Below are positions 1-64,000 of a stretch of 64,000 bases of DNA, piece by piece. The notes beneath the pieces are model-generated. The model saw only the letters and a list, made by a program, of their open reading frames with translations, searched no databases and was not told the origin of the DNA. Numbering within the stretch: the first letter of the stretch is position 1; every line of letters starts with the position of its first letter. This stretch comes from Morchella semilibera (lineage: Eukaryota; Ascomycota; Pezizomycetes; Pezizales; Morchellaceae). The stretch lies in contig CM018603.1 of NCBI GenBank assembly GCA_009192285.1, positions 1,465,802-1,529,801 of the forward strand, written 5' to 3'. Position numbers and translations under genes: made by a program.

Positions 1-48
1 AAAAAAAAACCTCCCGTGGAAATATGCATCACCTTCCGACCTCCCTGG
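1..48. mobile_element. Relic right end of a TA-flanked inverted-repeat element
   Basis: Bases 22-48 resemble the inverted terminal repeat of the complete element at 27427-27786 (core GCATCACTTTCCGAC, here GCATCACCTTCCGAC), followed by CTCCCTGG and a TA at 49-50. The other end lies outside the window or is lost. The TA target is typical of Tc1/mariner-type elements; no transposase is seen. Confidence 0.5.
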
Positions 49-1157
49 TACATGTATAACAGCCTGCACACCACACCCACAACTGACATTAACTACATGT
101 ACTCCTGATGCTACGTCCACTTACTGGCGAGTTAGTCAGTACGCGCTACATACAGCCAACGTCTCCATATGTTAGCTCTCAAGCAACGCCTCATATCTCG
201 TACCAACCCACTACTGTTTCTACGGGCCACAAGGTACATATCCCGCCTGCATGCCCACTTCAGCATCTATCTACCTATGTAGGCACAAGACTACTGGCGC
301 AGCTGGCCAGGAGGGTGAGTACAGTGAGAGGAGCACAGCTCCTACATCTATCTACTGCTGAGAGGTCCTTGAAGCCCTAGCGTGTCGTCGTTATGGATTT
401 GGCCCGTCGTGTATCTGCAAAGAAGCATCGTCCACTTGGCATTGTTCAAACCCAGGTTCCTAGAGAGAGGCCCATGGTCAGTGCTTGGGTGCCCTGTAAT
501 CCTGGCTGGTATGGTGTGGGCCTTAGCAAAAGTATCACCTGTTCACCAGGCCCTCTTACCTCGAGCGTGGACACATGTTAGCTCTATATAACCAGACCAA
601 CCTTGCAACGACCCACTACCATTCCTCTACAGGAGGGAACGCTGGCAACCCACCACAGCCTTCATAAAGCCAAGATGCCCCCTAGTAGGGCTGTGTATAC
701 GTGCTGTCTATGACAACATTCCCCCCTTGAGGTGCCCCCCTTAAGCAGGAGACGCTCTACGTACGCTTTTGTCAGTTAGCAGCTGCTCACAGCTTCCGTT
801 TTCTCCCCTCCTTTTCGTTATTTTCCCCTCGTCGGTTTTCTTCAGATAGTCATCACTGGTCACTCGAAACTCCGTGTTCGTACTATATGGTATACTGTGA
901 GGTGAACTCTAACTGAGTACCAGGATTTGGTAAGACAACAGGGCCTTCCTATCTCGCTGCTGTGGCCCGTTATCAAGAGTTGATGGCCCAAGGGGGGAAG
1001 GCTAAGGTTCACCGGATTGGAAGCAGAGACAGTGCATGCAGTATAATATAGTTATATTATGTTAAGCACTCATGGGGACTATATATCTTATTTGAAAAAA
1101 CCAGAAAGGCGCCACAGATAGCCTACATGAGATGCTGCTGAAGGGTCGATGAGCCTT
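49..1157. other. Non-coding stretch, no gene recognised
   Basis: Open frames here are short, overlap one another and look unlike protein. Two copies of the palindrome TACATGTA occur near 49 and 93. I see no RNA gene or complete repeat. Confidence 0.5.
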
Positions 1158-2701
1158 CTACGCAGCAGATAAAGTGCCTCCCCACCCCCCCACATTATCA
1201 TCGGCCCAAGACCTCCAAAAAATGGCCCGTCCCCGAACCATCCACGGCCCCACAAACTTGTCAAAAGTCCTCATCCTTGACGTCACCATCCACCTCGACC
1301 ACCTTGAGGCTCGGCCCACCTCAGGCTCCTCCCCACATAACTCTCCACATCCGTGTCCCGCTCCCCCCCCCCAGCCGGCCCCGCACTCCACCCAGTGCCG
1401 GCCCCCAACCCACCCGCACACGCAATCTGGCAGGGCGCCTCCATCCGCGGCTTCCCCACCTCCTGCACCCGCCCGTCGAGCTGCCGCCGTAGCGAGATCC
1501 GCGGGAATGTCAGGCGGCTTTGCAGAATCCGCCCAGGGATCAGTGTCGGCGGGCCCGCAGGAGGTGGACGGCCACGTCCTCTTGTCGAAGATCCGGTAGT
1601 CCCAGTAGCATAGCTGCGGGTCGTGGGTCGGCGGGAACGAGATGCGGCAGCTTCCGCACACACCACACCTGGATGCACGCGCACTGCAGCAGGCGCAGGA
1701 ACCCGTCGCCGCTGATCCCGGTCACGTAAGATCTCGCGGAGAAGTGTGTTGCCGAGCAGCGTGCATGGGCGCTGGCGACACCACCTGTCGGTGAAGGACG
1801 GTTGCTGCGCCGCCAGCAGGTGGAAGCCCACGGCCATGGGCTTTGAGTTGCGGCAGAGCTGGCCAAAGACCCAGGGGATGTCGGCGATTGTGGCTGGGTC
1901 GGTCCACCGGTTGATGGAGAGGTCGACGCGGCCCGTGGCGAGGGGGAGCTTCAGGGAGCGGATGGAGCCGCTGGCGGAGGTGAGAGCGATGCGGCCATGC
2001 CAGACGAGGATGCTGATGTCGTTGGGGCGCTCGAAGGGTATGAGGGAGGCGAGAAACGGCCGGTGGTGCGTGTCCTGGAGGCCCAGGTGCGGCGTCCGGA
2101 AATGCTGGAAGATTGAGCGCACGTCGACGCTGCGGCCGTCGGTGATGACAACCTTCAGCTTTCTCGGCGTCTCCATGAAGACTGGTGGGTTCAATGGGGT
2201 TGGGAGCGGCGGCGGCGGGGGAGCCGCGCCGCCGGCGGAGTCCTGGCAGACTATCGTGATCGCATCGTACCACCTCAGATCCAAGAGGTGTAGTCTACTG
2301 TTGCGCTCCAGCACATTCAATTGCTGCTGCCGCTGCTCATCGGCGACAAGCCGAAAGAACTGCCGGTCCGTGAGCTCGATCTCGTGTAGTACCTTTACCG
2401 GCGGGACCATACCAGCCGTAATGCCATTGCGCCAAGAGCGGCAGACACGCCCTAGGTTTGTTGAGCCGGTGCCGGGGGAGATGTAAAGGCCGGTTTCGGT
2501 CCCGCCGGGAGTACGCTCTTCGCATACGACATCGTGAGTCTGGTTGGTGAGCGAGAGTATACCGTAGAGGATTTCGCGCGGGAGGGCACCGATTGGGGAC
2601 GGCGGCAGTACCTCTGAGCGGGGAGCGGGCGAATACACCTGTGGTTCGGCCATATTGATGCGGTGTCTTTTTTGCGGAAGAGGGCAGGTCATCGTCGTCA
2701 A
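1158..2701 (-). CDS. F-box-like protein, intronless, with frame changes near the 3' end
   Basis: From 2701 the frame stays open to 1283 (472 codons). Residues about 38-100 resemble an F-box: a P-rich lead, LPREILYGILSLT, and a later VCRSWRN. This would place the protein as an SCF ubiquitin-ligase substrate adaptor, by analogy only. A plausible start is the ATG at 2701; a second ATG lies 16 codons in. After about 1745 the most protein-like reading moves to another frame and then, from about 1661, to a third that ends at 1158 (it includes CYWDYRIFDKRTW and FVGPWMVRGRAIFW). So either small introns or one-base indels are present. The coding strand is C-rich in the 5' half and strongly G-rich in the 3' half. 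The F-box call is moderate; the C-terminus is uncertain. Confidence 0.5.
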
Positions 2702-2756
2702 ATATCATTGCCACTTCTGAAATCGTACGTTGGGAATAGTCGCCACTGACTATCAC

Positions 2757-3420
2757 CTTTCTAACTGCTTCAGGTATGTACGCAATGAAATGATCTCCGC
2801 TGTCTCCAGTGCAACACCGCCGGAGGCTCTGCTATTGCGCTTGAACTCCACGAAGCCCAAGAGAAAATAGCTCCAAGACATCACCCATTCCCACAGCTAG
2901 TCCTATCTGCTGAGTATTCCTATCTCATGATGGTAAGCTAGCTAGGCCTCCAGAATGTATCGGTCAGTCCCAGCTGGTTGAATTATGGCGTAGCCTGACC
3001 TACATGTAGAGCAGTTCTGGCACCGAGTGACACCACATGAGTCGCTAACATTGAAAGGGTGGCAGACGAATCTTGAGGTGTTTGTAGTTGGATGTCCGAT
3101 ATGATCCAGCACTCCCCAAGATGACTAATCAGCGATGACTAATCAATGAAAATAGACGACTAAATGAAATGATGACTAATCAATGAAAAATATGACTGAT
3201 CACAAAACATGACTAATGACTCATCAAAAAAGTAACTGATCATAAAAAACAGGGTAATGACTCATTCTCTTCCCAATTAGGCTTAGCTCCTGATTACTAA
3301 TCAACGAAGTGCTAAGATAATTCGTTTCTACTATCCTTCTGACTCCTAATCCTCCTAGTCCTCTTTCCTTCTAGCTCAACACAAAGCTTTTACTATCGTG
3401 AGATTTGATCGTACCTAATC
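2757..3420. other. Downstream flank of the copia element with a TGACTAA/TGACTCA cluster
   Basis: No gene seen. Positions 3118-3265 hold at least four TGACTAATC words and two ATGACTCAT words (3216-3224 and 3257-3265) in an AT-rich imperfect tandem array. This is where the 3' LTR of the minus-strand copia element would be expected, but I find no match to the sequence beyond 8380, so LTR boundaries cannot be set. Confidence 0.45.
3118..3265. repeat. Imperfect AT-rich tandem array carrying AP-1/Gcn4-like sites
   Basis: Units resemble GATGACTAATCAATGAAAA with drift. ATGACTCAT, the classic Gcn4/AP-1 core, occurs exactly twice, and TGACTAAT several times. Regulatory function is inferred only from the words. 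Confidence 0.5.
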
Positions 3421-4154
3421 TTAATCCTCCACTATCTTCATACCCAAGTTATCGATAAACCTAGCATGTTGAGGTGTAGGCAGAGGCTTGGTAAAACCGT
3501 CGGCTAGCATCTCCCCCGTACGAATCGCTACCAGCTCGATATCTCCATTCGCTACTACCTTCTCTCTTATGCCGAAATAGCGTATCGCGATATGTTTGGG
3601 TGAAGGCTTCACTTCACCATCTCCTATTGCAGCGATACAGGCTTCGCTATCGCAGTAGAGCGTAGTCGTATATAAGGAGTATCCTTTCCAGTACTCTCCG
3701 TGTGCTTTTTGGTACGATTCGGGTGTTGACTTAGCATTAGGTTCTCCACCTAGGTGCTCGAAACCAAGCTCCGATAGGATCTCCTTGATGGCTCCTATAT
3801 GGGTGCAGGCGTATGCTCCAGCAATATACTCCGCTTCGGCAGTAGATTGTGCCGTAGTAGGTTGCCTGGTAGATTTCCACTGTATTGGCCCACCTAGAAG
3901 TGCTAGATATCCTGACGTTGATTTCATATCATAGGCTCCTCCATAATCTGCATCTGTGTACGCTCTTAGGGCCAAATCCTTTGGTTCACCTCCCAAAACC
4001 AGCCTCAAATCCAGCGTTCCTTTGATATATCTCAGGATCCTCTTTACCGCCGTCCAGTGCATCTCCCAGGGATCAGAAACAAAGCGTGAAACAACTCCTA
4101 CAGCGTAAGCAAGGTCGGGACGGGTAGGGCCCGCGGCTATCAGGCTTCCTACTG
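3421..4154 (-). pseudogene. copia RNase H domain and 3' end of RT (fragment of broken polyprotein)
   Basis: Frame 4062-3421 contains copia-type RNase H signatures: YTDADYGG, KSTSGYLALLGG, QSTAEAEYIA, then DSEACIAA, HIAIRYFGIRE and ADGFTKPLP near the C-terminus. Bases 4154-4063 continue the same frame upstream (PTRPDLAYAVG), which is the usual end of RT. The open frame is cut off upstream by the 137-bp insertion at 4155-4291. Normally this is the last part of a single Pol polyprotein made with the RT and integrase segments to the right. Confidence 0.9.
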
Positions 4155-4291
4155 CATCAGCAAGACTTCATTTGTCTCCTGATGTCTCCTGAGCCTCATG
4201 AGACTCAAAAAATATCAAGGGGTCTCAGGAGACTCTCAGGAGACCCAGGAGACTGTTGGGAGACTCCAGTCAGAAGTTGAGTTTGCTGATG
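4155..4291 (+). mobile_element. 137-bp inverted-repeat element, copy 1 (inside copia RT)
   Basis: The ends are CATCAGCAA and TTTGCTGATG, flanked by a 2-bp duplication TG/TG. The body is built of GTCTCC/GGAGAC words that can fold into a long imperfect hairpin. It is in the opposite orientation on the plus strand to copies 2 and 3. It brings an in-frame stop to the RT reading frame. There is no coding capacity, so if mobile it would depend on enzymes from elsewhere. Confidence 0.85.
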
Positions 4292-5323
4292 TGCCTTGCT
4301 GTATTCTGATTGGTCGACGCTAGGTGTTTCTATCGAGCTGATTGGATGCTTTTCTGACTTCCTGGGTAGTAACCTCAGCTTTGGGTCCATCGGAGTCTTC
4401 GCGGGTGTACAGTCTTCCATTCCGAAGCGCTCAAGCACTGCTTCCAAGTAATACTTTTGATCGAGCATCACTCTGTTACCGTCTCTGACTATTCTTCTAC
4501 CGACGTAAGCGCTAATCTCACCTAAATCTTTCATTTTGAAGCGTTCGCTAATCAATGCTTTCACCTCTTCCAATCGTCCTGATTTGGCGTCTAAGAAAGC
4601 TATATCATCCACATGAACGATCGCGATTAGCTGAAGCGTGCCGGTGTTTGCTTCCTTTAGCATAAAGATGCCGCCATCAAACAGGCTCTTTTGGAAGCCT
4701 ATCTCCAGAAGAAAGGTGCTTAGTAATAGATACCATTGCCGCGGAGACTGCTTAAGCCCGTATATGCTCTTCTTTAGCAGTAGTGTTAAGAGATACCTTT
4801 GTGCTGATAGGTGCTTCTTCTTTTTAGGCGCGATATCACTTCCAAACGTCATTTCCCACGTGCTCGGGTTCACCTCTACACCTTCCGGTATTTGTAGGTA
4901 GACCCTTCTTCCTTCTTCCATTTCTGACTCCAGAAACGCTGAGCATACATCCATAGACTCTATTGGCCAGTTAAACGCCGCTGCTATCGATATGCAGATA
5001 TTGGTGCAGTCAGTGCGCACTACTGGCGCGTAAGTTTGATCATAATCAACCCCTATTTGCTGTGTGAAGCCCTGAGCTACATATCTAGCTTTGAATTGAG
5101 GTATGCTTCTCTCTGCTTGGCTCCCCGAAACTGGATATTTGAGCTTATTCACCCACTTACCCCCTATCTCGTGAGCACCGGGGGGTAGCTCAACGACGTC
5201 AGCTGTCTTGTTGCTGACTAAGCTATCTAACTCCTTCTGGTAAGCTTCTCCCCATTGAGCACGTTGAGGACCCTGCATAGCCTTTCTAATCGTCGAAGGT
5301 GTCGTTAGCGCTGCTGTTAGCAT
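4292..5323 (-). pseudogene. copia reverse transcriptase segment
   Basis: The frame shows a Ty1/copia RT: WGEAYQKELDSL, KWVNKLKYP, KARYVAQGFTQQIGVDYDQTYAPVV, a VHVDDIAF catalytic motif (the copia YVDD equivalent, with VDD kept), FKMKDLGE and TPAKTPMDP. It is continuous with the integrase side in the same frame except for three stops. Its downstream end runs into the 137-bp element and stops there. The catalytic aspartate pair is visible, yet the gene as a whole cannot give a full polyprotein. Confidence 0.9.
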
Positions 5324-7909
5324 TGCATAGTTTTTCTTAGACGCGCTCCGAGTGCTACTTCGTGTATTGAATGCAGGTGCGTCTTGGAAAGCTTCTTATA
5401 CTCTTGGTATGGGTTTTCTTCCCCTTTTCTTATCCGGAGGGGGCATTTCCTCGACCTCTGGGGGAGTTTCGCTTGCTTCCGCTCCTTCCTCTTCTTCCTC
5501 TTTCAACTCTTTTGATTCAGTGAGTGAATCTCCCCCTGCTTTTTGAACTTGCGCCTTTTTCTGCTCCAGAATCATATCTTTTTTTACTGGGGTCGTAGCT
5601 TCTTTGGGTAACTGTTCTGGATACTCGGGAACTTCTCTCTCTTCATCTTGGTTAGCCCGAATAGTGAAAGTTACCTGATCACGGCTGATATCGGCGACCC
5701 CTAGGCTCTCGAATCTATCTCCTTCATTGAAGACGACATGCTTGGATGTAATTAGCTTGGCAGTACGCGGCTACCAAAAGTGCCACATCTTCGCCGTACT
5801 ACAATATCCTACGAAGATGCATTTCTCTGCCCTAGGATCAAGCTTCTTAGTAACTCCTAAGGCGCGATTAACATGTACGTATGCTACACATCCCCATACG
5901 CGCAATTCTGACAGACTTGGCTTAACGCCATACCACATCTCCCAAGGCGTTTTGAAGCTTCCGATTGGCTAAATGATACCTCTGGTAGGGCTTTTATTCT
6001 TCACATACACTGCCGCTGCCGCCGCGAGCGCCCAATAGGGTGCCGGCAATCCAGCGTCAGCCATCATACTCCTGACTTCCTCGATAATCGTGCGATTAGC
6101 GCGTTCAGCGACTCCGTTCTGCTGCGGCGTGTACGGCATCGTGATTTGGTGCTGTACTCCTGATTCCCGGAGGTGCTGTTTAAACGCCGCGCTAGTGAAT
6201 TCACCTCCGCCATCAGAGCGAAGCTTCTTCACTTTGTGTCCTTTATCTAGGTATATACGCTCTACTAGCGCTTCCCAATCACGATAGACGCCGAAAGCAT
6301 CTGACTTCTTCATTAACACATATAGGTGTGTGAACCGCGTGTAGTCGTCGATTAGAATCATCCAGTATTTAGCGCCGCCTAACGAGCTAGGAAAAGGTCC
6401 TGCGAGATCAGTGTGTACTAATTCTAAAGGATGATTGGCTCTCGAGGCGCTACTGACGCTGTTGAAGGTCTTCTTAGCGAGCTTACCGACACTACAATGC
6501 GAGCAATCTAGGTGCTCAACCGAGGTCATTTGAGGTACGTCGTCAGCATACTTATGCATCTCCTTGGTTGATTTTTCATTGAGATGCGCTAGTCTGCGGT
6601 GCCATAGCTTATATGCTTCCTTAGCAGGGCTCGTACTGGAGGCTGCAGATAGTGCCGTATTCTCCGTCCTGGCGGTTAGGAGAACGTATAGTCTTCCTAT
6701 CTTGATGGCTTTCCCAAAGGGGGGGGTATCTACACTATTTTTCAGGTGCATGCCCTTACCTTGCACTAGGCTCATATGTACGCCTGAGTCATCTAACTGA
6801 CTTACTGATAGCAGGGTGGTGTGTAGTCCTTCAACTAGGAGAACGTCTCTTAACGTTAGTATGCTTTCCCTAGAGCTCCCCGTTTGGAGGCTAATCGATA
6901 TGGTGCCTACGCCTACGGCGTCTACTAGCTCTCCATTCGCTATCCGAACCTGGTTTTCGCCGGGTAGGAGTTTCCTAAGACTCGTGAATATATCCGATCT
7001 CCAAGTCATGTGATGTGAGCAGCCGCTATCTATCAGATACAAGTTTTCTATTGGCCCGATTGATGCTAATTCGGCGCTTAGTGCTTCCTCTAGGGCGTTA
7101 AAGGAGTTGAACATCGCATTCTCGAGCCTGGAGCCTTGATTCGAGCTATTGCCGCCTCTTCCGGCGCTTCCTGCGCCTCCGCCTCTACCGCGAGGTCTCC
7201 ATTTGGGCTTACCCGCTATGTTTCCTCCTCCTGGTGCCCAGCACTTCTCGATTTGATGCCCTTTTCGACTGCAATTTGTGCAGGTTGGGATGGTGGCTGA
7301 ATTAGGCTGCGAGTATAGGGCTATACTCTCTTTTATTCCCTGCTTTGCTCTTTGGGCTGCCTCGTGGCTTTTTAGCTGACGCACGGAGCAGTCAAAATCT
7401 ACCGGATGGTGTGCTTTTATGATGCCGCGGGAGATATCCCAATCACGAGGTAATCCTTTCATTAGAGCAAAGTGAAGCTCCGACTTTGATACTACTTCTC
7501 CGTCGGTGGTAGCTATCTGCTTACTGTACTGTACGATTTTGGCGACATAGGAGTCAACCGATCCTTCATTGATGAGCTCTAGGCTATGCAGTAAGCCTCG
7601 GAGATGCTCCCCGTTATCCTCCATGGCAACCTTATCATCCGATTCCAGTAGCGTCCACAATTGTACGGGATCTTCGTTCATCTCATACCGGGCATAGAGT
7701 CTAGGACTCATTCCGAACAGTATCATCCCGCTTGCGAGGAGCTGTTTGTGTTCCCACTCGCCCTTTTTTAAGCGATAGATATTTTGGGGTATATGGCATA
7801 GGCGCCGTTGGCGCTGATGCCAATGCTTCCGGTATCGGATGAGAGCTAAGAAGCTCTCTATCTCGTGAATCATAAATGGTTGCTGACCCATCATCACATA
7901 GATTTTCAA
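5324..7909 (-). pseudogene. copia gag C-terminal part, protease and integrase, with in-frame stops
   Basis: The long frame 7945-5969 holds gag (EHKQLLASGMILFGMSPRLY), the CCHC knuckle CTNCSRKGHQIEKC, an aspartic protease motif (YLIDSGCSHHM), the GAG-pre-integrase part (LWHRRLAHLNEKS) and the integrase core (HTDLAGPFP, RSDGGGEFTS, PQQNGVAERANRTI). After the TAG near 5970 the same frame continues (FKTPWEMWYG and EKCIFVGYCS) through another TAG near 5772 and a TAA near 5390. All three stops could arise from CAG or CAA by one C-to-T change. An additional frame break lies upstream in gag. Confidence 0.9.
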
Positions 7910-8046
7910 CATCAGCAAACTCAACTTGTGGCTACTGTCTCCCAACAGTATCCCAAGTCTCCTGAGAGTCTCCTGAGACCCCTGGATATTTTTTCAGTCT
8001 CCTGAGGATCAGGAGACATCAGGAGACAAATGAAGTCTTGCTGATG
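7910..8046 (-). mobile_element. 137-bp inverted-repeat element, copy 2 (inside copia gag)
   Basis: The plus strand starts CATCAGCAAACTCAAC and ends GTCTTGCTGATG, flanked by an AA/AA duplication. The length is exactly 137 bp, as in copies 1 and 3, and the internal GTCTCC/GGAGAC hairpin words are shared. It splits gag. Confidence 0.85.
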
Positions 8047-8177
8047 AAAGGTGTATTCTCCAGATGTAATTCGCCACAATCTTTCCATCTGAAGCGCCTT
8101 TTTCATGTGTGAGCGCCACGTGGCGTAATTGGTATCAGTCAATTTTTCAACCCTTGCAGCCCAGCCCTTATCATTAG
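8047..8177 (-). pseudogene. copia gag N-terminal segment
   Basis: Between copies 2 and 3 the minus strand encodes a gag-like start: WAARVEKLTDTNYATW, then RSHMKKALQME and LWRITSGEY. The motif LTDTNYATWRSHM matches the usual copia gag N-terminus. The likely initiator ATG lies just upstream of copy 3, near 8320-8331. The segment is separated from the rest of gag by copy 2. Confidence 0.85.
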
Positions 8178-8314
8178 CATCAGCAAACTCAACTTGTGAC
8201 TGGAGTCTCCCAACAGTCTCCCGGGTCTCCTGAGAGTCTCCTGAGACTCCTGAATATTTTTTGAGTCTCATGAGGCTCAGGAGACATCAGGAGACAAATG
8301 AAGTCTTGCTGATG
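8178..8314 (-). mobile_element. 137-bp inverted-repeat element, copy 3 (at the start of copia gag)
   Basis: It starts CATCAGCAAACTCAAC and ends TTGCTGATG, flanked by AG/AG. It has the same length and orientation as copy 2, and is inserted a few codons after the probable gag start. Confidence 0.85.
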
Positions 8315-8367
8315 AGTTTCGGGCATCTTTGGCGCTTATTTCTTTTTATTTTTATCTTAGCGCTGCT

Positions 8368-8379
8368 GGGCTCATAACC
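8368..8379 (-). other. Primer-binding site complementary to the initiator tRNA-Met anticodon arm
   Basis: The plus strand reads GGGCTCATAACC, the anticodon stem-loop sequence of eukaryotic initiator tRNA-Met; the retroelement strand is its complement. Drosophila copia is known to prime from an internal half of the initiator tRNA, so this is most likely the minus-strand priming site, about 45 bases upstream of gag. Confidence 0.6.
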
Positions 8380-8384
8380 TGGTT

Positions 8385-10335
8385 TGATATCAGGACTGCG
8401 CTGAATTGATTAATTGATACTATCTAATATCCAAAGAGGATATAGTCTTGCTTTTTATAGTAATCAAATAAAGAGAATTATCTGTATAAAGAAAATATCC
8501 GTACAAAGGAAGATCAGATAAAGAGATAAAGAGATAGCTGATTCGTCAGCTTCTTTATACATGGAGATAATCCAGCACGATATACAAAGAAAATAGGTGG
8601 GGTGGTGGGTGTAAGGGTCTTACGTTGGTGCAGTGTGCATGTGGGCAGTGTGGCGCAGTCAGGCATTATTGATAATATACATGTAGTTTGTGGCTACATG
8701 TATATACAATAAAGAAGGTATGTCATGGACAGGTCTTCTTCTCTACGTAGCTACTGACTCCAGGCGCTATATGTTGGCCACTGGGGGTTTTGATAGCCCG
8801 CCACATGCACAGTTACATACATGCATACATGTATATACGGGGAAGTGCCTCACCCCCGAAACATGAACTACAACACCTTTGCAGAGCGATTGTATATGTA
8901 GGAATCAAGTACATGTAGTTAGCTACACCTAGGCCCCTCCCCCTTCTTTAGATATTGAGATCATGCTATATACGCTCCCACCTTGTAGCATTGCAAGACA
9001 GTAAATCTCTTTGGAGCGTGGCCGGAGGTGAGTCCGGGAAAGGCCAAGGTATGATACCGGCAGGATATGAGCGCCCTATGCTATAAAGGCACAGGTGTCC
9101 AATCGACATGGCTCGAGATATCGGTACCAATAAGTAGCAGTCAGTGTGTTGAATGGTTGGCAACTTCCAAGATGCCATGGTACGTCAAGTGTACATATTT
9201 GCAGGTGTGATCTGCGGGAGGTGACCAGTATTCTACCCATCGTTTAGGCGCCGCTATGTGGTCTAGTCGGATATATACTGTACAGGTCTCACCTCCAGCT
9301 TTAGCAATCTGACTACATACATCCATGGTCCGACCACTACCAAAGTCACCATCAAAATTTACTTACCTACATACTTATCTCTACCCACACCTATTCCTAA
9401 CAAGTCTCCTATAACTATCGGTATGACTCCACCTACCCCCGCTTCACCGACCTGCATGCTCTACCCATCCCACGCTAATGCCCATGGTTTCTGTCGGAGA
9501 AAGCCACCAAATACCTCACACCCCCGGAGCTCCGTGTAGTAACCGACCCGAGGCCCAAACAACTGTTACCGAATCCCTCGCCGTCTCATGGGCACAATGG
9601 CTCCTTAAGCCGGAACCTCTCGTTGAAATTCCCGAAACTGTAGGTTGTTTTTTACAACCCTTTTAGCTGTGCTGATGGACACCCCGAGAAATAGGTTTTT
9701 GGTTTGGATATCCAGGACTCACATTGCTTTTGCGCTGCTAACTTGGATGAGCGGATATATATAGGTAAACGGTCATCAGCTAGAATACTGGTACCTTATC
9801 TGACTCCTTGCTTTATGTCCGGGCGCCGGTGTCATTCCAGATAGTTTATAAGAGGCTATAGCGCTAGCTAGGGAGCTAGTTGTCATGGCTATTTCCTCAA
9901 ACAATGACATCTCGGACCTCCTTCTGAATCTGGATAGAGTATTGCACTAATTCCTGCTATGTTAGCTGGGGATATACTGTACCTTTTCAACCGTGATATC
10001 CCTTTCGTGCTTACCAGCACTTAGTACTGGTTGGCCCCGATAGTGGCAATATAGAGGGAAGTGTAAGTTACTGGTTTCTCTATATAGGCTGCAGCACTCC
10101 ATTCCAAATCATGACCAACCAGCCAGCCAAACAGACAACTTTTTGCGATTCAGTTCGATAATTAAAATATAAAGGGTGCAGATATGGGCTTTCACATGCC
10201 CTGGGTAATGACAGGGCTTGGACTAGTATTGAAAACGTACGCCTGGTGCAAAGTTGATTGGAGGAACGGTGAGGCAGGTTGTAATTGGTGGGGAGAGAAG
10301 GCAAGTGACAGCTATGGGTCATACTTGGGGACTAC
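8385..10335. other. Gene-poor stretch
   Basis: The first few hundred bases are AT-rich (AAAGAGATAAAGAGATA runs) and might include the copia 5' LTR, but no matching second LTR was found. Four TACATGTA palindromes lie at 8679-8920. Open frames at 8966-9326 and 9478-9666 do not look convincingly like protein. Confidence 0.45.
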
Positions 10336-10524
10336 CACCTGGTAGGCCGAGGCATGCTCAGGATCTGGTGCACTGCATATTATACAAACCCGGCTCTTGA
10401 CTTTCTATATAGGGTAATGGTATAATTAAGGTGACGACAGAAATTCCTTTTGCAGTGATTTTTGGTTCAAAGTTGCCAAGGCTGTAGTGCACCAGATTCT
10501 GAGCATGTCTCGGCCTGCCAGGTG
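10336..10524. mobile_element. 189-bp inverted-repeat element with ~40-bp terminal repeats
   Basis: The left end CACCTGGTAGGCCGAG and the reverse complement of the right end, CACCTGGCAGGCCGAG, match for about 40 bases with four mismatches (shared inner words CATGCTCAG and ATCTGGTGCACT). No clear target duplication was found. There is no coding capacity. Confidence 0.65.
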
Positions 10525-11604
10525 AACCGGCTTGATTTCTCTTGCTAGTAGGCTGCCCTCGCTGTTACTCACTGGCGTGACTGACAACGAGTGACAGTTT
10601 TCGCTTGTACATAGTAGTTTATCATTATCATATGACCTGGGACTATTGGCGGTGTATTCAAGGAGACCTTTAACGCCTATCGATTGGTTGAGGTAGAGCT
10701 CTTTACCCTATCTGGAACTGCACCCACATTTGCTTTCTTTTTGTGCGGGAAATATTATTGGAGGCAACCGATCAGCTAATCAAGTCAATATGATACCCTC
10801 TACGTTTGAGACATGCACATCTATGTTTGGCTAGTTATCTCTTTCTTGCCTGAGTAAGTAGATGTCTCATCCTTCTGCCTCCCGGCAAAGAAGATAACAA
10901 AGAGGCCAATTTTTATTTCTCCTATCGATGAAAGAGGTAGATGAGTATCTATTATCTCATTCTTACACACCGCCCAACATATTGTCCTCCTCAAATTTTT
11001 TTTGTCCGCAATATACAAGTACTATTTTTAATAGGACACTAAATATTCCAGCAATAACCTAAAAGTTAGTACTGTATGATGCTTGTTCTTTGTGATTATG
11101 AATGCATTAATTCCGACGTCATCTCACAATCGGATCCCGTGAACATATATTTTCCTTCCCTTCTAATAAAAGGTGGAAATAGGCACTGAGGTCGCAGCAC
11201 GGCGCCTTCCGGGCGTTGTGGATATCTTTCCGTTGGCGCAGTCACCGAAACATCACTCGGGGGTCAAGAGGTGGAACATACTCGACCCAGCGAGTAAACC
11301 ACTATACTCGTACCCAGTACTCGCTTAAAATTGGGGAAGGGAGAGTCTCCTAGGGAGACTCGAATTGTTTGCCCTTGTAGGTATGTCTTTTGGGATCCCT
11401 GGAGCAGCTGCTCCTTGGATTCTGGCTTCCTGCGACCGCCCTTCGGCCGGTGTGGCCGACAGGCACTGTACACCGATTTATAACGAGAAAAAACTGTGAA
11501 AACAAGTTCTGTCTACTTGCCGCGGAAGCATACAATGGCCTTTTATAATAAATACTCTGTTTACTAGCCTTTAAAGGTGATGGTTGTCTTGTCTGCTGTA
11601 GCAG
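10525..11604. other. Gene-poor stretch
   Basis: No convincing gene. Minus-strand open frames at 10821-11018 and 11264-11535 are short and low in protein character. Confidence 0.4.
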
Positions 11605-11954
11605 TATGGAGCGGTAAATGTGTCAAAAGTATGTAATTTTACCAACGGTAGTAAAGTATTTACCACCGGTGATGAAAAGAGTATCAGCATCTATATATAC
11701 CAATTTTTATTATTAAAGAGCAAGCCTTTTGGCAAGTGGGGCTAAATAATGCCAATATATGGGATTGTCCGGTGGGAAATTTTCATAAGTGTTGGTATAT
11801 ATGATTTATAAACATTTACTTATGTAGTATAGTACAGCATAATGACTGAAACCTAGTGTTTATAATTATGATATACCACTGGTGGTAGAAAATTCACTAT
11901 CGCTGGTTGATTACTTTTGGCACAGATTCCCGCCCCATATTTTACCACTCCATA
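11605..11954. mobile_element. 350-bp inverted-repeat element, copy 1
   Basis: It begins TATGGAGCGGTAAATGTG and ends with ACCACTCCATA. The flanks are GTAGCAG (11598-11604) and GTAGCAG (11955-11961), a 7-bp target duplication. It shares its terminal repeat and internal ACCACCGGT-type words with the 351-bp copy at 28223-28573. Non-coding. Confidence 0.75.
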
Positions 11955-12170
11955 GTAGCAGATCATGAGGGCATAGGATGGTTTAAATCAAGATCGAGGA
12001 AGGGCACATTTGGCAGCGAGTCTATATTGTTGCCATTGGGGAGCTGCATGTATGAAGTATAAATAAATAGATGATGTCATTGGGGAGCGAAACCGAGTGA
12101 TAATGGGTGAGTTGCCGGACAGAGATTTTAATGCTTTAAGTATTATTAATACGTTGGCCTGGGCATCCTA

Positions 12171-12251
12171 GTCGGTGTAGTATAGTGGTTAGTACTTCTC
12201 GTTGTGGTAAAGCATCTCCGAGAGGACCCATGTTCGATTCATGGCACCGAC
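12171..12251 (+). tRNA. tRNA-His (GTG) with a 10-base intron
   Basis: Acceptor GTCGGTG pairs with CACCGAC; the D-arm is GTAT-AGTGGTTA-GTAC; the anticodon stem TCTCG/CGAGA encloses TTGTGG, a 10-base intron (TAAAGCATCT) and C. The T-arm holds GTTCGATTC. The anticodon GTG sits in the canonical place and the intron is after position 37. A run of nine T (12265-12273) follows as the pol III terminator. Confidence 0.93.
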
Positions 12252-12264
12252 AAAGTCAAATGCA

Positions 12265-12273
12265 TTTTTTTTT
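12265..12273 (+). terminator. Pol III terminator of tRNA-His
   Basis: A T9 run begins 14 bases after the tRNA 3' end. Confidence 0.7.
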
Positions 12274-12274
12274 G

Positions 12275-12888
12275 GCTACCTCAATTTTATCCTTCCTGGT
12301 AAAATAAAGATCTCGTGAAATTCTTTTCTTGCTTCGTTGAAACAGGACTTGTTATGTGTGCCGATAAGCGGGTAAGGTCACGTGATTAGACAATAATAGT
12401 GACACCTCTCAAAACCTAGAGCGGAGGTGTTTCTGATGGACTCTTAGTGCAGATAGCCGTACAGATTGTTTAAGAAAGTCACGGTGACGGTTCGTCGGAT
12501 GTATATTATTACTACTGAGTGAGGAGTAACCCTAACCCTGATCTTCTCTTAGCTTTATCTCTGAAAAAAAAATCTCATCTTTGTTTATGACACAAAGAAT
12601 TGGTTCCGTAGGTTTAGCGTTTGTTGGGCCAAACCTCCGAGCGCTTCCTGTGTGGTCGCCCTTAATCACGCACCTGTTATTCGATGAAATTTTATGATTC
12701 ATCAAGCTAGTATCAACATGAGCCGGATTACCACTCGATCCACGAACAATGCTGAAGCAGGTGCTTTATCAATCAATGTCTTTGCCAAACCAGCAACTAC
12801 AGATAAAAGAAATAGTACTAAGTAGCCCTAATGGCACAACCAACCATCGTAGCCCTTCCTCCGCAATACAATTCAGTATCGGCAATAT
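12275..12888. other. Intergenic stretch
   Basis: It contains AACCCTAACCCTG near 12530 (two telomere-like units) and no convincing gene. Confidence 0.4.
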
Positions 12889-15217
12889 TTATATTAGCCC
12901 AACCTCCTCGTCTACAACACCCCTCACTGTGACCTTCTTTCTTTTGATGCTATCCCCATCAACTGGTTGACTTCCTGTAGTTCCAGTGGACAGCCGCCTT
13001 ATCTCGGTCAGAGCTGAATTTATCGGTGTGCGGATTGTCTCACGGCCAATGTGATAATGATTATCATGGGAGACGTATGCCGGTGCTGGATGATTTTCGC
13101 CCTGAGCTAGGTTGGCTCCCACTGATTCTGAATCTCTACCCCCTCGTCGTTGTCTTTCCTTCCACTCTCGGAGAGCATCAAATGCATCTTGCAAAGTTAG
13201 GAATAGGTGGCTCACAACCAGAAAAATTATTACAGCAAAGAGAGCAAGTAAGGTGACAAAACCAATATAGGCAAACGTGTCTGCCATTCTGCCAAAGAGC
13301 AGCCTTGAGCCCGAGAGGGGGAGGGTTGGTAGAATACCGGGAGGGGTAGCTGTAGCTACTGGAGGTGTTGGGGGTGCTAGTGTGGTGGTTGGTAACAGTG
13401 TGATGCCAATGTCCGTTGAGGTTACTAGATCGCTGCTGACAGGGGGTGTAATCACCCCTCTTCTAACCAGAGGAGATTTGTACCTACCAGAATCTTTCCC
13501 AATAGTTGGAACGTATTCTGGGTGAGGCGTAATTGGGCATACCATGCGATATTTCTCCCCGTTCTTCTCAAATTTACAATTTTGCCATAGTCTTGGTGGA
13601 CCTGCAGTAAATTGAGCTGGCGCTTCATGCACGGTCGAAGATTTATCATCGAAACTACGCCTTTTCATTGTCTCGTATCTTTTTTGTAGCAATCATCCCC
13701 TCGCCATGATCGTACCAGTCGGGAACCTCGCATAAGACCTTTGGGCCTGATCCATCGAAGCAACGAAACCAGCGGTCGATAATAGTTCCTGCTTGAGGCT
13801 CGGCGATGTCTTTTCGACTATGTTTAGATGAAATGTCCCTTTTGTGATTGGCGCTCCATATAAGTTGCCGCCTGACATGCTCATTTCGGTCTTTATCATG
13901 GTTAAAAAACCCAATCTGACCGTTGCTAGCCTCCGAAGAGACACCATCAACGTCCTCATCGTCAAGGAGAATAATGTTATCCGAGTATATTTCAAGATAG
14001 TGGGTGAGTAACAGTTCAAACAGTACCACTGAATCCGTGTTCTCCGTGCCATATTTTTGTTTTGTCGCCTCATGTAGGTTGTACATCACACCCTTTACTA
14101 CTGGTGACCATTCAAAACTCGCAATGTCAAAGTTCGTGCTCCCAACAAGTTCAGATAGCCGAGAAACCAATAACTTTGCAGCATGCTTAGGTACTTTGAG
14201 CCATGCCTCTTCCGATCCTGTTTCTGAATTATAAAGAGCAATCAGAGGTGGGATTACTAAGGTGTAAAGATATTTGACCAGCTGATCTTGATAAAAGTCT
14301 ACTTGAGCGCTAACTGAAGTGCTTTCATAAGGCTCTTCATTGTCGCTTTCATCATCTGAATCGGAGATAGCAAGAAGGGCTTCCGCCTCAACCTCGACCC
14401 CACAGTTTAGTTCAATTTCAGTCCCGTACTTATTCTCCTGGTACCAGCAGTATAGTACCCCTCTGAACTCCATGGCAAGCAGTCCCTCTGTTCTCTTCCT
14501 AGTGCGGCCTCCATCTTCCTGTAACCTTGAGTGTCTTTTTTTGTTCTGTTCCACTGGGTTTAGTGGGACGCGAGAACTAGCAGCTGATCGAGGATGGATT
14601 GACTCAGGGGGCATTTCTGAATCTAAGGAGTTTGATGCAGCCGATAGACGGAGGTCATAACTGTTGTCCGCAGGGTACATTTTTACATGATAGTCAGCGG
14701 TATCGAAGTCGGGAGACGTCGCTATCTTGGGGCCAACAGTTATAGGTAGTCCATTCAGTAGTTGTGAAATGAGAAACTCATATGTCGAATCATCTAAAAT
14801 CTTTCTAGAGGCTCGATTTGCCCTTCCACACCTGAGTCTTCTAGCCCCAGATGTGTTTCGTACACGACATGGATATAGACTCGCTGCGGGGTCCTCATTG
14901 TCGATTGGCTCGTAGACTTTGGTATCATGTAGATGAGAATCTCGGCCAAATAAGATGACAGACCTTCGGTGAAGCGGTGTATCTTGACCGAGCAGATTAC
15001 AGTCCAAGCCAGCCGCACCATCAACAACTGGAGTAGGATCACATCTTATCCACATGGATCCAGGTTCCAGTGGAAACGAAGTAGTCGAGGAATCACCCTC
15101 TTGATCTGGGAGTGATTTGGGCGAGGCATGGGAAGGCGGTAAGACGCGAGCATAGATACTTAGGACTGAATAAAGCAATATGAGAAGCAACTTCCCACAG
15201 AGAAGGAAAAGGTTCAT
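12889..15217 (-). CDS. Secreted or type I membrane protein with repeated cysteine-pair motifs; one-base frame break
   Basis: The first frame starts at 15217 (520 codons) with a clear signal peptide (CGKLLLILLYSVLSIYA). The second frame (13692-12889) ends with one membrane segment (FVTLLALFAVIIFLVVSHLF) and a tail of about 90 residues, basic near the end. The frames meet at a run of six A on the coding strand (13680-13685); a run of five would join them, so this is a sequencing error or a mutation. Five cysteine pairs with 9-14 residues between them are spread over the ectodomain, for example CRVRNTSGARRLRC, CWYQENKYGTEIELNC, CFDGSGPKVLC and CKFEKNGEKYRMVC; the first is in MWIRCDPTP...LDC. I do not recognise the family. 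No intron is evident. Confidence 0.7.
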
Positions 15218-15222
15218 CTATC

Positions 15223-18200
15223 CATGGAAAAGCAGGTAGAGTTAGCAGAATCACTTTTGAAAGCGATAATAACGGTACACATAGACGGAATTCTAGTCAC
15301 CTTGATATCAAACTACAAGGTTCTAATCCAGTGAAGTACACACGCTGAGTTTGATGATGAAATAAAAACAGATGAATGTGTAAGAGGTGAGATTTTGTAT
15401 GAGAGGGAGATAAATACATGCAAAGCTTTGTGAGGGGGGCAGTAGTGTATAAGATTCTACCACGTGTAGCAAACCAGGCCATATCCGGCCGGATATTAAG
15501 CCATACCTGTTCATACAACCCTGCACATATCCAGGTCTCTAAAGCTCGTATATATAGTCTCAAACAAAATAAATTGCCTTTAAAATATATATTAATCACT
15601 GTGTTAGTAGTAAGGAGTGGGACCCGAGACCTGTTTCTATTTGGCTTTCTTCGACTAACCCTAGCCCTGACATCCATGATTGAGATTATCGATTACTTTC
15701 ATGCATTTATGGTACCTAGAGAGGATTTTGTATCTGTTGGGGAGAATGGGATATTTAAAGACTTTACCTACATACGCGGCCGCGGTACCCTTCTGTTACG
15801 TGCTTGTGTTTTGGTGCATTAGAAATACATTCATCATCTATCACTCGCAGTATGCGATTTTCATATTCCATGATTCTTGTGATTAGGCTGGTGGCAGAAC
15901 CTACTTTGTGGATTAATCCTTTTTTTAGAAGAGTAAGACATAATCTGGTGATGGCTGAGAAGGTGGGGGGGTAACGGTTTACCGCTAAAGTAATATAGAG
16001 ATATACCAGCGTGGGAGGAAGGGAAGAGAAACTTACTTCATATACGCGCAAGCTCTACGGCAGGTTCTATAAAGTGCTTGTGCGATGTATTCTCATATAG
16101 GTGAAAGTATAGTCACTGAGGGCGGGAGAGCGCAACTGGCAAAACAAGGCTCCCGGGCAAGCCGCATGCTGACGCGAAGACCGGGTATCGAGATGATGAT
16201 TCTACTAGTGGTGTACACAACGCACGACGGAACTGCAAATATATGTGATGCTTGATTGAGTGCTCGGGGACTTCTGCGAAGTGGTTAACTGGGCGAGGTA
16301 TATCTGAGGAGGGTGCGGAGTGTAACTTACCTTTAACGAGTTATAATATACGTTTCTAGGGCACACTTTGTTTAAACTAAGTATCAAAGCTTTAAAGGGT
16401 CAGGTGGGGTTTTGGATGTTTGTTGGAGTGATGTTCCTCTGCTTAAGTAATATATAGTAGTATATCCCATACTGCAGTGTTGATCATTTCAATTAGAGGT
16501 GTTATAAATCTTGGCGGTGAAGTTAGCTGACAAAACCTCTTGGCAAAGTAACGAGTGATATTCTGTGAATACAACTCTAAACTGGATTACTATGTTATTT
16601 TTATAGACCCAAAGGAAATACAAGTGTTGATACTGTTGCACATTTAGAAGGTGATTCGTAAAGAAATGCATGTCGCTAGCCAGGCTGCAGAACACGCGGA
16701 AAACTCAAAATCTCCGTACGTATGCTAGTAGTACTAAACTATGATACGGTAACTCGAGAAGAGTTCGTAGCACAGATAAGAGATCAGGAAATACTACATA
16801 TATGTATGTATATACGTGTATATATTTAAGTATACGAACGGCACCCTACGAACACCCAAGGACTGCGAGTGAGAGCTTATGATTCTGTGTTTCGAAGATA
16901 TATAAACATCATTCCACGTATGTTCGAAGGGCCAAAAGAGACCGTCCTAAAAAAATCAAAGATAACAAGCGAGTATATATACTGGTTTTGACGTCGAATT
17001 ACTATCAAAATTTAGAATACCGCCTAGGTGAGAAGAGGAGGGGAAGGGAGTCTAAGGAGATTTTGATCGATGCGAGGGTCATGGGGAAGCTTACTTTAAG
17101 CCGACGATCGAGCTAGTCTATCAAGAAAAGAAATTTTCCCTCGCTAGGGGCGAGCGGAGTACGACAACTCAACTACTGGATACACACTCCCGGGACACCA
17201 TTTTGGGCATAGGATGGGCGGGCATGCCCCACAATCCGTGCATCTAGCGCCAAAGCCTTTCTCCCTCCTTCTCCCCACTTACAATAGTTTCTCTCACTCC
17301 TAACATTTTCTCGCACCTCTTAAACAATCCTATCATGTTAGGAATATTCTTATCCTGCTACGGTCTCGAGTATCACCACTCAGACTGTTTCATCAAGCTC
17401 TATCTTTTTCACAGAGGGTGATTCACCAATCTTTCATGATCATCAAACTTTGGCCCGTATTAGACTCCTTGGACTCTCCAGAATCTTTCCTCTTCATCTC
17501 TCCTCTTCACTTTATTTTTATCCACCCTTCTTCTGTCTCGTGACAGACAACCGATGGAGATCAGGAAAGACCTGTATCTCGTCAACCTTTAGGAGGGCGG
17601 AGTGGGGGGCAGAATGCAGGTATCTATCCCCAATTTCCACAAAAGTCCTATCATCAATAAGCATGTATTACCCGGAGCCAAAGGCAAGAAGATTGATGAG
17701 TTTTTTAGATAGCCTTTGGCTGGATAGATTTGTGGGTGTGTGGGCTAGAGAAATAATTGTATGTCTTCCCAGTTGCTAATACACCTTCAACACGTATGAA
17801 TACTTATTGATTAAATGTGAAAATAGTAAAAAGGGCTCCCTGGGGTTCCTATGCAAAACTACCACAGGATGAAAGCTCGTCTCTAGAGAGGTGGGTGGAG
17901 ACGTCAGTATTTGAACTCATGTGTGTTAGATGGAGATCAGGCTAACCATACTGGATAGGACGGTAGTATGGGCAAGGGCGGTACTATGGGCGTATATTTC
18001 TCCTGCACAGTTATTTGGAGCCTGTGGTAAGACCTCTGTCAGTAACAATCTCCGCAGCAATTATATTTATAACCTCCCTCTAAGTATGAATCAATTCTGA
18101 CTAGACGTGTAAATAGATTCTTTATCACATAGGGGCGTGGAGTGGGGGGGGGGGGGGGATGAATGGTGGAGTCAAAGTACCGGGCTCACGTAGTGAGAAG

Positions 18201-18372
18201 AAGGTTAGTAATAGATCATTGAGGCTTTAGACAAAAAATAGTTTAACTAATCACGTTCATCTCCCAGAAGGTTAAACCGTGATGACCTAGAGCGGTAGTG
18301 TTGGTGTTGTCCTTGGTATGGTATTGGGGGCAGGTCTACACTAAAACCAAACGCTGGCTTTGGTTCCCCCAA
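15223..18372. other. Long non-coding stretch
   Basis: No convincing gene on either strand; open frames are short and overlap in opposite directions. A G15 tract lies at 18144-18158. The AT-rich patch at 16797-16840 is (TATG/TATA)-like. Confidence 0.45.
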
Positions 18373-18501
18373 TATAGGAGAGACGGGAGTGTCTAAAATT
18401 TCATTAGATGAAGAGTGTTGTTGTCCTAATGCTATAGGAGAGACAGGAGTGTCTACCCACTAGCTAATGGAAATTGATTATAAGAGAGACAGAGTTGTCT
18501 A
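18373..18501 (+). repeat. Three copies of a 23-base hairpin motif
   Basis: TATAGGAGAGAC[G/A]GGAGTGTCTA occurs at 18373-18395 and 18433-18455, and a variant (TATAAGAGAGACAGAGTTGTCTA) at 18479-18501. Each can form a small hairpin by AGAC/GTCT pairing. Starts are spaced 60 and 46 bases apart. Confidence 0.6.
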
Positions 18502-19455
18502 TAGCCCTAGATGTAGTTCATGGGGTAGGAACCGGACTTGCTCGTGGTTCACGAGTATAGTACACAGGCCAACTCACATCGGACGCCAAGCAGACATCCC
18601 CCCCGCCGGGGAAGGATCCAAAGAATTTTCTAGATCCCTTCGATCATTGGGTATGTTCTTCCTCAACACATTGCATATTTAATTATAATATTTCTAACAG
18701 AAGAGTAGGCTCACAAAAAGGTTCTACGCCTGTGCATTCTTATCTAGTCATGGCTTGACCTGACGCTAGAAGAATCAAGAGCTGCCGGTGCAGCCATATC
18801 TCACAACCGATCGGGCTGTTTCCTTCTAGTGGAAAAAGTCCCCTTTACATGGAGTTTTACTCGAGGCGTTCAAACTTTGCTAGGTTTGTAGACCTTTCTT
18901 GAACTTTCCACTAGATTTTGCTAACTAACTAAAAACAGTATATCCGCCCTCCTCCCGCCCCGCGCCAGCCAGACAACCACGCCGGTTTGATTGATCAAGC
19001 AAAACAACACTCTTCCTTTCTGATCTATCAACCCGGGAACGCAATCCGCCTCATGTTTGGGGAGGCGGAATCAATGGAGCCTAGTGCGCTAGTGTCTACT
19101 TCCCACCACAAGTCACGATAGTTGGACTCGGGGGTATCAACCGCATGTATATATATTGTGGTTTGTGAGAGTGTCGTGTATACTTAATTGTGGGGACCAA
19201 TGGCGGACACGGAGGAGCAGGCCATCTGTGAGGAATCTGGGGTGGGGGTTGGTGGAGTCAAATGTGGGGACAATAGGAGATAGTGAATTTCTACTTCCTG
19301 TATTTTTAGAACTATATCATTATCTCTTCTCAACATTTTATCTCTTCTCAACATTTCCCCACTTTGTTTCCTAGGTTTCGTGGCGGCGGTGGCACCATAA
19401 CACCATGGCAACCATATACCAACCCTAACCCTACGAGTTTAGTTACATGTATGTA

Positions 19456-19480
19456 CACGGGGTGCCGGAAAGTGATGCAA
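19456..19480. mobile_element. Solo terminal repeat of the TA-flanked element family
   Basis: The core GGAAAGTGATGCA is identical to that of the complete element at 27427-27786. There is no opposite end within several kilobases, so it is a decayed copy. Confidence 0.45.
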
Positions 19481-19950
19481 CGATCAAATAGCCCAATTCC
19501 TCAACAACCAAGCTAGCTAGCGGAACCTGGAGCAAATCTATGCTAAGTTAGAAGCTGGAGATCCCGGTTATGGTAAGAGTTAATACGAATAGCTCTTGCC
19601 TCTCCTTTTGCTACCCATTAGTTGTTCATTTGCAGCCGGGCTAGCCAAAGGCCCAAGCCAACGACTGGAAGAAACACGCAGATCTATTCTAGAGACTCAT
19701 GTATCATACATATCTGTGTTATTCAAACATCGTGTTGCTGAACCTCTCGGCGTTCCTAGACCAAACGCTGCACCACTTTCTAGCACACCCGGTACATGCA
19801 TCCCCACACCACCAAACGCTGCTGTATCTTGAATACATGCACACCCAGCTAACGCAACAACCACCGCGAGCACATGCCCCGGGAGAGCAGGCATACTAGG
19901 GTCTGGTGGAAGGCCTTTTGGTTAGTGGGGGATGGGGTCTGCGGGCGGAT

Positions 19951-19967
19951 CATGGGGTGTCACTCGG
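19951..19967 (+). promoter_or_regulatory. CATG-N5-TCACTCGG motif
   Basis: Exact match to the dispersed 17-bp motif described in the findings. Its function is unknown; the label regulatory is a placeholder. Confidence 0.35.
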
Positions 19968-20340
19968 TGGTGGTGGTGTGCATTTGTCTTGTGTACACAC
20001 CGCGGGGGGGAGGAGTGCTTGATTACCTATTTCGATATAAGGTGCGTGCTTGTGTATTCGGGGGTGTCTGGGCAGTGGGGTAGTGGTGGTGGGTAGGTGG
20101 TGGTGGTTGCCACCAGCGAACAAGCCCACTAACAAAGAACAGACAAAGGATTCTGCACAGGGCCAATAAAGGGAATGCTGCAATGTGTATATCAAATATC
20201 ATTGCCTGTCCTCGCTATTTCTAAGAAAAACTGTTGGCTACGGAACTACAGATGAAAGTGCGGAGAAAACCGACACGACTGAATTACGGGAGAAGAACAG
20301 AATAGAGGAAGGCACAACTACTGGATATCGGACACTGATC

Positions 20341-21180
20341 ATGCCACCAGCTCCACCACCCCAGCTCCAGCTCCAGCTCCAGCTCCAGCCCCAGCCCCAG
20401 CTCCAGCCCCAGCTCCAGCCCCAGCCCCAGCTCCAGCCCCAGCCCCAGCCCCAGCTCCAGCCCCAGCCCCAGCCCCAGCTCCAGCCCCAGCCCCAGCCCC
20501 AGCCCCAGCTCCAGCCCCAGCCCCAGCTCCAGCTCCAGCCCCAGCTCCAGCTCCAGAACCGGACGCACCCGGACCGCCGCGGGTCCATGCTCGCGCCTAC
20601 CTCCGCCGCGACTTCGTCAACTCCAAGCGGACCCCGCGCAATGCCTACGCCCGCCGCGAGCCCGGCTTCCACGGCCCCGAGCAAAGAAACTACAACCAGT
20701 TCCAGCAGACGATTGACCGGCTGCGCGTGGCCCGGCGCGCCCACGACGTCCTCTACGACCGCTACTACCAGGAGACGTACGACGTGCGGCAGTCGGCGCT
20801 GCACGCGCCCTGGCGCACGTGGATCAACCCCCCGTTCTCCGACAACGCGCGCGAGTATCTGGACCTGGCGCGCAACCCGGACATGCCAGCGCAGCCGATA
20901 CCCATCCGGGATGCTTACGTCTGCCGAGGTCAGGGCGTGGCTGGGCCGCGGGATAGAGCCCGTGTATTCCCCGGAGGAGACGGAGACGCTGAATAGGTGG
21001 AAGGTGGTGTGCTTTGCGGCGTCGTTGAAGGATCTCCAGATCATGTACCAGATGAGGGTCGTGCAAGCGTTGGCGGTGGAGGAGAGCGTGGATTGGAACA
21101 CGCATTGGGATTCGAGGTTGGGGGAGATTGACGGGGTGGAGTGGGGGTGGGAGCTCACAGTGGGGAGGAATCAGCGGTGA
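20341..21180 (+). CDS. Ala/Pro-repeat protein of unknown function, apparent frameshifts
   Basis: An ATG at 20341 starts MPPAPPP in the frame that later reads PQLQ. The protein-like frame after the repeat is another one: an (AP)n tract, then YLRRDFVNSKRTPRNAY, VARRAHDVLYDRYYQETYD, APWRTWINPPFSDNAREY up to about 20920. Beyond that the first frame becomes protein-like again (VRAWLGRGIEPVYSPEE, LNRWKVVCFAASLKDLQIMY) to the TGA at 21178. One-base changes near 20360 (in CACCCC) and near 20920 would join them. The gene is intronless and very GC-rich, with a C-rich 5' half and a G-rich 3' half. It begins MPP then (PA)n like the gene at 39353, but I see no clear similarity beyond that. Confidence 0.5.
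   Translation: MPPAPPPQLQLQLQLQPQPQLQPQLQPQPQLQPQPQPQLQPQPQPQLQPQPQPQPQLQPQPQLQLQPQLQLQNRTHPDRRGSMLAPTSAATSSTPSGPRAMPTPAASPASTAPSKETTTSSSRRLTGCAWPGAPTTSSTTATTRRRTTCGSRRCTRPGARGSTPRSPTTRASIWTWRATRTCQRSRYPSGMLTSAEVRAWLGRGIEPVYSPEETETLNRWKVVCFAASLKDLQIMYQMRVVQALAVEESVDWNTHWDSRLGEIDGVEWGWELTVGRNQR
20355..20558 (+). repeat. Hexanucleotide CCAGCY repeat inside the Ala/Pro gene
   Basis: About 34 units of CCAGCC or CCAGCT. It is read as (PA)n, (PQ/LQ)n or (SS/SP)n according to frame, and copy-number change keeps the frame. Confidence 0.85.
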
Positions 21181-22622
21181 GCGATGTGGGTGGGGGTCGG
21201 GTTATGTAGGGATGGGATGTGTATGTTTTTTTTTCTTTCTTTCTTTTTTTTTTTTTTTTGGCTCTGCAGTGGTAGGATGTTCCTATATAAAGGCTTTGGC
21301 TCGAGAGATGATGTGTTCCGCTCATTTGGCGCATGTGTGTTCCTTGTGTGTATTGGGTTTGGCCTTTTTGATCCAGTAAATAAAACACTCCAAGCTCTCG
21401 ACACAGGAACATGAACGGCTGTAATTAGACGCAAGAGAAATGTCCTGAGCCAAAGGATAATTTAATTCACACCCTTGAGCTAGAAACAGCACAGCTCGGT
21501 GAAAGTTTCGTCCCGCCTGTAACGTAACTGCCGTGAGAGGCATTTAAGGTTAGCCGCCTCTAGCAGGTGAATTCAACACAGAGAGAGTTCACCATCAATT
21601 CTTCTAGGTGTGGATTTTTTCTGTGGTGGTGGTGGTTGACGTCTGGAGTCAATTGCAATCTGGTGGGGGCAATCATTGGCAGGTGGATGGATGTAGTTAG
21701 AGTTGCCACTTGGACAATTTGTGGCTAAGAACATACACACATGCATATATGTAATCTACCTGGTTGCTACGCCGAAAGCTTTGTTGCTAGGCAGGTCAAA
21801 GCTACATGTGTGTACATGTAGTTACCACTACGGTTGCTCTGCCAACTGTTTGGCCAAGCCTTGCTTTTTAAATTTTGAGTTCTTGGCGGGATTCTCACAC
21901 CAAAATCTATCGCTAAGAACTAAATATTTAGATTCAGAGGGTGTTGGCCAAATTGCAAGATTTGGTAGAGAAGACCCCTGCTGCAGCGCAACGGATTTTC
22001 GCAATTGATGCGGTATGTATCATATGTACTGATGTTACAATACTTATCCTTAATATATTTGCAACTGTATATCTGCGTGTACAACGAGTATAAAACACTG
22101 TATGCCATGGAAAGAGGGACGGTGGGTGGATTTGTGGGCGTTTGGTGGCGGTGTACAGAGCTTGGAATTCTTGCCTCTACAGACATTTTCGCTGACGAGG
22201 AGGGTCGGTTGTCAACGGAAAGAGTTATAGAACAAGCGGCTTGCAATAGGCCAATGCTATACGTCACGAGAAACGGGCCACGTGAAGACTCTAGGACACA
22301 GAGGGAGAGGACAAATATAATGAGTTTTCTATTGTAACATTGTTTATATCTACATGTATGTAACCCTGAGGGGGCGGAAGAGATGGAGGTTAATGGAGCA
22401 TTTATACAAATATTATGGTGTAGGGGGATATGGGGTGGGAAGGGAAAATATGGCAGAAGATGCTTAGTGAATGGGGAACAGAAAGCTCGGCTGATGGAGG
22501 GAAGGGGGGTAGAGAGGGGATGGTGAGTGGGAGAGATCGAGAAGAGGGAAAGTAGAGGGCAAGTGCAGATGTGATAGGGGAGAGTACATTATGCATGTAG
22601 GAGAAGGGAAAAAAAAGAAAAA
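21181..22622. other. Non-coding stretch
   Basis: It holds a T-rich tract (21226-21259) and TACATGTA palindromes at 21813 and 22351. No convincing gene. Confidence 0.4.
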
Positions 22623-22698
22623 GTGACGCCATAGCAACAAAGTGACGCCATAGCAACAAAGTGACGCCATAGCAACAAAGTGACGCCATAGCAACAAG
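22623..22698 (+). repeat. 19-bp tandem repeat, exactly four units
   Basis: The unit GTGACGCCATAGCAACAAA is repeated four times without change except in the last base. Each unit carries GCCATAGCAAC, close to half of an RFX-type X-box (consensus GTTGCCATGGCAAC). Confidence 0.85.
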
Positions 22699-23145
22699 GG
22701 CTGTCTGTGTAAACAAAGTTTTCCCGTGTGCGTTGCCAGGGTAGCTTTCAGAGTGGGGAGCTATGGCCACTGGTTGCACCATGCGTGGTGGCATTTTAGC
22801 GGTCACAAAGCTTAGACCATGTGTAGTAAACCAGGGTAATTATAACTTGCTGCATCATGCAGGTACCATAGCAACCGATATATATATGGTACTGCCTCTA
22901 GATACATAAATTATAATAAGAGCTCTATACTGTATATATACATATATTTATGTACTTACAGGTACTTAGCGACTGGTTCGTACTCAGTGGAAGTATGTAC
23001 AGATATTAAAAATGTGAGCGTTGTCACCGTTACCATGTTGTGGCATTGGTGGGGAGCTGGTATCACTCATGTAGACAGTAAGTGAACTGGCCCTAGACCC
23101 CCCAACGTGCAACTCACCATAAGTGAGAGGTGTAACGTAGCAGTA

Positions 23146-23159
23146 GTTGCTGTGGCAAC
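23146..23159. promoter_or_regulatory. X-box-like inverted repeat GTTGCTGTGGCAAC
   Basis: Two perfect 5-bp arms GTTGC/GCAAC around TGTG match the consensus for RFX-family factors (fungal Rfx1/Crt1). It lies about 150 bases upstream of the ATG at 23312. Binding is inferred, not shown. Confidence 0.4.
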
Positions 23160-23311
23160 GTTGGTTTCTCAGTAACTTATGCGTATTTTACTCTTCAAAT
23201 GCACTAGCCAAGCCCCAAATGTTTACGTGTAATGTACAGCTATATAAACACCATCTGCCCCTCACCCCTCTTTCCCCCGGTTACCGTTCATATACAGTCC
23301 ACATTGATACA

Positions 23312-24775
23312 ATGCTCGCACTCATCATCATTCGTATTACGCTCATCGCAATGCTCATTGCACAGTTCTACAACATTCAGGCTTACCTTGATCCTTTGAT
23401 CAATCTCTTCAAGGAAGCGGCCTCGTTCATGCAGGAACAGGCCACAGCTGAGTCAATTGGATCCTCTCCGTATGTTTCTCCCAGTCCTTCCCAGTATCTT
23501 CTTTCTTTTATAGTCTCTTTTGTCTCAAGTAGCCTCAGCCCATGAATGTCTATGATCCCATGTCTGTCTGCCTCTATTGAGATTGTGGTTGGCTATAGAA
23601 GACATCGAGAAACCTTTGTTTACGTTTATTATGATCTGATTACATTGCTAACTTCTGCTTCTAGCTGCATTTCCTGCGGGGACGTTTCCGGCACCTACCT
23701 GTGTGAAACAGAGGCGTCCGGAACTCTAATGGGATCCGCCTCTCCTACTACTAACTGTGCACAGATTAAAACTTTTGATTTTGTCGACAATAGGGTCCTC
23801 CGAGCTCTCCAGCAGCACTGCCACCGATTCAACATTGATCTTGAGTCAATCTTGTAAGTGCCCTAATCACTATATTCCCTCAAGTTCAGCTCTTTTAGCT
23901 TTTTCAATTTCCTTAGCCCAAATTTTCGAGTAACTACCCTTGAAAAAGTTGCTAACATTTTCTTCTAGCGTTGCGATGACCTCCACGGAGGTTCATCCTT
24001 GCTCCCACAGATCGATGACCCCCAGGTCACCGTTCTCAAACGGCTCCCAGCTCTCCCATCCAAGTCAGCCCCATTCCCTTACAGATCTGCTGACACAAAC
24101 CCCAACAGACTAGGTCTCGGTTCCTGGCACCAAGGTCCTGTACTTTGGGAAGGGGGACTCAAAGGGCCAAACCCAAAGCCCTGGGAGCGCAAAGTCCTCG
24201 GCAGCTTCGAACCCAAGAATCCCTCAAAATTCAGGCGTTCAAGCTTCAAGCCCGGTGACAGCTCTCTCGCGGCACTCCAGAAATGCAGGACTGAAATCAG
24301 AAATGCATGGAACAGAGTCAACGTTGTCTACAAGTACTGGAAAGAGTCAAGGGAGGCCATGATAAAGGCAGGTAAGTATGACCCTGATAAGTGTCAGCCT
24401 AAAAAACGCAAGGAGACTCGGGTGGATGTCATCCGCCGTCTAGGTACCAAGGACTCTCGATACACCACCATCACACCAGCAGAGATAAGGGCGCTGAACA
24501 AAGGGACACCGCATGTCCCAGAAGAACGTCTGAGCGGACAACTGCGCCGGGTCCCGATGCCCACCCGCAAGGTCAAGATCCCAGCCCCAGAGAAGTGGCG
24601 CCACAACATCAGAGTCCGTCCTCGGATTGATGGCAAGCTCGATCCAGTGACGGGCAACATGTTCTACAACGACGCCACAAAGATCCCCTACATGGTCACC
24701 GCATACCCAGCCAACTGGGGCCGGAAAATAAAGGCAAAGTGGGGTAAGGTCAAATGGAGACGCGACAAAGCGTAA
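23312..24775 (+). CDS. Three-exon gene, basic C-terminal region, unknown function
   Basis: Exon 1 is 23312-23469 and starts with a hydrophobic stretch (LALIIIRITLIAMLIAQ), a signal anchor or signal peptide. Intron 1 is 23470-23664 (GTATGT, GCTAAC, TTCTAG). Exon 2 is 23665-23853 and has cysteines (CISCGDVSGTYLC, ALQQHCHRF). Intron 2 starts GTAAGT at 23854. The best acceptor by branch site is 23968 (GCTAAC, TTCTAG), but it shifts the frame away from the long 3' frame; an acceptor at 24084 (CCCTTACAG) keeps it. The last exon to 24775 is Lys/Arg/Pro-rich (WHQGPVLWEGGLKGPNPKPW, EKWRHNIRVRPRIDGKLDP, YPANWGRKIKAKWGKVKW). I do not recognise a family. Either intron 2 is 231 bases long or there is a one-base error. 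Confidence 0.65.
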
Positions 24776-24798
24776 GAGTATTACTGACGGCCTAGTGA

Positions 24799-24903
24799 TT
24801 GCATGTGAGAAGGGGTGCAGCCCAACTTACATGCAAGAGCTAGTTTACTGACTTTAGCTTTGCAATCGCATCTGGGGAGGAGTGCAGCCCAAACCAGGTG
24901 CGA
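24799..24903 (+). ncRNA. Two tandem hairpins with covarying stems, in the 3' flank of the preceding gene
   Basis: Hairpin 1 has stem 24799-24808 with 24827-24836; hairpin 2 has stem 24866-24875 with 24894-24903. Both stems are 10 bp and both loops are exactly 18 bases. The loops share GTGCAGCCCAA, whereas three stem positions differ by full compensating changes (T-A/C-G, G-C/C-G, A-T/G-C). Both are followed by AGAGC. They begin 21 bases after the stop codon at 24773-24775, so they are likely transcribed in the 3' UTR. The strand is taken from that gene. No known RNA family was recognised. Confidence 0.55.
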
Positions 24904-25523
24904 GAGCACATTAACTACTAACTTCGTGCCTATATAGGATCCTGAGCAATTGACAGTACCTTGACGTGGTGCTTGGGCTTTAAACCAAATCTGTCTTCCC
25001 GATCTATGACTTCCTCTTTTTTGGGGTTCAAAGGTATCCTTTTCGTTCCAGTTGGGGGTCTTTATGATGGCTGCTAACGTTTTAGTTTACAGGAATGTGC
25101 AAAGCAACCCTTTGTTTGCAAGGCTGGGGGGAGGATTAATGTCATTGTATCTTGCATTCTAGAAAATAAAATACGTTTCATATCAGCATCTTTGTGCGGG
25201 ACTTGTGAATATTTTACGTTTGTTGTGTTCAAACTCTCGAGTCCGTTTGCAGAGAGCTCGACACGATATCATGGCCTTAGTGAACTCTTGTTTCTTTACT
25301 TCGCTAAAGAGCTGAGAGCGAGGTATGGAGTAGTAATAGCTTTTTATAGGTTTTCTCAAATTTCTAATTCCCAGTTGTACCTGTACCTATATAGCCTTCA
25401 CAGTCCATCAACCAGACCTTAACGAAAGGAATGACACACTTCCCCACCAACATCGGCAGCCCATCAGGTCGTCTCACAAAGTTAAGCATCTCTGGCCAAA
25501 AGGCTGCTCGTCCACAGCAGCAC
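24904..25523. other. 3' flank and intergenic stretch
   Basis: It contains a probable polyadenylation region (AATAAAATA near 25165). No gene seen. Confidence 0.4.
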
Positions 25524-26096
25524 TCACGCTCTCCTCCTCCCTGTTGCAATTCTCCCAATCACACTTCTCATCTTCACCAATGTCCCCCTCCTCTCTGTCC
25601 TCTCCTCCCCCGCCTGTGACACCTCCTCTTCAATCACCACCCTCAACGGCTCACAGCTCACCACCGGCCACCTTGCCCAGTATCGCAGCACCTCCCACAT
25701 CCACTTCTCGTCACCCACCGTCCTCCCTTCCGGGTGCGGCCACGGCCTCGACAGCGCTATATTCGCCCTAGCAGAGTCCAGCGGATGCACCAACCCCGGC
25801 ACCACCGGGACCTCTGCGAGCGTCAAGAGCACCTCGCGGTAGAGCCGCTCCTTGTCGAGACGGACGCCCCGCGCGGCGGGGGCTTCGGCCGCCGTTGCGG
25901 GCGCGGGACTGGGGGGCGAGGAGGGCCCGTGGGCGGAGAGCGACAGGGCGCGCATCTCGAGGTCGAAGAGCGAGAGGTCCCCGCTGGAGGCGGCCGCATG
26001 CAGCCGCTGCCGCTGCGAATGCTCGTAGTGCTGGGCGGCGGCGTGCGAGAGGAGGAGGGTGGTGGTGGAGGGGGTGCTGCGTATTGATGTCGGCAT
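25524..26096 (-). CDS. Intronless GC-rich gene, 190-residue protein of unknown function
   Basis: The frame starts with ATG at 26096 and ends with TGA at 25524. It opens with a Ser/Thr-rich stretch, then QHYEHSQRQRLHAAASSGDLSLFDLEMRALS (helical), an Ala/Pro linker and a more folded-looking C-terminal half (LDKERLYREVLLTLAEVPVV, DEKWMWEVLRYWARWPVVSCE). The coding strand is C-rich at the 5' end and G-rich at the 3' end, as in the other intronless genes here. The reverse strand also has long open frames, but these look less like protein. Family not recognised. Confidence 0.55.
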   Translation of the reverse strand: MPTSIRSTPSTTTLLLSHAAAQHYEHSQRQRLHAAASSGDLSLFDLEMRALSLSAHGPSSPPSPAPATAAEAPAARGVRLDKERLYREVLLTLAEVPVVPGLVHPLDSARANIALSRPWPHPEGRTVGDEKWMWEVLRYWARWPVVSCEPLRVVIEEEVSQAGEERTERRGTLVKMRSVIGRIATGRRRA

Positions 26097-26354
26097 CTTG
26101 TTCTTGCTTCTTGGGGTTGCGGGGGTGGGAGCTTTGATTGGTGGTGAGGGCGGAGATGGACAGAGAGGGTGCGGTGGAGAGGGGGGGGGAGTGGAAGTGG
26201 GGGGTGGCTTCTTTTGGCTTCTGGACGTGGGTGGTGCGTTTCATGTGCTGTGTGTACGGGGTTTGAAACTGGTGCGTTTCTGCGGGCGGGTTCTTTGTTC
26301 TTGGGGTGGTGCTTTGGGCGTGTTTTTGCCTCGGTGGGTTGTGGGTGTTGGGAT

Positions 26355-26630
26355 CTATCTTCTTGTTAGAACTAGTATATCTCGTTGTGGAATAAATTTA
26401 TATTTCACCATATACCTGAGAGCTCTCTAAAACTATCTGCCCTAATACATATCTGTAAAAACGTAGACCAAACAACACCTTCTCTAGCTCCCCTATCTTT
26501 CTTGTTAGAACCGGTATATCTCGTTGTGGAATAAATTTATATTTCACCATATACCTGAGAGCTCTCTGGAACTATCTGCTCTGATATATATCTGTAAAAA
26601 CGTAGACCAAAACACCTTCTCTAGCTCCCC
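26355..26630 (+). repeat. 138-bp tandem duplication (two units)
   Basis: Units 26355-26492 and 26493-26630 align with few changes. Shared text includes TATCTCGTTGTGGAATAAAT and GTAAAAACGTAGACCAAA. Non-coding. Confidence 0.8.
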
Positions 26631-26896
26631 GTACGTTCCTCGAAACCGTGGCCTGGTCTATCACGCCCGCATAACTTCCTATGTCCCTCGTCCTCTTCAT
26701 TGTCCCCTGGCATCTCCTCGAGGGTGGTTGTGCTCCTGGAGTAGCGCAGCGCAGCGTCAGCTCTGCTGCTCCGACGGTGCGTCCGGCATGGTGGGTGGAC
26801 GGAGGGTGTGCTGTGTGCTGTGTGGTAGCTGGGAGGGGGGGGGGGTTCATGCTCATGTGTAGGGGGTTGTGCTACGAGTGCGTTGTCGTGCTGAGA

Positions 26897-26931
26897 CATG
26901 GGACATCACTCGGTCATGGCGCGTCACTCGG
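26897..26931 (+). promoter_or_regulatory. Two adjacent CATG-N5-TCACTCGG motifs
   Basis: Exact copies at 26897-26913 and 26915-26931, separated by one base, with different N5 (GGACA and GCGCG). The N5 difference argues against a recent tandem duplication. Confidence 0.4.
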
Positions 26932-27426
26932 CTTAGTGTTGGACATATGCATGTAAGGGCCGGGGGTGGGGTGTAAGTGGTGGGGTGTAAGTGAGACATT
27001 ATCCCTGTCCTGCAGCTGCGCGGTGGTAGAAAAAGCTTATGTCGATGCTGACCCCTATAGCTAGGGCCAGGATTGGTGTGGGAAATTAAGTAGTTATTTG
27101 ATAACAGGATCTGTTAACAAAAACCGGGCTTTGCTTCTTGCGGGAGGTCGGCATGGACCGACAACTTAAGATAGCGGGGGACGGGTATCTACCTATAGCT
27201 ACCCCGTCTCTAGCACCGCTCTGTCTGGTACGCGGTCGGGGTGGTTGTTGGGGTGGGCGGTTCCGGCTGAACAGTGCCGCGTGGGCTTGAGACGTCCCGG
27301 GACGTGATGTTCCTCTGCGCTGTGTGTGGTTGTGCTAATACCGGCCGGTGGACTGCCTCGACGGCCGGAGAAGGGCGGTGCTGGTTCGTGCCGCGCCGGC
27401 TTGTGGATCGCGGGTGTTAGCTTGTA

Positions 27427-27786
27427 CTCAGGGTGTCGGAAAGTGATGCACATTTGATAATTTATCAACCACCAGAGGGTTACATACCACATGCGATTAT
27501 TTCCAGGTTAATATGAGCGTTGAGATACATATTGTGACCAGGAACCAAAAAAAGAGTCTGTTATCAATTCGTTTCTGTGACCTTTACCACTCATTTTTAC
27601 TACCTTGAAGTGACCTCTTCCCTATAAAGCAAACATTTAGTATCCAGACATCTCTAGATACATTCCAGGTAGTAATAGAGGGAATATATACTCGAAACTC
27701 CACCTAGAAAGTATTTTCAGTTGGTGTATTTGGGTGTATTTAGGCGTTGCTAAGTCAAAATGTGCATCACTTTCCGACACCCTGGG
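27427..27786. mobile_element. 360-bp inverted-repeat element with TA target duplication
   Basis: Terminal repeats of about 31 bp (core CAGGGTGTCGGAAAGTGATG) differ at one base near the end and are flanked by TA on both sides (27425-27426, 27787-27788). No transposase frame is present. The family is Tc1/mariner-like by its TA target; related ends lie at the window start and at 19456. Confidence 0.8.
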
Positions 27787-27788
27787 TA

Positions 27789-28199
27789 CATTGCCGCCGT
27801 GAAGAAATGCGGCCAATTAATGCATCAATAACAGAAGCAATGCTGCAAACTGGCGGCCCGGAGAATAACGATGAAAAGGCACCTCCACCCCCCACCAGGC
27901 TTGGTCGGCGGATCGTGGTGCGGTGGGAGAATTGGTGGTGCTGTTCTAGGCACTTACCTTTCCTATCAGACGGGCCAGCAGGTCCGGCGGGGTGTTTCGA
28001 GTTAGCGCCGCTCACTGGAAACATAAGCTACATCCGGGAATGGATCATCTGTTTTTTGCACTCGTCGGGTGCCTGGGGGGGGGGGGGTCTCATCGATCTA
28101 GCTGGTCGTATACCGCCGTTGGTGTGGATCATGGGTTGTCACTCGCTACGAATATTTTTTTTTTGTTTGTTTAGTTCATTAATTAATTAATTGCATGCA
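27789..28199. other. Intergenic stretch between two inverted-repeat elements
   Basis: It holds a G13 tract (28075-28087) and a one-mismatch copy of the 17-bp motif (28130-28146). No gene seen. Confidence 0.4.
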
Positions 28200-28222
28200 G
28201 CCTTCCGGCTATGACAATACCG
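28200..28222 (+). repeat. Left 23-bp direct repeat flanking the 351-bp element
   Basis: GCCTTCCGGCTATGACAATA plus CCG abuts the element start. The right copy at 28574-28596 differs at one base. Confidence 0.75.
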
Positions 28223-28573
28223 TATGGTGCGGTAAATGTGTCAAAAGTAATTTTGCCAACGGTGGTAAATTATTTTACCACCGGTAGTAAAAATAATACT
28301 AACATTTATACCTTAAAATGGATAAAAGCACAGACTTTCTGGCCAAAAGGGGCTATATAATGCCAGTATATATGAACATTGTCCACCGGTGGGAATTTCA
28401 CCACCAGTGGTAGATCATTTTACCACCGGTGGCAGGAATTTTACCACTGGTGTGAAACTGTGGGTAATGCAGAATAAAGACTGAAAGTCAGCATTTATAC
28501 TGGAACAAGGACTGAAATTCAGTGCTTATACCACCGGTGGTAAAATTACTTTTGACACATTTACCGCTCCATA
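28223..28573. mobile_element. 351-bp inverted-repeat element, copy 2
   Basis: It begins TATGGTGCGGTAAATGTG and ends with CGCTCCATA; the ends match as an inverted repeat of about 40 bp. Its interior is rich in CCACCGGTGG palindromes. It is one base longer than copy 1 at 11605-11954 and shares its ends. It is flanked by 23-bp direct repeats instead of a 7-bp duplication. Non-coding. Confidence 0.8.
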
Positions 28574-28596
28574 GCCTTCCAGCTATGACAATACCG
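28574..28596 (+). repeat. Right 23-bp direct repeat flanking the 351-bp element
   Basis: It abuts the element end exactly and has one mismatch (A for G) to the left copy. Confidence 0.75.
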
Positions 28597-31500
28597 CACT
28601 GCCCCGCTCCCGCCGCCATCTATAACAGAGGAGGACATGGGAAAGGTAACTAAACGGTCGAGTATTTCTCTACCACCATCATTTGATGCATTTACTAATA
28701 TAAAAAGAATCTGTGAATGCATCGAAGGATGCATTAAATGCAACAAAGGATATTAATGCATCAGAGCAACGAGTTTACTGGTACTTTAGCTGTGAATAGT
28801 CAATAGCAATGCCTGAAATGGTTGAAATCATATCAATTTATAGCATGGCGTAATAGATTAGCTCCTCACTTAGTTCAAGTTCAATTCTCTGACAGTTTTT
28901 TTTCCTTTTTTTTTCCAGGAAATTTCCCATGTCCTGATTAGACTGGTGCATTTTCGATGCATTATGAAACGATACATTCTAGATACATATGCCGATTCAT
29001 TACGTGGGGTGGTAGAGTTTCTGTTCTCGCTCCCCGCCTTGTATAAGTCAATTTCTTCCAATTGAGCGCGGTTGTGTTCCTCCCCCCGCTCTCTCTAGAT
29101 CTCCGCTTTGCTCACTTTGCCCGTTGCGTTCCGTCCATTGCTTCCATGTTTCCGGTGCATTTTTGGTTCCCTCCTTTGACTAGAGTGGCTGCGTTATCAG
29201 TTATTTGGAGTGACGGAATGCGTCAGATGCAGCGGGGAGAGCGTTATGCCTGGACGAGACGGTATTGGGGACTTACGGCCCCCATTGGTCATATTCAACA
29301 TTACTTACTGCGAGCTACATTGCTCTCAGTCCGCTTCCGCGGTTGGTTGTGGGGGTTAGATCTACAACTGGTATCAGATACGCAGCTAGAAAAAAGACTC
29401 CGGACTGCGTTGCTATGGACGGGAAGTAGCGGGTATCTCATGGCTGATACTAAAGTCTAACTAACCCTAACCAAACATACGAGGTGCTGCTTATGTATTA
29501 AAAACGATATATGACAGGTAGCAGGCCGCCCCTCCCCCCCGCCTCCCCCCACTCTGGTCCAGCTCTATATTCCCACCCCCTTAGAACTCGAACCTTAGTT
29601 GTCGGTCAGCAAAGCCTCCATCGATGTAGGTAGTAGTGATTACACACCCGTTGCACCGCGTGCTGCTGTCACTAGTCACGACCACCATCATCCGCCTGGG
29701 AAGACACCAACCAAACCCGGCAATAAGCCTCCGCCCAGACGGCCCTCCTTGAAAACGGCGTGTCCAGCGCATCTCCCTAGGACATAAATGGTAGTGCTGT
29801 AAAGTATCTGCGGACATAACACGCTGAGATCGCGTGAAGAATCTCCCGCCTCCAAATGGTGTGCTGTTCCGCTATATCCACGGGATTCAAGATTGGTCGG
29901 TATCCAGGGCGTACACTAGATGGCGTGTATCACGCCTGCCTTGCCATTAGCTTGATATTTGTCTTTGAACCCCAGCTCTGCATCTACCCGGGATTATATT
30001 CATAGGCTATCACTCGACGTAAGATGGTGCTGTATTTACATTTCCCAATGTTTGCGGCTGGGTCCTGGGCGGCAAGCGGGAAGGCGTGCCCATATATATC
30101 TTCACACCTTTAACCCTGAAGTCAGCAACAGCAAGCCCTCATATATAACTCCCCTCTCGCGGAAAACACCCACCTTTTACAGAAACCACATAGGCATTAT
30201 ATATAACGCAGTTCCACCTCCTCTACTACTGTATCCCCCCCCTCATCCTACCCAAAACTGCAGTCTTTATGCAATTCCTTCCGTGGCGTTGGACTGTTGG
30301 CAGGTGGAACGTCCCTTTTCTCCCAAATCCCCTGGTATCTAATAGCCCTGATGCACCTAGGGCACCGACGCGTCCGGAAATGCTCTCGCAGCGCCAACCA
30401 AGCAAGGGATGGATCCAGAGGGAGAAATGTTGGTAAATTAGCAGTTGGTTGCATTTTTGCGGTGCGGTTAAGCTGCAAGGTACATGACGTGCATTAGTCA
30501 GCACAGGGCAGATGTATGGAGCCAGGGAGGGGGTATAGGATTGGGTGATAGGCGTGGGGAGTGTTGGCACCGGTGGTCCCTTGCTGTATCCGTCTCGCTG
30601 GTGTGCCAGTCGCTGGGAGTGGTGGGGGAGCGGTGATGGGTTTGGTGTTTTGGTGGTGCTCATGGAGAGCGGGGGTGTATGTGTTAGGCCGCCGTAAGGT
30701 AGTGGGTAGAGAGTTGTTTAAGACAGATATATGTCTCTAATCGATATAACGTTTAACACTCCGGAAAAGAGGAAATAGTCCATCCACAACCGCTAAGGTG
30801 ATGGTTCTCATCAGGGAGCTCTGATATTGTCATGCGCAGCCGTATGCAAAGCGAGTTTTCGTCCACTGGACGGTGTTACTCGACCACTCCACGAGAGCTC
30901 CCAATATTATATCCATTATGTCTGTGGTGAGCTGCCATCTCGAGTTATCGCCGATATATAGGAGACCTATTTCCATCCATGAGTTAGTCGCCATCCATAT
31001 GTATTTAGGGGTAGCCCTAGCTCGATCCTCTGTCTTCCCTCCCAGAGGAATTATTGGGGGGGGGGGGGTTCGATTATCGATGCGTATCTGAAACATGATC
31101 TGGGTTGTGTCTTACCTGTTTTGAGCAACAGATCCAGACCAATCAAACAACCTGAGACATTCCAGAGTGCATACCACACACACAACGCGTTGACTGCGCA
31201 TGGCCCACTATATATTCGACGACCCCACCTCCTTCCTCCATTCTTTCATGGGTACTTTTTTTGTGTGTGCAGTCGCACCTCGCTATGCTGGATGGCCAAG
31301 ATTCGCATATATTCCTAAGAAACCCGGGATAGCAGAACTGATTGCAGTAAGAAAAAAAAAATTGGAACCCCAGGACTTCTTCTTAATTACGGGACAGCAA
31401 GGGGTCCGGCGCACTGGGGTCCAGCATATCGAGTTGCGATCTTCGTCACGATGCGATAGGTTGAGGTCGGCGAGCATCGGAGAGAGACTAATCTACAGCC

Positions 31501-31630
31501 ACGTACATGCGCAGTGCGCAGTTATTCCACTGGATCGAAGATCTGGAATAATTATCGTCAGCCCAATCAACCCTAGCAATATATACACACATATAGCCTT
31601 GTGTGCACCTGACGATGGGAGCGATCGCCG
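28597..31630. other. Intergenic stretch, no gene supported
   Basis: Open frames (for example 29062-29460) are short and not clearly protein-like. CTAACTAACCCTAACC lies near 29460 and a G13 tract at 31056-31068. The frame 31200-31667 may belong with the coding segment listed next. Confidence 0.4.
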
Positions 31631-31954
31631 GAGGAACCCATACCTTACAACAAGGCCTTCAAAGTAGCACAGGCCCTAGGAAATGATTTCCCTCCGAAGG
31701 AGATTCACCATCTAGCTAGGCCACCACCCCACGAGGCCGAACCAGAATCAGATCATGAAATATATTCAGGGCTGCCCAGCAGGGTGCTCTCTTTGCGCGC
31801 GATCGAGCATGTAGACGACGAACATCTCCTGCCCCTGGAGACTAGCCTCCGCGTGACAAACTGTGTAACGCAATTGATAGTCGATGCGGTTTTTGACTTC
31901 TTGCTGGCTTTGGTAGTTCCAAGCTCCAGCGATTCTGAGGTTTTCCACGGCTAG
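31631..31954 (+). CDS. Protein-like open segment without its own start codon (probable last exon)
   Basis: The frame is open from just after a TGA near 31610 to the TAG at 31952-31954, with a natural-looking composition: YNKAFKVAQALGNDFPPKEI, HHLARPPPHEAEPESDHEIY, DDEHLLPLETSLRVTNCVTQ and VDAVFDFLLALVVPSSSDSE. It has no ATG near its beginning, so it is a 3' exon or follows a frameshift. The frame 31200-31667 just upstream, ending at SNIYTHIALCAPDDGSD, could be the preceding part in another frame. Function unknown. Confidence 0.4.
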   Translation, partial: EEPIPYNKAFKVAQALGNDFPPKEIHHLARPPPHEAEPESDHEIYSGLPSRVLSLRAIEHVDDEHLLPLETSLRVTNCVTQLIVDAVFDFLLALVVPSSSDSEVFHG

Positions 31955-34900
31955 TTATCGATCCTATAATGTTGTGTTAGTGCTGCCACTATAGCTAATG
32001 GGTAGAGGGTGGGGATTTGTAGGGGAGAACAAGTATTCGACACGGGAGGAGCTATGAGTAAAAAGCCTTCAATCTTTGCCCTTTCCTAGGCCGGGGGGGG
32101 GGGGGAGGGGTAGTAACCACTTCTACCCCTAACTACCCAAAAGCAGGACACACCACTCATCAACTTCAACATAAAAGATACGCAAATAATAAGATCATTA
32201 TTAATAAGAACAACCCCTCATCACGAGCCAGCGCAGCTCAAACAACCTATACGACCTAACGAACAAGTGCGGCCAGCCCGGCGGATTGGCCCTCGGGTAC
32301 CTTACACCCGGCCCAGAGCGAGGCCAATTGGAGCCTCAGCTCGCAAATACAGACTGTGTGCACTAGGGTCTATCCCTTGGACGGATGAAACCGTCAAACT
32401 CGCAGCCTGGACCGTGCACGTACTGGGTTGGGTATATTCGTTGCCCTTAATGGTTGATATCGATAACAACCATAGAGCCAATCAAAAATAAATATTAGAT
32501 ACCTACTTAAGCTAATATTATCTCGGGAACTAGGGAAGCTACGAATTTAAAAGTTTCATCCATCCAAGGGATAGATACAAGTGAATATTCGTCCTCCTAC
32601 CCAGAGCAAACTCTCCCGGGTTGGGGGGGGGGGGGGCTTAGCGTATTGGCCGGGTTAGCAGACGTTTTGGATGTATGTGAAGCTAGCTTTTGAAAAAAAC
32701 AAAATCATTGCCTGGTAAATAGAGGCTCGTAATTTCATAGCGTTTCCAGACTCAACTGCTATTGCATACACAGAAAAGCCCCGCAAAGGCCTTTTTGTAT
32801 GGCATGCAATAGTGGTCGGGTCCGGAAACGTCATGAGTTGACGAGTACCAATACATGCCAGGGAACAGGTCACTTTTTCTCAAAGCTCTTGGTACCAACG
32901 CAGACGGTGGTGGTTGCGTGGCTGAGCAGTAAAAGACTCGCTTCGGCTAACATCATTACACGGTTTGAGGTGGCAGACCTCACCTCCCTCATGTGGGAGT
33001 ATTGACAATTTGGGGTGATGTGTATGTGGATACTTTTGCTTTTGCAATTCCTTTTTTTTTTTTTTTATATATTGTCATTCGTAGAACCAATCTAGCTCCC
33101 CAGCAGCCTTGTGTGTGTTGCAACTCAAATCCCACAGATCACTCGACCTTCCCAGTTCCTAAGCGGGGCCTTAGATATCTCACGCGTGTTAATATTTCAG
33201 GGACCGATCAGACCTTTCAATCCAATTAAGACCTGAATCCACGCTTCGAGAAACACTCGCGCTATTGGGCTATTCATTGGTAGCTTTTACTATTGCGGTT
33301 TGCATTGTCAAAATTATCCGGACACAACGGAAAATAAGCCACGAATAGTCGTAAACTCTTGCAAGAAATTTAAGAAATACATACCGGTATTCAGCTTGAT
33401 GGTCTTGTAGTGAAGTTTTGTTATTTTTTGTTGGAGGCGCGACGCGACTTGCATCAGGCGTCCGGGTAATTTTGACAACCCACAATATATCATGATGGAA
33501 CCCCACCACATATATGGTACATGGGTCAAATTAACCTAGCTTCATCCTTCCCAAGTATCGCAACCGGCTCGTTTCTCAACTACCACCCCCATTAGCAATT
33601 AAGTTTCCTTTTCTTTTTGTCCTACGCGTACCTGACCCGTAATTATATATATCCGCACCGGTGAACCTGGCACAGCTATTCTCTCTCATGAACCTTTACC
33701 TCTCACCCTGTGTCTCAAATATTCTCCGTAGAAAACTTGCCTGTCCCTATATCATAACGTTTCTCGTCCCACCATTTCCGGTTTCGGCAACCCTCAGACT
33801 TACCATTTATCTCTGACGAAAGCAAATTTCTTCTGCAAAAACGGTACTCCAAGACTCGTTTCCTCCCATAAAAGCTGCACAATGCCGAATTGGGCCTTTC
33901 GGCTTCCTAGACGCTTCCCCAACAAAAGAAACAACTGGCTTATACATGGATTTGCGGGTTCCTGCGGTCGCTAACTTCCGTGCCGCAGCCGGGTAACGGT
34001 CCACCATTTGGGACTAGAACCCCTTTATTGCTCCGAAATATCAATATTATCTCGCTTTGTGGCGTTTATCTAAAACCTTCCCGCCAGGAGGGACTGTGAT
34101 CGACAGCATGAAACATGTTGCCGAGTCTGAATGCGGTTAGATCCACTGGTGCTGCACAATGATAGTCGAATCAAAGCGGGCAGGATGGTCATCATTATAT
34201 ATATGGCGCGAGAAGCATAGGGGGTGGGTGTGTAAACCTCAGAATCTTTTTTGTATGGGAATTAGGGTTGGGCTAGGCACTAGTACAATTATGGGAGTAG
34301 ATCTCCCAATTTTATAGACTGATTGGCTGCAAACGCTGAAGTTTACACACCTACCCTCGAGCCATACATGTATCCGGTTGAGAGGGAAATGATAGGCTAG
34401 AAGGTCTTTTTGAATTGCCGATACATCCCAGAGGAACAGGAACAGTGGCTGCTGCGAGTAATGTTTTGGATGTTATCTGTGCATGTGACATAGGCATTTC
34501 CCCGTAAAGTGTGGTCCTTTTGGACCAATATATTCTTCCAACAAAGATTTGAGGGCACAGAGTCGTTTAAATTCCTTTCAGCCATCTGCAGTACGGATAT
34601 GTCATTGACTGTTGAGATACTCAGAGTTTCAATTGTTGTAGAACTTTGTTACGGCCGCGAGGAGATAACATAGGTCATACGTACCTTCGTATCTTGTTTC
34701 TTTGTCTGCCGAAATTGATGAGCTGCTCCGATGTGTATGTCCCGTATTCGCACATTGTTCTTCAGTACACGGGTTCTCAGGACGGCTAAAACGTGGCCAG
34801 AGTTAGGCAGCATCTTGGATGGTAGTTGATGAGACCTGACAAGTTTGGTAGGTTCTCGCGAAGAGATTAAGAGGTATTGCTCGTGCCTCGGGTCGAAATT

Positions 34901-36276
34901 GTTAAAGCATGAGTAATTGGTAGCATCACTTTGGTAGTCTATAATAACTTCTAAGAGCAGCCTAGAGGTACCTGCGCAGAGAGACGAGATGCCTTACGAG
35001 CAAGCCCCAATATTGCCTAATGGATCGCAAAAACCGGGGTACGTACTAACATTTTATGACTCGTATCATTCGATTCATTCTAATCGGGCGGTGTGTGGCA
35101 GGCCTAGATACTAGGATGGTCTTCGTTTGGAACACCGGCCTGGCACTCATAGGGCCGGAATAATTTCTCCAGCCTTTGTCAGCCTTGATGACGACAATAG
35201 ACACTTCACGTGCACCTCTCTAGACACTTCAAGCAGGCTGTTACTAGGTGGGGCTGAAAGCGAGAATCATTCTCCGGTTTATCCCCGCTGGGGCGTCCCG
35301 GTACCTAGTAAGTGGTTTTTCATCAGTGCTGCATCAAGGGCTATTTCTCACTCAGGAGGAGAACCTACCTTTTCACTACTACAGATGCAATGTGGGTGAA
35401 TGGGGGTGATAGTGTGGGGGTTTGCATTTTACCCACACTCTTTGCACTCTCAGCTTCCCAGTTCCGTAGGGCATCCTCACCTAAACCACCACATGAGGCC
35501 GGCCGGTAATGGGGACTAGGAGAATTAGTTTCCTGGCTTTTCCATAGGCTATGGATTTCGCTGACAAATCGCGTTCAATTTCAACACATAGACCAAACCT
35601 CAGGTCTTGCCGTTTATCTTGGGATCTTCAACTCTAACTAAACGTCGCAGACTCAGGAACAACAACTACATTTTCGGCAACTCCAGCTATTGATCTACCC
35701 TTTCGCCCGTGTCCTCTTCTATCTTCAGTGAACGGCTGGCTCATAATACATTTCGATATGAGGATAATACGGGCTTGCGCTCAGTTGCTACCTGGTGCTC
35801 ACATTTCATGGGAGAATATGCGCGCAGTCGAAGGGCAACTTTCTACGTATAGAAGTTCTCAGGACCATTAATCCTATATATCCTACTCCTCCTAATTGGA
35901 TTGACTAAAAAAATATTGAATACTAGGGAGGAACGCGAATCGGGGGCAGGGGACGCACTAGTGCCACAGACTGTGCTAAACATCTCAACCCTTCATGAGC
36001 AGTTCCAGCAGCCAAACATTCCCCTCCCCCCCCCCTCCCCACTCCCCACACGCGCACATACATCTCGTCTCCTTCTCGCCGGGCCAAACCTCTTCCCACC
36101 AGCACTCTTCCACCTCCCACACACACACGCATACACACGTACACTCGCATCTTGAAGATATATATACCAAGGGCAGCAGCTCGAGTCGTGGTGCTGGACA
36201 GAGGCTCCCTCCTCATTGATTCTGATATTTGACAAACTAGCAAAAAAAGAAGTAGATTTATCTTATCCTATCGTGT
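31955..36276. other. Long intergenic stretch
   Basis: No gene supported. G tracts of 13 and 14 lie at 32093-32105 and 32623-32636; the palindrome TACATGTA is near 34369. Short minus-strand frames at 33807-34007 and elsewhere are not convincing. Confidence 0.4.
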
Positions 36277-36277
36277 C

Positions 36278-36982
36278 ATGGTCACGCACTCGGGCAAGAT
36301 GAGAAGCACTACTGACTCACTCTTCCTCATCACCAACTGCAACGATTATTGCGACATCACACCCCTCAAGTCGTGCTCCGAGCTCACCATCTCCCGCCCT
36401 ACCTCGCCCTCGCACAACACCGAGTATAGGACTGTCAAACCATTCTTTTCGCCTGACAGTTACCGTACGCCCACAGTCCTGAAACCGGCTAGCACATCAC
36501 CTGAAGCCCACCAGGAGGAGCCCTCCACATACTGCGAGCAATCCCTGCTCTTCGTGGCCTGTACTAACCGCGAAGAGACACTTCCAGCACACCTTCAAGA
36601 ACACCAACCCGCCTCTCAGCCGCCTCCCCCCCCTAGCGCGAATGGCGGAGATGTTGATCAGGTCTGTGAGATGCTCAAGTACGCTACATACCGCGCTCGC
36701 TGGGAGATGAACTCCTCCCTAGACACATTGGCGGCGGCCAAGATCCGGCTGACGGGACTTCGTAGGGCTACGAGCCTAGCTAATGAGGGTAGCGCGGTGC
36801 ATGCACAGGAGCGGCAGGTGCATGCGGAGGTTCTAGCACTGCAAGACGAAGTGAATGAAAGAGCGAGAGTGCTGGAAGAACTGGTGGAGAGGAGGGATGA
36901 GCTGCTGAGGTTGTCTGGGAAGGAGCCGGAGGGTATGGAGGAGGAGGTTTATGAGTGGGGGGGATTGTTGAGCGGGTTATAG
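36278..36982 (+). CDS. Intronless protein with a C-terminal coiled coil, unknown function
   Basis: ATG at 36278 and a stop at 36980-36982 give 234 codons; a second ATG seven codons in is also possible. The N-terminal half is Ser/Thr/Pro-rich (SELTISRPTSPSHNTEYRTV), followed by a PPPPP linker. The C-terminal half is helical with heptad-like leucines (DEVNERARVLEELVERRDEL). A one-mismatch copy of the 17-bp CATG motif spans the start codon (36277-36293). The coding strand is C-rich at the 5' side and G-rich at the 3' side. Confidence 0.6.
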   Translation: MVTHSGKMRSTTDSLFLITNCNDYCDITPLKSCSELTISRPTSPSHNTEYRTVKPFFSPDSYRTPTVLKPASTSPEAHQEEPSTYCEQSLLFVACTNREETLPAHLQEHQPASQPPPPPSANGGDVDQVCEMLKYATYRARWEMNSSLDTLAAAKIRLTGLRRATSLANEGSAVHAQERQVHAEVLALQDEVNERARVLEELVERRDELLRLSGKEPEGMEEEVYEWGGLLSGL

Positions 36983-39026
36983 ACTTTTGAAGTACCACCG
37001 TCCTAATATACCCCTATCAACTAGTACTCTCTCTCCTCTGTTTCTCTAGTTCAAGGGGGATACGTGCACCTTAGCTTGGTGGTTTTCTTTCGTGTTTATA
37101 TATTTTTTTTTCCGGCTATGTCCAATTATTTAATTTCCTTTCAGTACCATCTTTCAATGACCCTTTACTAGAGTGCTATAGAGACGAGTGTCTCATGCCC
37201 CACATCCCACTGTTCAACCTCCTATATGTACTATACCAGGCATAGCGAACATAACCGGAGAGTTGCATGGAAATGATTGAATGACCATCTCAAGCCTGCC
37301 TGCTGGGCCTTATGTACCTGACGCCGTGAAGAGCGCCACCAAGCCCCCCGCGGTTTGAAAAGGCTACCACCTGGTTGTGTATATCTCATTCAGCCATCTA
37401 TCTGGTTAGTACCGACCCATCCTTGAAAAAAAAAAAAAAACACCCAAACCCAACACCCACAATACCCATATCCATATCCACACCCCATGCGCCCCCGCCC
37501 TAGAAGAAGGCTCGTTGTGGCCGATAGATCTCTTGATCCCATACAGGTCTCGTTCCTCTACCATGGGGGGCCAGGTACGTGGGTATTAAAGGGCGAGTAG
37601 GGTAGCTGAAGGACGGTTACGGCGGCCGCGTGGGGGGTATCACTTCCTCCCCGTGGTTTGTTTGTTTCCGTTTTTTGCCCTGCTGGCTGGCTGGTGGTTT
37701 GGTCGTTGTGGTTGTGTTTTAGGCTTGACACCTGTGTCTAGCTCCCGATCCAACGGCGGCCAGCTTTGCTCTTACCACCGCGGCCAACGTACGGCGGGAT
37801 CGGGCCGTTTTGTGTATGATACGGTCTCGACCGCCGGGGCGGGTTGAACCGCGGCTTGTAAAGAATGTTTTACGGCTCTGCCCGTGGACGGGGTCCCACT
37901 GGTAGACCAGGCGCGGACGCTAGCTAGCTTCTTGACGGGAAGAGCGGTCGGGACATAGTGGGCCCACGTATAACGGGCGAAAAGGACGGCCCCCACACCG
38001 AGCGTCGGTGCTGGGGCGGTGGGTATGGACCGTTTTATATGTGTCCGCCATTGCGGTTGCTCTATGTCTGGCCGTGGGACGCGGCGTCACAGCTTCTCAC
38101 TCGGCCCTCTGTCCCGCCACCGTGGGTGCATGCATGTAACCAAGGTCATAATGGCAACCGCACCACCCCCTATGTGCAACCCAAAACAAAAAAGAAACTG
38201 GTGCGCTCCTGGCTGGTAGCCCCGTCATTCACCGGCGCGCGGACAGGTACCCCAGGCTAAAACATCCTCACCAGTCTGTACCCGGTTTCTCCGGGGGGCG
38301 TGCCGTGGTTGGGGTTTTGGTGGGCTGGCCGGCTGGCTGGCTGCTTGTGCGGGCGGGCGGGGGAGGGGGAGGGCGAGGGGGAGGGGGAGGGGGGTTACGC
38401 CTGCGGCGGGAGCTGTCTGCCTCGATAGATAGGACGCTGGGGGAACCCTGTCAGACGTACGCAGGAACCTGTCGCCTTGCAACCCGGAGAACCAGCACTT
38501 GTGGTAAAGCCTCAAACCACATGAATCTGGATAGGCAGCTGCCTACTAATAGAAAGATACCCCTCAAGCCGATGGGGCAAATCTCGCTGAAAAGCCCGCG
38601 GGGGAGCAGCCAGATAGAAACTCGTGCTGGATAGATATACACCTGTATATATGCGCAGAGATCAGCACCATAGCATATTTGGGTCGGAATTTCTTGGGAC
38701 GGTTCTCACAATCCTTCCTCCTGTGTGGTTGTGGTTCGGTGGAGTTCTGGTACGTACATGCAACAGGTTTCTGCGTCGGCGGGGTTCTAGGTAACGCGTT
38801 ATAACCCATATACCGTGCGGGCGGTGGCGTGGAGGTCTGGCCGCCGGGGGGCCGGGTTGTTACGATGAGGGGGGAGGTATCGAGAGCGGGTTCTGGGAGG
38901 GAGGGGATATGTTCGTGCACTGGGCTGCGGTGGTGGGTCAGAGGACAGAACAGAACAGACAGCGAGTGATAGTCTGTGAGTGGCCACCACAACAACACAC
39001 CACACCACGATCAATAACCCAAGATA

Positions 39027-39058
<32 letters not shown>

Positions 39059-39352
39059 GGACGTACATATCGATTCTTTATATTGCACGCCCTTTGTCCG
39101 GCTGCTGGTGGTGCGGGTGCACAGCTAAATACTGCGCCTACATATATATATAGCGGGCTCTGCAGTGCATGGTAGACACAATAACGGTGGATGAGAGATT
39201 AGGTTGGCCTTGTTTGTATATACCCGACTGACTGGCGGCGGTGGACTCACGACTGACTGACTGACTGACTGCAGTGTTCTTTGTTCGCACCCTCAGACAG
39301 ACGCAATCCTTTGTTCCAAACCCGCGCCCCCCCGAGAACACCACAACGCCCA
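36983..39352. other. Intergenic stretch with simple repeats
   Basis: It contains an A15 tract near 37425, a (CA)n microsatellite (39028-39057) and a (GACT)n patch (39251-39271). No gene supported. Confidence 0.4.
39028..39057 (+). repeat. (CA)15 microsatellite
   Basis: Uninterrupted CA dinucleotides. Confidence 0.9.
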
Positions 39353-40012
39353 ATGCCCCCAATAACCCACCACCGTGGCGGTGGCCCCGCGCCTGCACCC
39401 GCGCCTGCGCCCGCACCCCCGCCCGCGCCCGCGCCCGCCCCCCTCCCCCCAATCATGGTCCCGATCATCGTCCCCGCCCCGCTCCCCCCCCTCCCCCCGC
39501 CCCACCGCATCCCCGCCGCCGCGCCCTACCGCCTCCCAAACCACACCCGCAAGCACCTCAACACACAGCTCCGCGCCGCCACCGCCTCCCTAATCGGCAT
39601 CCACCGCCCCATGCGCCAGCTACAGTTCCTGCTCCGCAGCCTGTACCGCCGCACGGCACGCACCATGCTCGAGAACACGCCTCTGCCCGGGCGCGCGCGC
39701 CGCCGCCTCGCGGGCCGGACCCTCCAGATGCGGTACCTGGTGCGGCGGGCGCGCCGCGCGTTTGGCGCCGCCGAGGCCAGGGGCGGGGTCGTCGTCGCGT
39801 ATGTGGCCGGTGTGGTCAAGTTTTGGAGGGAGGAGCTGGGGGTGCCGTGGTCGGGGCGCGGGTTCCCGAGGGTCTTTGGGAGGGAGGAGAGGCGGTTGTG
39901 GGGCATGGTGGGGAGGCTTGTGCAGGCGTGGAGGGAGGTGTATCATGATGTTGGCGTCATGGTCAGGGACTTTTTTGAGGAGGGGGCTGAGATGTATTGT
40001 GGGATGCAGTAG
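39353..40012 (+). CDS. Intronless Pro/Ala-rich then Arg-rich protein, unknown function
   Basis: I take the ATG at 39353 (MPPITHHRGGG) as the start; the frame is open from 39281. A (PA)n tract comes first, then LPPIMVPIIVPAP, a basic helical region (RQLQFLLRSLYRRTARTML, RRARRAFGAAEARG), and a C-terminal part with VVKFWREELGVPW and RVFGREERRLWGMVGRLVQA. It ends at TAG 40010-40012. The 5' half of the coding strand is almost G-free in places and the 3' half is strongly G-rich. The first codons recall the gene at 20341, but overall similarity is not evident. Confidence 0.55.
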   Translation: MPPITHHRGGGPAPAPAPAPAPPPAPAPAPLPPIMVPIIVPAPLPPLPPPHRIPAAAPYRLPNHTRKHLNTQLRAATASLIGIHRPMRQLQFLLRSLYRRTARTMLENTPLPGRARRRLAGRTLQMRYLVRRARRAFGAAEARGGVVVAYVAGVVKFWREELGVPWSGRGFPRVFGREERRLWGMVGRLVQAWREVYHDVGVMVRDFFEEGAEMYCGMQ

Positions 40013-41594
40013 CGGGACTGGTGGACTGGGTTTTGTGGTTATGTGGTTTTAGGTTTTTAATTTATTGCCCCCGCGTTCGTGATGATTGCAGTACGCTCTC
40101 TATATTGTAGCTCGTGCAGAATAGGTAGATGCGCGCCCGCGGTCCGATCTTGACCCACCAACTAGCTAGCCCATTGCTGTAGTATTTATATATATTGACC
40201 ACTTCCTTCCTTCCCTCCTTCCTTCCTCTACAGTCGTAACCACGTCCGCGGCGCGAACCGAAACACCCTCACGATAAACTACACCAAACCACTCCGCCAC
40301 CCCCAAACTGCAAACCAGAACCGCAAACCGGCTTCTCACCCCCAACAAGCAGGGTTAGGGTTCCACCCGGCCAGACAAAGAACCACCGGACAAAGAAACC
40401 GTTCGCCACCCCAGCCAGCCCCTGGACGCGGGCGAGCCTAAACTGAGAAGGGTGGTGGTTGAGAATGGGGTGTAGGGGGAGGGTTGAGTGTGGACTATGT
40501 ACGTACACGGGGGGTTCTGGGGTGCTGGATACATAAAATATTGCGTTTCTTGACAGTCATGACCCATCACTCGCCATCGAACCGGCCCCACCCACGCCAC
40601 AAACACCCGCACGCAGATAGGGCTGGGGGTACGCCTGCGGTATTGTGTTACACGCCGAGGGTGCTGGCAGACACGGGTTCGTAGGCTAGTATGTGTATGT
40701 GTATTCACCGAGACGTAGCGGTGGGGAGGAAGGGCCGGTACTTACCTGCACTGCACTCTATGGTTGTGCGGTCTGCATAACCCCGGAATGCCCTCACCTC
40801 CCCGGGGCGGCGGTGTTGTGGACCAATCCAGGTAGGTGGTAGGTAGGTACCTGTATGGGTGCTGCTTGGATCCAGCACAGTCAACCACTTCTGTACCCGG
40901 TATTGCTGCAGTAACGGGTTCGGACATGTAAACAAAGGGCGGTCGAGTGATCATCGGTGATCGCGTGCTGCATGAGATATCACTCGGGGAATGTATCCTC
41001 ATTATTGTAGGCCTGTGTGCCAAGGGGGTTGTTACGAAGGGCTGCTAGGGTCCCTCCTGTGTCGGGTCAAGACGTGACAGGGTTATGGTCGCGCCAGACT
41101 CTATCACGAGGGGTGGCTGTGGGTGGGGCGGGCGCAGGGGGTACACAGCTAGCTGTGTACCTGTGTGGTGCCATCCCCTATTTTGGTGTGCCGGTTGGGA
41201 TGTGGTATTTATGTATATCAGTCTATTAGTCCGTAAAGAAATACCGATTGGGTCTGGGGACGGGACTAGTGCCAGACAAGCAGTCGAGGGCCATGTCGTA
41301 TTACAGGCTTTTGTATGTACCCGGAAATAAGGGTGTAACGACACCAGATATCCTACGGCAACACTTCAAGTCGTAACCGGAGGGGATTATCGTGGGACCT
41401 CTTTACCGACATCACAGATAATATTCTCTCAAACAACGTTGTATTCATTTCTCTCCTAGTCATCCTCATTAAGTACTCCACAGACGCTCAAACACAAAAA
41501 CAAAATTCTAACCATCAATAAAAACACGCTCATGAAAAAGAGACATTAAATAAAAATCGCTAAATAGCCATCCGTCAATACAAACTACTACTTC
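40013..41594. other. Intergenic stretch
   Basis: It contains CATG-N5-TCACTCGG exactly at 40971-40987 and with one mismatch at 40558-40574. No gene supported. The 3' end overlaps the AT-rich 3' flank of the minus-strand gene that ends at 41595. Confidence 0.4.
40971..40987 (+). promoter_or_regulatory. CATG-N5-TCACTCGG motif
   Basis: Exact match (N5 = AGATA). Function unknown. Confidence 0.35.
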
Positions 41595-44500
41595 TCAATA
41601 CCCATACGGCGTGCTCCCATACGGCGTGCTCCCTCCAGCACCGTTCCTCATCTTCGCCCTCTCCAACGGTGTCATCCCCATATTACCAGGGCCCGGGCCA
41701 ACCACCGGCGAACCAACTCTGCCGACGGCTGGTGACCCAACTCTGCCGACTACTGGCGACCCAATCCTTCCGACGGCTGGTGACCCGGTCCTTCCGACAG
41801 CCGGTGACGCAGTCCTGCCAACAGCCGGCGACGCAGTCCTGCCAACAGCCGGCGATGCAACTCTCCCGGCCGGGGTTGCATTTCTCCCGCCATTCGCCTC
41901 CTCGATCTCAACCTGCGCTTCGAGTTTCTTATACGCCTCCTCCACCGCTTTGTCCACGATATCGAAATCGCCCTCAACCACAGCGATGCGCTCCGTCAAC
42001 TCCTTGTCGGTCTCTGCGTCGGCCTTCCCCTTCTCACTTGCTACGCCCTCAATAACCTCCTTTGCAGAGCCAGCAAGGTGTGCCTCCGCAAGGTTAACCT
42101 GGTTTGAAGAGTCGTTGATGAGAAGAGAGGCGGCGTGGAAGACTTTCATGAATTTGATCGAGGTTTCTTTGAGGTCTTTGAGAGTGTCGTATGCGCAGGC
42201 GATTTCCCGCTTGGTCAGCGCTGCGTCGCTACCAGGCGAGGGCAGTGTGTTGACAAGTGTGGTGACAGCGGCAGTGATCTCCTCGGTATAGTTGAGTTCG
42301 GCATCTAGCCCACGTTCGATACTCTCCTCGATGGTGTTCATCAGCTGCTGCGTACGCTCGTGTTTCGCTTGTGCCGCTTCAAGAACACTACCGGATAACA
42401 AAGAATCAGCATCAACACTTATACTGGCAGCGCAAGGGATTACATACGCTTTCTTCTCGCTCTCCTCAAAATGTTTCTCCATGCTCTTCATCTTAGCAAT
42501 GTTCCCACTTACGTATAATGGCTGGATGACCGTCTTTTTAAACTTCTTGTCCCGTTCAAGGACAGCCAACTGGACCTTCCAATGCCTGTTCTCAATAAAC
42601 TTGCTCAACTCTAGCAAGCCTTCCATCAACTCCGTCAACTCAGCACTATCAGATACGGCCCATCTATCTTTGCCGGCAGCGGTATTCGGAACCATCGCTT
42701 GAACCTCGTAATATTTCTCCATGAGACCCCGGATACCCTCCTGGATCTTGTCGTACACCTTCGAAAACACCTCCGTGCAGTAGATCTCGTACTCCTCTTC
42801 CTCTTCCTTGGCCTCCGTCCTTGCTTCTTTCGCCTGAAACTCCGCCTCCATTTCCTTGATATCCCCATACCCAATCTGCTCATCGGTAAATAGATCGTTG
42901 GTGTATTGCTCATGCTCCTCTACGCGAGCCCGACGCTCTTCGTCCAACTTTCTCCGGCGCTTTTTGGCAGATTCAGCATAAGCACGGTTGATCTCCTCAA
43001 TGAAACCAAAGTCTTCACCGATACTGTCGATTGTCTTTCTCACGTCATCCAAAACCTTTGTCTCGTTACTCCTTGGAGCACGATTCTTTGGCAATATAGC
43101 TGATAGGGCATCTAAAGCTGGGTTCGGGGCGGGCGTAGTGGGAAAATAACTCTGTCTCTTCTTATCCGAAACCTCGTCTCCACCATTTGGAGTAGAAAAA
43201 ACGCTTGCGCTCCCACCCGGACTAGGATACGTATCTTGGGGGTAAGGTTGATGATACCCATCGACGTAGGTCTTACTGCCCTTCAATGAACCGAAAGGGT
43301 GAACACCCCCTTGGCTAGTAGGACTCTCCATCATGGTCTCCGACCTCGACGGAGGATGACCAGGGCCAACAGAGTTACGTTTTGGGTGTTGGCCCGGCCC
43401 ACCAGACATGAAGGTCGATGCTCTCTTTGGATCAAACGCGATAAAATCGCTTCCGCCAGGGGCTGGAGACGGTTTTCTGCCACCCTGGATCACCGGGTTG
43501 TATGGTTTGTATATCCCTGTTGACTCGGGTGTCTGCTTAGGCGGTGGTGTAGCTGCGGTTTCGGTACCGTTGAAGGGGGCGTATTGATCTCCAGTAGCTC
43601 CAAATGTGAATCTGGTGGGAGAAGATGGGGACGCAGGATTAAAAGATTTGTACTCACTCTTCTGTGCCGATGGTGGGGAGACAGGGTCTTGACTAAAAGC
43701 AACATGCCCTTGATTCAGGTTTTGTGCGAGCACCGATTCGGGCCGCTTCCTAATGACCAGAGGCTCAGGTGATATTGGTGGATCCTCCAACGTCACTGGT
43801 GTATGCTTCGGTCTCGGAGACTGTTTCTTCGGCTCTGTTTGTGAAACAGGTGTTTTAGGTTTTTCCAGTGTCCAAGGAGTAGTAGGCTGTGCTCCTGCCT
43901 CAATGGTTCCAGATGGAACTGAAAGTTTAATTTCCGCCGGTGGGTCTGCGGAAGAGTTGCTTCTGGATCTTTGCGTCGGTCCTATCGCACTTTCAGGTAG
44001 TAATCCAAGTTTATCCTTCGAGTCCTCTTCGCGTCCGTCATACTGTGGTAATTTTCCATATACGCTGCTCTGCCGGCTGGGGGGGTCGCCAAGTGCGTGA
44101 GGATACCGCTGACCTCGGACATAGTATTCGTGTTCCATGAAATCGGTAAAGATCTTGAGCTTCTCTTCGTCCGTCCTTGCCGCGACCTCTGCCTGGATCA
44201 TGAGGATGAAGCGTTGAATGGAGTCGGTGTAGAATTGGTCTAGATTGCCGAGCGGGTCGGGATCTTGTTGTTCCTGGCTAGGCGGCTGGGTCATCGTCAC
44301 TGATGTGGCAGGAGTAAGGATGGTGGTTTCTGACAGCGCCGGCGTTGCCCCTCCCACCGTTCTAGGTGGGCCTGTGTTCTCAGGGTAAGTCTGGGGCTGA
44401 ACTGGGGGTTCCGGTTGGTGCTGTTCCTCTGTTAGCTGTGGCCAGCCTCCAGGAATGTGCGTCTCTTGGCCAGGAGTGTGCGACCGAGGCCATCCCCCGG

Positions 44501-47020
44501 GAACATTAATACTAACTTTAGGGTCTTCAGTTTGTTGAGGCTTAGGCCCCTGCGGGGCAGGAGTTGTGAGGTGGTCTTGTGGAGCCCATTGCTGATTGTC
44601 GTTTTGTTTCTGCTGTGTCTGGTTATTTTGGGGCCAGTGCCGGTTATTCTCGTTCTTCTCTGCCTGCTGATCCTGCTCCTGAGACTGGTCTTGATGCCAG
44701 ATTTGGTTGTCTTGATGTTGAGCCTGCTGTTTATCCTGCTCCCGAGGCTGCTGGTCCTGATGCCGCATTTGGTTGTCTTGATGTTGTGCCTGCTGCTGCT
44801 GCGACCACGCCTGGGTATCCTGCGATTGCTGTTGCGGCCAGGACTGTTGATGTTCTAATTCTTTCAATTTCTCCAAACCCGGCACCTGCACACCCCCTGC
44901 TGGGGATTCCGACCAACTGGCCTTCGAGTCCTTGTATGCATAATCTGAAGTCTGTATCGGGGGTGGTGCAGCGCTAGTTCTTTGTGCACTCGGCGTCCCA
45001 GTACCCTTTCTACCACTTGCCCCACTCGAAGGCCTCTGGAAACCACCATGTCCCTGGATACCACTACCGGGCCTGCTACCAAAGAGTTGAGCATGTTGAA
45101 ACGCATTTCCGGGGCCTTGCGGATGCTTTGTATCCGGGCTGGCAGTGAATGCATGCGCGGGGGGTGGAGGTGGCGTAGGACTGTGACCCTCTTTCTGATT
45201 CCACCTGCCGCTGCCAGTCGCTATCTCAACAGGGCTGTGTGCCTTCACCGGCTTTGGGTGGTGCACATCGACGGGCGAGATCGGTCTACTGACTACAATG
45301 TTGGATTCTTCACTTTTGCCGCCGTAATGTTCCCAGTTTTTTTGTGCGCCCCCGAATGTTTTGGTTTTCGGGGGGGCTTAGGTTTTGTGAACAGTGGTTC
45401 TGGTTGGATCGTGTGGAACGTCTCCTTCCGTTTCGGGGGTGCAGATGAGCCAGTGGTTTGATTTTGCTGCTGCTGTTGTGCGAAATGATCAAGAAATGCG
45501 GATGCAGCAGGTTGGATCGGAGCGGCAGCGGGAGGTGGAGTGGCGTTTGACAGCGGCTGATTATATTGTGATCCGTTGTTCCAGTTAGATGTTGGCGTGT
45601 TCTGGAACTGTTGTGACTGCGGCTGCTGGTATTCGCCTTGGTTTTGGCCGTGGGACCAGTAATTCCCTTGATCAGTCTGGTTTGAGGCTTGCGCTGGTCT
45701 TTGTGTATTGTGGTCCGGCTGATACTGCTGCTGGTTGTCGTACTGCTGCGTGTCTTGATATGGATACTGGTGTTGTTGCGTACCTGTATATTGATTTGTG
45801 GTAGAAGCTGAGTAGTCCAGGACCGGGGGTGTATAAGTAAACGGCTTCTTCTGCTCTGGTTCTTGGGTTACACCCCAAGCCGGAACCGTAGTTGAAGTGG
45901 GATAAACGCCAGTGGTAGGGTTTATAGTACCAGCTTGGTAGCTAGTTGTATTTGAAAGCGAAGAAGGGGCAGCATAACTACCACCCAGATATCAGTCCTC
46001 TGATGCTGTAAACGGTTCTCACGAGTGCTATACAAACCTTGAATGATCACCAGCCGGGCTCGATGTTGTATCCACCTGTCCATACGCACCGCCGGGGGTA
46101 ATTCCCCCATCGTAATATCCATGATGTCCTTGGCTCTGGGGCTGTGAGTATTGTTGCTGTGTTGTGGATCCCCACTGATGGCCTTGGCTCTGATGGACTT
46201 GACCGGTTGTCGATTGTGAATACTTGTTCTCGTCCTGATACTGTCCATACGATGTATCCACTGGGGGAGGCGGTGGTGGAGGTGGAGGCGGCGGCGGCGG
46301 TGGTGGTGGTGGTGGGGCCTGTTGCGGAGTGGAGGATTGCCCGTATGGAGAGGGGCTATAGGATGAATTTGGGTTACTGTTGTAGCCACCGCTCATAGGA
46401 TTATAAACGACGCTTGAAGGTCTTGGTGGGACTGGTGGGACTTGCGGCTGCCATTGTTGAGGCTGCTGTTGTTGACCCCAGCTTTGTGGAGGAGGCGGGG
46501 GCGGAGGTGGTGGCTGGTGGTGCTGCTGTTGGTATGGCGAGTGCTGCTGGGTGTAAGGCTGTTGCGGTGGGTACTGCTGGTACTGTGAATTATGGTAGGT
46601 GGTTTGTTGTGGGGAGTATCCACCTAAAAGAAGAGGTTAGAGATTAGGGACTGTCTGTAGAAACCGTGTGTAATCTTAATAATTTACTGCGCGATGTATA
46701 TAGCCACTGAGGACGCCCTTCGTCCCTGTGTCACCCGAGAGCAAAACAAGCACCACGAACATCCTCGAGGTTTGACTCGTACTTATCAAACATTTCCTCT
46801 TCCTTCCACCTCTTGTATTGACAATAAAATAATAACGTAGCAAAAACTCACCCGTATAGCTTGGTACACCTGTCGCGCTCCCACCCATCTGCCCCTGCCC
46901 CAAGTACTGCTGTTGCTGCTGGCCGTACATATTATGCTGTTGCTGCGGTTGTTGAGTCGTATCAACTCTCGGACCATTCCACGGTGGTGGTACTTTGTAG
47001 ATATGATTGTTCGAGGTCAT
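41595..47020 (-). CDS. Large Gln/Pro-rich protein with coiled-coil C-terminal half (three exons, one frame break)
   Basis: Exon 1 is 47020-46852 (ATG at 47020), exon 2 is 46623-46038 and exon 3 is 45978-41595. The introns are 46851-46624 (GTGAGT, CTAACC, TTTTAG) and 46037-45979 (GTTTGT, GGTAG); phases agree across both joins. Exon 3 breaks frame at a run of seven C on the coding strand (45370-45376); one more C would restore it. The total is about 1700 residues. The first ~700 are low complexity: poly-Q, a run of about 18 prolines, YGQ/NQ-rich prion-like text. A WEHYGG motif follows. The last ~450 residues are Glu/Lys-rich helices (KKRRRKLDEERRARVEEHEQ, EEEYEIYCTEVFSKVYDKIQ), ending with eight-residue GR[VTI]xSPAV repeats. 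I do not recognise the family; a scaffold or condensate-forming role is speculation. Confidence 0.8.
41701..41870 (-). repeat. 24-base coding repeat (GRxxSPAV) near the C-terminus
   Basis: About seven tandem units encode GRTASPAV-like octapeptides with conserved Ser-Pro, possible proline-directed phosphorylation sites. Confidence 0.8.
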
Positions 47021-47762
47021 GGAGGAGAGAGTATCGCGATAACAATCTAGCTCTATTTCTCTCCTTATTGTGGTGTGGTTGTGTTTGTTGATGTAGTTAG
47101 TAGTGGGTGGGTGTGCTAGGTCGGGTTCAGCCGCAGCCTTGCTTGCTTGGCCTTGGCAGATACGAAGAGGGGTTGGGCTGCTGCAGTTTACAACACGCGC
47201 TTTAGCTGCACTTTGTGAATCTGGATGGACAACACCTCAAAGAGACGATGGTTCTAGATGCAAGAAGAGCTTTGACCGATGCGAAGATGAGAAGATGATG
47301 CTTTGACTTTTTTCTTTTTTTTCTTCTAAAATGATTTCCCCGCTGACAAGAAATCAGGGTCCGGGGGTCTTTCCACGTGGGACTGACGTGGTTTACATAG
47401 GCCAGGAGAAGGTCAGTCAGGCAGGTAAGGTAGAGAGAGTTAAGTAACCTAGGGATCGTACGGGTTGTCGTTGGAATAAGGTAGGGATAAAAAAGAAGGC
47501 ACGACACTTCCAAGGAAGGGAAATGAGCAAGGGTGCCCATGTTGTCGGAAACTGTGGCAAGTGAGTGGCTAGGACACTTGCGATCACAGGAACATACAGG
47601 TATGACATCATGGATCGGGCTTGAGAGATAAGCAAACGCCAAACACACTTTTTGCATGTGTGTGTTTTCAGAAAGATATAAACTCTACCCCCCTAGTCCT
47701 TGTCACTACTCTATCACGTTCCACTCTTGAGAAGTCATTTGTCCTGTCTCTATCTGCCAAGA
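47021..47762. other. Divergent promoter region between the Gln-rich gene and the zinc-binding gene
   Basis: About 740 bases separate two ATGs pointing in opposite directions. Pyrimidine-rich stretches (CTCTATTTCTCTCC near 47050) lie near the minus-strand start, and GATATAAACTCTACCCCCC lies about 80 bases before 47763. Confidence 0.4.
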
Positions 47763-48459
47763 ATGGCTCCTGCTGAAAAACACCAATCAGTTGAATCAGA
47801 CACTGACCTCCCACCAGCTAAGAAGCAAGAGACAGAAAACTTGATATCGGCTGCTAGTCCAGCCCCTTCGAAACCTCGAAACCCAGTCTTTGAAGACCTC
47901 GCCGCAAAATACCCCACGGCCGAGAAATTGGAGGAACATCTAAAGTCCCTATCCCGCCCTGCTCTTGTGGCTCTAATAATGTCCGGAGCATTTCCAAATG
48001 TAATTATCACCAGTCAGAGGTGATATAGCATCAGAAATTGGTACTTATTGATTCATCTAGGCCTCCTCAGAGCTCCGCCATTGCGTCTACTGCCACAAAA
48101 CATACCATGCATCCGATAACGACCCAGGCAACTGTTCCGTTAAGCATTTCCGCGACTATGTGGATCTCGACGGAGACGAGATGGAGTGGCAGTGTTGCGG
48201 CAATCGCTGGTCAGATGCAGACTGTGATGATTGGATGGAAAGTAGCGAGACTATGTTCCCCGACTGCTTCGTGGGGCGCCACAGGTCAGAGGAGATCACG
48301 ACAGATGATGAGGAGGATGTAGAGGAAGAGAACCAGGCGGATTATATGGTTATGGATAGCACCCCTCAGGCAGATAGCAGGCTGGTATGGTGGAGGGAAT
48401 GGAGGACTCATGGAAAAACATGCAAGAAAATTGGTTGCAAAGAGATGTTGGAGGCGTAA
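47763..48459 (+). CDS. Two-exon protein with a putative CxxC...H zinc-binding motif
   Basis: Exon 1 is 47763-47999, the intron is 48000-48060 (61 bases, GTAATT...CATCTAG) and exon 2 is 48061-48459, with phase 0 and a clean frame: 211 residues. The N-terminus is charged with a basic PPAKK stretch; residues about 45-75 are helical (EDLAAKYPTAEKLEEHLKSL). Exon 2 begins with HCVYCHKTYHASDNDPGNCS followed by VKHF, an arrangement of CxxC, Cys and His that suggests one bound zinc ion, then WQCCGNRWSDADCDDWME and an acidic stretch. Such motifs are common in uncharacterised fungal proteins. Its partner or nucleic-acid target is not predictable. Confidence 0.75.
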
Positions 48460-49684
48460 CTATTTATTATATCATATTATCGTACGTGGTTGGCTATATT
48501 TGTAGCTCTTTACGTGGTTAAGTGCTCAAAAGATAGTTTCTTTATACCTAACGCGCCCACAGCATCGGTTTTAGAGGGCAGTCACATAATTTAGTAGTCC
48601 CAAGGGCCCCCGTATTGTATAATTGATCAAGCCAACCAAGTAAGCCTTTATCGCACTTGGTTACACTATCCCAAAACGACCTAAACCGAGTGACTACATA
48701 TGACCCAGGACCCGCTTACCAGTGTGACCGCACCCTTAAATGCTTTCAAAAAAGTAAGGCATGAACGATTCATCTAGTTATGCAATAACTAATGCATGCC
48801 AGTAGGGAGTTTGGGATTCCTTAAGTGTGGTGTGTATGGTTGGTAGCCTCTGTATATATTCTTATACCACTCTAGATATACAGAAAGTGAGACGGCTCAT
48901 GAGATAGAAGGCCATATATCAGTAGGATGCTCGTGTGGCCAATAGTAGATACCGAGTGATACCTCATGAGTTAATCACCAAAGCTACAAAAGTATTGCTG
49001 GGCCCTTGTGAATCGTTATTCCCGAGATATATGTAAAGTTGGGCCTTATAACTTAACTCCCTCCAGGAGTACGTAAGATTAAGATAGGATGAGGTTTGGA
49101 TATAGTTATTTAAACCTCTGAGTTTAACATCTTAGTTGAATAATCTCTCTCTTGGCTGTGTGTCTCTGGGGGTATGTGTTTTTTGATGTATAGTTTACTG
49201 TAATCAAAGGCGTGTCATAAGCCCAAAGCTCGAGACGGGAAACAAAAACCCTAGCCATCACCGATATAATTATATAACCGACCACGAACACTATCGTTTA
49301 GAGAATTGCGCAGACTAAGGAGTTTCTAGCCCAGGCCAACGAACTACATGTCCGTATGCCCTACTACAGTGCAGTGCCGGACAAGTGGCCTCTGGTACAA
49401 CCCGGGAAAAGATACAACCAAAGTGTGCAGGACCAAAAAGCCAGCAAATAGTGTTTATAATACCAAATTCACAACACGTAGACCAAAGCAATCCACGACA
49501 GAGACGCTTCAAGATACTAACAATAGTATTTTTAACGAAAAGGCTATCTAAACTGCGAAGCTTGTATGAAATAATTCATGCTAAATGAAAGAGACCACCA
49601 AGTATATCCTCCGCAAGAGCCCCTCATGATGAAACTCATTTAGAAGCATCAAATAAGCTACCCGCGCGAGGAAGAAACCTTTAA
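48460..49684. other. Intergenic stretch
   Basis: It carries the 17-bp motif on the minus strand, exact at 48952-48968 and with one mismatch at 48686-48702. No gene supported. Confidence 0.4.
48952..48968 (-). promoter_or_regulatory. CATG-N5-TCACTCGG motif
   Basis: Exact match on the minus strand (N5 = AGGTA). Function unknown. Confidence 0.35.
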
Positions 49685-50296
49685 TCATGTTTTCATGAAT
49701 AAGCCCTTCAACCAATCGTTTTGGGCCTTAAGAGTTCTGATTTCCTTCTTGCAAGCTTCTAAATCCTCCTTACGGAGAGCTAGGTCAACCTCAAGCTCGA
49801 TATTCTCTCTCCTTAGCTTGACTATCATCTCAAGATACTTTTGATTAAACTTGGTCGTATACTCAAGGTCTTCTTTCAGGCCCAGCATTTCGGCGGTGGG
49901 GTTTTTTTTACTTGCGATGACCGAGGGTATTTTCGAGATTCGGTATTTCCTGGCACTTTCATATATCGGAATCGATGCAAGACCAGCGTCATCGGCCTTT
50001 TTGGTGGCAGTATCGATGTCCATGCTTTCAGTATTTTCGCCCTTTGTAGAGGAATCCGCCCCATGCCCCAGTCCAGTGGTGCTAGAACTAGCCTCATGAA
50101 GCCTCGACCAGTTAGAGATGGAGCTAGGATGATAACACCCCAATCCATGTGTGCTGGAGCTAGCCTGATGAGGCTTCAATCCATTGCCACTGGAACTGGC
50201 CATGGCCCGGTGAAGCCTCGATCCATGGGTGCTGGAACTGGCCTGGTGAAGCTTCGACACATTGGTACTGGAACTACCCTCGTAAATGGTATCCAT
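49685..50296 (-). CDS. Ser/His-repeat protein with C-terminal coiled coil
   Basis: I choose the ATG at 50296 (MDTIYEGSSST); an ATG-like start further up gives five more residues. The first 90 residues are imperfect repeats around LHQASSSTHG (about five), encoded by a degenerate ~45-60 base repeat. Then come an acidic linker (ESMDIDTATKKADDAG) and a helix-rich C-terminal part with heptads (LEMIVKLRRENIELEVDLAL, KKEIRTLKAQNDWLKG). It ends at 49685. A possible 5' UTR intron (GTATGA...ACAAG) lies just upstream. Function unknown. Confidence 0.6.
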   Translation of the reverse strand: MDTIYEGSSSTNVSKLHQASSSTHGSRLHRAMASSSGNGLKPHQASSSTHGLGCYHPSSISNWSRLHEASSSTTGLGHGADSSTKGENTESMDIDTATKKADDAGLASIPIYESARKYRISKIPSVIASKKNPTAEMLGLKEDLEYTTKFNQKYLEMIVKLRRENIELEVDLALRKEDLEACKKEIRTLKAQNDWLKGLFMKT

Positions 50297-51176
50297 TGAA
50301 TATTCTAACACTCTTGTATTAGCTACACAGCTAGCTCTGTGATTACAAAAATGGTGCTCATACCTATGGCCTCCTCTATAATTTGAGATGAAATGATGGA
50401 ATATGAGGTTTGTTATCAGGGGAGATGTTTTTAGGATGGTGGTGTAGGATGAAGGGTGACGGCTTTGGGATGTTTGGGCTGTATTTATAGATAAACAAAC
50501 CAGGCCAGTTGAGCCGTATACCTGTTCCTCAGAAATTCAGACCAGATCGAAAGGTCACGTCAGCTGGTATGTGTACGGAAAGTTGGCTGGTATGTCCTAT
50601 AAGCGCCCTACACCCCGCTGTGTTAAGAACCTCCTTGAAGAAAAAACCTTTCTGTAGGCCTAAGGGTACACGCTAAGGAATTTACAGAAAATTCTACTTG
50701 CTAATATGAAATTCCGGGGAAATATTTATGAAAAACTGATTAAAGTGACCAATCGACTGGCAATGGCCAGAGCTGAGGACTTAATTCACCCTCCATATGT
50801 ATAGGAAATCTGTCTCTGGAACCACACCCCATCGATAAAAAACCTAGAACAGACAAATCATCGACAGAGCTGGCATTTCTCTACTGTAATGTGGAAACAA
50901 AGTAGCCTTTTAGATCTAGTACATTTTTAGCCCCAAAATATAAGTACATGTACATGTAGTTCAGTGACAGGGTTAGGGTTGTCCTTGAATGACCAACTAC
51001 ATCTGCATTCGAAGACAGTCCTGTTTTCCAGATGCTTTTTGCTGCTGAAAAAAAAAGTTCCAGCAAGGATGGCCTAGGTGAAGGAGTTCCGCAAGATGAC
51101 TCCTGTGAACAGGAGCCATAGGGCGTAAGAATAATTTGGAGAATGATTAAAGGCGTCACATTCCTACCATCTGGAC
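50297..51176. other. Intergenic stretch with one open segment
   Basis: On the plus strand a short open segment (about 50993-51122: SPVFQMLFAAEKKSSSKDGL, then a stop) looks somewhat protein-like but lacks a start. Two overlapping TACATGTA palindromes lie near 50944. Confidence 0.35.
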
Positions 51177-51510
51177 TTGATTGTCAAGAAGGATAGCAGG
51201 CTGATGCGGGATATTGTTGGTGATGTCTTAACAATGGCTGTTAACTCCCATGGCCGGGCTTATCAGATGGTGATGGAGAACAAGGCCAGGAACCACTTAA
51301 CTCAGCAGGTGCCCCGCGAATACACAAAACACATGATAAAGTTGATGGAGCGGACTCGCTACATTACTGCTACATTGGGCGGTCTACCTCTACCTGAGGT
51401 CAAAGGTAAGTTTATTTCTCACGCCATATTCATTCTTTTACCGACTTCTTGCTTATCCACCTTTAATTTACTTACTAGGCTCAGTCATACCCTGCTCCGG
51501 CTTCATCTAG
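51177..51510 (+). CDS. Small gene or gene fragment with one good intron
   Basis: The exon ending at 51405 encodes LMRDIVGDVLTMAVNSHGRA, then NHLTQQVPREYTKHMIKLME and TATLGGLPLPEVK. The intron 51406-51478 has GTAAGT and TTACTAG; the second exon adds SVIPCSGFI and a stop at 51508-51510. The first ATG in frame is within the segment (MRDIV), so an upstream exon may be missing. The composition is helical and protein-like; no family recognised. Confidence 0.45.
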
Positions 51511-52903
51511 CGAGAGACTGGCTGCGCTGAGCCCCCATGTCGTCTAGGGCTTGATCGGTCCCACATATCCCTCCCGGCTCCGGCAATCCTTGGGAATAAA
51601 CCGGAAAGCCGTCCTTCTGACCCCGCCGCCAAACAGGTTACAAGCCATTCTTTCCAGCAAGCTTTCGCCACGGCCAGATACGCCAAGGACCCTGCGGCCT
51701 TGGGGGGGGGGGGGCGGAGAGGCCAGCCGCACTATAGGCCGCCAGCTATACCTCATCCAAAGGGAACTAGGGGGCCCGGTACCACCCATTGGTGCTCAAT
51801 CAGAGCGCACGCTCCTAGCTGTATTTCTCTGGCGGGCTGTGACTAATCGTTTTAAAGATGATGGGTTGGAGATGGCTATGAGGGGGGGGGGGTTTATATT
51901 CCAGGCTAGTCAAGTTATATTCGGACATCTGGAGTTGTTGGATTCCCATAACCATTTGTGCGATAGCACTATAGCGTCGAACGGGTCCATGCAAGGCAAA
52001 GGACATAGTGAGGATATGGTATTGTGTGGCGGAGTAAATCATGGGACAGGAAGGCCGAGGGGGTTGCGCACCGATTTTAGGTCTATTATACCTTGGCAGA
52101 ATTATCCGAACACCAGTCAATTTATGGTAACATAGGTTAGGAGATAGCCAAGGTTAGAAGACTGAGGTTGGGAATGAAGTCGCCGTGCCCTGGGAGGATG
52201 CGATTCTGCGTATTGCGAGGTGTGGAGAGAAAGGAGTTGATGCTTATTTTTGGGTTTTTATTTATAATAAGAGGTAGGTAGGAGTACCAGGAACTTCCCT
52301 TATACCATAGCCGAAGACTGCACGTACCACCCTGTACCTTAGAATTAATGAATGACACGGGGAGACCTTCACCAAGATGATATAATTCACAAATATTCGA
52401 TTATCATGCCCCCAGTGATCGTCGCTGCAGAGTACCCCACAGTCACCACTGGTTGTATGTCCCTGCATGAATTAATAAAGCGAGACATTCCTGGCGGTGG
52501 ATGGGGCGAACGTTAATTGAAAATAGGGATAGTCCTAGGCAGTCAATACATTGATAGTGGTTAGCCTTATAGGCCTATGTAGCCAAGTACGTAGCGGACC
52601 AAAGACTGAAGAATACCAACTTGACGTTTCTTGGTTGAAACCGGTTAGTTAGGGTTACTTAGGAGATGTAGTCTATTGCCATCGATAGCCTGGGCTATTC
52701 CTTTTTTTTCCCATCTACCTCCTCGAAGCTCCAACAATAGGCTTCAATATATCATACAAAAACCCTCTGTTCTTGTTTATGTCCCTAGGCGGTTATAAAG
52801 AAGAAAGGATATGAACGGAACGAACCTGATAGGGCGCGAAAGGCCATCCTAACCTATATTATACCCCCCCACCGCTTCCCCCCAGCAGCTACCAAATGTT
52901 TCC
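51511..52903. other. Intergenic stretch
   Basis: The plus frame 51551-52135 is open for 194 codons but spans two G11 tracts and lacks consistent protein character, so I leave it uncalled. Confidence 0.35.
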
Positions 52904-53476
52904 CTAGTACCTTGACATAACCGGAGTCCTACCCGTCACCCTTCCTACCCACTCCCTCCGCGTGGGCTCAGTGCTTGGATGATATACTATATCAATAAGA
53001 TCACTAGGAGCGGCCTGTGACATACCAAATACGCCCTCAAGACTTTGAACATAGCCCCGCGCTTTATATCTAAGGCAGTTTCTGAGGGCCATCTTTGAAC
53101 CTTGAACAAAAAAAATTGATCGGGAACACACCCTATGAGTAAGACAGAAGCAAGGGGCTATGAGAGAGATAACAGGGACTTACCCCTCAAATGCAAGCGC
53201 CCTAATATAACGATAGAAGATCAAGCTCCCCGTCTCCCGTGCCGCCAAGTCGCAGATTGCAGGTAAAACATCACATCGCCAGTACTTGGAAAAAGATAGG
53301 ATGACTCGAATAAGATGGAGACCATTGATTCGATATAAAGGCCTGATGATAATGTAGGTATGCGGAGCAGCGATACATAGGGGAATGCGGATTGATGAAA
53401 AAGAGGGAAGCGGCTGAGAAGGAAAGCGAAGGCCTGGATGGAAGGAATTGATGAAGAAAGGACCTGTTTCGGACAT
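52904..53476 (-). CDS. Two-exon gene of unknown function
   Basis: Exon 1 runs to 53184. The intron 53183-53133 is 51 bases (GTAAGT, CTTACTCATAG), and exon 2 runs from 53132 to the stop at 52904. The phase is preserved across the splice. I place the start at the ATG at 53476 (MSETGPFF); the frame is open to 53524 with no other ATG, and a YAG just above may mark an upstream exon. The protein has hydrophobic stretches (PHTYIIIRPLYRINGLHLIR), CDLAARETGSLIFYRYIRAL, and a C-terminal part (ALRNCLRYKARGYVQSLEGV, DLIDIVYHPSTEPTRREW). No family recognised. Confidence 0.55.
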
Positions 53477-53578
53477 AGGGGCTAATGGGACTATTGGGTC
53501 ATAGAAAATCACTTTGAAATAATTCTACCAGACTCTGTGAGAATGAGTGACGTCATTGCACGGTTTGAGCTCCAGCCG

Positions 53579-53612
53579 CTTAGTTAGGGTTAGTTAGGGT
53601 TAGTTAGGGTTA
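53579..53612 (+). repeat. Telomere-like TTAGTTAGGG repeats
   Basis: Three tandem copies of TTAGTTAGGG followed by TTA, about 40 bases upstream of tRNA-Asp. An interstitial telomere-like tract. Confidence 0.75.
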
Positions 53613-53651
53613 AAGAATTTGTATTTGCTAATTGTGGTAGTATTTCAAGCA

Positions 53652-53733
53652 TCTTTGGTAGTATAGTGGTTAGTATACTCGCTTGTCATTAGATTGGTTC
53701 GCGAGTGACCGGGGTTCAATTCCCCGCCAGAGA
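53652..53733 (+). tRNA. tRNA-Asp (GTC) with an 11-base intron
   Basis: Acceptor TCTTTGG pairs with CCAGAGA (one G-T); the D-arm is GTATAGTGGTTAGTAT; the anticodon stem CTCGC/GCGAG encloses TTGTCA, an 11-base intron (TTAGATTGGTT) and C; the T-arm is CGGGGTTCAATTCCCCG. A T8 run follows from about 53738. The intron sits after position 37. Confidence 0.95.
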
Positions 53734-53734
53734 G

Positions 53735-54241
53735 TTCTTTTTTTTCCCTGTCAGTGATATGGATTAAGCGTATTCCGATTGGTGCGAGGTTCTTGCGCAA
53801 CCATCCTAAGCCTGAAGTCGATACTTTACGAAATACATATGCATACAACAGACGGAAACAACAAAAACGTACCATTTTGCCACTACAGCTTCATGTATAC
53901 TGTGGCCGGCAGAAGCTTATTTTCCTTTGAGCTGGGTGAGGCATATTAATGAGTAACCTCCATACAGGACTATTTAATCATTAAAAACATTTAAAAGGGT
54001 CTTTCGTTCGCGGTATCTGATAGAAATATCTGTTGTACACGTGCACAGCATCCTTGTTTATGATTACATCGCCTAATTGATTTTTATGACTAGAAACGTG
54101 GCTATTGAGCCCAAGACACCTTAAATGGCTGGTGCCTTCACAGTTGTCTTCCAAAACTACTCAACTTTACTCTTGTTTAATCGAGTTGCCCTTTTCCCTG
54201 GAGGCTATCCCTAGTTATTGATCCTAAAGTAATCTTGGACC
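53735..54241. other. Intergenic stretch after tRNA-Asp
   Basis: It begins with the T-run terminator; nothing else recognised. Confidence 0.4.
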
Positions 54242-55648
54242 ATGCCTCGCTGCGCACGATCTTCAACTTCTCTTGTATGGGGAATTCCTGTACATCCAAC
54301 GCATCTTCTTCGAGCAATCAGAACCCACCAACGCCTCCTTCCCATTATGAAAGCCTTGCGTGGATGTCATGCATTTGCTCCTGACCCTCCTCAATCTATT
54401 TCTTATCCTAATTTATTAACCCTCCCGACACCACATGCTGTCTCTACTAGTGATATCCTGTCTCGTAACAAGGGTGTTGCTCAGTGTGAGAGAACAGAGA
54501 GGCCCTTTATATCTGTTGTGGAGGGCCCGCGGTTTGTGGTTGAAGACGTGACCTCTGAGGTGGTGTCTCCCATTGCTAGGTGCAGTGCAGGGTTTGGGCA
54601 CCGAAGGAAAGGAATTTCCTCTGTTCCAATAGAGATACTAGATCTAATTGAAATGGAGGTCGTATTGAGCGCACATGAAGAGGATGTACCGAGAACTTTA
54701 GTCGACGCAGTTGATGGGGGTTCAATTCCCGAGGGCCGCCAATCCCATCTCAATATGCCGGGATGGAGTAGGGTCTGTGTCTGCGGTGAACGATATGAGG
54801 AAACAATGGATGTTATAAGATGCCGAGAGAAGGTGATGGCTGAGGTTGGAAGTAGAGAGGTATGTCTCCACTTCTGCTTAGTTTTATTCCCCGCTCACGT
54901 TCGGTAGACACAAAAGTACCTACTCAAATACTTTGGCCTGACAACGGCAGTAATATGCACGCCGTTGAAGCATGCAATTGTGCTCCTGATCCTGCCTTCA
55001 AAGGTTTCAGCCCTACCGGCACTATTAAATACAATTCCGGCACTCCCGATGCACCCGCCAATCTCTAAGCAGGTTCTCTCTAGTTACCCTCACGGTACAA
55101 CAGAGCTCACTGGAGGCCGACTACCATTATCTAAAACCTATCTCAGTAGGGCGTCCTCCCATCCACCAGTTATTGCCTCCACTAGTAACACCTTCTGATG
55201 ACTTCCTCGGTCATCTCCATCCAGGGATGTTTGCCCAAAATCACTGGCGTCTCAGGAATCAGAACTCCGGCATTAGGGCATCTTTGGTTAACCCCAAGTT
55301 ATACGTCTCTGACGGAGGAAATGATAAGGGAGAATTCGACGGTGTGTTGAAAGGCTTGTATTGTGGAAGGCCGTCCGAATCGCGCGCGAGGAGTTGGGGT
55401 ATGAGGAGCTGGCGTGTATAGAGCATTTTAACATGACCCTGATAGCTGGCAAAGAGCACGCCAATGGCCCGACAGAAAAAGCAGTCGCCACAAATAGTCA
55501 CATTGACACATTCAATCAGGGGGGATCGCTGCGGGGTGAGGATAAGAAGAATGTATTAAAGCGCCAGAGAGAGCGGGAGCGAAACTATTGGGGCGCCGCT
55601 ATCAAGCCGTCTCTATGGTTGTTGGAGGAGTTGACATACGAGCCCTGA
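54242..55648 (+). pseudogene. Decayed gene of unknown family with several frame changes
   Basis: Protein-like segments follow one another on the plus strand in changing frames: 54242-54860 (GISSVPIEILDLIEMEVVLS, CVCGERYEETMDVIRCREKV), 54900-55065 (NMHAVEACNCAPDPAFKGFS), 55065-55195 (SYPHGTTELTGGRLPLSKTY), 55190-55350 (SDDFLGHLHPGMFAQNHWRL) and 55351-55648 (AREELGYEELACIEHFNMTL, RERNYWGAAIKPSLWLLEEL). The joins lack convincing splice sites except GTATGT near 54860, and they are mostly not at homopolymers, so decay is likelier than assembly error. A multi-exon gene is the alternative. Family not recognised. Confidence 0.45.
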
Positions 55649-56596
55649 GCTCGGATGGGGCCTAGAATTGTCTGTCAGGGCCTGATTGGTTTTTCATGTA
55701 CGTGTTAAACTGCAGTCAAGCCGAGAAGATCGGAATAATACACCTCCCCTAAACTGTTAAGTTACGAAGCTCGATCTTGCGACATACATGCCCTAGTGTG
55801 TTAAACTTGAGACAGCACTGAAACCGATGTCCTCGTTGGCCAGATTGATGCCGGTGCGGGAGTGAGCGCGTAGGTAACCACTATGGAGAATCTCAGCATC
55901 ATGCCAAAAGGTTCTACCATAGCCTTCTCAGGCCCTATAAGTACTTTTTACAAAGATGATGTCCATATGATCCCTCCACGCTTGCCATTGAATGTCCTGT
56001 ATGTCCTAGGGCCTAGGAATTTTCACAGATTCTTGTTATGGTCGATGACACCTCAAACGGACTTGCACAACCGAGCACCTGGCGCAGTTCGGTGTGCCTA
56101 AAATGGCGGCCAGAGAACATAGCTGAGAAAATTTACTGGGCGAAATGTTGGGAAGTGAAATAGCAAAAGCGTTGTCATGTGCTGGTAGCAGGCCCGACCC
56201 AGGGTCAGGGCTTTTCCCATCAAAATCACTCGCTCCCGCCGTTGCCAACCAGTGCCGCCCAGTTTAACCACACCAGGTGACCTTCGCACCACGCCAGCTC
56301 GATAGAGCCCTCCCATTTAGAGGTCTAAATATATGTATTGGATGACTTCCCGTAGAAATTAGATTCTAGAATCTGAATCTGAATAGTGGGGGGAGGGGTC
56401 GGTTTAGATTTCTAAGCCCCAGAAACCTGGAAAGCAGTAATATGATTGGCTGTTCATGAGCCCTTGCCACACTGCCAGAAAATCTAGGTTCTAAATTTTC
56501 GGGAAGCCATCCATTGTTCCACATTACAGTGATAGTAATCTATAAATCAAGCAATGCTAATTATATATAAATGTCAAATTTTACAGTTCTTGCAAT
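55649..56596. other. Intergenic stretch
   Basis: No gene supported; the frame 55883-56101 is short. Confidence 0.35.
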
Positions 56597-56684
56597 GGCT
56601 CCGTAGCGTAATGGTTAACGCATTGCTTTCCGGTTTGTTAACTGTGCTTGGCAAAGATTGTGGGTTCGAGTCCCGTCGGGGTCG
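56597..56684 (+). tRNA. tRNA-Arg (CCG) with a 15-base intron
   Basis: Acceptor GGCTCCG pairs with CGGGGTC (two G-T), discriminator G; the D-arm is GCGT-AATGGTTA-ACGC; the anticodon stem TTGCT/GGCAA encloses TTCCGG, a 15-base intron and T; the T-arm is GTGGGTTCGAGTCCCGT. The anticodon CCG reads the Arg codon CGG. A T5 run follows at 56685-56689. The body resembles other eukaryotic tRNA-Arg sequences. Confidence 0.88.
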
Positions 56685-56689
56685 TTTTT

Positions 56690-57255
56690 ATTATAATCTG
56701 ATTCGCCTGATTGGTGCATTATTATTTATTATTTTTTATTTCCGCTACTACGAATATCTTAGATAACCACTGACCTAGCTAGGCTTCTAATAATATACCG
56801 ATACTAACCGTTTTCGCAGGTTATTGTGTTTACTAATAACCGCTATCATAACATACAGTATCCGGTAAAATTATTGCGAATGTTGTGGGTTCTCCGTCCT
56901 ATTGGCCCTTGAAAGGTTTTTTGCTACGAGCACAGGCCAACAAGTCCACTCTTTTAGTTCTGGCTTTGGCAATTCTGCCGGGTGCTGTAGGTGTTCAGGA
57001 CTTTAGGTCAATCATGGATTTGGGTCAAAATTACTAGTTTCAGGGATCGTTTTGCTGTGGGGCATACAGCATATCTCAACATTGATGCTTTGCCATTAGC
57101 AGAACTGCCGCGGATACTATTTTTAGGTTGTTGAAGTAGGCCAAGTATTTTCCTTCCTGTTAACCAGAGAAAAAACGGCAAAAAGGTTTGAACCACGATT
57201 TCTACGTCAATGGGTTCTTCAGTTTTGCGGGAGGCGGGCAAAAAGGTAGATTTTG
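56690..57255. other. Spacer between tRNA-Arg and tRNA-Asn
   Basis: No gene seen. The two tRNAs are convergent. Confidence 0.4.
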
Positions 57256-57341
57256 CTTCCCCGGACAGGCTTGAACTGTCAACCTCTCGATGCCATAGAT
57301 ATATAACAGTCGAACGCGCTAGCCAATTGCGCCACGGAGAA
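57256..57341 (-). tRNA. tRNA-Asn (GTT) with a 12-base intron
   Basis: On the minus strand, acceptor TTCTCCG pairs with CGGGGAA (one G-T), discriminator G; the D-arm is GCGCAATTGGCTAGCGC; the anticodon stem TTCGA/TCGAG encloses CTGTTA, a 12-base intron (TATATCTATGGC) and A; the T-arm is GACAGTTCAAGCCTGTC. A T5 run lies downstream at 57239-57243 (as A5 on the plus strand). Confidence 0.93.
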
Positions 57342-58638
57342 CTGGTACAACCATTAAACTATCTCTACATGCGGGCTTCTATGCGGTTGCAATCAACACT
57401 TTTGGTTACATTTGCTTTTTCACCGGGTTTCAGCGACAAAGGACTATCAACTCGAGTTTAGTTGCTTGAGATAAAAAGATTGGGTTCGTTGGTAGAGAGG
57501 CAATTCGGGTTGTTGGAGGGAAACGGTTAGGGGATTCGTGCCAAGGCCTTTTAACAACCAAATTTTTCACAACCCTGTTAAGGTGCAAATCTGAGAGCAC
57601 AGCGCCATAGAATGGGGAGGCTCCTAGATCCAGGTTCGAGTACGATTACTTACGCCTGTTAGCACCCCAAACTCTCTGCTAGCAAGTCTACTTGTTGTGA
57701 GATTGAAGCGTTTTGCGCGGTGTAGTGCGCTTCATGTGGATTTGCTACGTTACACCCCTAGGGAGGGAATAATCCTCAAATATATGAGCTTTATTAATAA
57801 AGTAAAGCTTCTATGGATCTTGTTTGACGGAAGGAGCCATATTGGCCTTATAACGTGCTTCACCGGGAAAGCAATCATCGGTAAGCAATCAGCCATGACA
57901 ACAGGACTTTATAAAAATTTGAGATTTTGAGGCTGGAGCGAATCAAGTGTCCAGAAACACTCTCTAGATGTCTTTTGAGTATTTTAGATGTCATTTGCTA
58001 AGGTTGAGTGGTGAAGGGTGGCTGTCGTGATACATTTGTAATTTCTTCTCCTTTTGGGTCTTTTGAAAGTACCCCCACCACACTACCCTAAGTAAATATC
58101 ACTCAAAAACAGCAAAAAGTACTTCCAGCATATTTGGCTTCGTATTAGACTGAACTTTAGTCCTACCATCTTTCATCAACTGGACCCGGTTGCTTTCCCG
58201 GTGACGATCGCTTTCCCAGTCTGAGTTGCCATCTGAAGGTCACCCCTTCAACCCGGGTTTGCCGCACTCCTTTTACTGATGATTTTCTTGGGGCCTATTC
58301 TTATGAGGTAGTTATGCATTAATACAGTTAAGGAGGTTCCGTGGGGCTGCCGGAGTACCACCCGTAGAATGGTGCTGCGTCGTTATGACTGGTGGGGGTG
58401 ATTGATAACATCAGGTTTTGCGGTGAGCATTGCCGGCCGAAGGGTTTCCAGCCCCGTTAGGAGCACATACTCCCTACCCTCCATAAAGAACTGGAAGTGC
58501 AGGTTGATAAGGTAGGGATAATTTCTATGGGAGAACGGCGTCACTGCACTACATACAAATAATATTTGTAACTGTCACTTGCATTTTCAAATTCTTTTAG
58601 AGGTCAACGGGTATACAGTTGCACCTGGTATAAAAAAC
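57342..58638. other. Intergenic stretch
   Basis: No gene supported. A lone B-box-like GGTTCGAGTAC near 57633 lacks a tRNA fold. Confidence 0.4.
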
Positions 58639-59021
58639 ACCAAGTCTTATAGCGGAATCCCCCCAAAATCCTTTATAGCAAGTGAGATCTTTGTACAGAG
58701 AGCGTTTGCCATGTATTGTTTCTTATAGCGAGGTATCCCATAAACCGTCGAGACAATGCTGACACCCCTTAACGAGTGACTAGTGCTAATAAATTCTATG
58801 GTACTTATTGGTGTAGCTTTCGATCTCACATGAGGGGTGTCAGCAACGACGGTTTATGGGATAGCTGTATGGGCCGCATGCGCACGCTTACAGCCATACC
58901 TCGCTATAAGAAACCTTGCTATAAGAAAAACCTTGCTGTAAGAAACAACACACAGGGTACACGCTAAGTACTCTGCACCAAAATCTCACTTGCTATAAGA
59001 AATTATCGCTGTAAGAAACAA
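58639..59021. mobile_element. Foldback element with degenerate TTCTTATAGC repeats
   Basis: The left arm (about 58639-58769) and right arm (about 58833-59021) are inverted copies: TATAGCAAGTGAGAT, AGCGAGGTAT, TCCCATAAACCGTCG and GCTGACACCCCT all recur inverted. The motif CTTATAGCGAGG or a variant occurs about eight times. The right arm has about 60 extra bases. The loop is about 63 bases. No coding capacity, and the target duplication is unclear. Confidence 0.65.
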
Positions 59022-59926
59022 GAACCGCTGCAACCTTGGCGTTTCTGATAGTGTGGTGTTGCTGTACCTCTGGGCGCGAAAAAATTACGTAAACAGCTCT
59101 CTAAAACAAAGTTTAGGCTCGTCCCTAGTATTTAAGACTTACAAAACGGTTAGTGCGAGACGGAAATAAGGGGTCGGGGACATAATCCACTTGTCCCCTA
59201 TAAAACCTTACTAATAATCAGGGCGCCAAGTCTTATTAGAGACAGCAGCATGCATCGCAACCCTACCCTAATAACATTTAGCACGGGTCTTCATCGAATC
59301 TCACTCGGCACCTATCGAGTCTTTGATATGTGGTTATTTTTCCTCATGGTTTTCAACGTTTAGTGGGAAGGGGAGAAGCATAGATAAATCTATTTTTTCA
59401 ATCATGACAAAACTTATTACGGGCTAAATTATAATTGTCTTTTTCTATATAAATGTTATGTAGCTAGTCCTTGGTGAATCCTATGCCCGCCAGTTCTAAC
59501 CTTGGTTGAGAGTCTTGAGTGGGGGACCCAAACCTTAATTATTAGCCCTTATGAACTTGTGACTGGGAATCCCACTTACCCTTCCCCCCCCCCCCCCCCC
59601 CTCCCTCTTTCCTCTTTTCCTCCTCCCCGCTCGCTCATTGCTCTTCGCTCTTCCCCTTCCACCCCTCCCTCTCCACTCTTTGCTCCTCCCCTTCTTCCCC
59701 GCCCGCACCACCCCACCCCCCTCCCCCTCCATCTTCGAATCCCGCTTCAGGTCATCCTTTAGATCAACGGATTCATCACTCCTCGTCTCTTTTACCTATC
59801 CCCACCATACCTCCTCCATTAGCCACAGATTAATTCCATCTCCATTGGTCGAAAGATTGGTTCTCCTACGCTTCATCTTACTGTCAACCCTATCTTCGCA
59901 TCAAAAAATTACCTTCATCCCTGGAA
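59022..59926. other. Intergenic stretch and promoter of the next gene
   Basis: A C18 tract at 59584-59601 begins a long pyrimidine-rich region (59580-59730) that ends about 200 bases before the ATG at 59927, typical of fungal CT-rich promoters. Confidence 0.45.
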
Positions 59927-61691
59927 ATGGATCGCAACTTGATTCCTCGATCCGACGGCGCTCTTCCCACTGTAATCAATAGTTCATCAACAGCAGCTGG
60001 AGAGAACTTGAGCCCCCCTGTGGGCGGGAACAATGGTAGGTATTTTCATCACCTTTTATCAAGTGTAGTCGATATTAATCTAAACACTGCTCCGAAGAAT
60101 ATGATCCTACGAATGTTGATCGTGGATCATCTGTTTTAACACCACATACCATCCGTCTGTCCGAGCGCAGGCGCTTGAGGGACCCCGATAGATATCCGCC
60201 CCCTAGCTCTGTTCCCACCTTCACCTCTACTCAACCAGGTATATATATTCACCACCTCTCACAAACTGTAGCTGACACTAACCTCAATGTAGCTTTTGAA
60301 GAAGAGGGCAATAGCGGATCGGATATTGATCGAGAGCCCCCGGCTAGCCCTAGAACATCAGGCTGGACTACCACGCCTCGGTATGGGAATTATGGAGGTA
60401 TGATTCCATCAACCTCTATTTTCATTTCTAGTCACTTTGATAAACACGCGTACTACCCATTAAGGGCTAGAGTTGATACTAACCTAAATAATGTGCAGTT
60501 CTCGAGCTTAGTACCCGGCAAAGAACCCCTGAGATTGTTAGGTTCCCACCACTTGTAGCTACTCCTCTTTCTGGATACATTGGTATATATACCCACATCC
60601 CCAACTAAATAGATGATGCTGATTTTAATACCGCTTTTGAAGGAGACGTTCGTCAAGCTGAGCCACCGGCTGCTACACCAGGCTCAAACACTCCGCCATT
60701 TGGCCGCCAGGAACACTTTGAAGGCACTAGGACCATACCTACCCCTCCGGCCAGCCCTTCAGACGTAGGTCATTCTTTACTCAATTCTGCTTAACCTCTA
60801 CTAATAAGGGTAAATAGGATGGCGCGCCGGATACAAGGGAAACCCAAGTAATCGAAACTCACCACCCCGGCAGCTTGCCTATCGATGAGTTTGCTGAGAG
60901 CAGCCGTAGCGGGGCTGGCGAGATCAGGAGGAGCCCTACAAGGAGGGCAACTCGTAATAATTCTAGGCGCGATATCGAGATTGCGTTCTTTTTCGCAGGG
61001 TTTCACACTTTCGAGCAAAGTGTAGGGATGTTAACCGTATTCACTTATCTAAACCGTCAAGCCCCCAGGGCCAGACCCAGAGAAGCGCCAGACACAGAGG
61101 ACTCCGATCCTGTACCGCCATATACACGCCAGAGCAGCAGAACAATCGGGCAAGTCGGAGATTATGACATGGGGAATTCTCATGGGGCGATCAACTCCGA
61201 TGCTGAAAGATTGATTGAGGACAATGTCTTTCGCTCAATGGCCACTGGGCAAAAACTCTGACTTAGCTGACCAATTAGAAGAAATGAGGATACAAGTATG
61301 CATCCATCTCCGTGGGGCCCCGCGTAAGGAAGACACTAACAAATGATATCTGTAGGATAGCGAGGATCCACCAGCCTACAAGGAGCCCGGAGCCCAGATC
61401 GAGGCTTCCCATGGGCGTCCCCATAGGTTGAACGAATGGCTCACTAGGTGGGCTATGGAGAGAACTTCGGTACGTAAAGCTAGCATGGAGTTGGCCGACG
61501 AAGAAGAGGAAGAAGAAGACGGTAGTGAGGAAGAAGAAGACGGTAGTGAGGAAGAAGAAGACGGTAGTGAGGAAGAAGAAGATAGTAGTGAGGAAGAAGA
61601 AGATAGTAGTGAGGAAGAAGAAGATGGTAGTGAGGATAGCGTGCACTTCACTCAAGAATGGATGACACCGTGGCTGCTTAGCTACGAGTAG
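59927..61691 (+). CDS. Seven-exon gene of repeated exon-intron modules with acidic C-terminus
   Basis: Exons: 59927-60035, 60098-60238, 60293-60397, 60499-60582, 60643-60764, 60818-61295, 61356-61691. The first four introns are all phase 1, and the joins restore one frame. Exons 2-5 repeat a theme: acidic start (AFEEEGN, AFEGD, EYDPTN), then Pro/Ser/Thr text (EPPASPRTSG, EPPAATPGSN). Introns 1, 2 and 4 align with each other and with the following exon start, so the modules arose by duplication. Exon 6 needs one base fewer in the A5 run at 61251-61255 to read on into QLEEMRIQ. Exon 7 ends with about six GSEEEED units and VHFTQEWMTPWLLSYE. The protein is probably disordered; no family recognised. 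Confidence 0.65.
61508..61633 (+). repeat. 21-base coding repeat (SEEEEDG), six units
   Basis: Units of GGAAGAAGAAGACGGTAGTG plus A, with GAT for GAC variants, encode acidic heptapeptides in frame. Confidence 0.9.
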
Positions 61692-61755
61692 TTGGTGAAG
61701 GCGCGACGGCGAGGAGCTATCCGGTCCCTCGCAGTAAAGTTTAGTACCTGTTAAT

Positions 61756-61960
61756 TTGTTTGATTTCTTTCCCTTTTCTTTTCCCTTTCCCTCCCCTTTC
61801 CTTTTCCCTTTCCTTTTCCCTTTCCTTCCCCCCCTCCGCCCCCCACCCCCCCCCCTTTCCCCTTCCCTTTCCCTTTCCCCTTTCCCTTTTCTTTTCCCTT
61901 TTCTTTTCCCTTTCCTTTTCCCTTTTCTTTCCCCTTCCCTTCTTTTCTTTCTTTTACAAG
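61756..61960 (+). repeat. Pyrimidine tract of CCCTTTTCTTT units
   Basis: About 200 bases of almost pure C/T in degenerate (CCCTTTTCTTTT)n units just after the preceding gene. Confidence 0.85.
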
Positions 61961-63499
61961 GCTCGCCGCGCTTCTCAGGAATAGTTTGGTGGTAGGATGC
62001 GGTGGCTAGTGCAGGAAGGAAATATGAGAGGAGAAGGATGTGATTAGGAGTTTGTATCGTGGCGATTTTTTCCTCTTATTGACTGGCCTTTAGTTGTATG
62101 ATTCTGGGATATCGATATCATGTAACAGGAGGGAAGAAGCACATGTACGGCGGCGATCGACTGACCATGGCAGAAAAAACTATGTACACGATCTAAGTCT
62201 TTAGTAGTACGAGTCCTAAGAATACAATGACTCGTTTCTCTTTCACATAATTATCTTCAAGCGAAACTGCTACAGGCCCTTGCTCGGTGGGAGAAGAATC
62301 GGACCCTGAATCATATGCGATCACTCGCCCGCAATTCCCACCGCAAAAACTGGGAGTAAAAGTACTACTTTGCCCTGTCGGACATATGTCTTCAGTGATA
62401 CGTTCCCATATATCACAAGTATATTTTACACCCAGATGGAGGCTAGGAGAACAAAACTTCTGTTTACAGAGTGCGCATCTCGGTGGTAGTGGGTGTCGGC
62501 TTGACTATCCTCACAACCCGTAGCTGGTAATTGTCATATCGTAATTAAAGAGGGCAACCGCGCGAGTAAGTGTATTCAAGTGTGGTTCGTTCACTATAGA
62601 AGAACCTCTTCTTTTCTTTTCTTCTTTTCCCTTCTTTTCTTCTTTTTAATTTGGGGGATACAACAGAAGGCTGTGTAGAAGCATTTAGCAATTTATTACC
62701 GGCCAATAAAAAAACACTCTACACAATACTCCATACCAAAGCCCAACCCCCCGTCCAGCATCGTAACTTTATATCTTAATGTGGGATATAATATCATCTC
62801 ACGATCACATGCACAATATCCAAACAATTGAATCTAGTAAAGGTCCACAATTCCATCAATATATTTTTCAAAGGCGCTAGACTACAGGATATAATTTTGA
62901 AACCTTTTCCCCCAGTCTCACCCCCTGCACGCTCCAAATCCGTCTGTTTATCTAACCCCAGGGTCCAAATGCTCGATTAGTTCGGTTAATTGGAGCAACG
63001 AGGAGCTCGAGGAGGATACTAACCCTTTAGCCCCCCCACCAGCCGCAAGCCCCCTTGCATTTTCCGGATATACTCTGTAGTCGAAAGAGAGCAATTGGCA
63101 GCGGGGTTAGGCCAATTGCAGGTAAAGCTCCCCCGCCTGCCCATATACACCGGATTAGATTAGGCACTCTTTCTTGCATGGAGGGGTTTTATATCAGCGG
63201 TAACATACCAGGCACAAAAATGTGCTGAGTCTATTAAGGAACCGCCCCCCCCAAAGGAGGGATATGGTCCCTGACATATTGTGCCTATGGATATAAACCA
63301 CATGTTAGCAGACTAGAAAACCAAAATAAGAATGAGGCACCAAACCGGGTCACCAGAACAGAAGCGACAAAGACGGTTTCCCGTTAATTGCCTGGGGCTC
63401 AGCTAGTAGTAGCAGAAGCAGCAGTACGACTACCCTACAAGAGATGCGCAAAGATCTCAAATGCTGCATTGACTGAAGTGTTTTAGAATTGTATTAGCT
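61961..63499. other. Intergenic stretch
   Basis: No gene supported; the frame 62287-62523 is short. Confidence 0.35.
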
Positions 63500-63931
63500 A
63501 TGCATCTTAACTGCGTAAAGAAAGTGTTTATGAATATCAATTGTAACTTACCAGCCAGAAACACTTCCCCCCCCCCCCAAACCGAGGGCTTGCGTACCCT
63601 TTGGCAAGGTTCTGGCGGAGCCACAGGGCTAATCCAATACGCCAGTCAGCAACTGAGAGCCAAAAAATATTCACAGGCCATCGAAAGGCAGCGGGATGAT
63701 GAAGAATTAATACTTACATTTCTTAAATGGAATCCCTTGGACTCTTCCCTAAATACAGGCACCCCACAAGAGATGAGATGCATGCAGACGTTTGGCAGCA
63801 GGGCAGGGCAGGGCAGCAGCAGCAGCAGATCGTCGTTGTCCTCTATTTTCCCCACTGCCCTGCCCGGGCAGTACAATTACCCTACAAGAGATGGAGTATT
63901 CTCCTCATCTTTGTATCGGGTTGAGGAGTGA
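63500..63931 (+). CDS. Possible exon or partial gene near the window end
   Basis: The frame is open for 143 codons; the most protein-like part is LIQYASQQLRAKKYSQAIER with DDEELILTFLKWNPLDSSL. It also encodes QYNYPTRD; the same 26 bases with three changes occur upstream at 63421-63446 (QYDYPTRD). Neither start nor splice sites are secure. The C12 tract at 63567-63578 lies inside the frame. Function unknown. Confidence 0.3.
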   Translation: MHLNCVKKVFMNINCNLPARNTSPPPQTEGLRTLWQGSGGATGLIQYASQQLRAKKYSQAIERQRDDEELILTFLKWNPLDSSLNTGTPQEMRCMQTFGSRAGQGSSSSRSSLSSIFPTALPGQYNYPTRDGVFSSSLYRVEE

Positions 63932-63989
63932 AAGAGGGGTAGGGGTAAGAATATATCGAGTTGAGGGGTGAAAGTGGGGTAAGAATGGT
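63919..63989 (+). repeat. Short GT-rich tandem repeat at the window end
   Basis: GTTGAGGAGTGAAAG and GTTGAGGGGTGAAAG, each followed by GGGGTAAGAAT, about 42 bases apart. It may continue beyond the window. Confidence 0.6.
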
Positions 63990-64000
63990 GGTGAGGAATA

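Follow-up and report, generated by a model that had tools for sequence, protein, structure and literature searches.

A dispersed, fixed-spacer motif outside coding DNA of Morchella semilibera as the putative site of an abundant DNA-binding protein

What kind of element is a short two-part word that recurs along 64,000 nucleotides of Morchella semilibera DNA (the window, meaning the whole stretch analysed)? A sequence-only reading had described it as CATG-N5-TCACTCGG, a protein-bound site or the target of a mobile element. A pattern scan of the window located six exact copies, at 3023 (minus strand), 19951, 26897, 26915, 40971 and 48952 (minus strand), and five copies with one mismatch, at 28130, 36277, 40558, 48686 (minus strand) and 59292. 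All ten copies reported earlier, six exact and four with one mismatch, lay where they had been placed, and the copy at 59292 was missing from that list. In 100 shuffled versions of the window, matches with at most one mismatch averaged 0.25 (maximum 2). The motif is real and far more extensive than first described.

Structure and abundance of the motif

Across the genome, CATG-N5-TCACTCGG occurs 1,219 times and its reversed control once. Other spacers between the same blocks gave 72 matches summed over N0-4 (control 10) and 528 summed over N6-30, or about 21 per spacer (control 72); among the first 100 N6-30 matches listed, inspection by eye showed many to have the correct spacing when counted from a first block of their own that reads CAC or CATA. 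The preference for N5 therefore holds genome-wide (1,219 versus 14-21 per other spacer) and indicates a bipartite site with a fixed spacer. When spacers of 0 to 15 were scanned in the window, N5 gave six matches and all other lengths zero.

A weight matrix extended the pattern to an 18-letter consensus, R-TCAY-RRRNY(A/G)-TCACTCG-(G/A), with 10 bp from TCAY to TCAC and a degeneracy that follows purine/pyrimidine classes. The half-sites had been drawn slightly off: the true blocks are TCAY and TCACTCG, with 6 bases between them. CATG is just one form of TCAY, preceded by T in 28 of 34 exact copies, and the final G of the original pattern is weak (G 0.56 in the matrix). The five spacer bases keep the length first assigned to them but are not free, since both the matrix and the aligned copies give RRNY(A/G).

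The core TCAY-N6-TCACTCG is present 8,470 times in the genome, against 44 for the control and some 54 that even base frequencies would predict. This amounts to roughly one copy per gene, or one per 6.7 kb, without strand preference (4,244 versus 4,226). The word TCAYRRRNYATCACTCGG occurs 730 times genome-wide (control 0). On C1, the distribution of exact copies along the first 4.56 Mb is uneven. No difference separates C9 from C10 across the 5,001 bp compared, and the two therefore give no information on allelic constraint. Among the matches listed in literature searches for the motifs TCACTCGG, TCACTCG, CGAGTGAT and ATCACTCG, no title or abstract opening concerned such a motif.

For the local analyses, a site was defined by a weight-matrix score of at least 13 bits in a sample of 262,218 bp, including 20 stretches (L011-L030) picked for containing exact copies. 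The Arp4 encoded in one of them, L018, scored best against chains 8a5d and 23fu (327.9 and 327.8 bits), ahead of human-type ACTL6A (231 bits) and other Arp4 entries (173 bits); 8a5d is probably from a filamentous ascomycete, and the 173-bit entries probably from budding yeast. The matrix found 107 sites in this sample, with 0 in one shuffled copy and 0 with the reversed matrix, while 60 column-permuted matrices averaged 2.07 sites (maximum 6). In 43,605 bp of held-out sequence it matched 9 times (reversed 0, permuted mean 0.32). Scanning spacers of 0 to 20 between TCAY and TCACTCG in the local stretches yielded 79 matches at spacer 6 and 0-4 at each other length. The window itself contains 23 matrix sites, 18 of them exact for TCAYN6TCACTCG:

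850..867, plus strand: site TCATCACTGGTCACTCGA, weight-matrix score 17.6 bits
3023..3040, minus strand: site, exact copy of the original pattern, 22.3 bits
5348..5365, minus strand: weak match within a copia coding ORF, possibly chance, 16.2 bits
12093..12110, minus strand: site, predicted tRNA 78 bp away, 19.4 bits
15831..15848, plus strand: site, 20.0 bits
16551..16568, minus strand: site, 22.2 bits
16865..16882, minus strand: site, 23.2 bits
19950..19967, plus strand: site, exact copy of the original pattern, 27.4 bits
26896..26913, plus strand: site, exact copy, opening a head-to-tail pair that repeats every 18 bp, 22.8 bits
26914..26931, plus strand: site, exact copy, closing the same head-to-tail pair, 23.6 bits
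28129..28146, plus strand: site, one mismatch to the original pattern, 25.5 bits
30000..30017, plus strand: site, CATA form, 25.4 bits
36276..36293, plus strand: weak match spanning a predicted start codon, perhaps by chance, 15.0 bits
38087..38104, plus strand: site, CAC form, 22.2 bits
38962..38979, minus strand: site, 22.3 bits
40557..40574, plus strand: site, one mismatch to the original pattern, 22.6 bits
40943..40960, minus strand: site, head-to-head with 40970, 20.4 bits
40970..40987, plus strand: site, exact copy, head-to-head with 40943, 22.7 bits
48686..48703, minus strand: site, one mismatch to the original pattern, 22.2 bits
48952..48969, minus strand: site, exact copy of the original pattern, 25.8 bits
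53499..53516, plus strand: weak match, predicted tRNA 153 bp away, 15.2 bits
59291..59308, plus strand: site, one mismatch, absent from the earlier list, 21.9 bits
62311..62328, plus strand: site, 21.1 bits

The copy at 36277 does lie over a start codon, as had been described, but at 15.0 bits it is doubtful as a site and may be chance.

Flanks, imperfect copies and paired sites

Thousands of dispersed copies, some tandem arrays and a row of sites directly outside one gypsy element would suit a mobile-element origin, with the motif as target site, terminal repeat or remnant. BLAST of the flanks of the 107 sites, however, returned only 32 pairs, of which 29 were neighbouring sites with overlapping flanks and 3 were matches of about 20 bp; a control set of 107 random flanks yielded 19 pairs, of which 4 joined differing places. 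Compared with 10 shuffles, copies of the core numbered 79 versus 0 when exact, 35 versus 7.3 with one mismatch, 103 versus 91.9 with two and 826 versus 838.7 with three, so that the excess falls from 79 through about 28 and about 11 to none and leaves scarcely any decayed tail. No site falls in stretch L033, where the ORFs resemble gypsy elements. A decayed transposon family, named at the outset as the case that would undo the motif, is thus not what the flanks and mismatch classes show, and a transposon remnant was rejected on the lack of cross-locus flank homology, the few imperfect copies and the siteless L033. The same observations leave the suggested mobile-element target unsupported; with degeneracy patterned by purine/pyrimidine as a further objection, a mobile-element origin is highly improbable. 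The earlier statement that the copies form no larger repeat was right about the differing flanks, with only three cross-locus matches for 107 sites, but not about the spacers, which share RRNY(A/G). One ORF of the window, compared with a phage collection, gave no match.

Sites also occur in pairs. Genome-wide, head-to-tail pairs number 379 (control 33), and tail-to-tail and head-to-head arrangements occur at 99 and 85 places, respectively (control 1 each). Among the first 100 head-to-tail matches listed, 18 bp is the leading period with 14, and a gap of 9 is the commonest in full head-to-head pairs (9 of 35). One tandem array holds four motif copies with a 23-bp period; tandem duplication of this sort, or plain runs of TCACTCG, may account for part of the pair excess. 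Such arrays, the uneven spread of exact copies along C1 and the long bipartite site of 17-18 bp would suit a meiotic, homolog-pairing or centromere-like element read by zinc fingers or a tandem helix-turn-helix protein. Sites were nevertheless present in the window, in 20 of 20 chosen stretches and in 3 of 5 other stretches, at about one per gene, which makes such an element very improbable.

Position relative to genes

Gene positions are approximate; they came from a home-made gene finder, and of its 45 models at least one is wrong. Only 3 of the 107 sites fall in long coding ORFs (27.6 expected) and 1 of 107 is exonic in these models (28.7 expected). Site centres lie within gene spans in 8 of 107 cases, against a null mean of 32.9, and none of 5,000 circular shifts gave so low a number.

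Around these rough models, the last 500 bp before a start codon carry 0-0.33 sites/kb, and the density peaks at 1.05-1.48/kb between 250 and 1000 bp downstream of stop codons, a single site possibly being counted for both neighbouring genes. At 750-1000 bp ahead of start codons it reaches 1.31/kb, so some sites may have distal promoter roles. Convergent gaps are densest (1.46/kb, 9 sites), followed by tandem (0.51/kb, 16) and divergent gaps (0.37/kb, 14), all with small counts. The nearest gene end is a 3' end for 49 of 87 sites (41.8 expected), a slight bias, and within 250 bp of gene ends there is no excess (3', 5 versus 5.6 expected; 5', 5 versus 6.2). This 3' and convergent bias, seen with home-made models, small counts and a slight nearest-end bias, might reflect insulator-type placement between transcription units rather than at promoters. 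Another word that is abundant in the intergenic DNA of these stretches, TACATGTA, shows no preference for 3' ends, so the bias of the motif is not merely a property of intergenic DNA; motif sites and TACATGTA are not co-located in those stretches. From one side of the sites to the other, GC skew flips from plus to minus; among 1,000 random sets of non-coding positions, 13 were equally strong. Of 8 predicted tRNAs, 4 lie within 270 bp of a site, with about 1.7 expected by estimate, which makes no convincing case for a tRNA link of the kind a Pol III or TFIIIC site would show.

Several readings can be weighed against this placement. An ordinary, non-boundary transcription factor with very many targets, acting at distal promoter or enhancer sites, would explain the density at 750-1000 bp upstream, the sites in divergent and tandem gaps, the slightness of the nearest-end bias and the site pairs usual in enhancers, the 3' bias then being a small-sample accident. 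The depletion just before starts, the higher density beyond stops and the thousands of sites at about one per gene speak against it, and we regard such a factor as possible, although on the unlikely side. An RNA-level UTR element (processing, stability or 3' end signal) would account for the raised density beyond stop codons; 18 of 33 sites at 100-1000 bp past stops are on the strand of the gene, about half, and the first 100 bp contain zero sites over the gene models, so the RNA-level reading was rejected and is scarcely credible. A replication origin or other replication element with a sequence-specific initiator would agree with strand-neutral, 3'-biased sites outside genes. Usual origins, however, are spaced far more widely than 6.7 kb, no A/T-rich flanks were seen around the sites, and the motif, of mixed composition, does not match the T-rich yeast ARS consensus; this possibility is very unlikely. 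Among the matches listed in a literature search, there was no such case for filamentous fungi.

Proposed mechanism and known systems

Because purine/pyrimidine degeneracy, site pairs and exon avoidance all fit a protein-bound site, as does the fixed spacer, the first of the two original suggestions is favoured, and a protein very probably binds the motif. We propose that a single abundant DNA-binding protein, or a fixed dimer, recognizes the motif sequence-specifically in double-stranded DNA. This protein would contact TCAY and TCACTCG, whose TCA steps, 10 bp apart, would face roughly one side of the helix, and would read purine/pyrimidine preferences between them. Selection presumably keeps the motif, maintaining thousands of copies outside coding DNA. 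The protein could act at boundaries or as a general regulatory factor, sitting between transcription units and often beyond gene ends, where it might set chromatin structure or stop read-through and cross-talk of neighbours. A role of this kind, rather than the activation of a gene set, is nearly in balance but somewhat doubtful, and a boundary function is plausible, unproven. The explanation as a whole, a putative abundant protein marking gene boundaries through a double-strand site, has in our judgement an even chance.

Among known systems, CENP-B boxes are likewise 17 bp long and built of two blocks, with a tandem helix-turn-helix binder, but their sequence differs and the present motif is dispersed, with no satellite context seen. 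The terminator and fork-barrier sites of Reb1, TTF-I and Rtf1, read by tandem Myb-like repeats, are similar in length (17-18 bp) and in lying past gene ends, but also differ in sequence; a search of the genome for 5.8S rRNA gave one weak match, under the cut-off of the family. As with general factors, there are thousands of non-coding sites, at about one per gene. Sites of yeast general factors lie mostly in promoters, and AT-rich flanks are frequent at sites of general factors, whereas the present motif is sparse in the 500 bp before starts and shows no such flanks. The Reb1 core, TTACCCG, is absent by eye from the consensus. The budding-yeast general regulatory factors Abf1 and Reb1 are described as abundant proteins with very many sites each that act as chromatin barriers, and the Abf1 pattern, CGTNNNNNRNGAB, has two blocks with a fixed spacer (PMC12305957). 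Abf1 therefore resembles the motif in its two-block, fixed-spacer and abundant sites, but the consensus, by eye, lacks CGT on either strand.

CTCF sites offer a further parallel: they are long and asymmetric, number in the thousands, lie in both orientations and are sometimes tandem, although the sequence motif differs. According to a 2023 review, the CTCF gene is confined to higher metazoans, and what exactly constitutes a boundary or insulator region in fungi is still to be studied in detail (PMC10246852). A CTCF-like punctuation, in which one protein in a lineage without CTCF would use a long asymmetric site about once per gene to insulate genes or anchor domains, is an unlikely reading; its sites would be the singles, 18-bp tandems and head-to-head pairs between transcription units, and this part is equally tentative. 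A long, precise and frequent non-coding site gives a practical way in: its binder could be captured with a single DNA bait, and with the binder in hand, one could ask directly whether fungal gene boundaries are specified by sequence.

Motif shape and genome-wide abundance

A scan of the window recovered CATGN5TCACTCGG where the sequence-only reading had placed it, in six exact copies and four with one mismatch, together with a fifth, previously unlisted one-mismatch copy at 59292. In 100 shuffles of the window, matches at up to one mismatch averaged 0.25 (largest 2). The fixed spacer proposed by that reading was borne out both in the window, where of spacers 0-15 only spacer 5 was present, and across the assembly (56.76 Mb in 23 contigs). 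There, the N5 form was counted 1,219 times (649 + 570; reversed control 1), compared with 72 for N0-4 summed across five spacers (control 10) and 528 for N6-30 summed across 25 spacers (control 72). Among the 100 N6-30 matches listed, inspection by eye shows that many finish in a site of the right spacing that has CAC or CATA as its own first block.

Refinement of a weight matrix used the window and 20 stretches of contig C1 (L011-L030), each of the latter picked for holding at least one exact copy. At a threshold of 13 bits it found 107 sites in these 262,218 bp, 0 in one shuffled copy and 0 with the matrix reversed; 60 column-permuted matrices averaged 2.07 sites (largest 6). The window contains 23 sites, of which those at 5348, 36276 and 53499 are weak (15-16 bits). 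The consensus is R-TCAY-RRRNY(A/G)-TCACTCG-(G/A), in which the TCAY and TCAC blocks recur at 10 bp. The proposed two blocks at a fixed register hold; the N5 between them is not a free spacer. Five stretches not picked for copies (L032-L036; 43,605 bp) gave 9 sites (reversed matrix 0; permuted mean 0.32), with 0 weight-matrix sites in L033 and L034. By eye, the ORFs of L033 look gypsy-like.

The core, TCAYN6TCACTCG, occurs 8,470 times genome-wide (control 44), against about 54 expected by our own arithmetic at even base frequencies, and equally on the two strands (4,244 and 4,226); TCAYRRRNYATCACTCGG occurs 730 times (control 0). The density is one core site per 6.7 kb, and that of genes one per 5.8 kb (45 models in 262 kb). 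Independent motif counts are somewhat lower, because some contigs are near-duplicates: C9/C10 are identical across the 5,001 bp compared, and C9/C10, C12/C13 and C21/C22 pair by matching motif places, representing either retained haplotypes or near-perfect chromosome duplication in the assembly. Among the first 100 exact copies listed on C1 (first 4.56 Mb), gaps are uneven (coefficient of variation 1.68), with 9 under 1 kb (2.1 expected) and a largest of 403 kb; L032, a 4-kb stretch within the latter, holds one strong site (26.9 bits).

Repeats and mobile elements

Flanks of 250 bp on each side of the 107 sites, with the motif masked, were compared among themselves by BLAST. The result speaks against the copies being one decayed transposon family: of 32 pairs, 29 were neighbouring sites with overlapping flanks and 3 were matches of ~20 bp. 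A comparison set of 107 random flanks yielded 19 pairs, 4 of which linked different places. Locally, the core had 79 exact hits vs 0 in 10 shuffles, 35 vs 7.3 with one mismatch, 103 vs 91.9 with two and 826 vs 838.7 with three; one-mismatch hits concentrate at the first T and at weaker second-block positions. Decaying copies of mixed age would be expected to leave a broad tail, so the few imperfect copies argue against them. A dispersed repeat is strongly disfavoured by this scarcity and by the lack of long shared flank homology.

The genome has the look of a filamentous ascomycete, with genes such as APC2, Bub1, CstF64 and Arp4 (nearest match 8a5d), few, short introns in the gene models, and copia and gypsy elements. 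Elements and repeats noted in the window and stretches are:

Window 4208-7945, minus strand: element of copia type, matching gag, integrase and reverse transcriptase
L012 3913-9739, minus strand: gypsy-type element (reverse transcriptase, RNase H, integrase, gag)
Window 11615, 28233 and 28563 (minus strand), L014 835, L026 6703 (minus strand): a short repeat, dispersed, centred on TAAATGTGTCAAAAGTAATTT

A row of motif sites lies outside the L012 gypsy element (L011 8215, 9415, 9794; L012 1726, 1977, 2200). The TAAATGTGTCAAAAGTAATTT copies are MITE-like, their ~50-bp flanks being alike by eye. Dense AGCTCCAGC repeats (13 of the 16 window copies) occupy window 20363-20551, inside an ORF for proline-alanine runs. 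For 5.8S rRNA there was a single, weak match (G000:C19:2699587-2699758; 39.5 bits, under the family cut-off of 42), and therefore normal ribosomal repeats may be absent from the assembly.

Placement relative to genes

Sites avoid coding DNA. Only 3 of 107 lay inside composition-picked coding ORFs (27.6 expected); with 45 approximate models from a home-made gene finder, one replaced by hand, 7 were wholly within gene spans (34.2 expected) and 1 in exons (28.7 expected). Site centres fell in gene spans 8 times; 5,000 circular shifts averaged 32.9, and not one of them gave so few.

Excluding three retroelement models, and with one site possibly counting for two adjacent genes, densities upstream of 41 starts were 0, 0.33 and 0.30 sites/kb up to 500 bp, 0.66/kb at 500-750 bp and 1.31/kb at 750-1000 bp. 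Downstream of 35 stops they were 0 in the first 100 bp and then 0.76, 1.05, 1.25, 1.48 and 0.93/kb up to 1,500 bp. Convergent, tandem and divergent gaps held 1.46, 0.51 and 0.37 sites/kb (9, 16 and 14 sites). The nearest gene end was 3' for 49 of 87 sites (41.8 expected), a slight bias only, and among sites up to 250 bp away neither end was over-represented. GC skew changed across sites from +0.043 to -0.054 (13 of 1,000 random non-coding sets equally strong), with nothing seen in AT skew. These position findings are suggestive, not firm.

The palindrome TANNTACATGTANNTA is another abundant intergenic word, present at 3,317 places genome-wide (reversed control 251), e.g. G000:C1:1485241-1485256 (window 19440-19455). 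TACATGTA, likewise an abundant intergenic word, was counted 103 times in the 262 kb (exonic 0, 27.5 expected); in the same stretches it showed no 3' preference and no co-location with the main motif.

Paired sites and a putative binding protein

Genome-wide, pairs within 31 bp number 379 head-to-tail (control 33), including plain TCACTCG runs, with tail-to-tail pairs at 99 places and head-to-head pairs at 85 (control 1 each); by our own estimate, evenly spread TCACTCG words would give roughly 50, 25 and 25. In the first 100 of the 379, period 18 is commonest (14), followed by 26 (9) and by 19, 23 and 28 (7 each; a single array accounts for three of the rows with period 23). Fifty head-to-head places were listed, and in 35 of the 49 inspected both sites are full, with a gap of 9 in 9 of the 35. 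Longer arrays include:

L013: three sites at 18-bp steps (weight matrix)
L031: four sites at 23-bp steps

Near-invariant blocks, a purine/pyrimidine-degenerate middle and a fixed 10-bp register would be expected of a protein touching one helix face. Judged from sequence, the 18-bp site would most likely be bound by one abundant putative protein or fixed dimer, and is probably under selection. How often it occurs, where it lies (outside coding DNA and seldom just ahead of start codons), its equal use of both strands and its pairing would suit a general regulatory or boundary factor more than one controlling a single set of genes, suggesting a possible boundary role; a fungal insulator system built on it is a bolder and less likely reading.

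A literature search by sequence words returned no such motif among the listed matches, which is weak evidence, as logos and supplements lie outside such a search. The main site does not match the Reb1 core. Nor does it match the Abf1 pattern, as quoted in PMC12305957. According to PMC10246852, CTCF is reported from higher metazoans only, and boundary regions of fungi still await examination.
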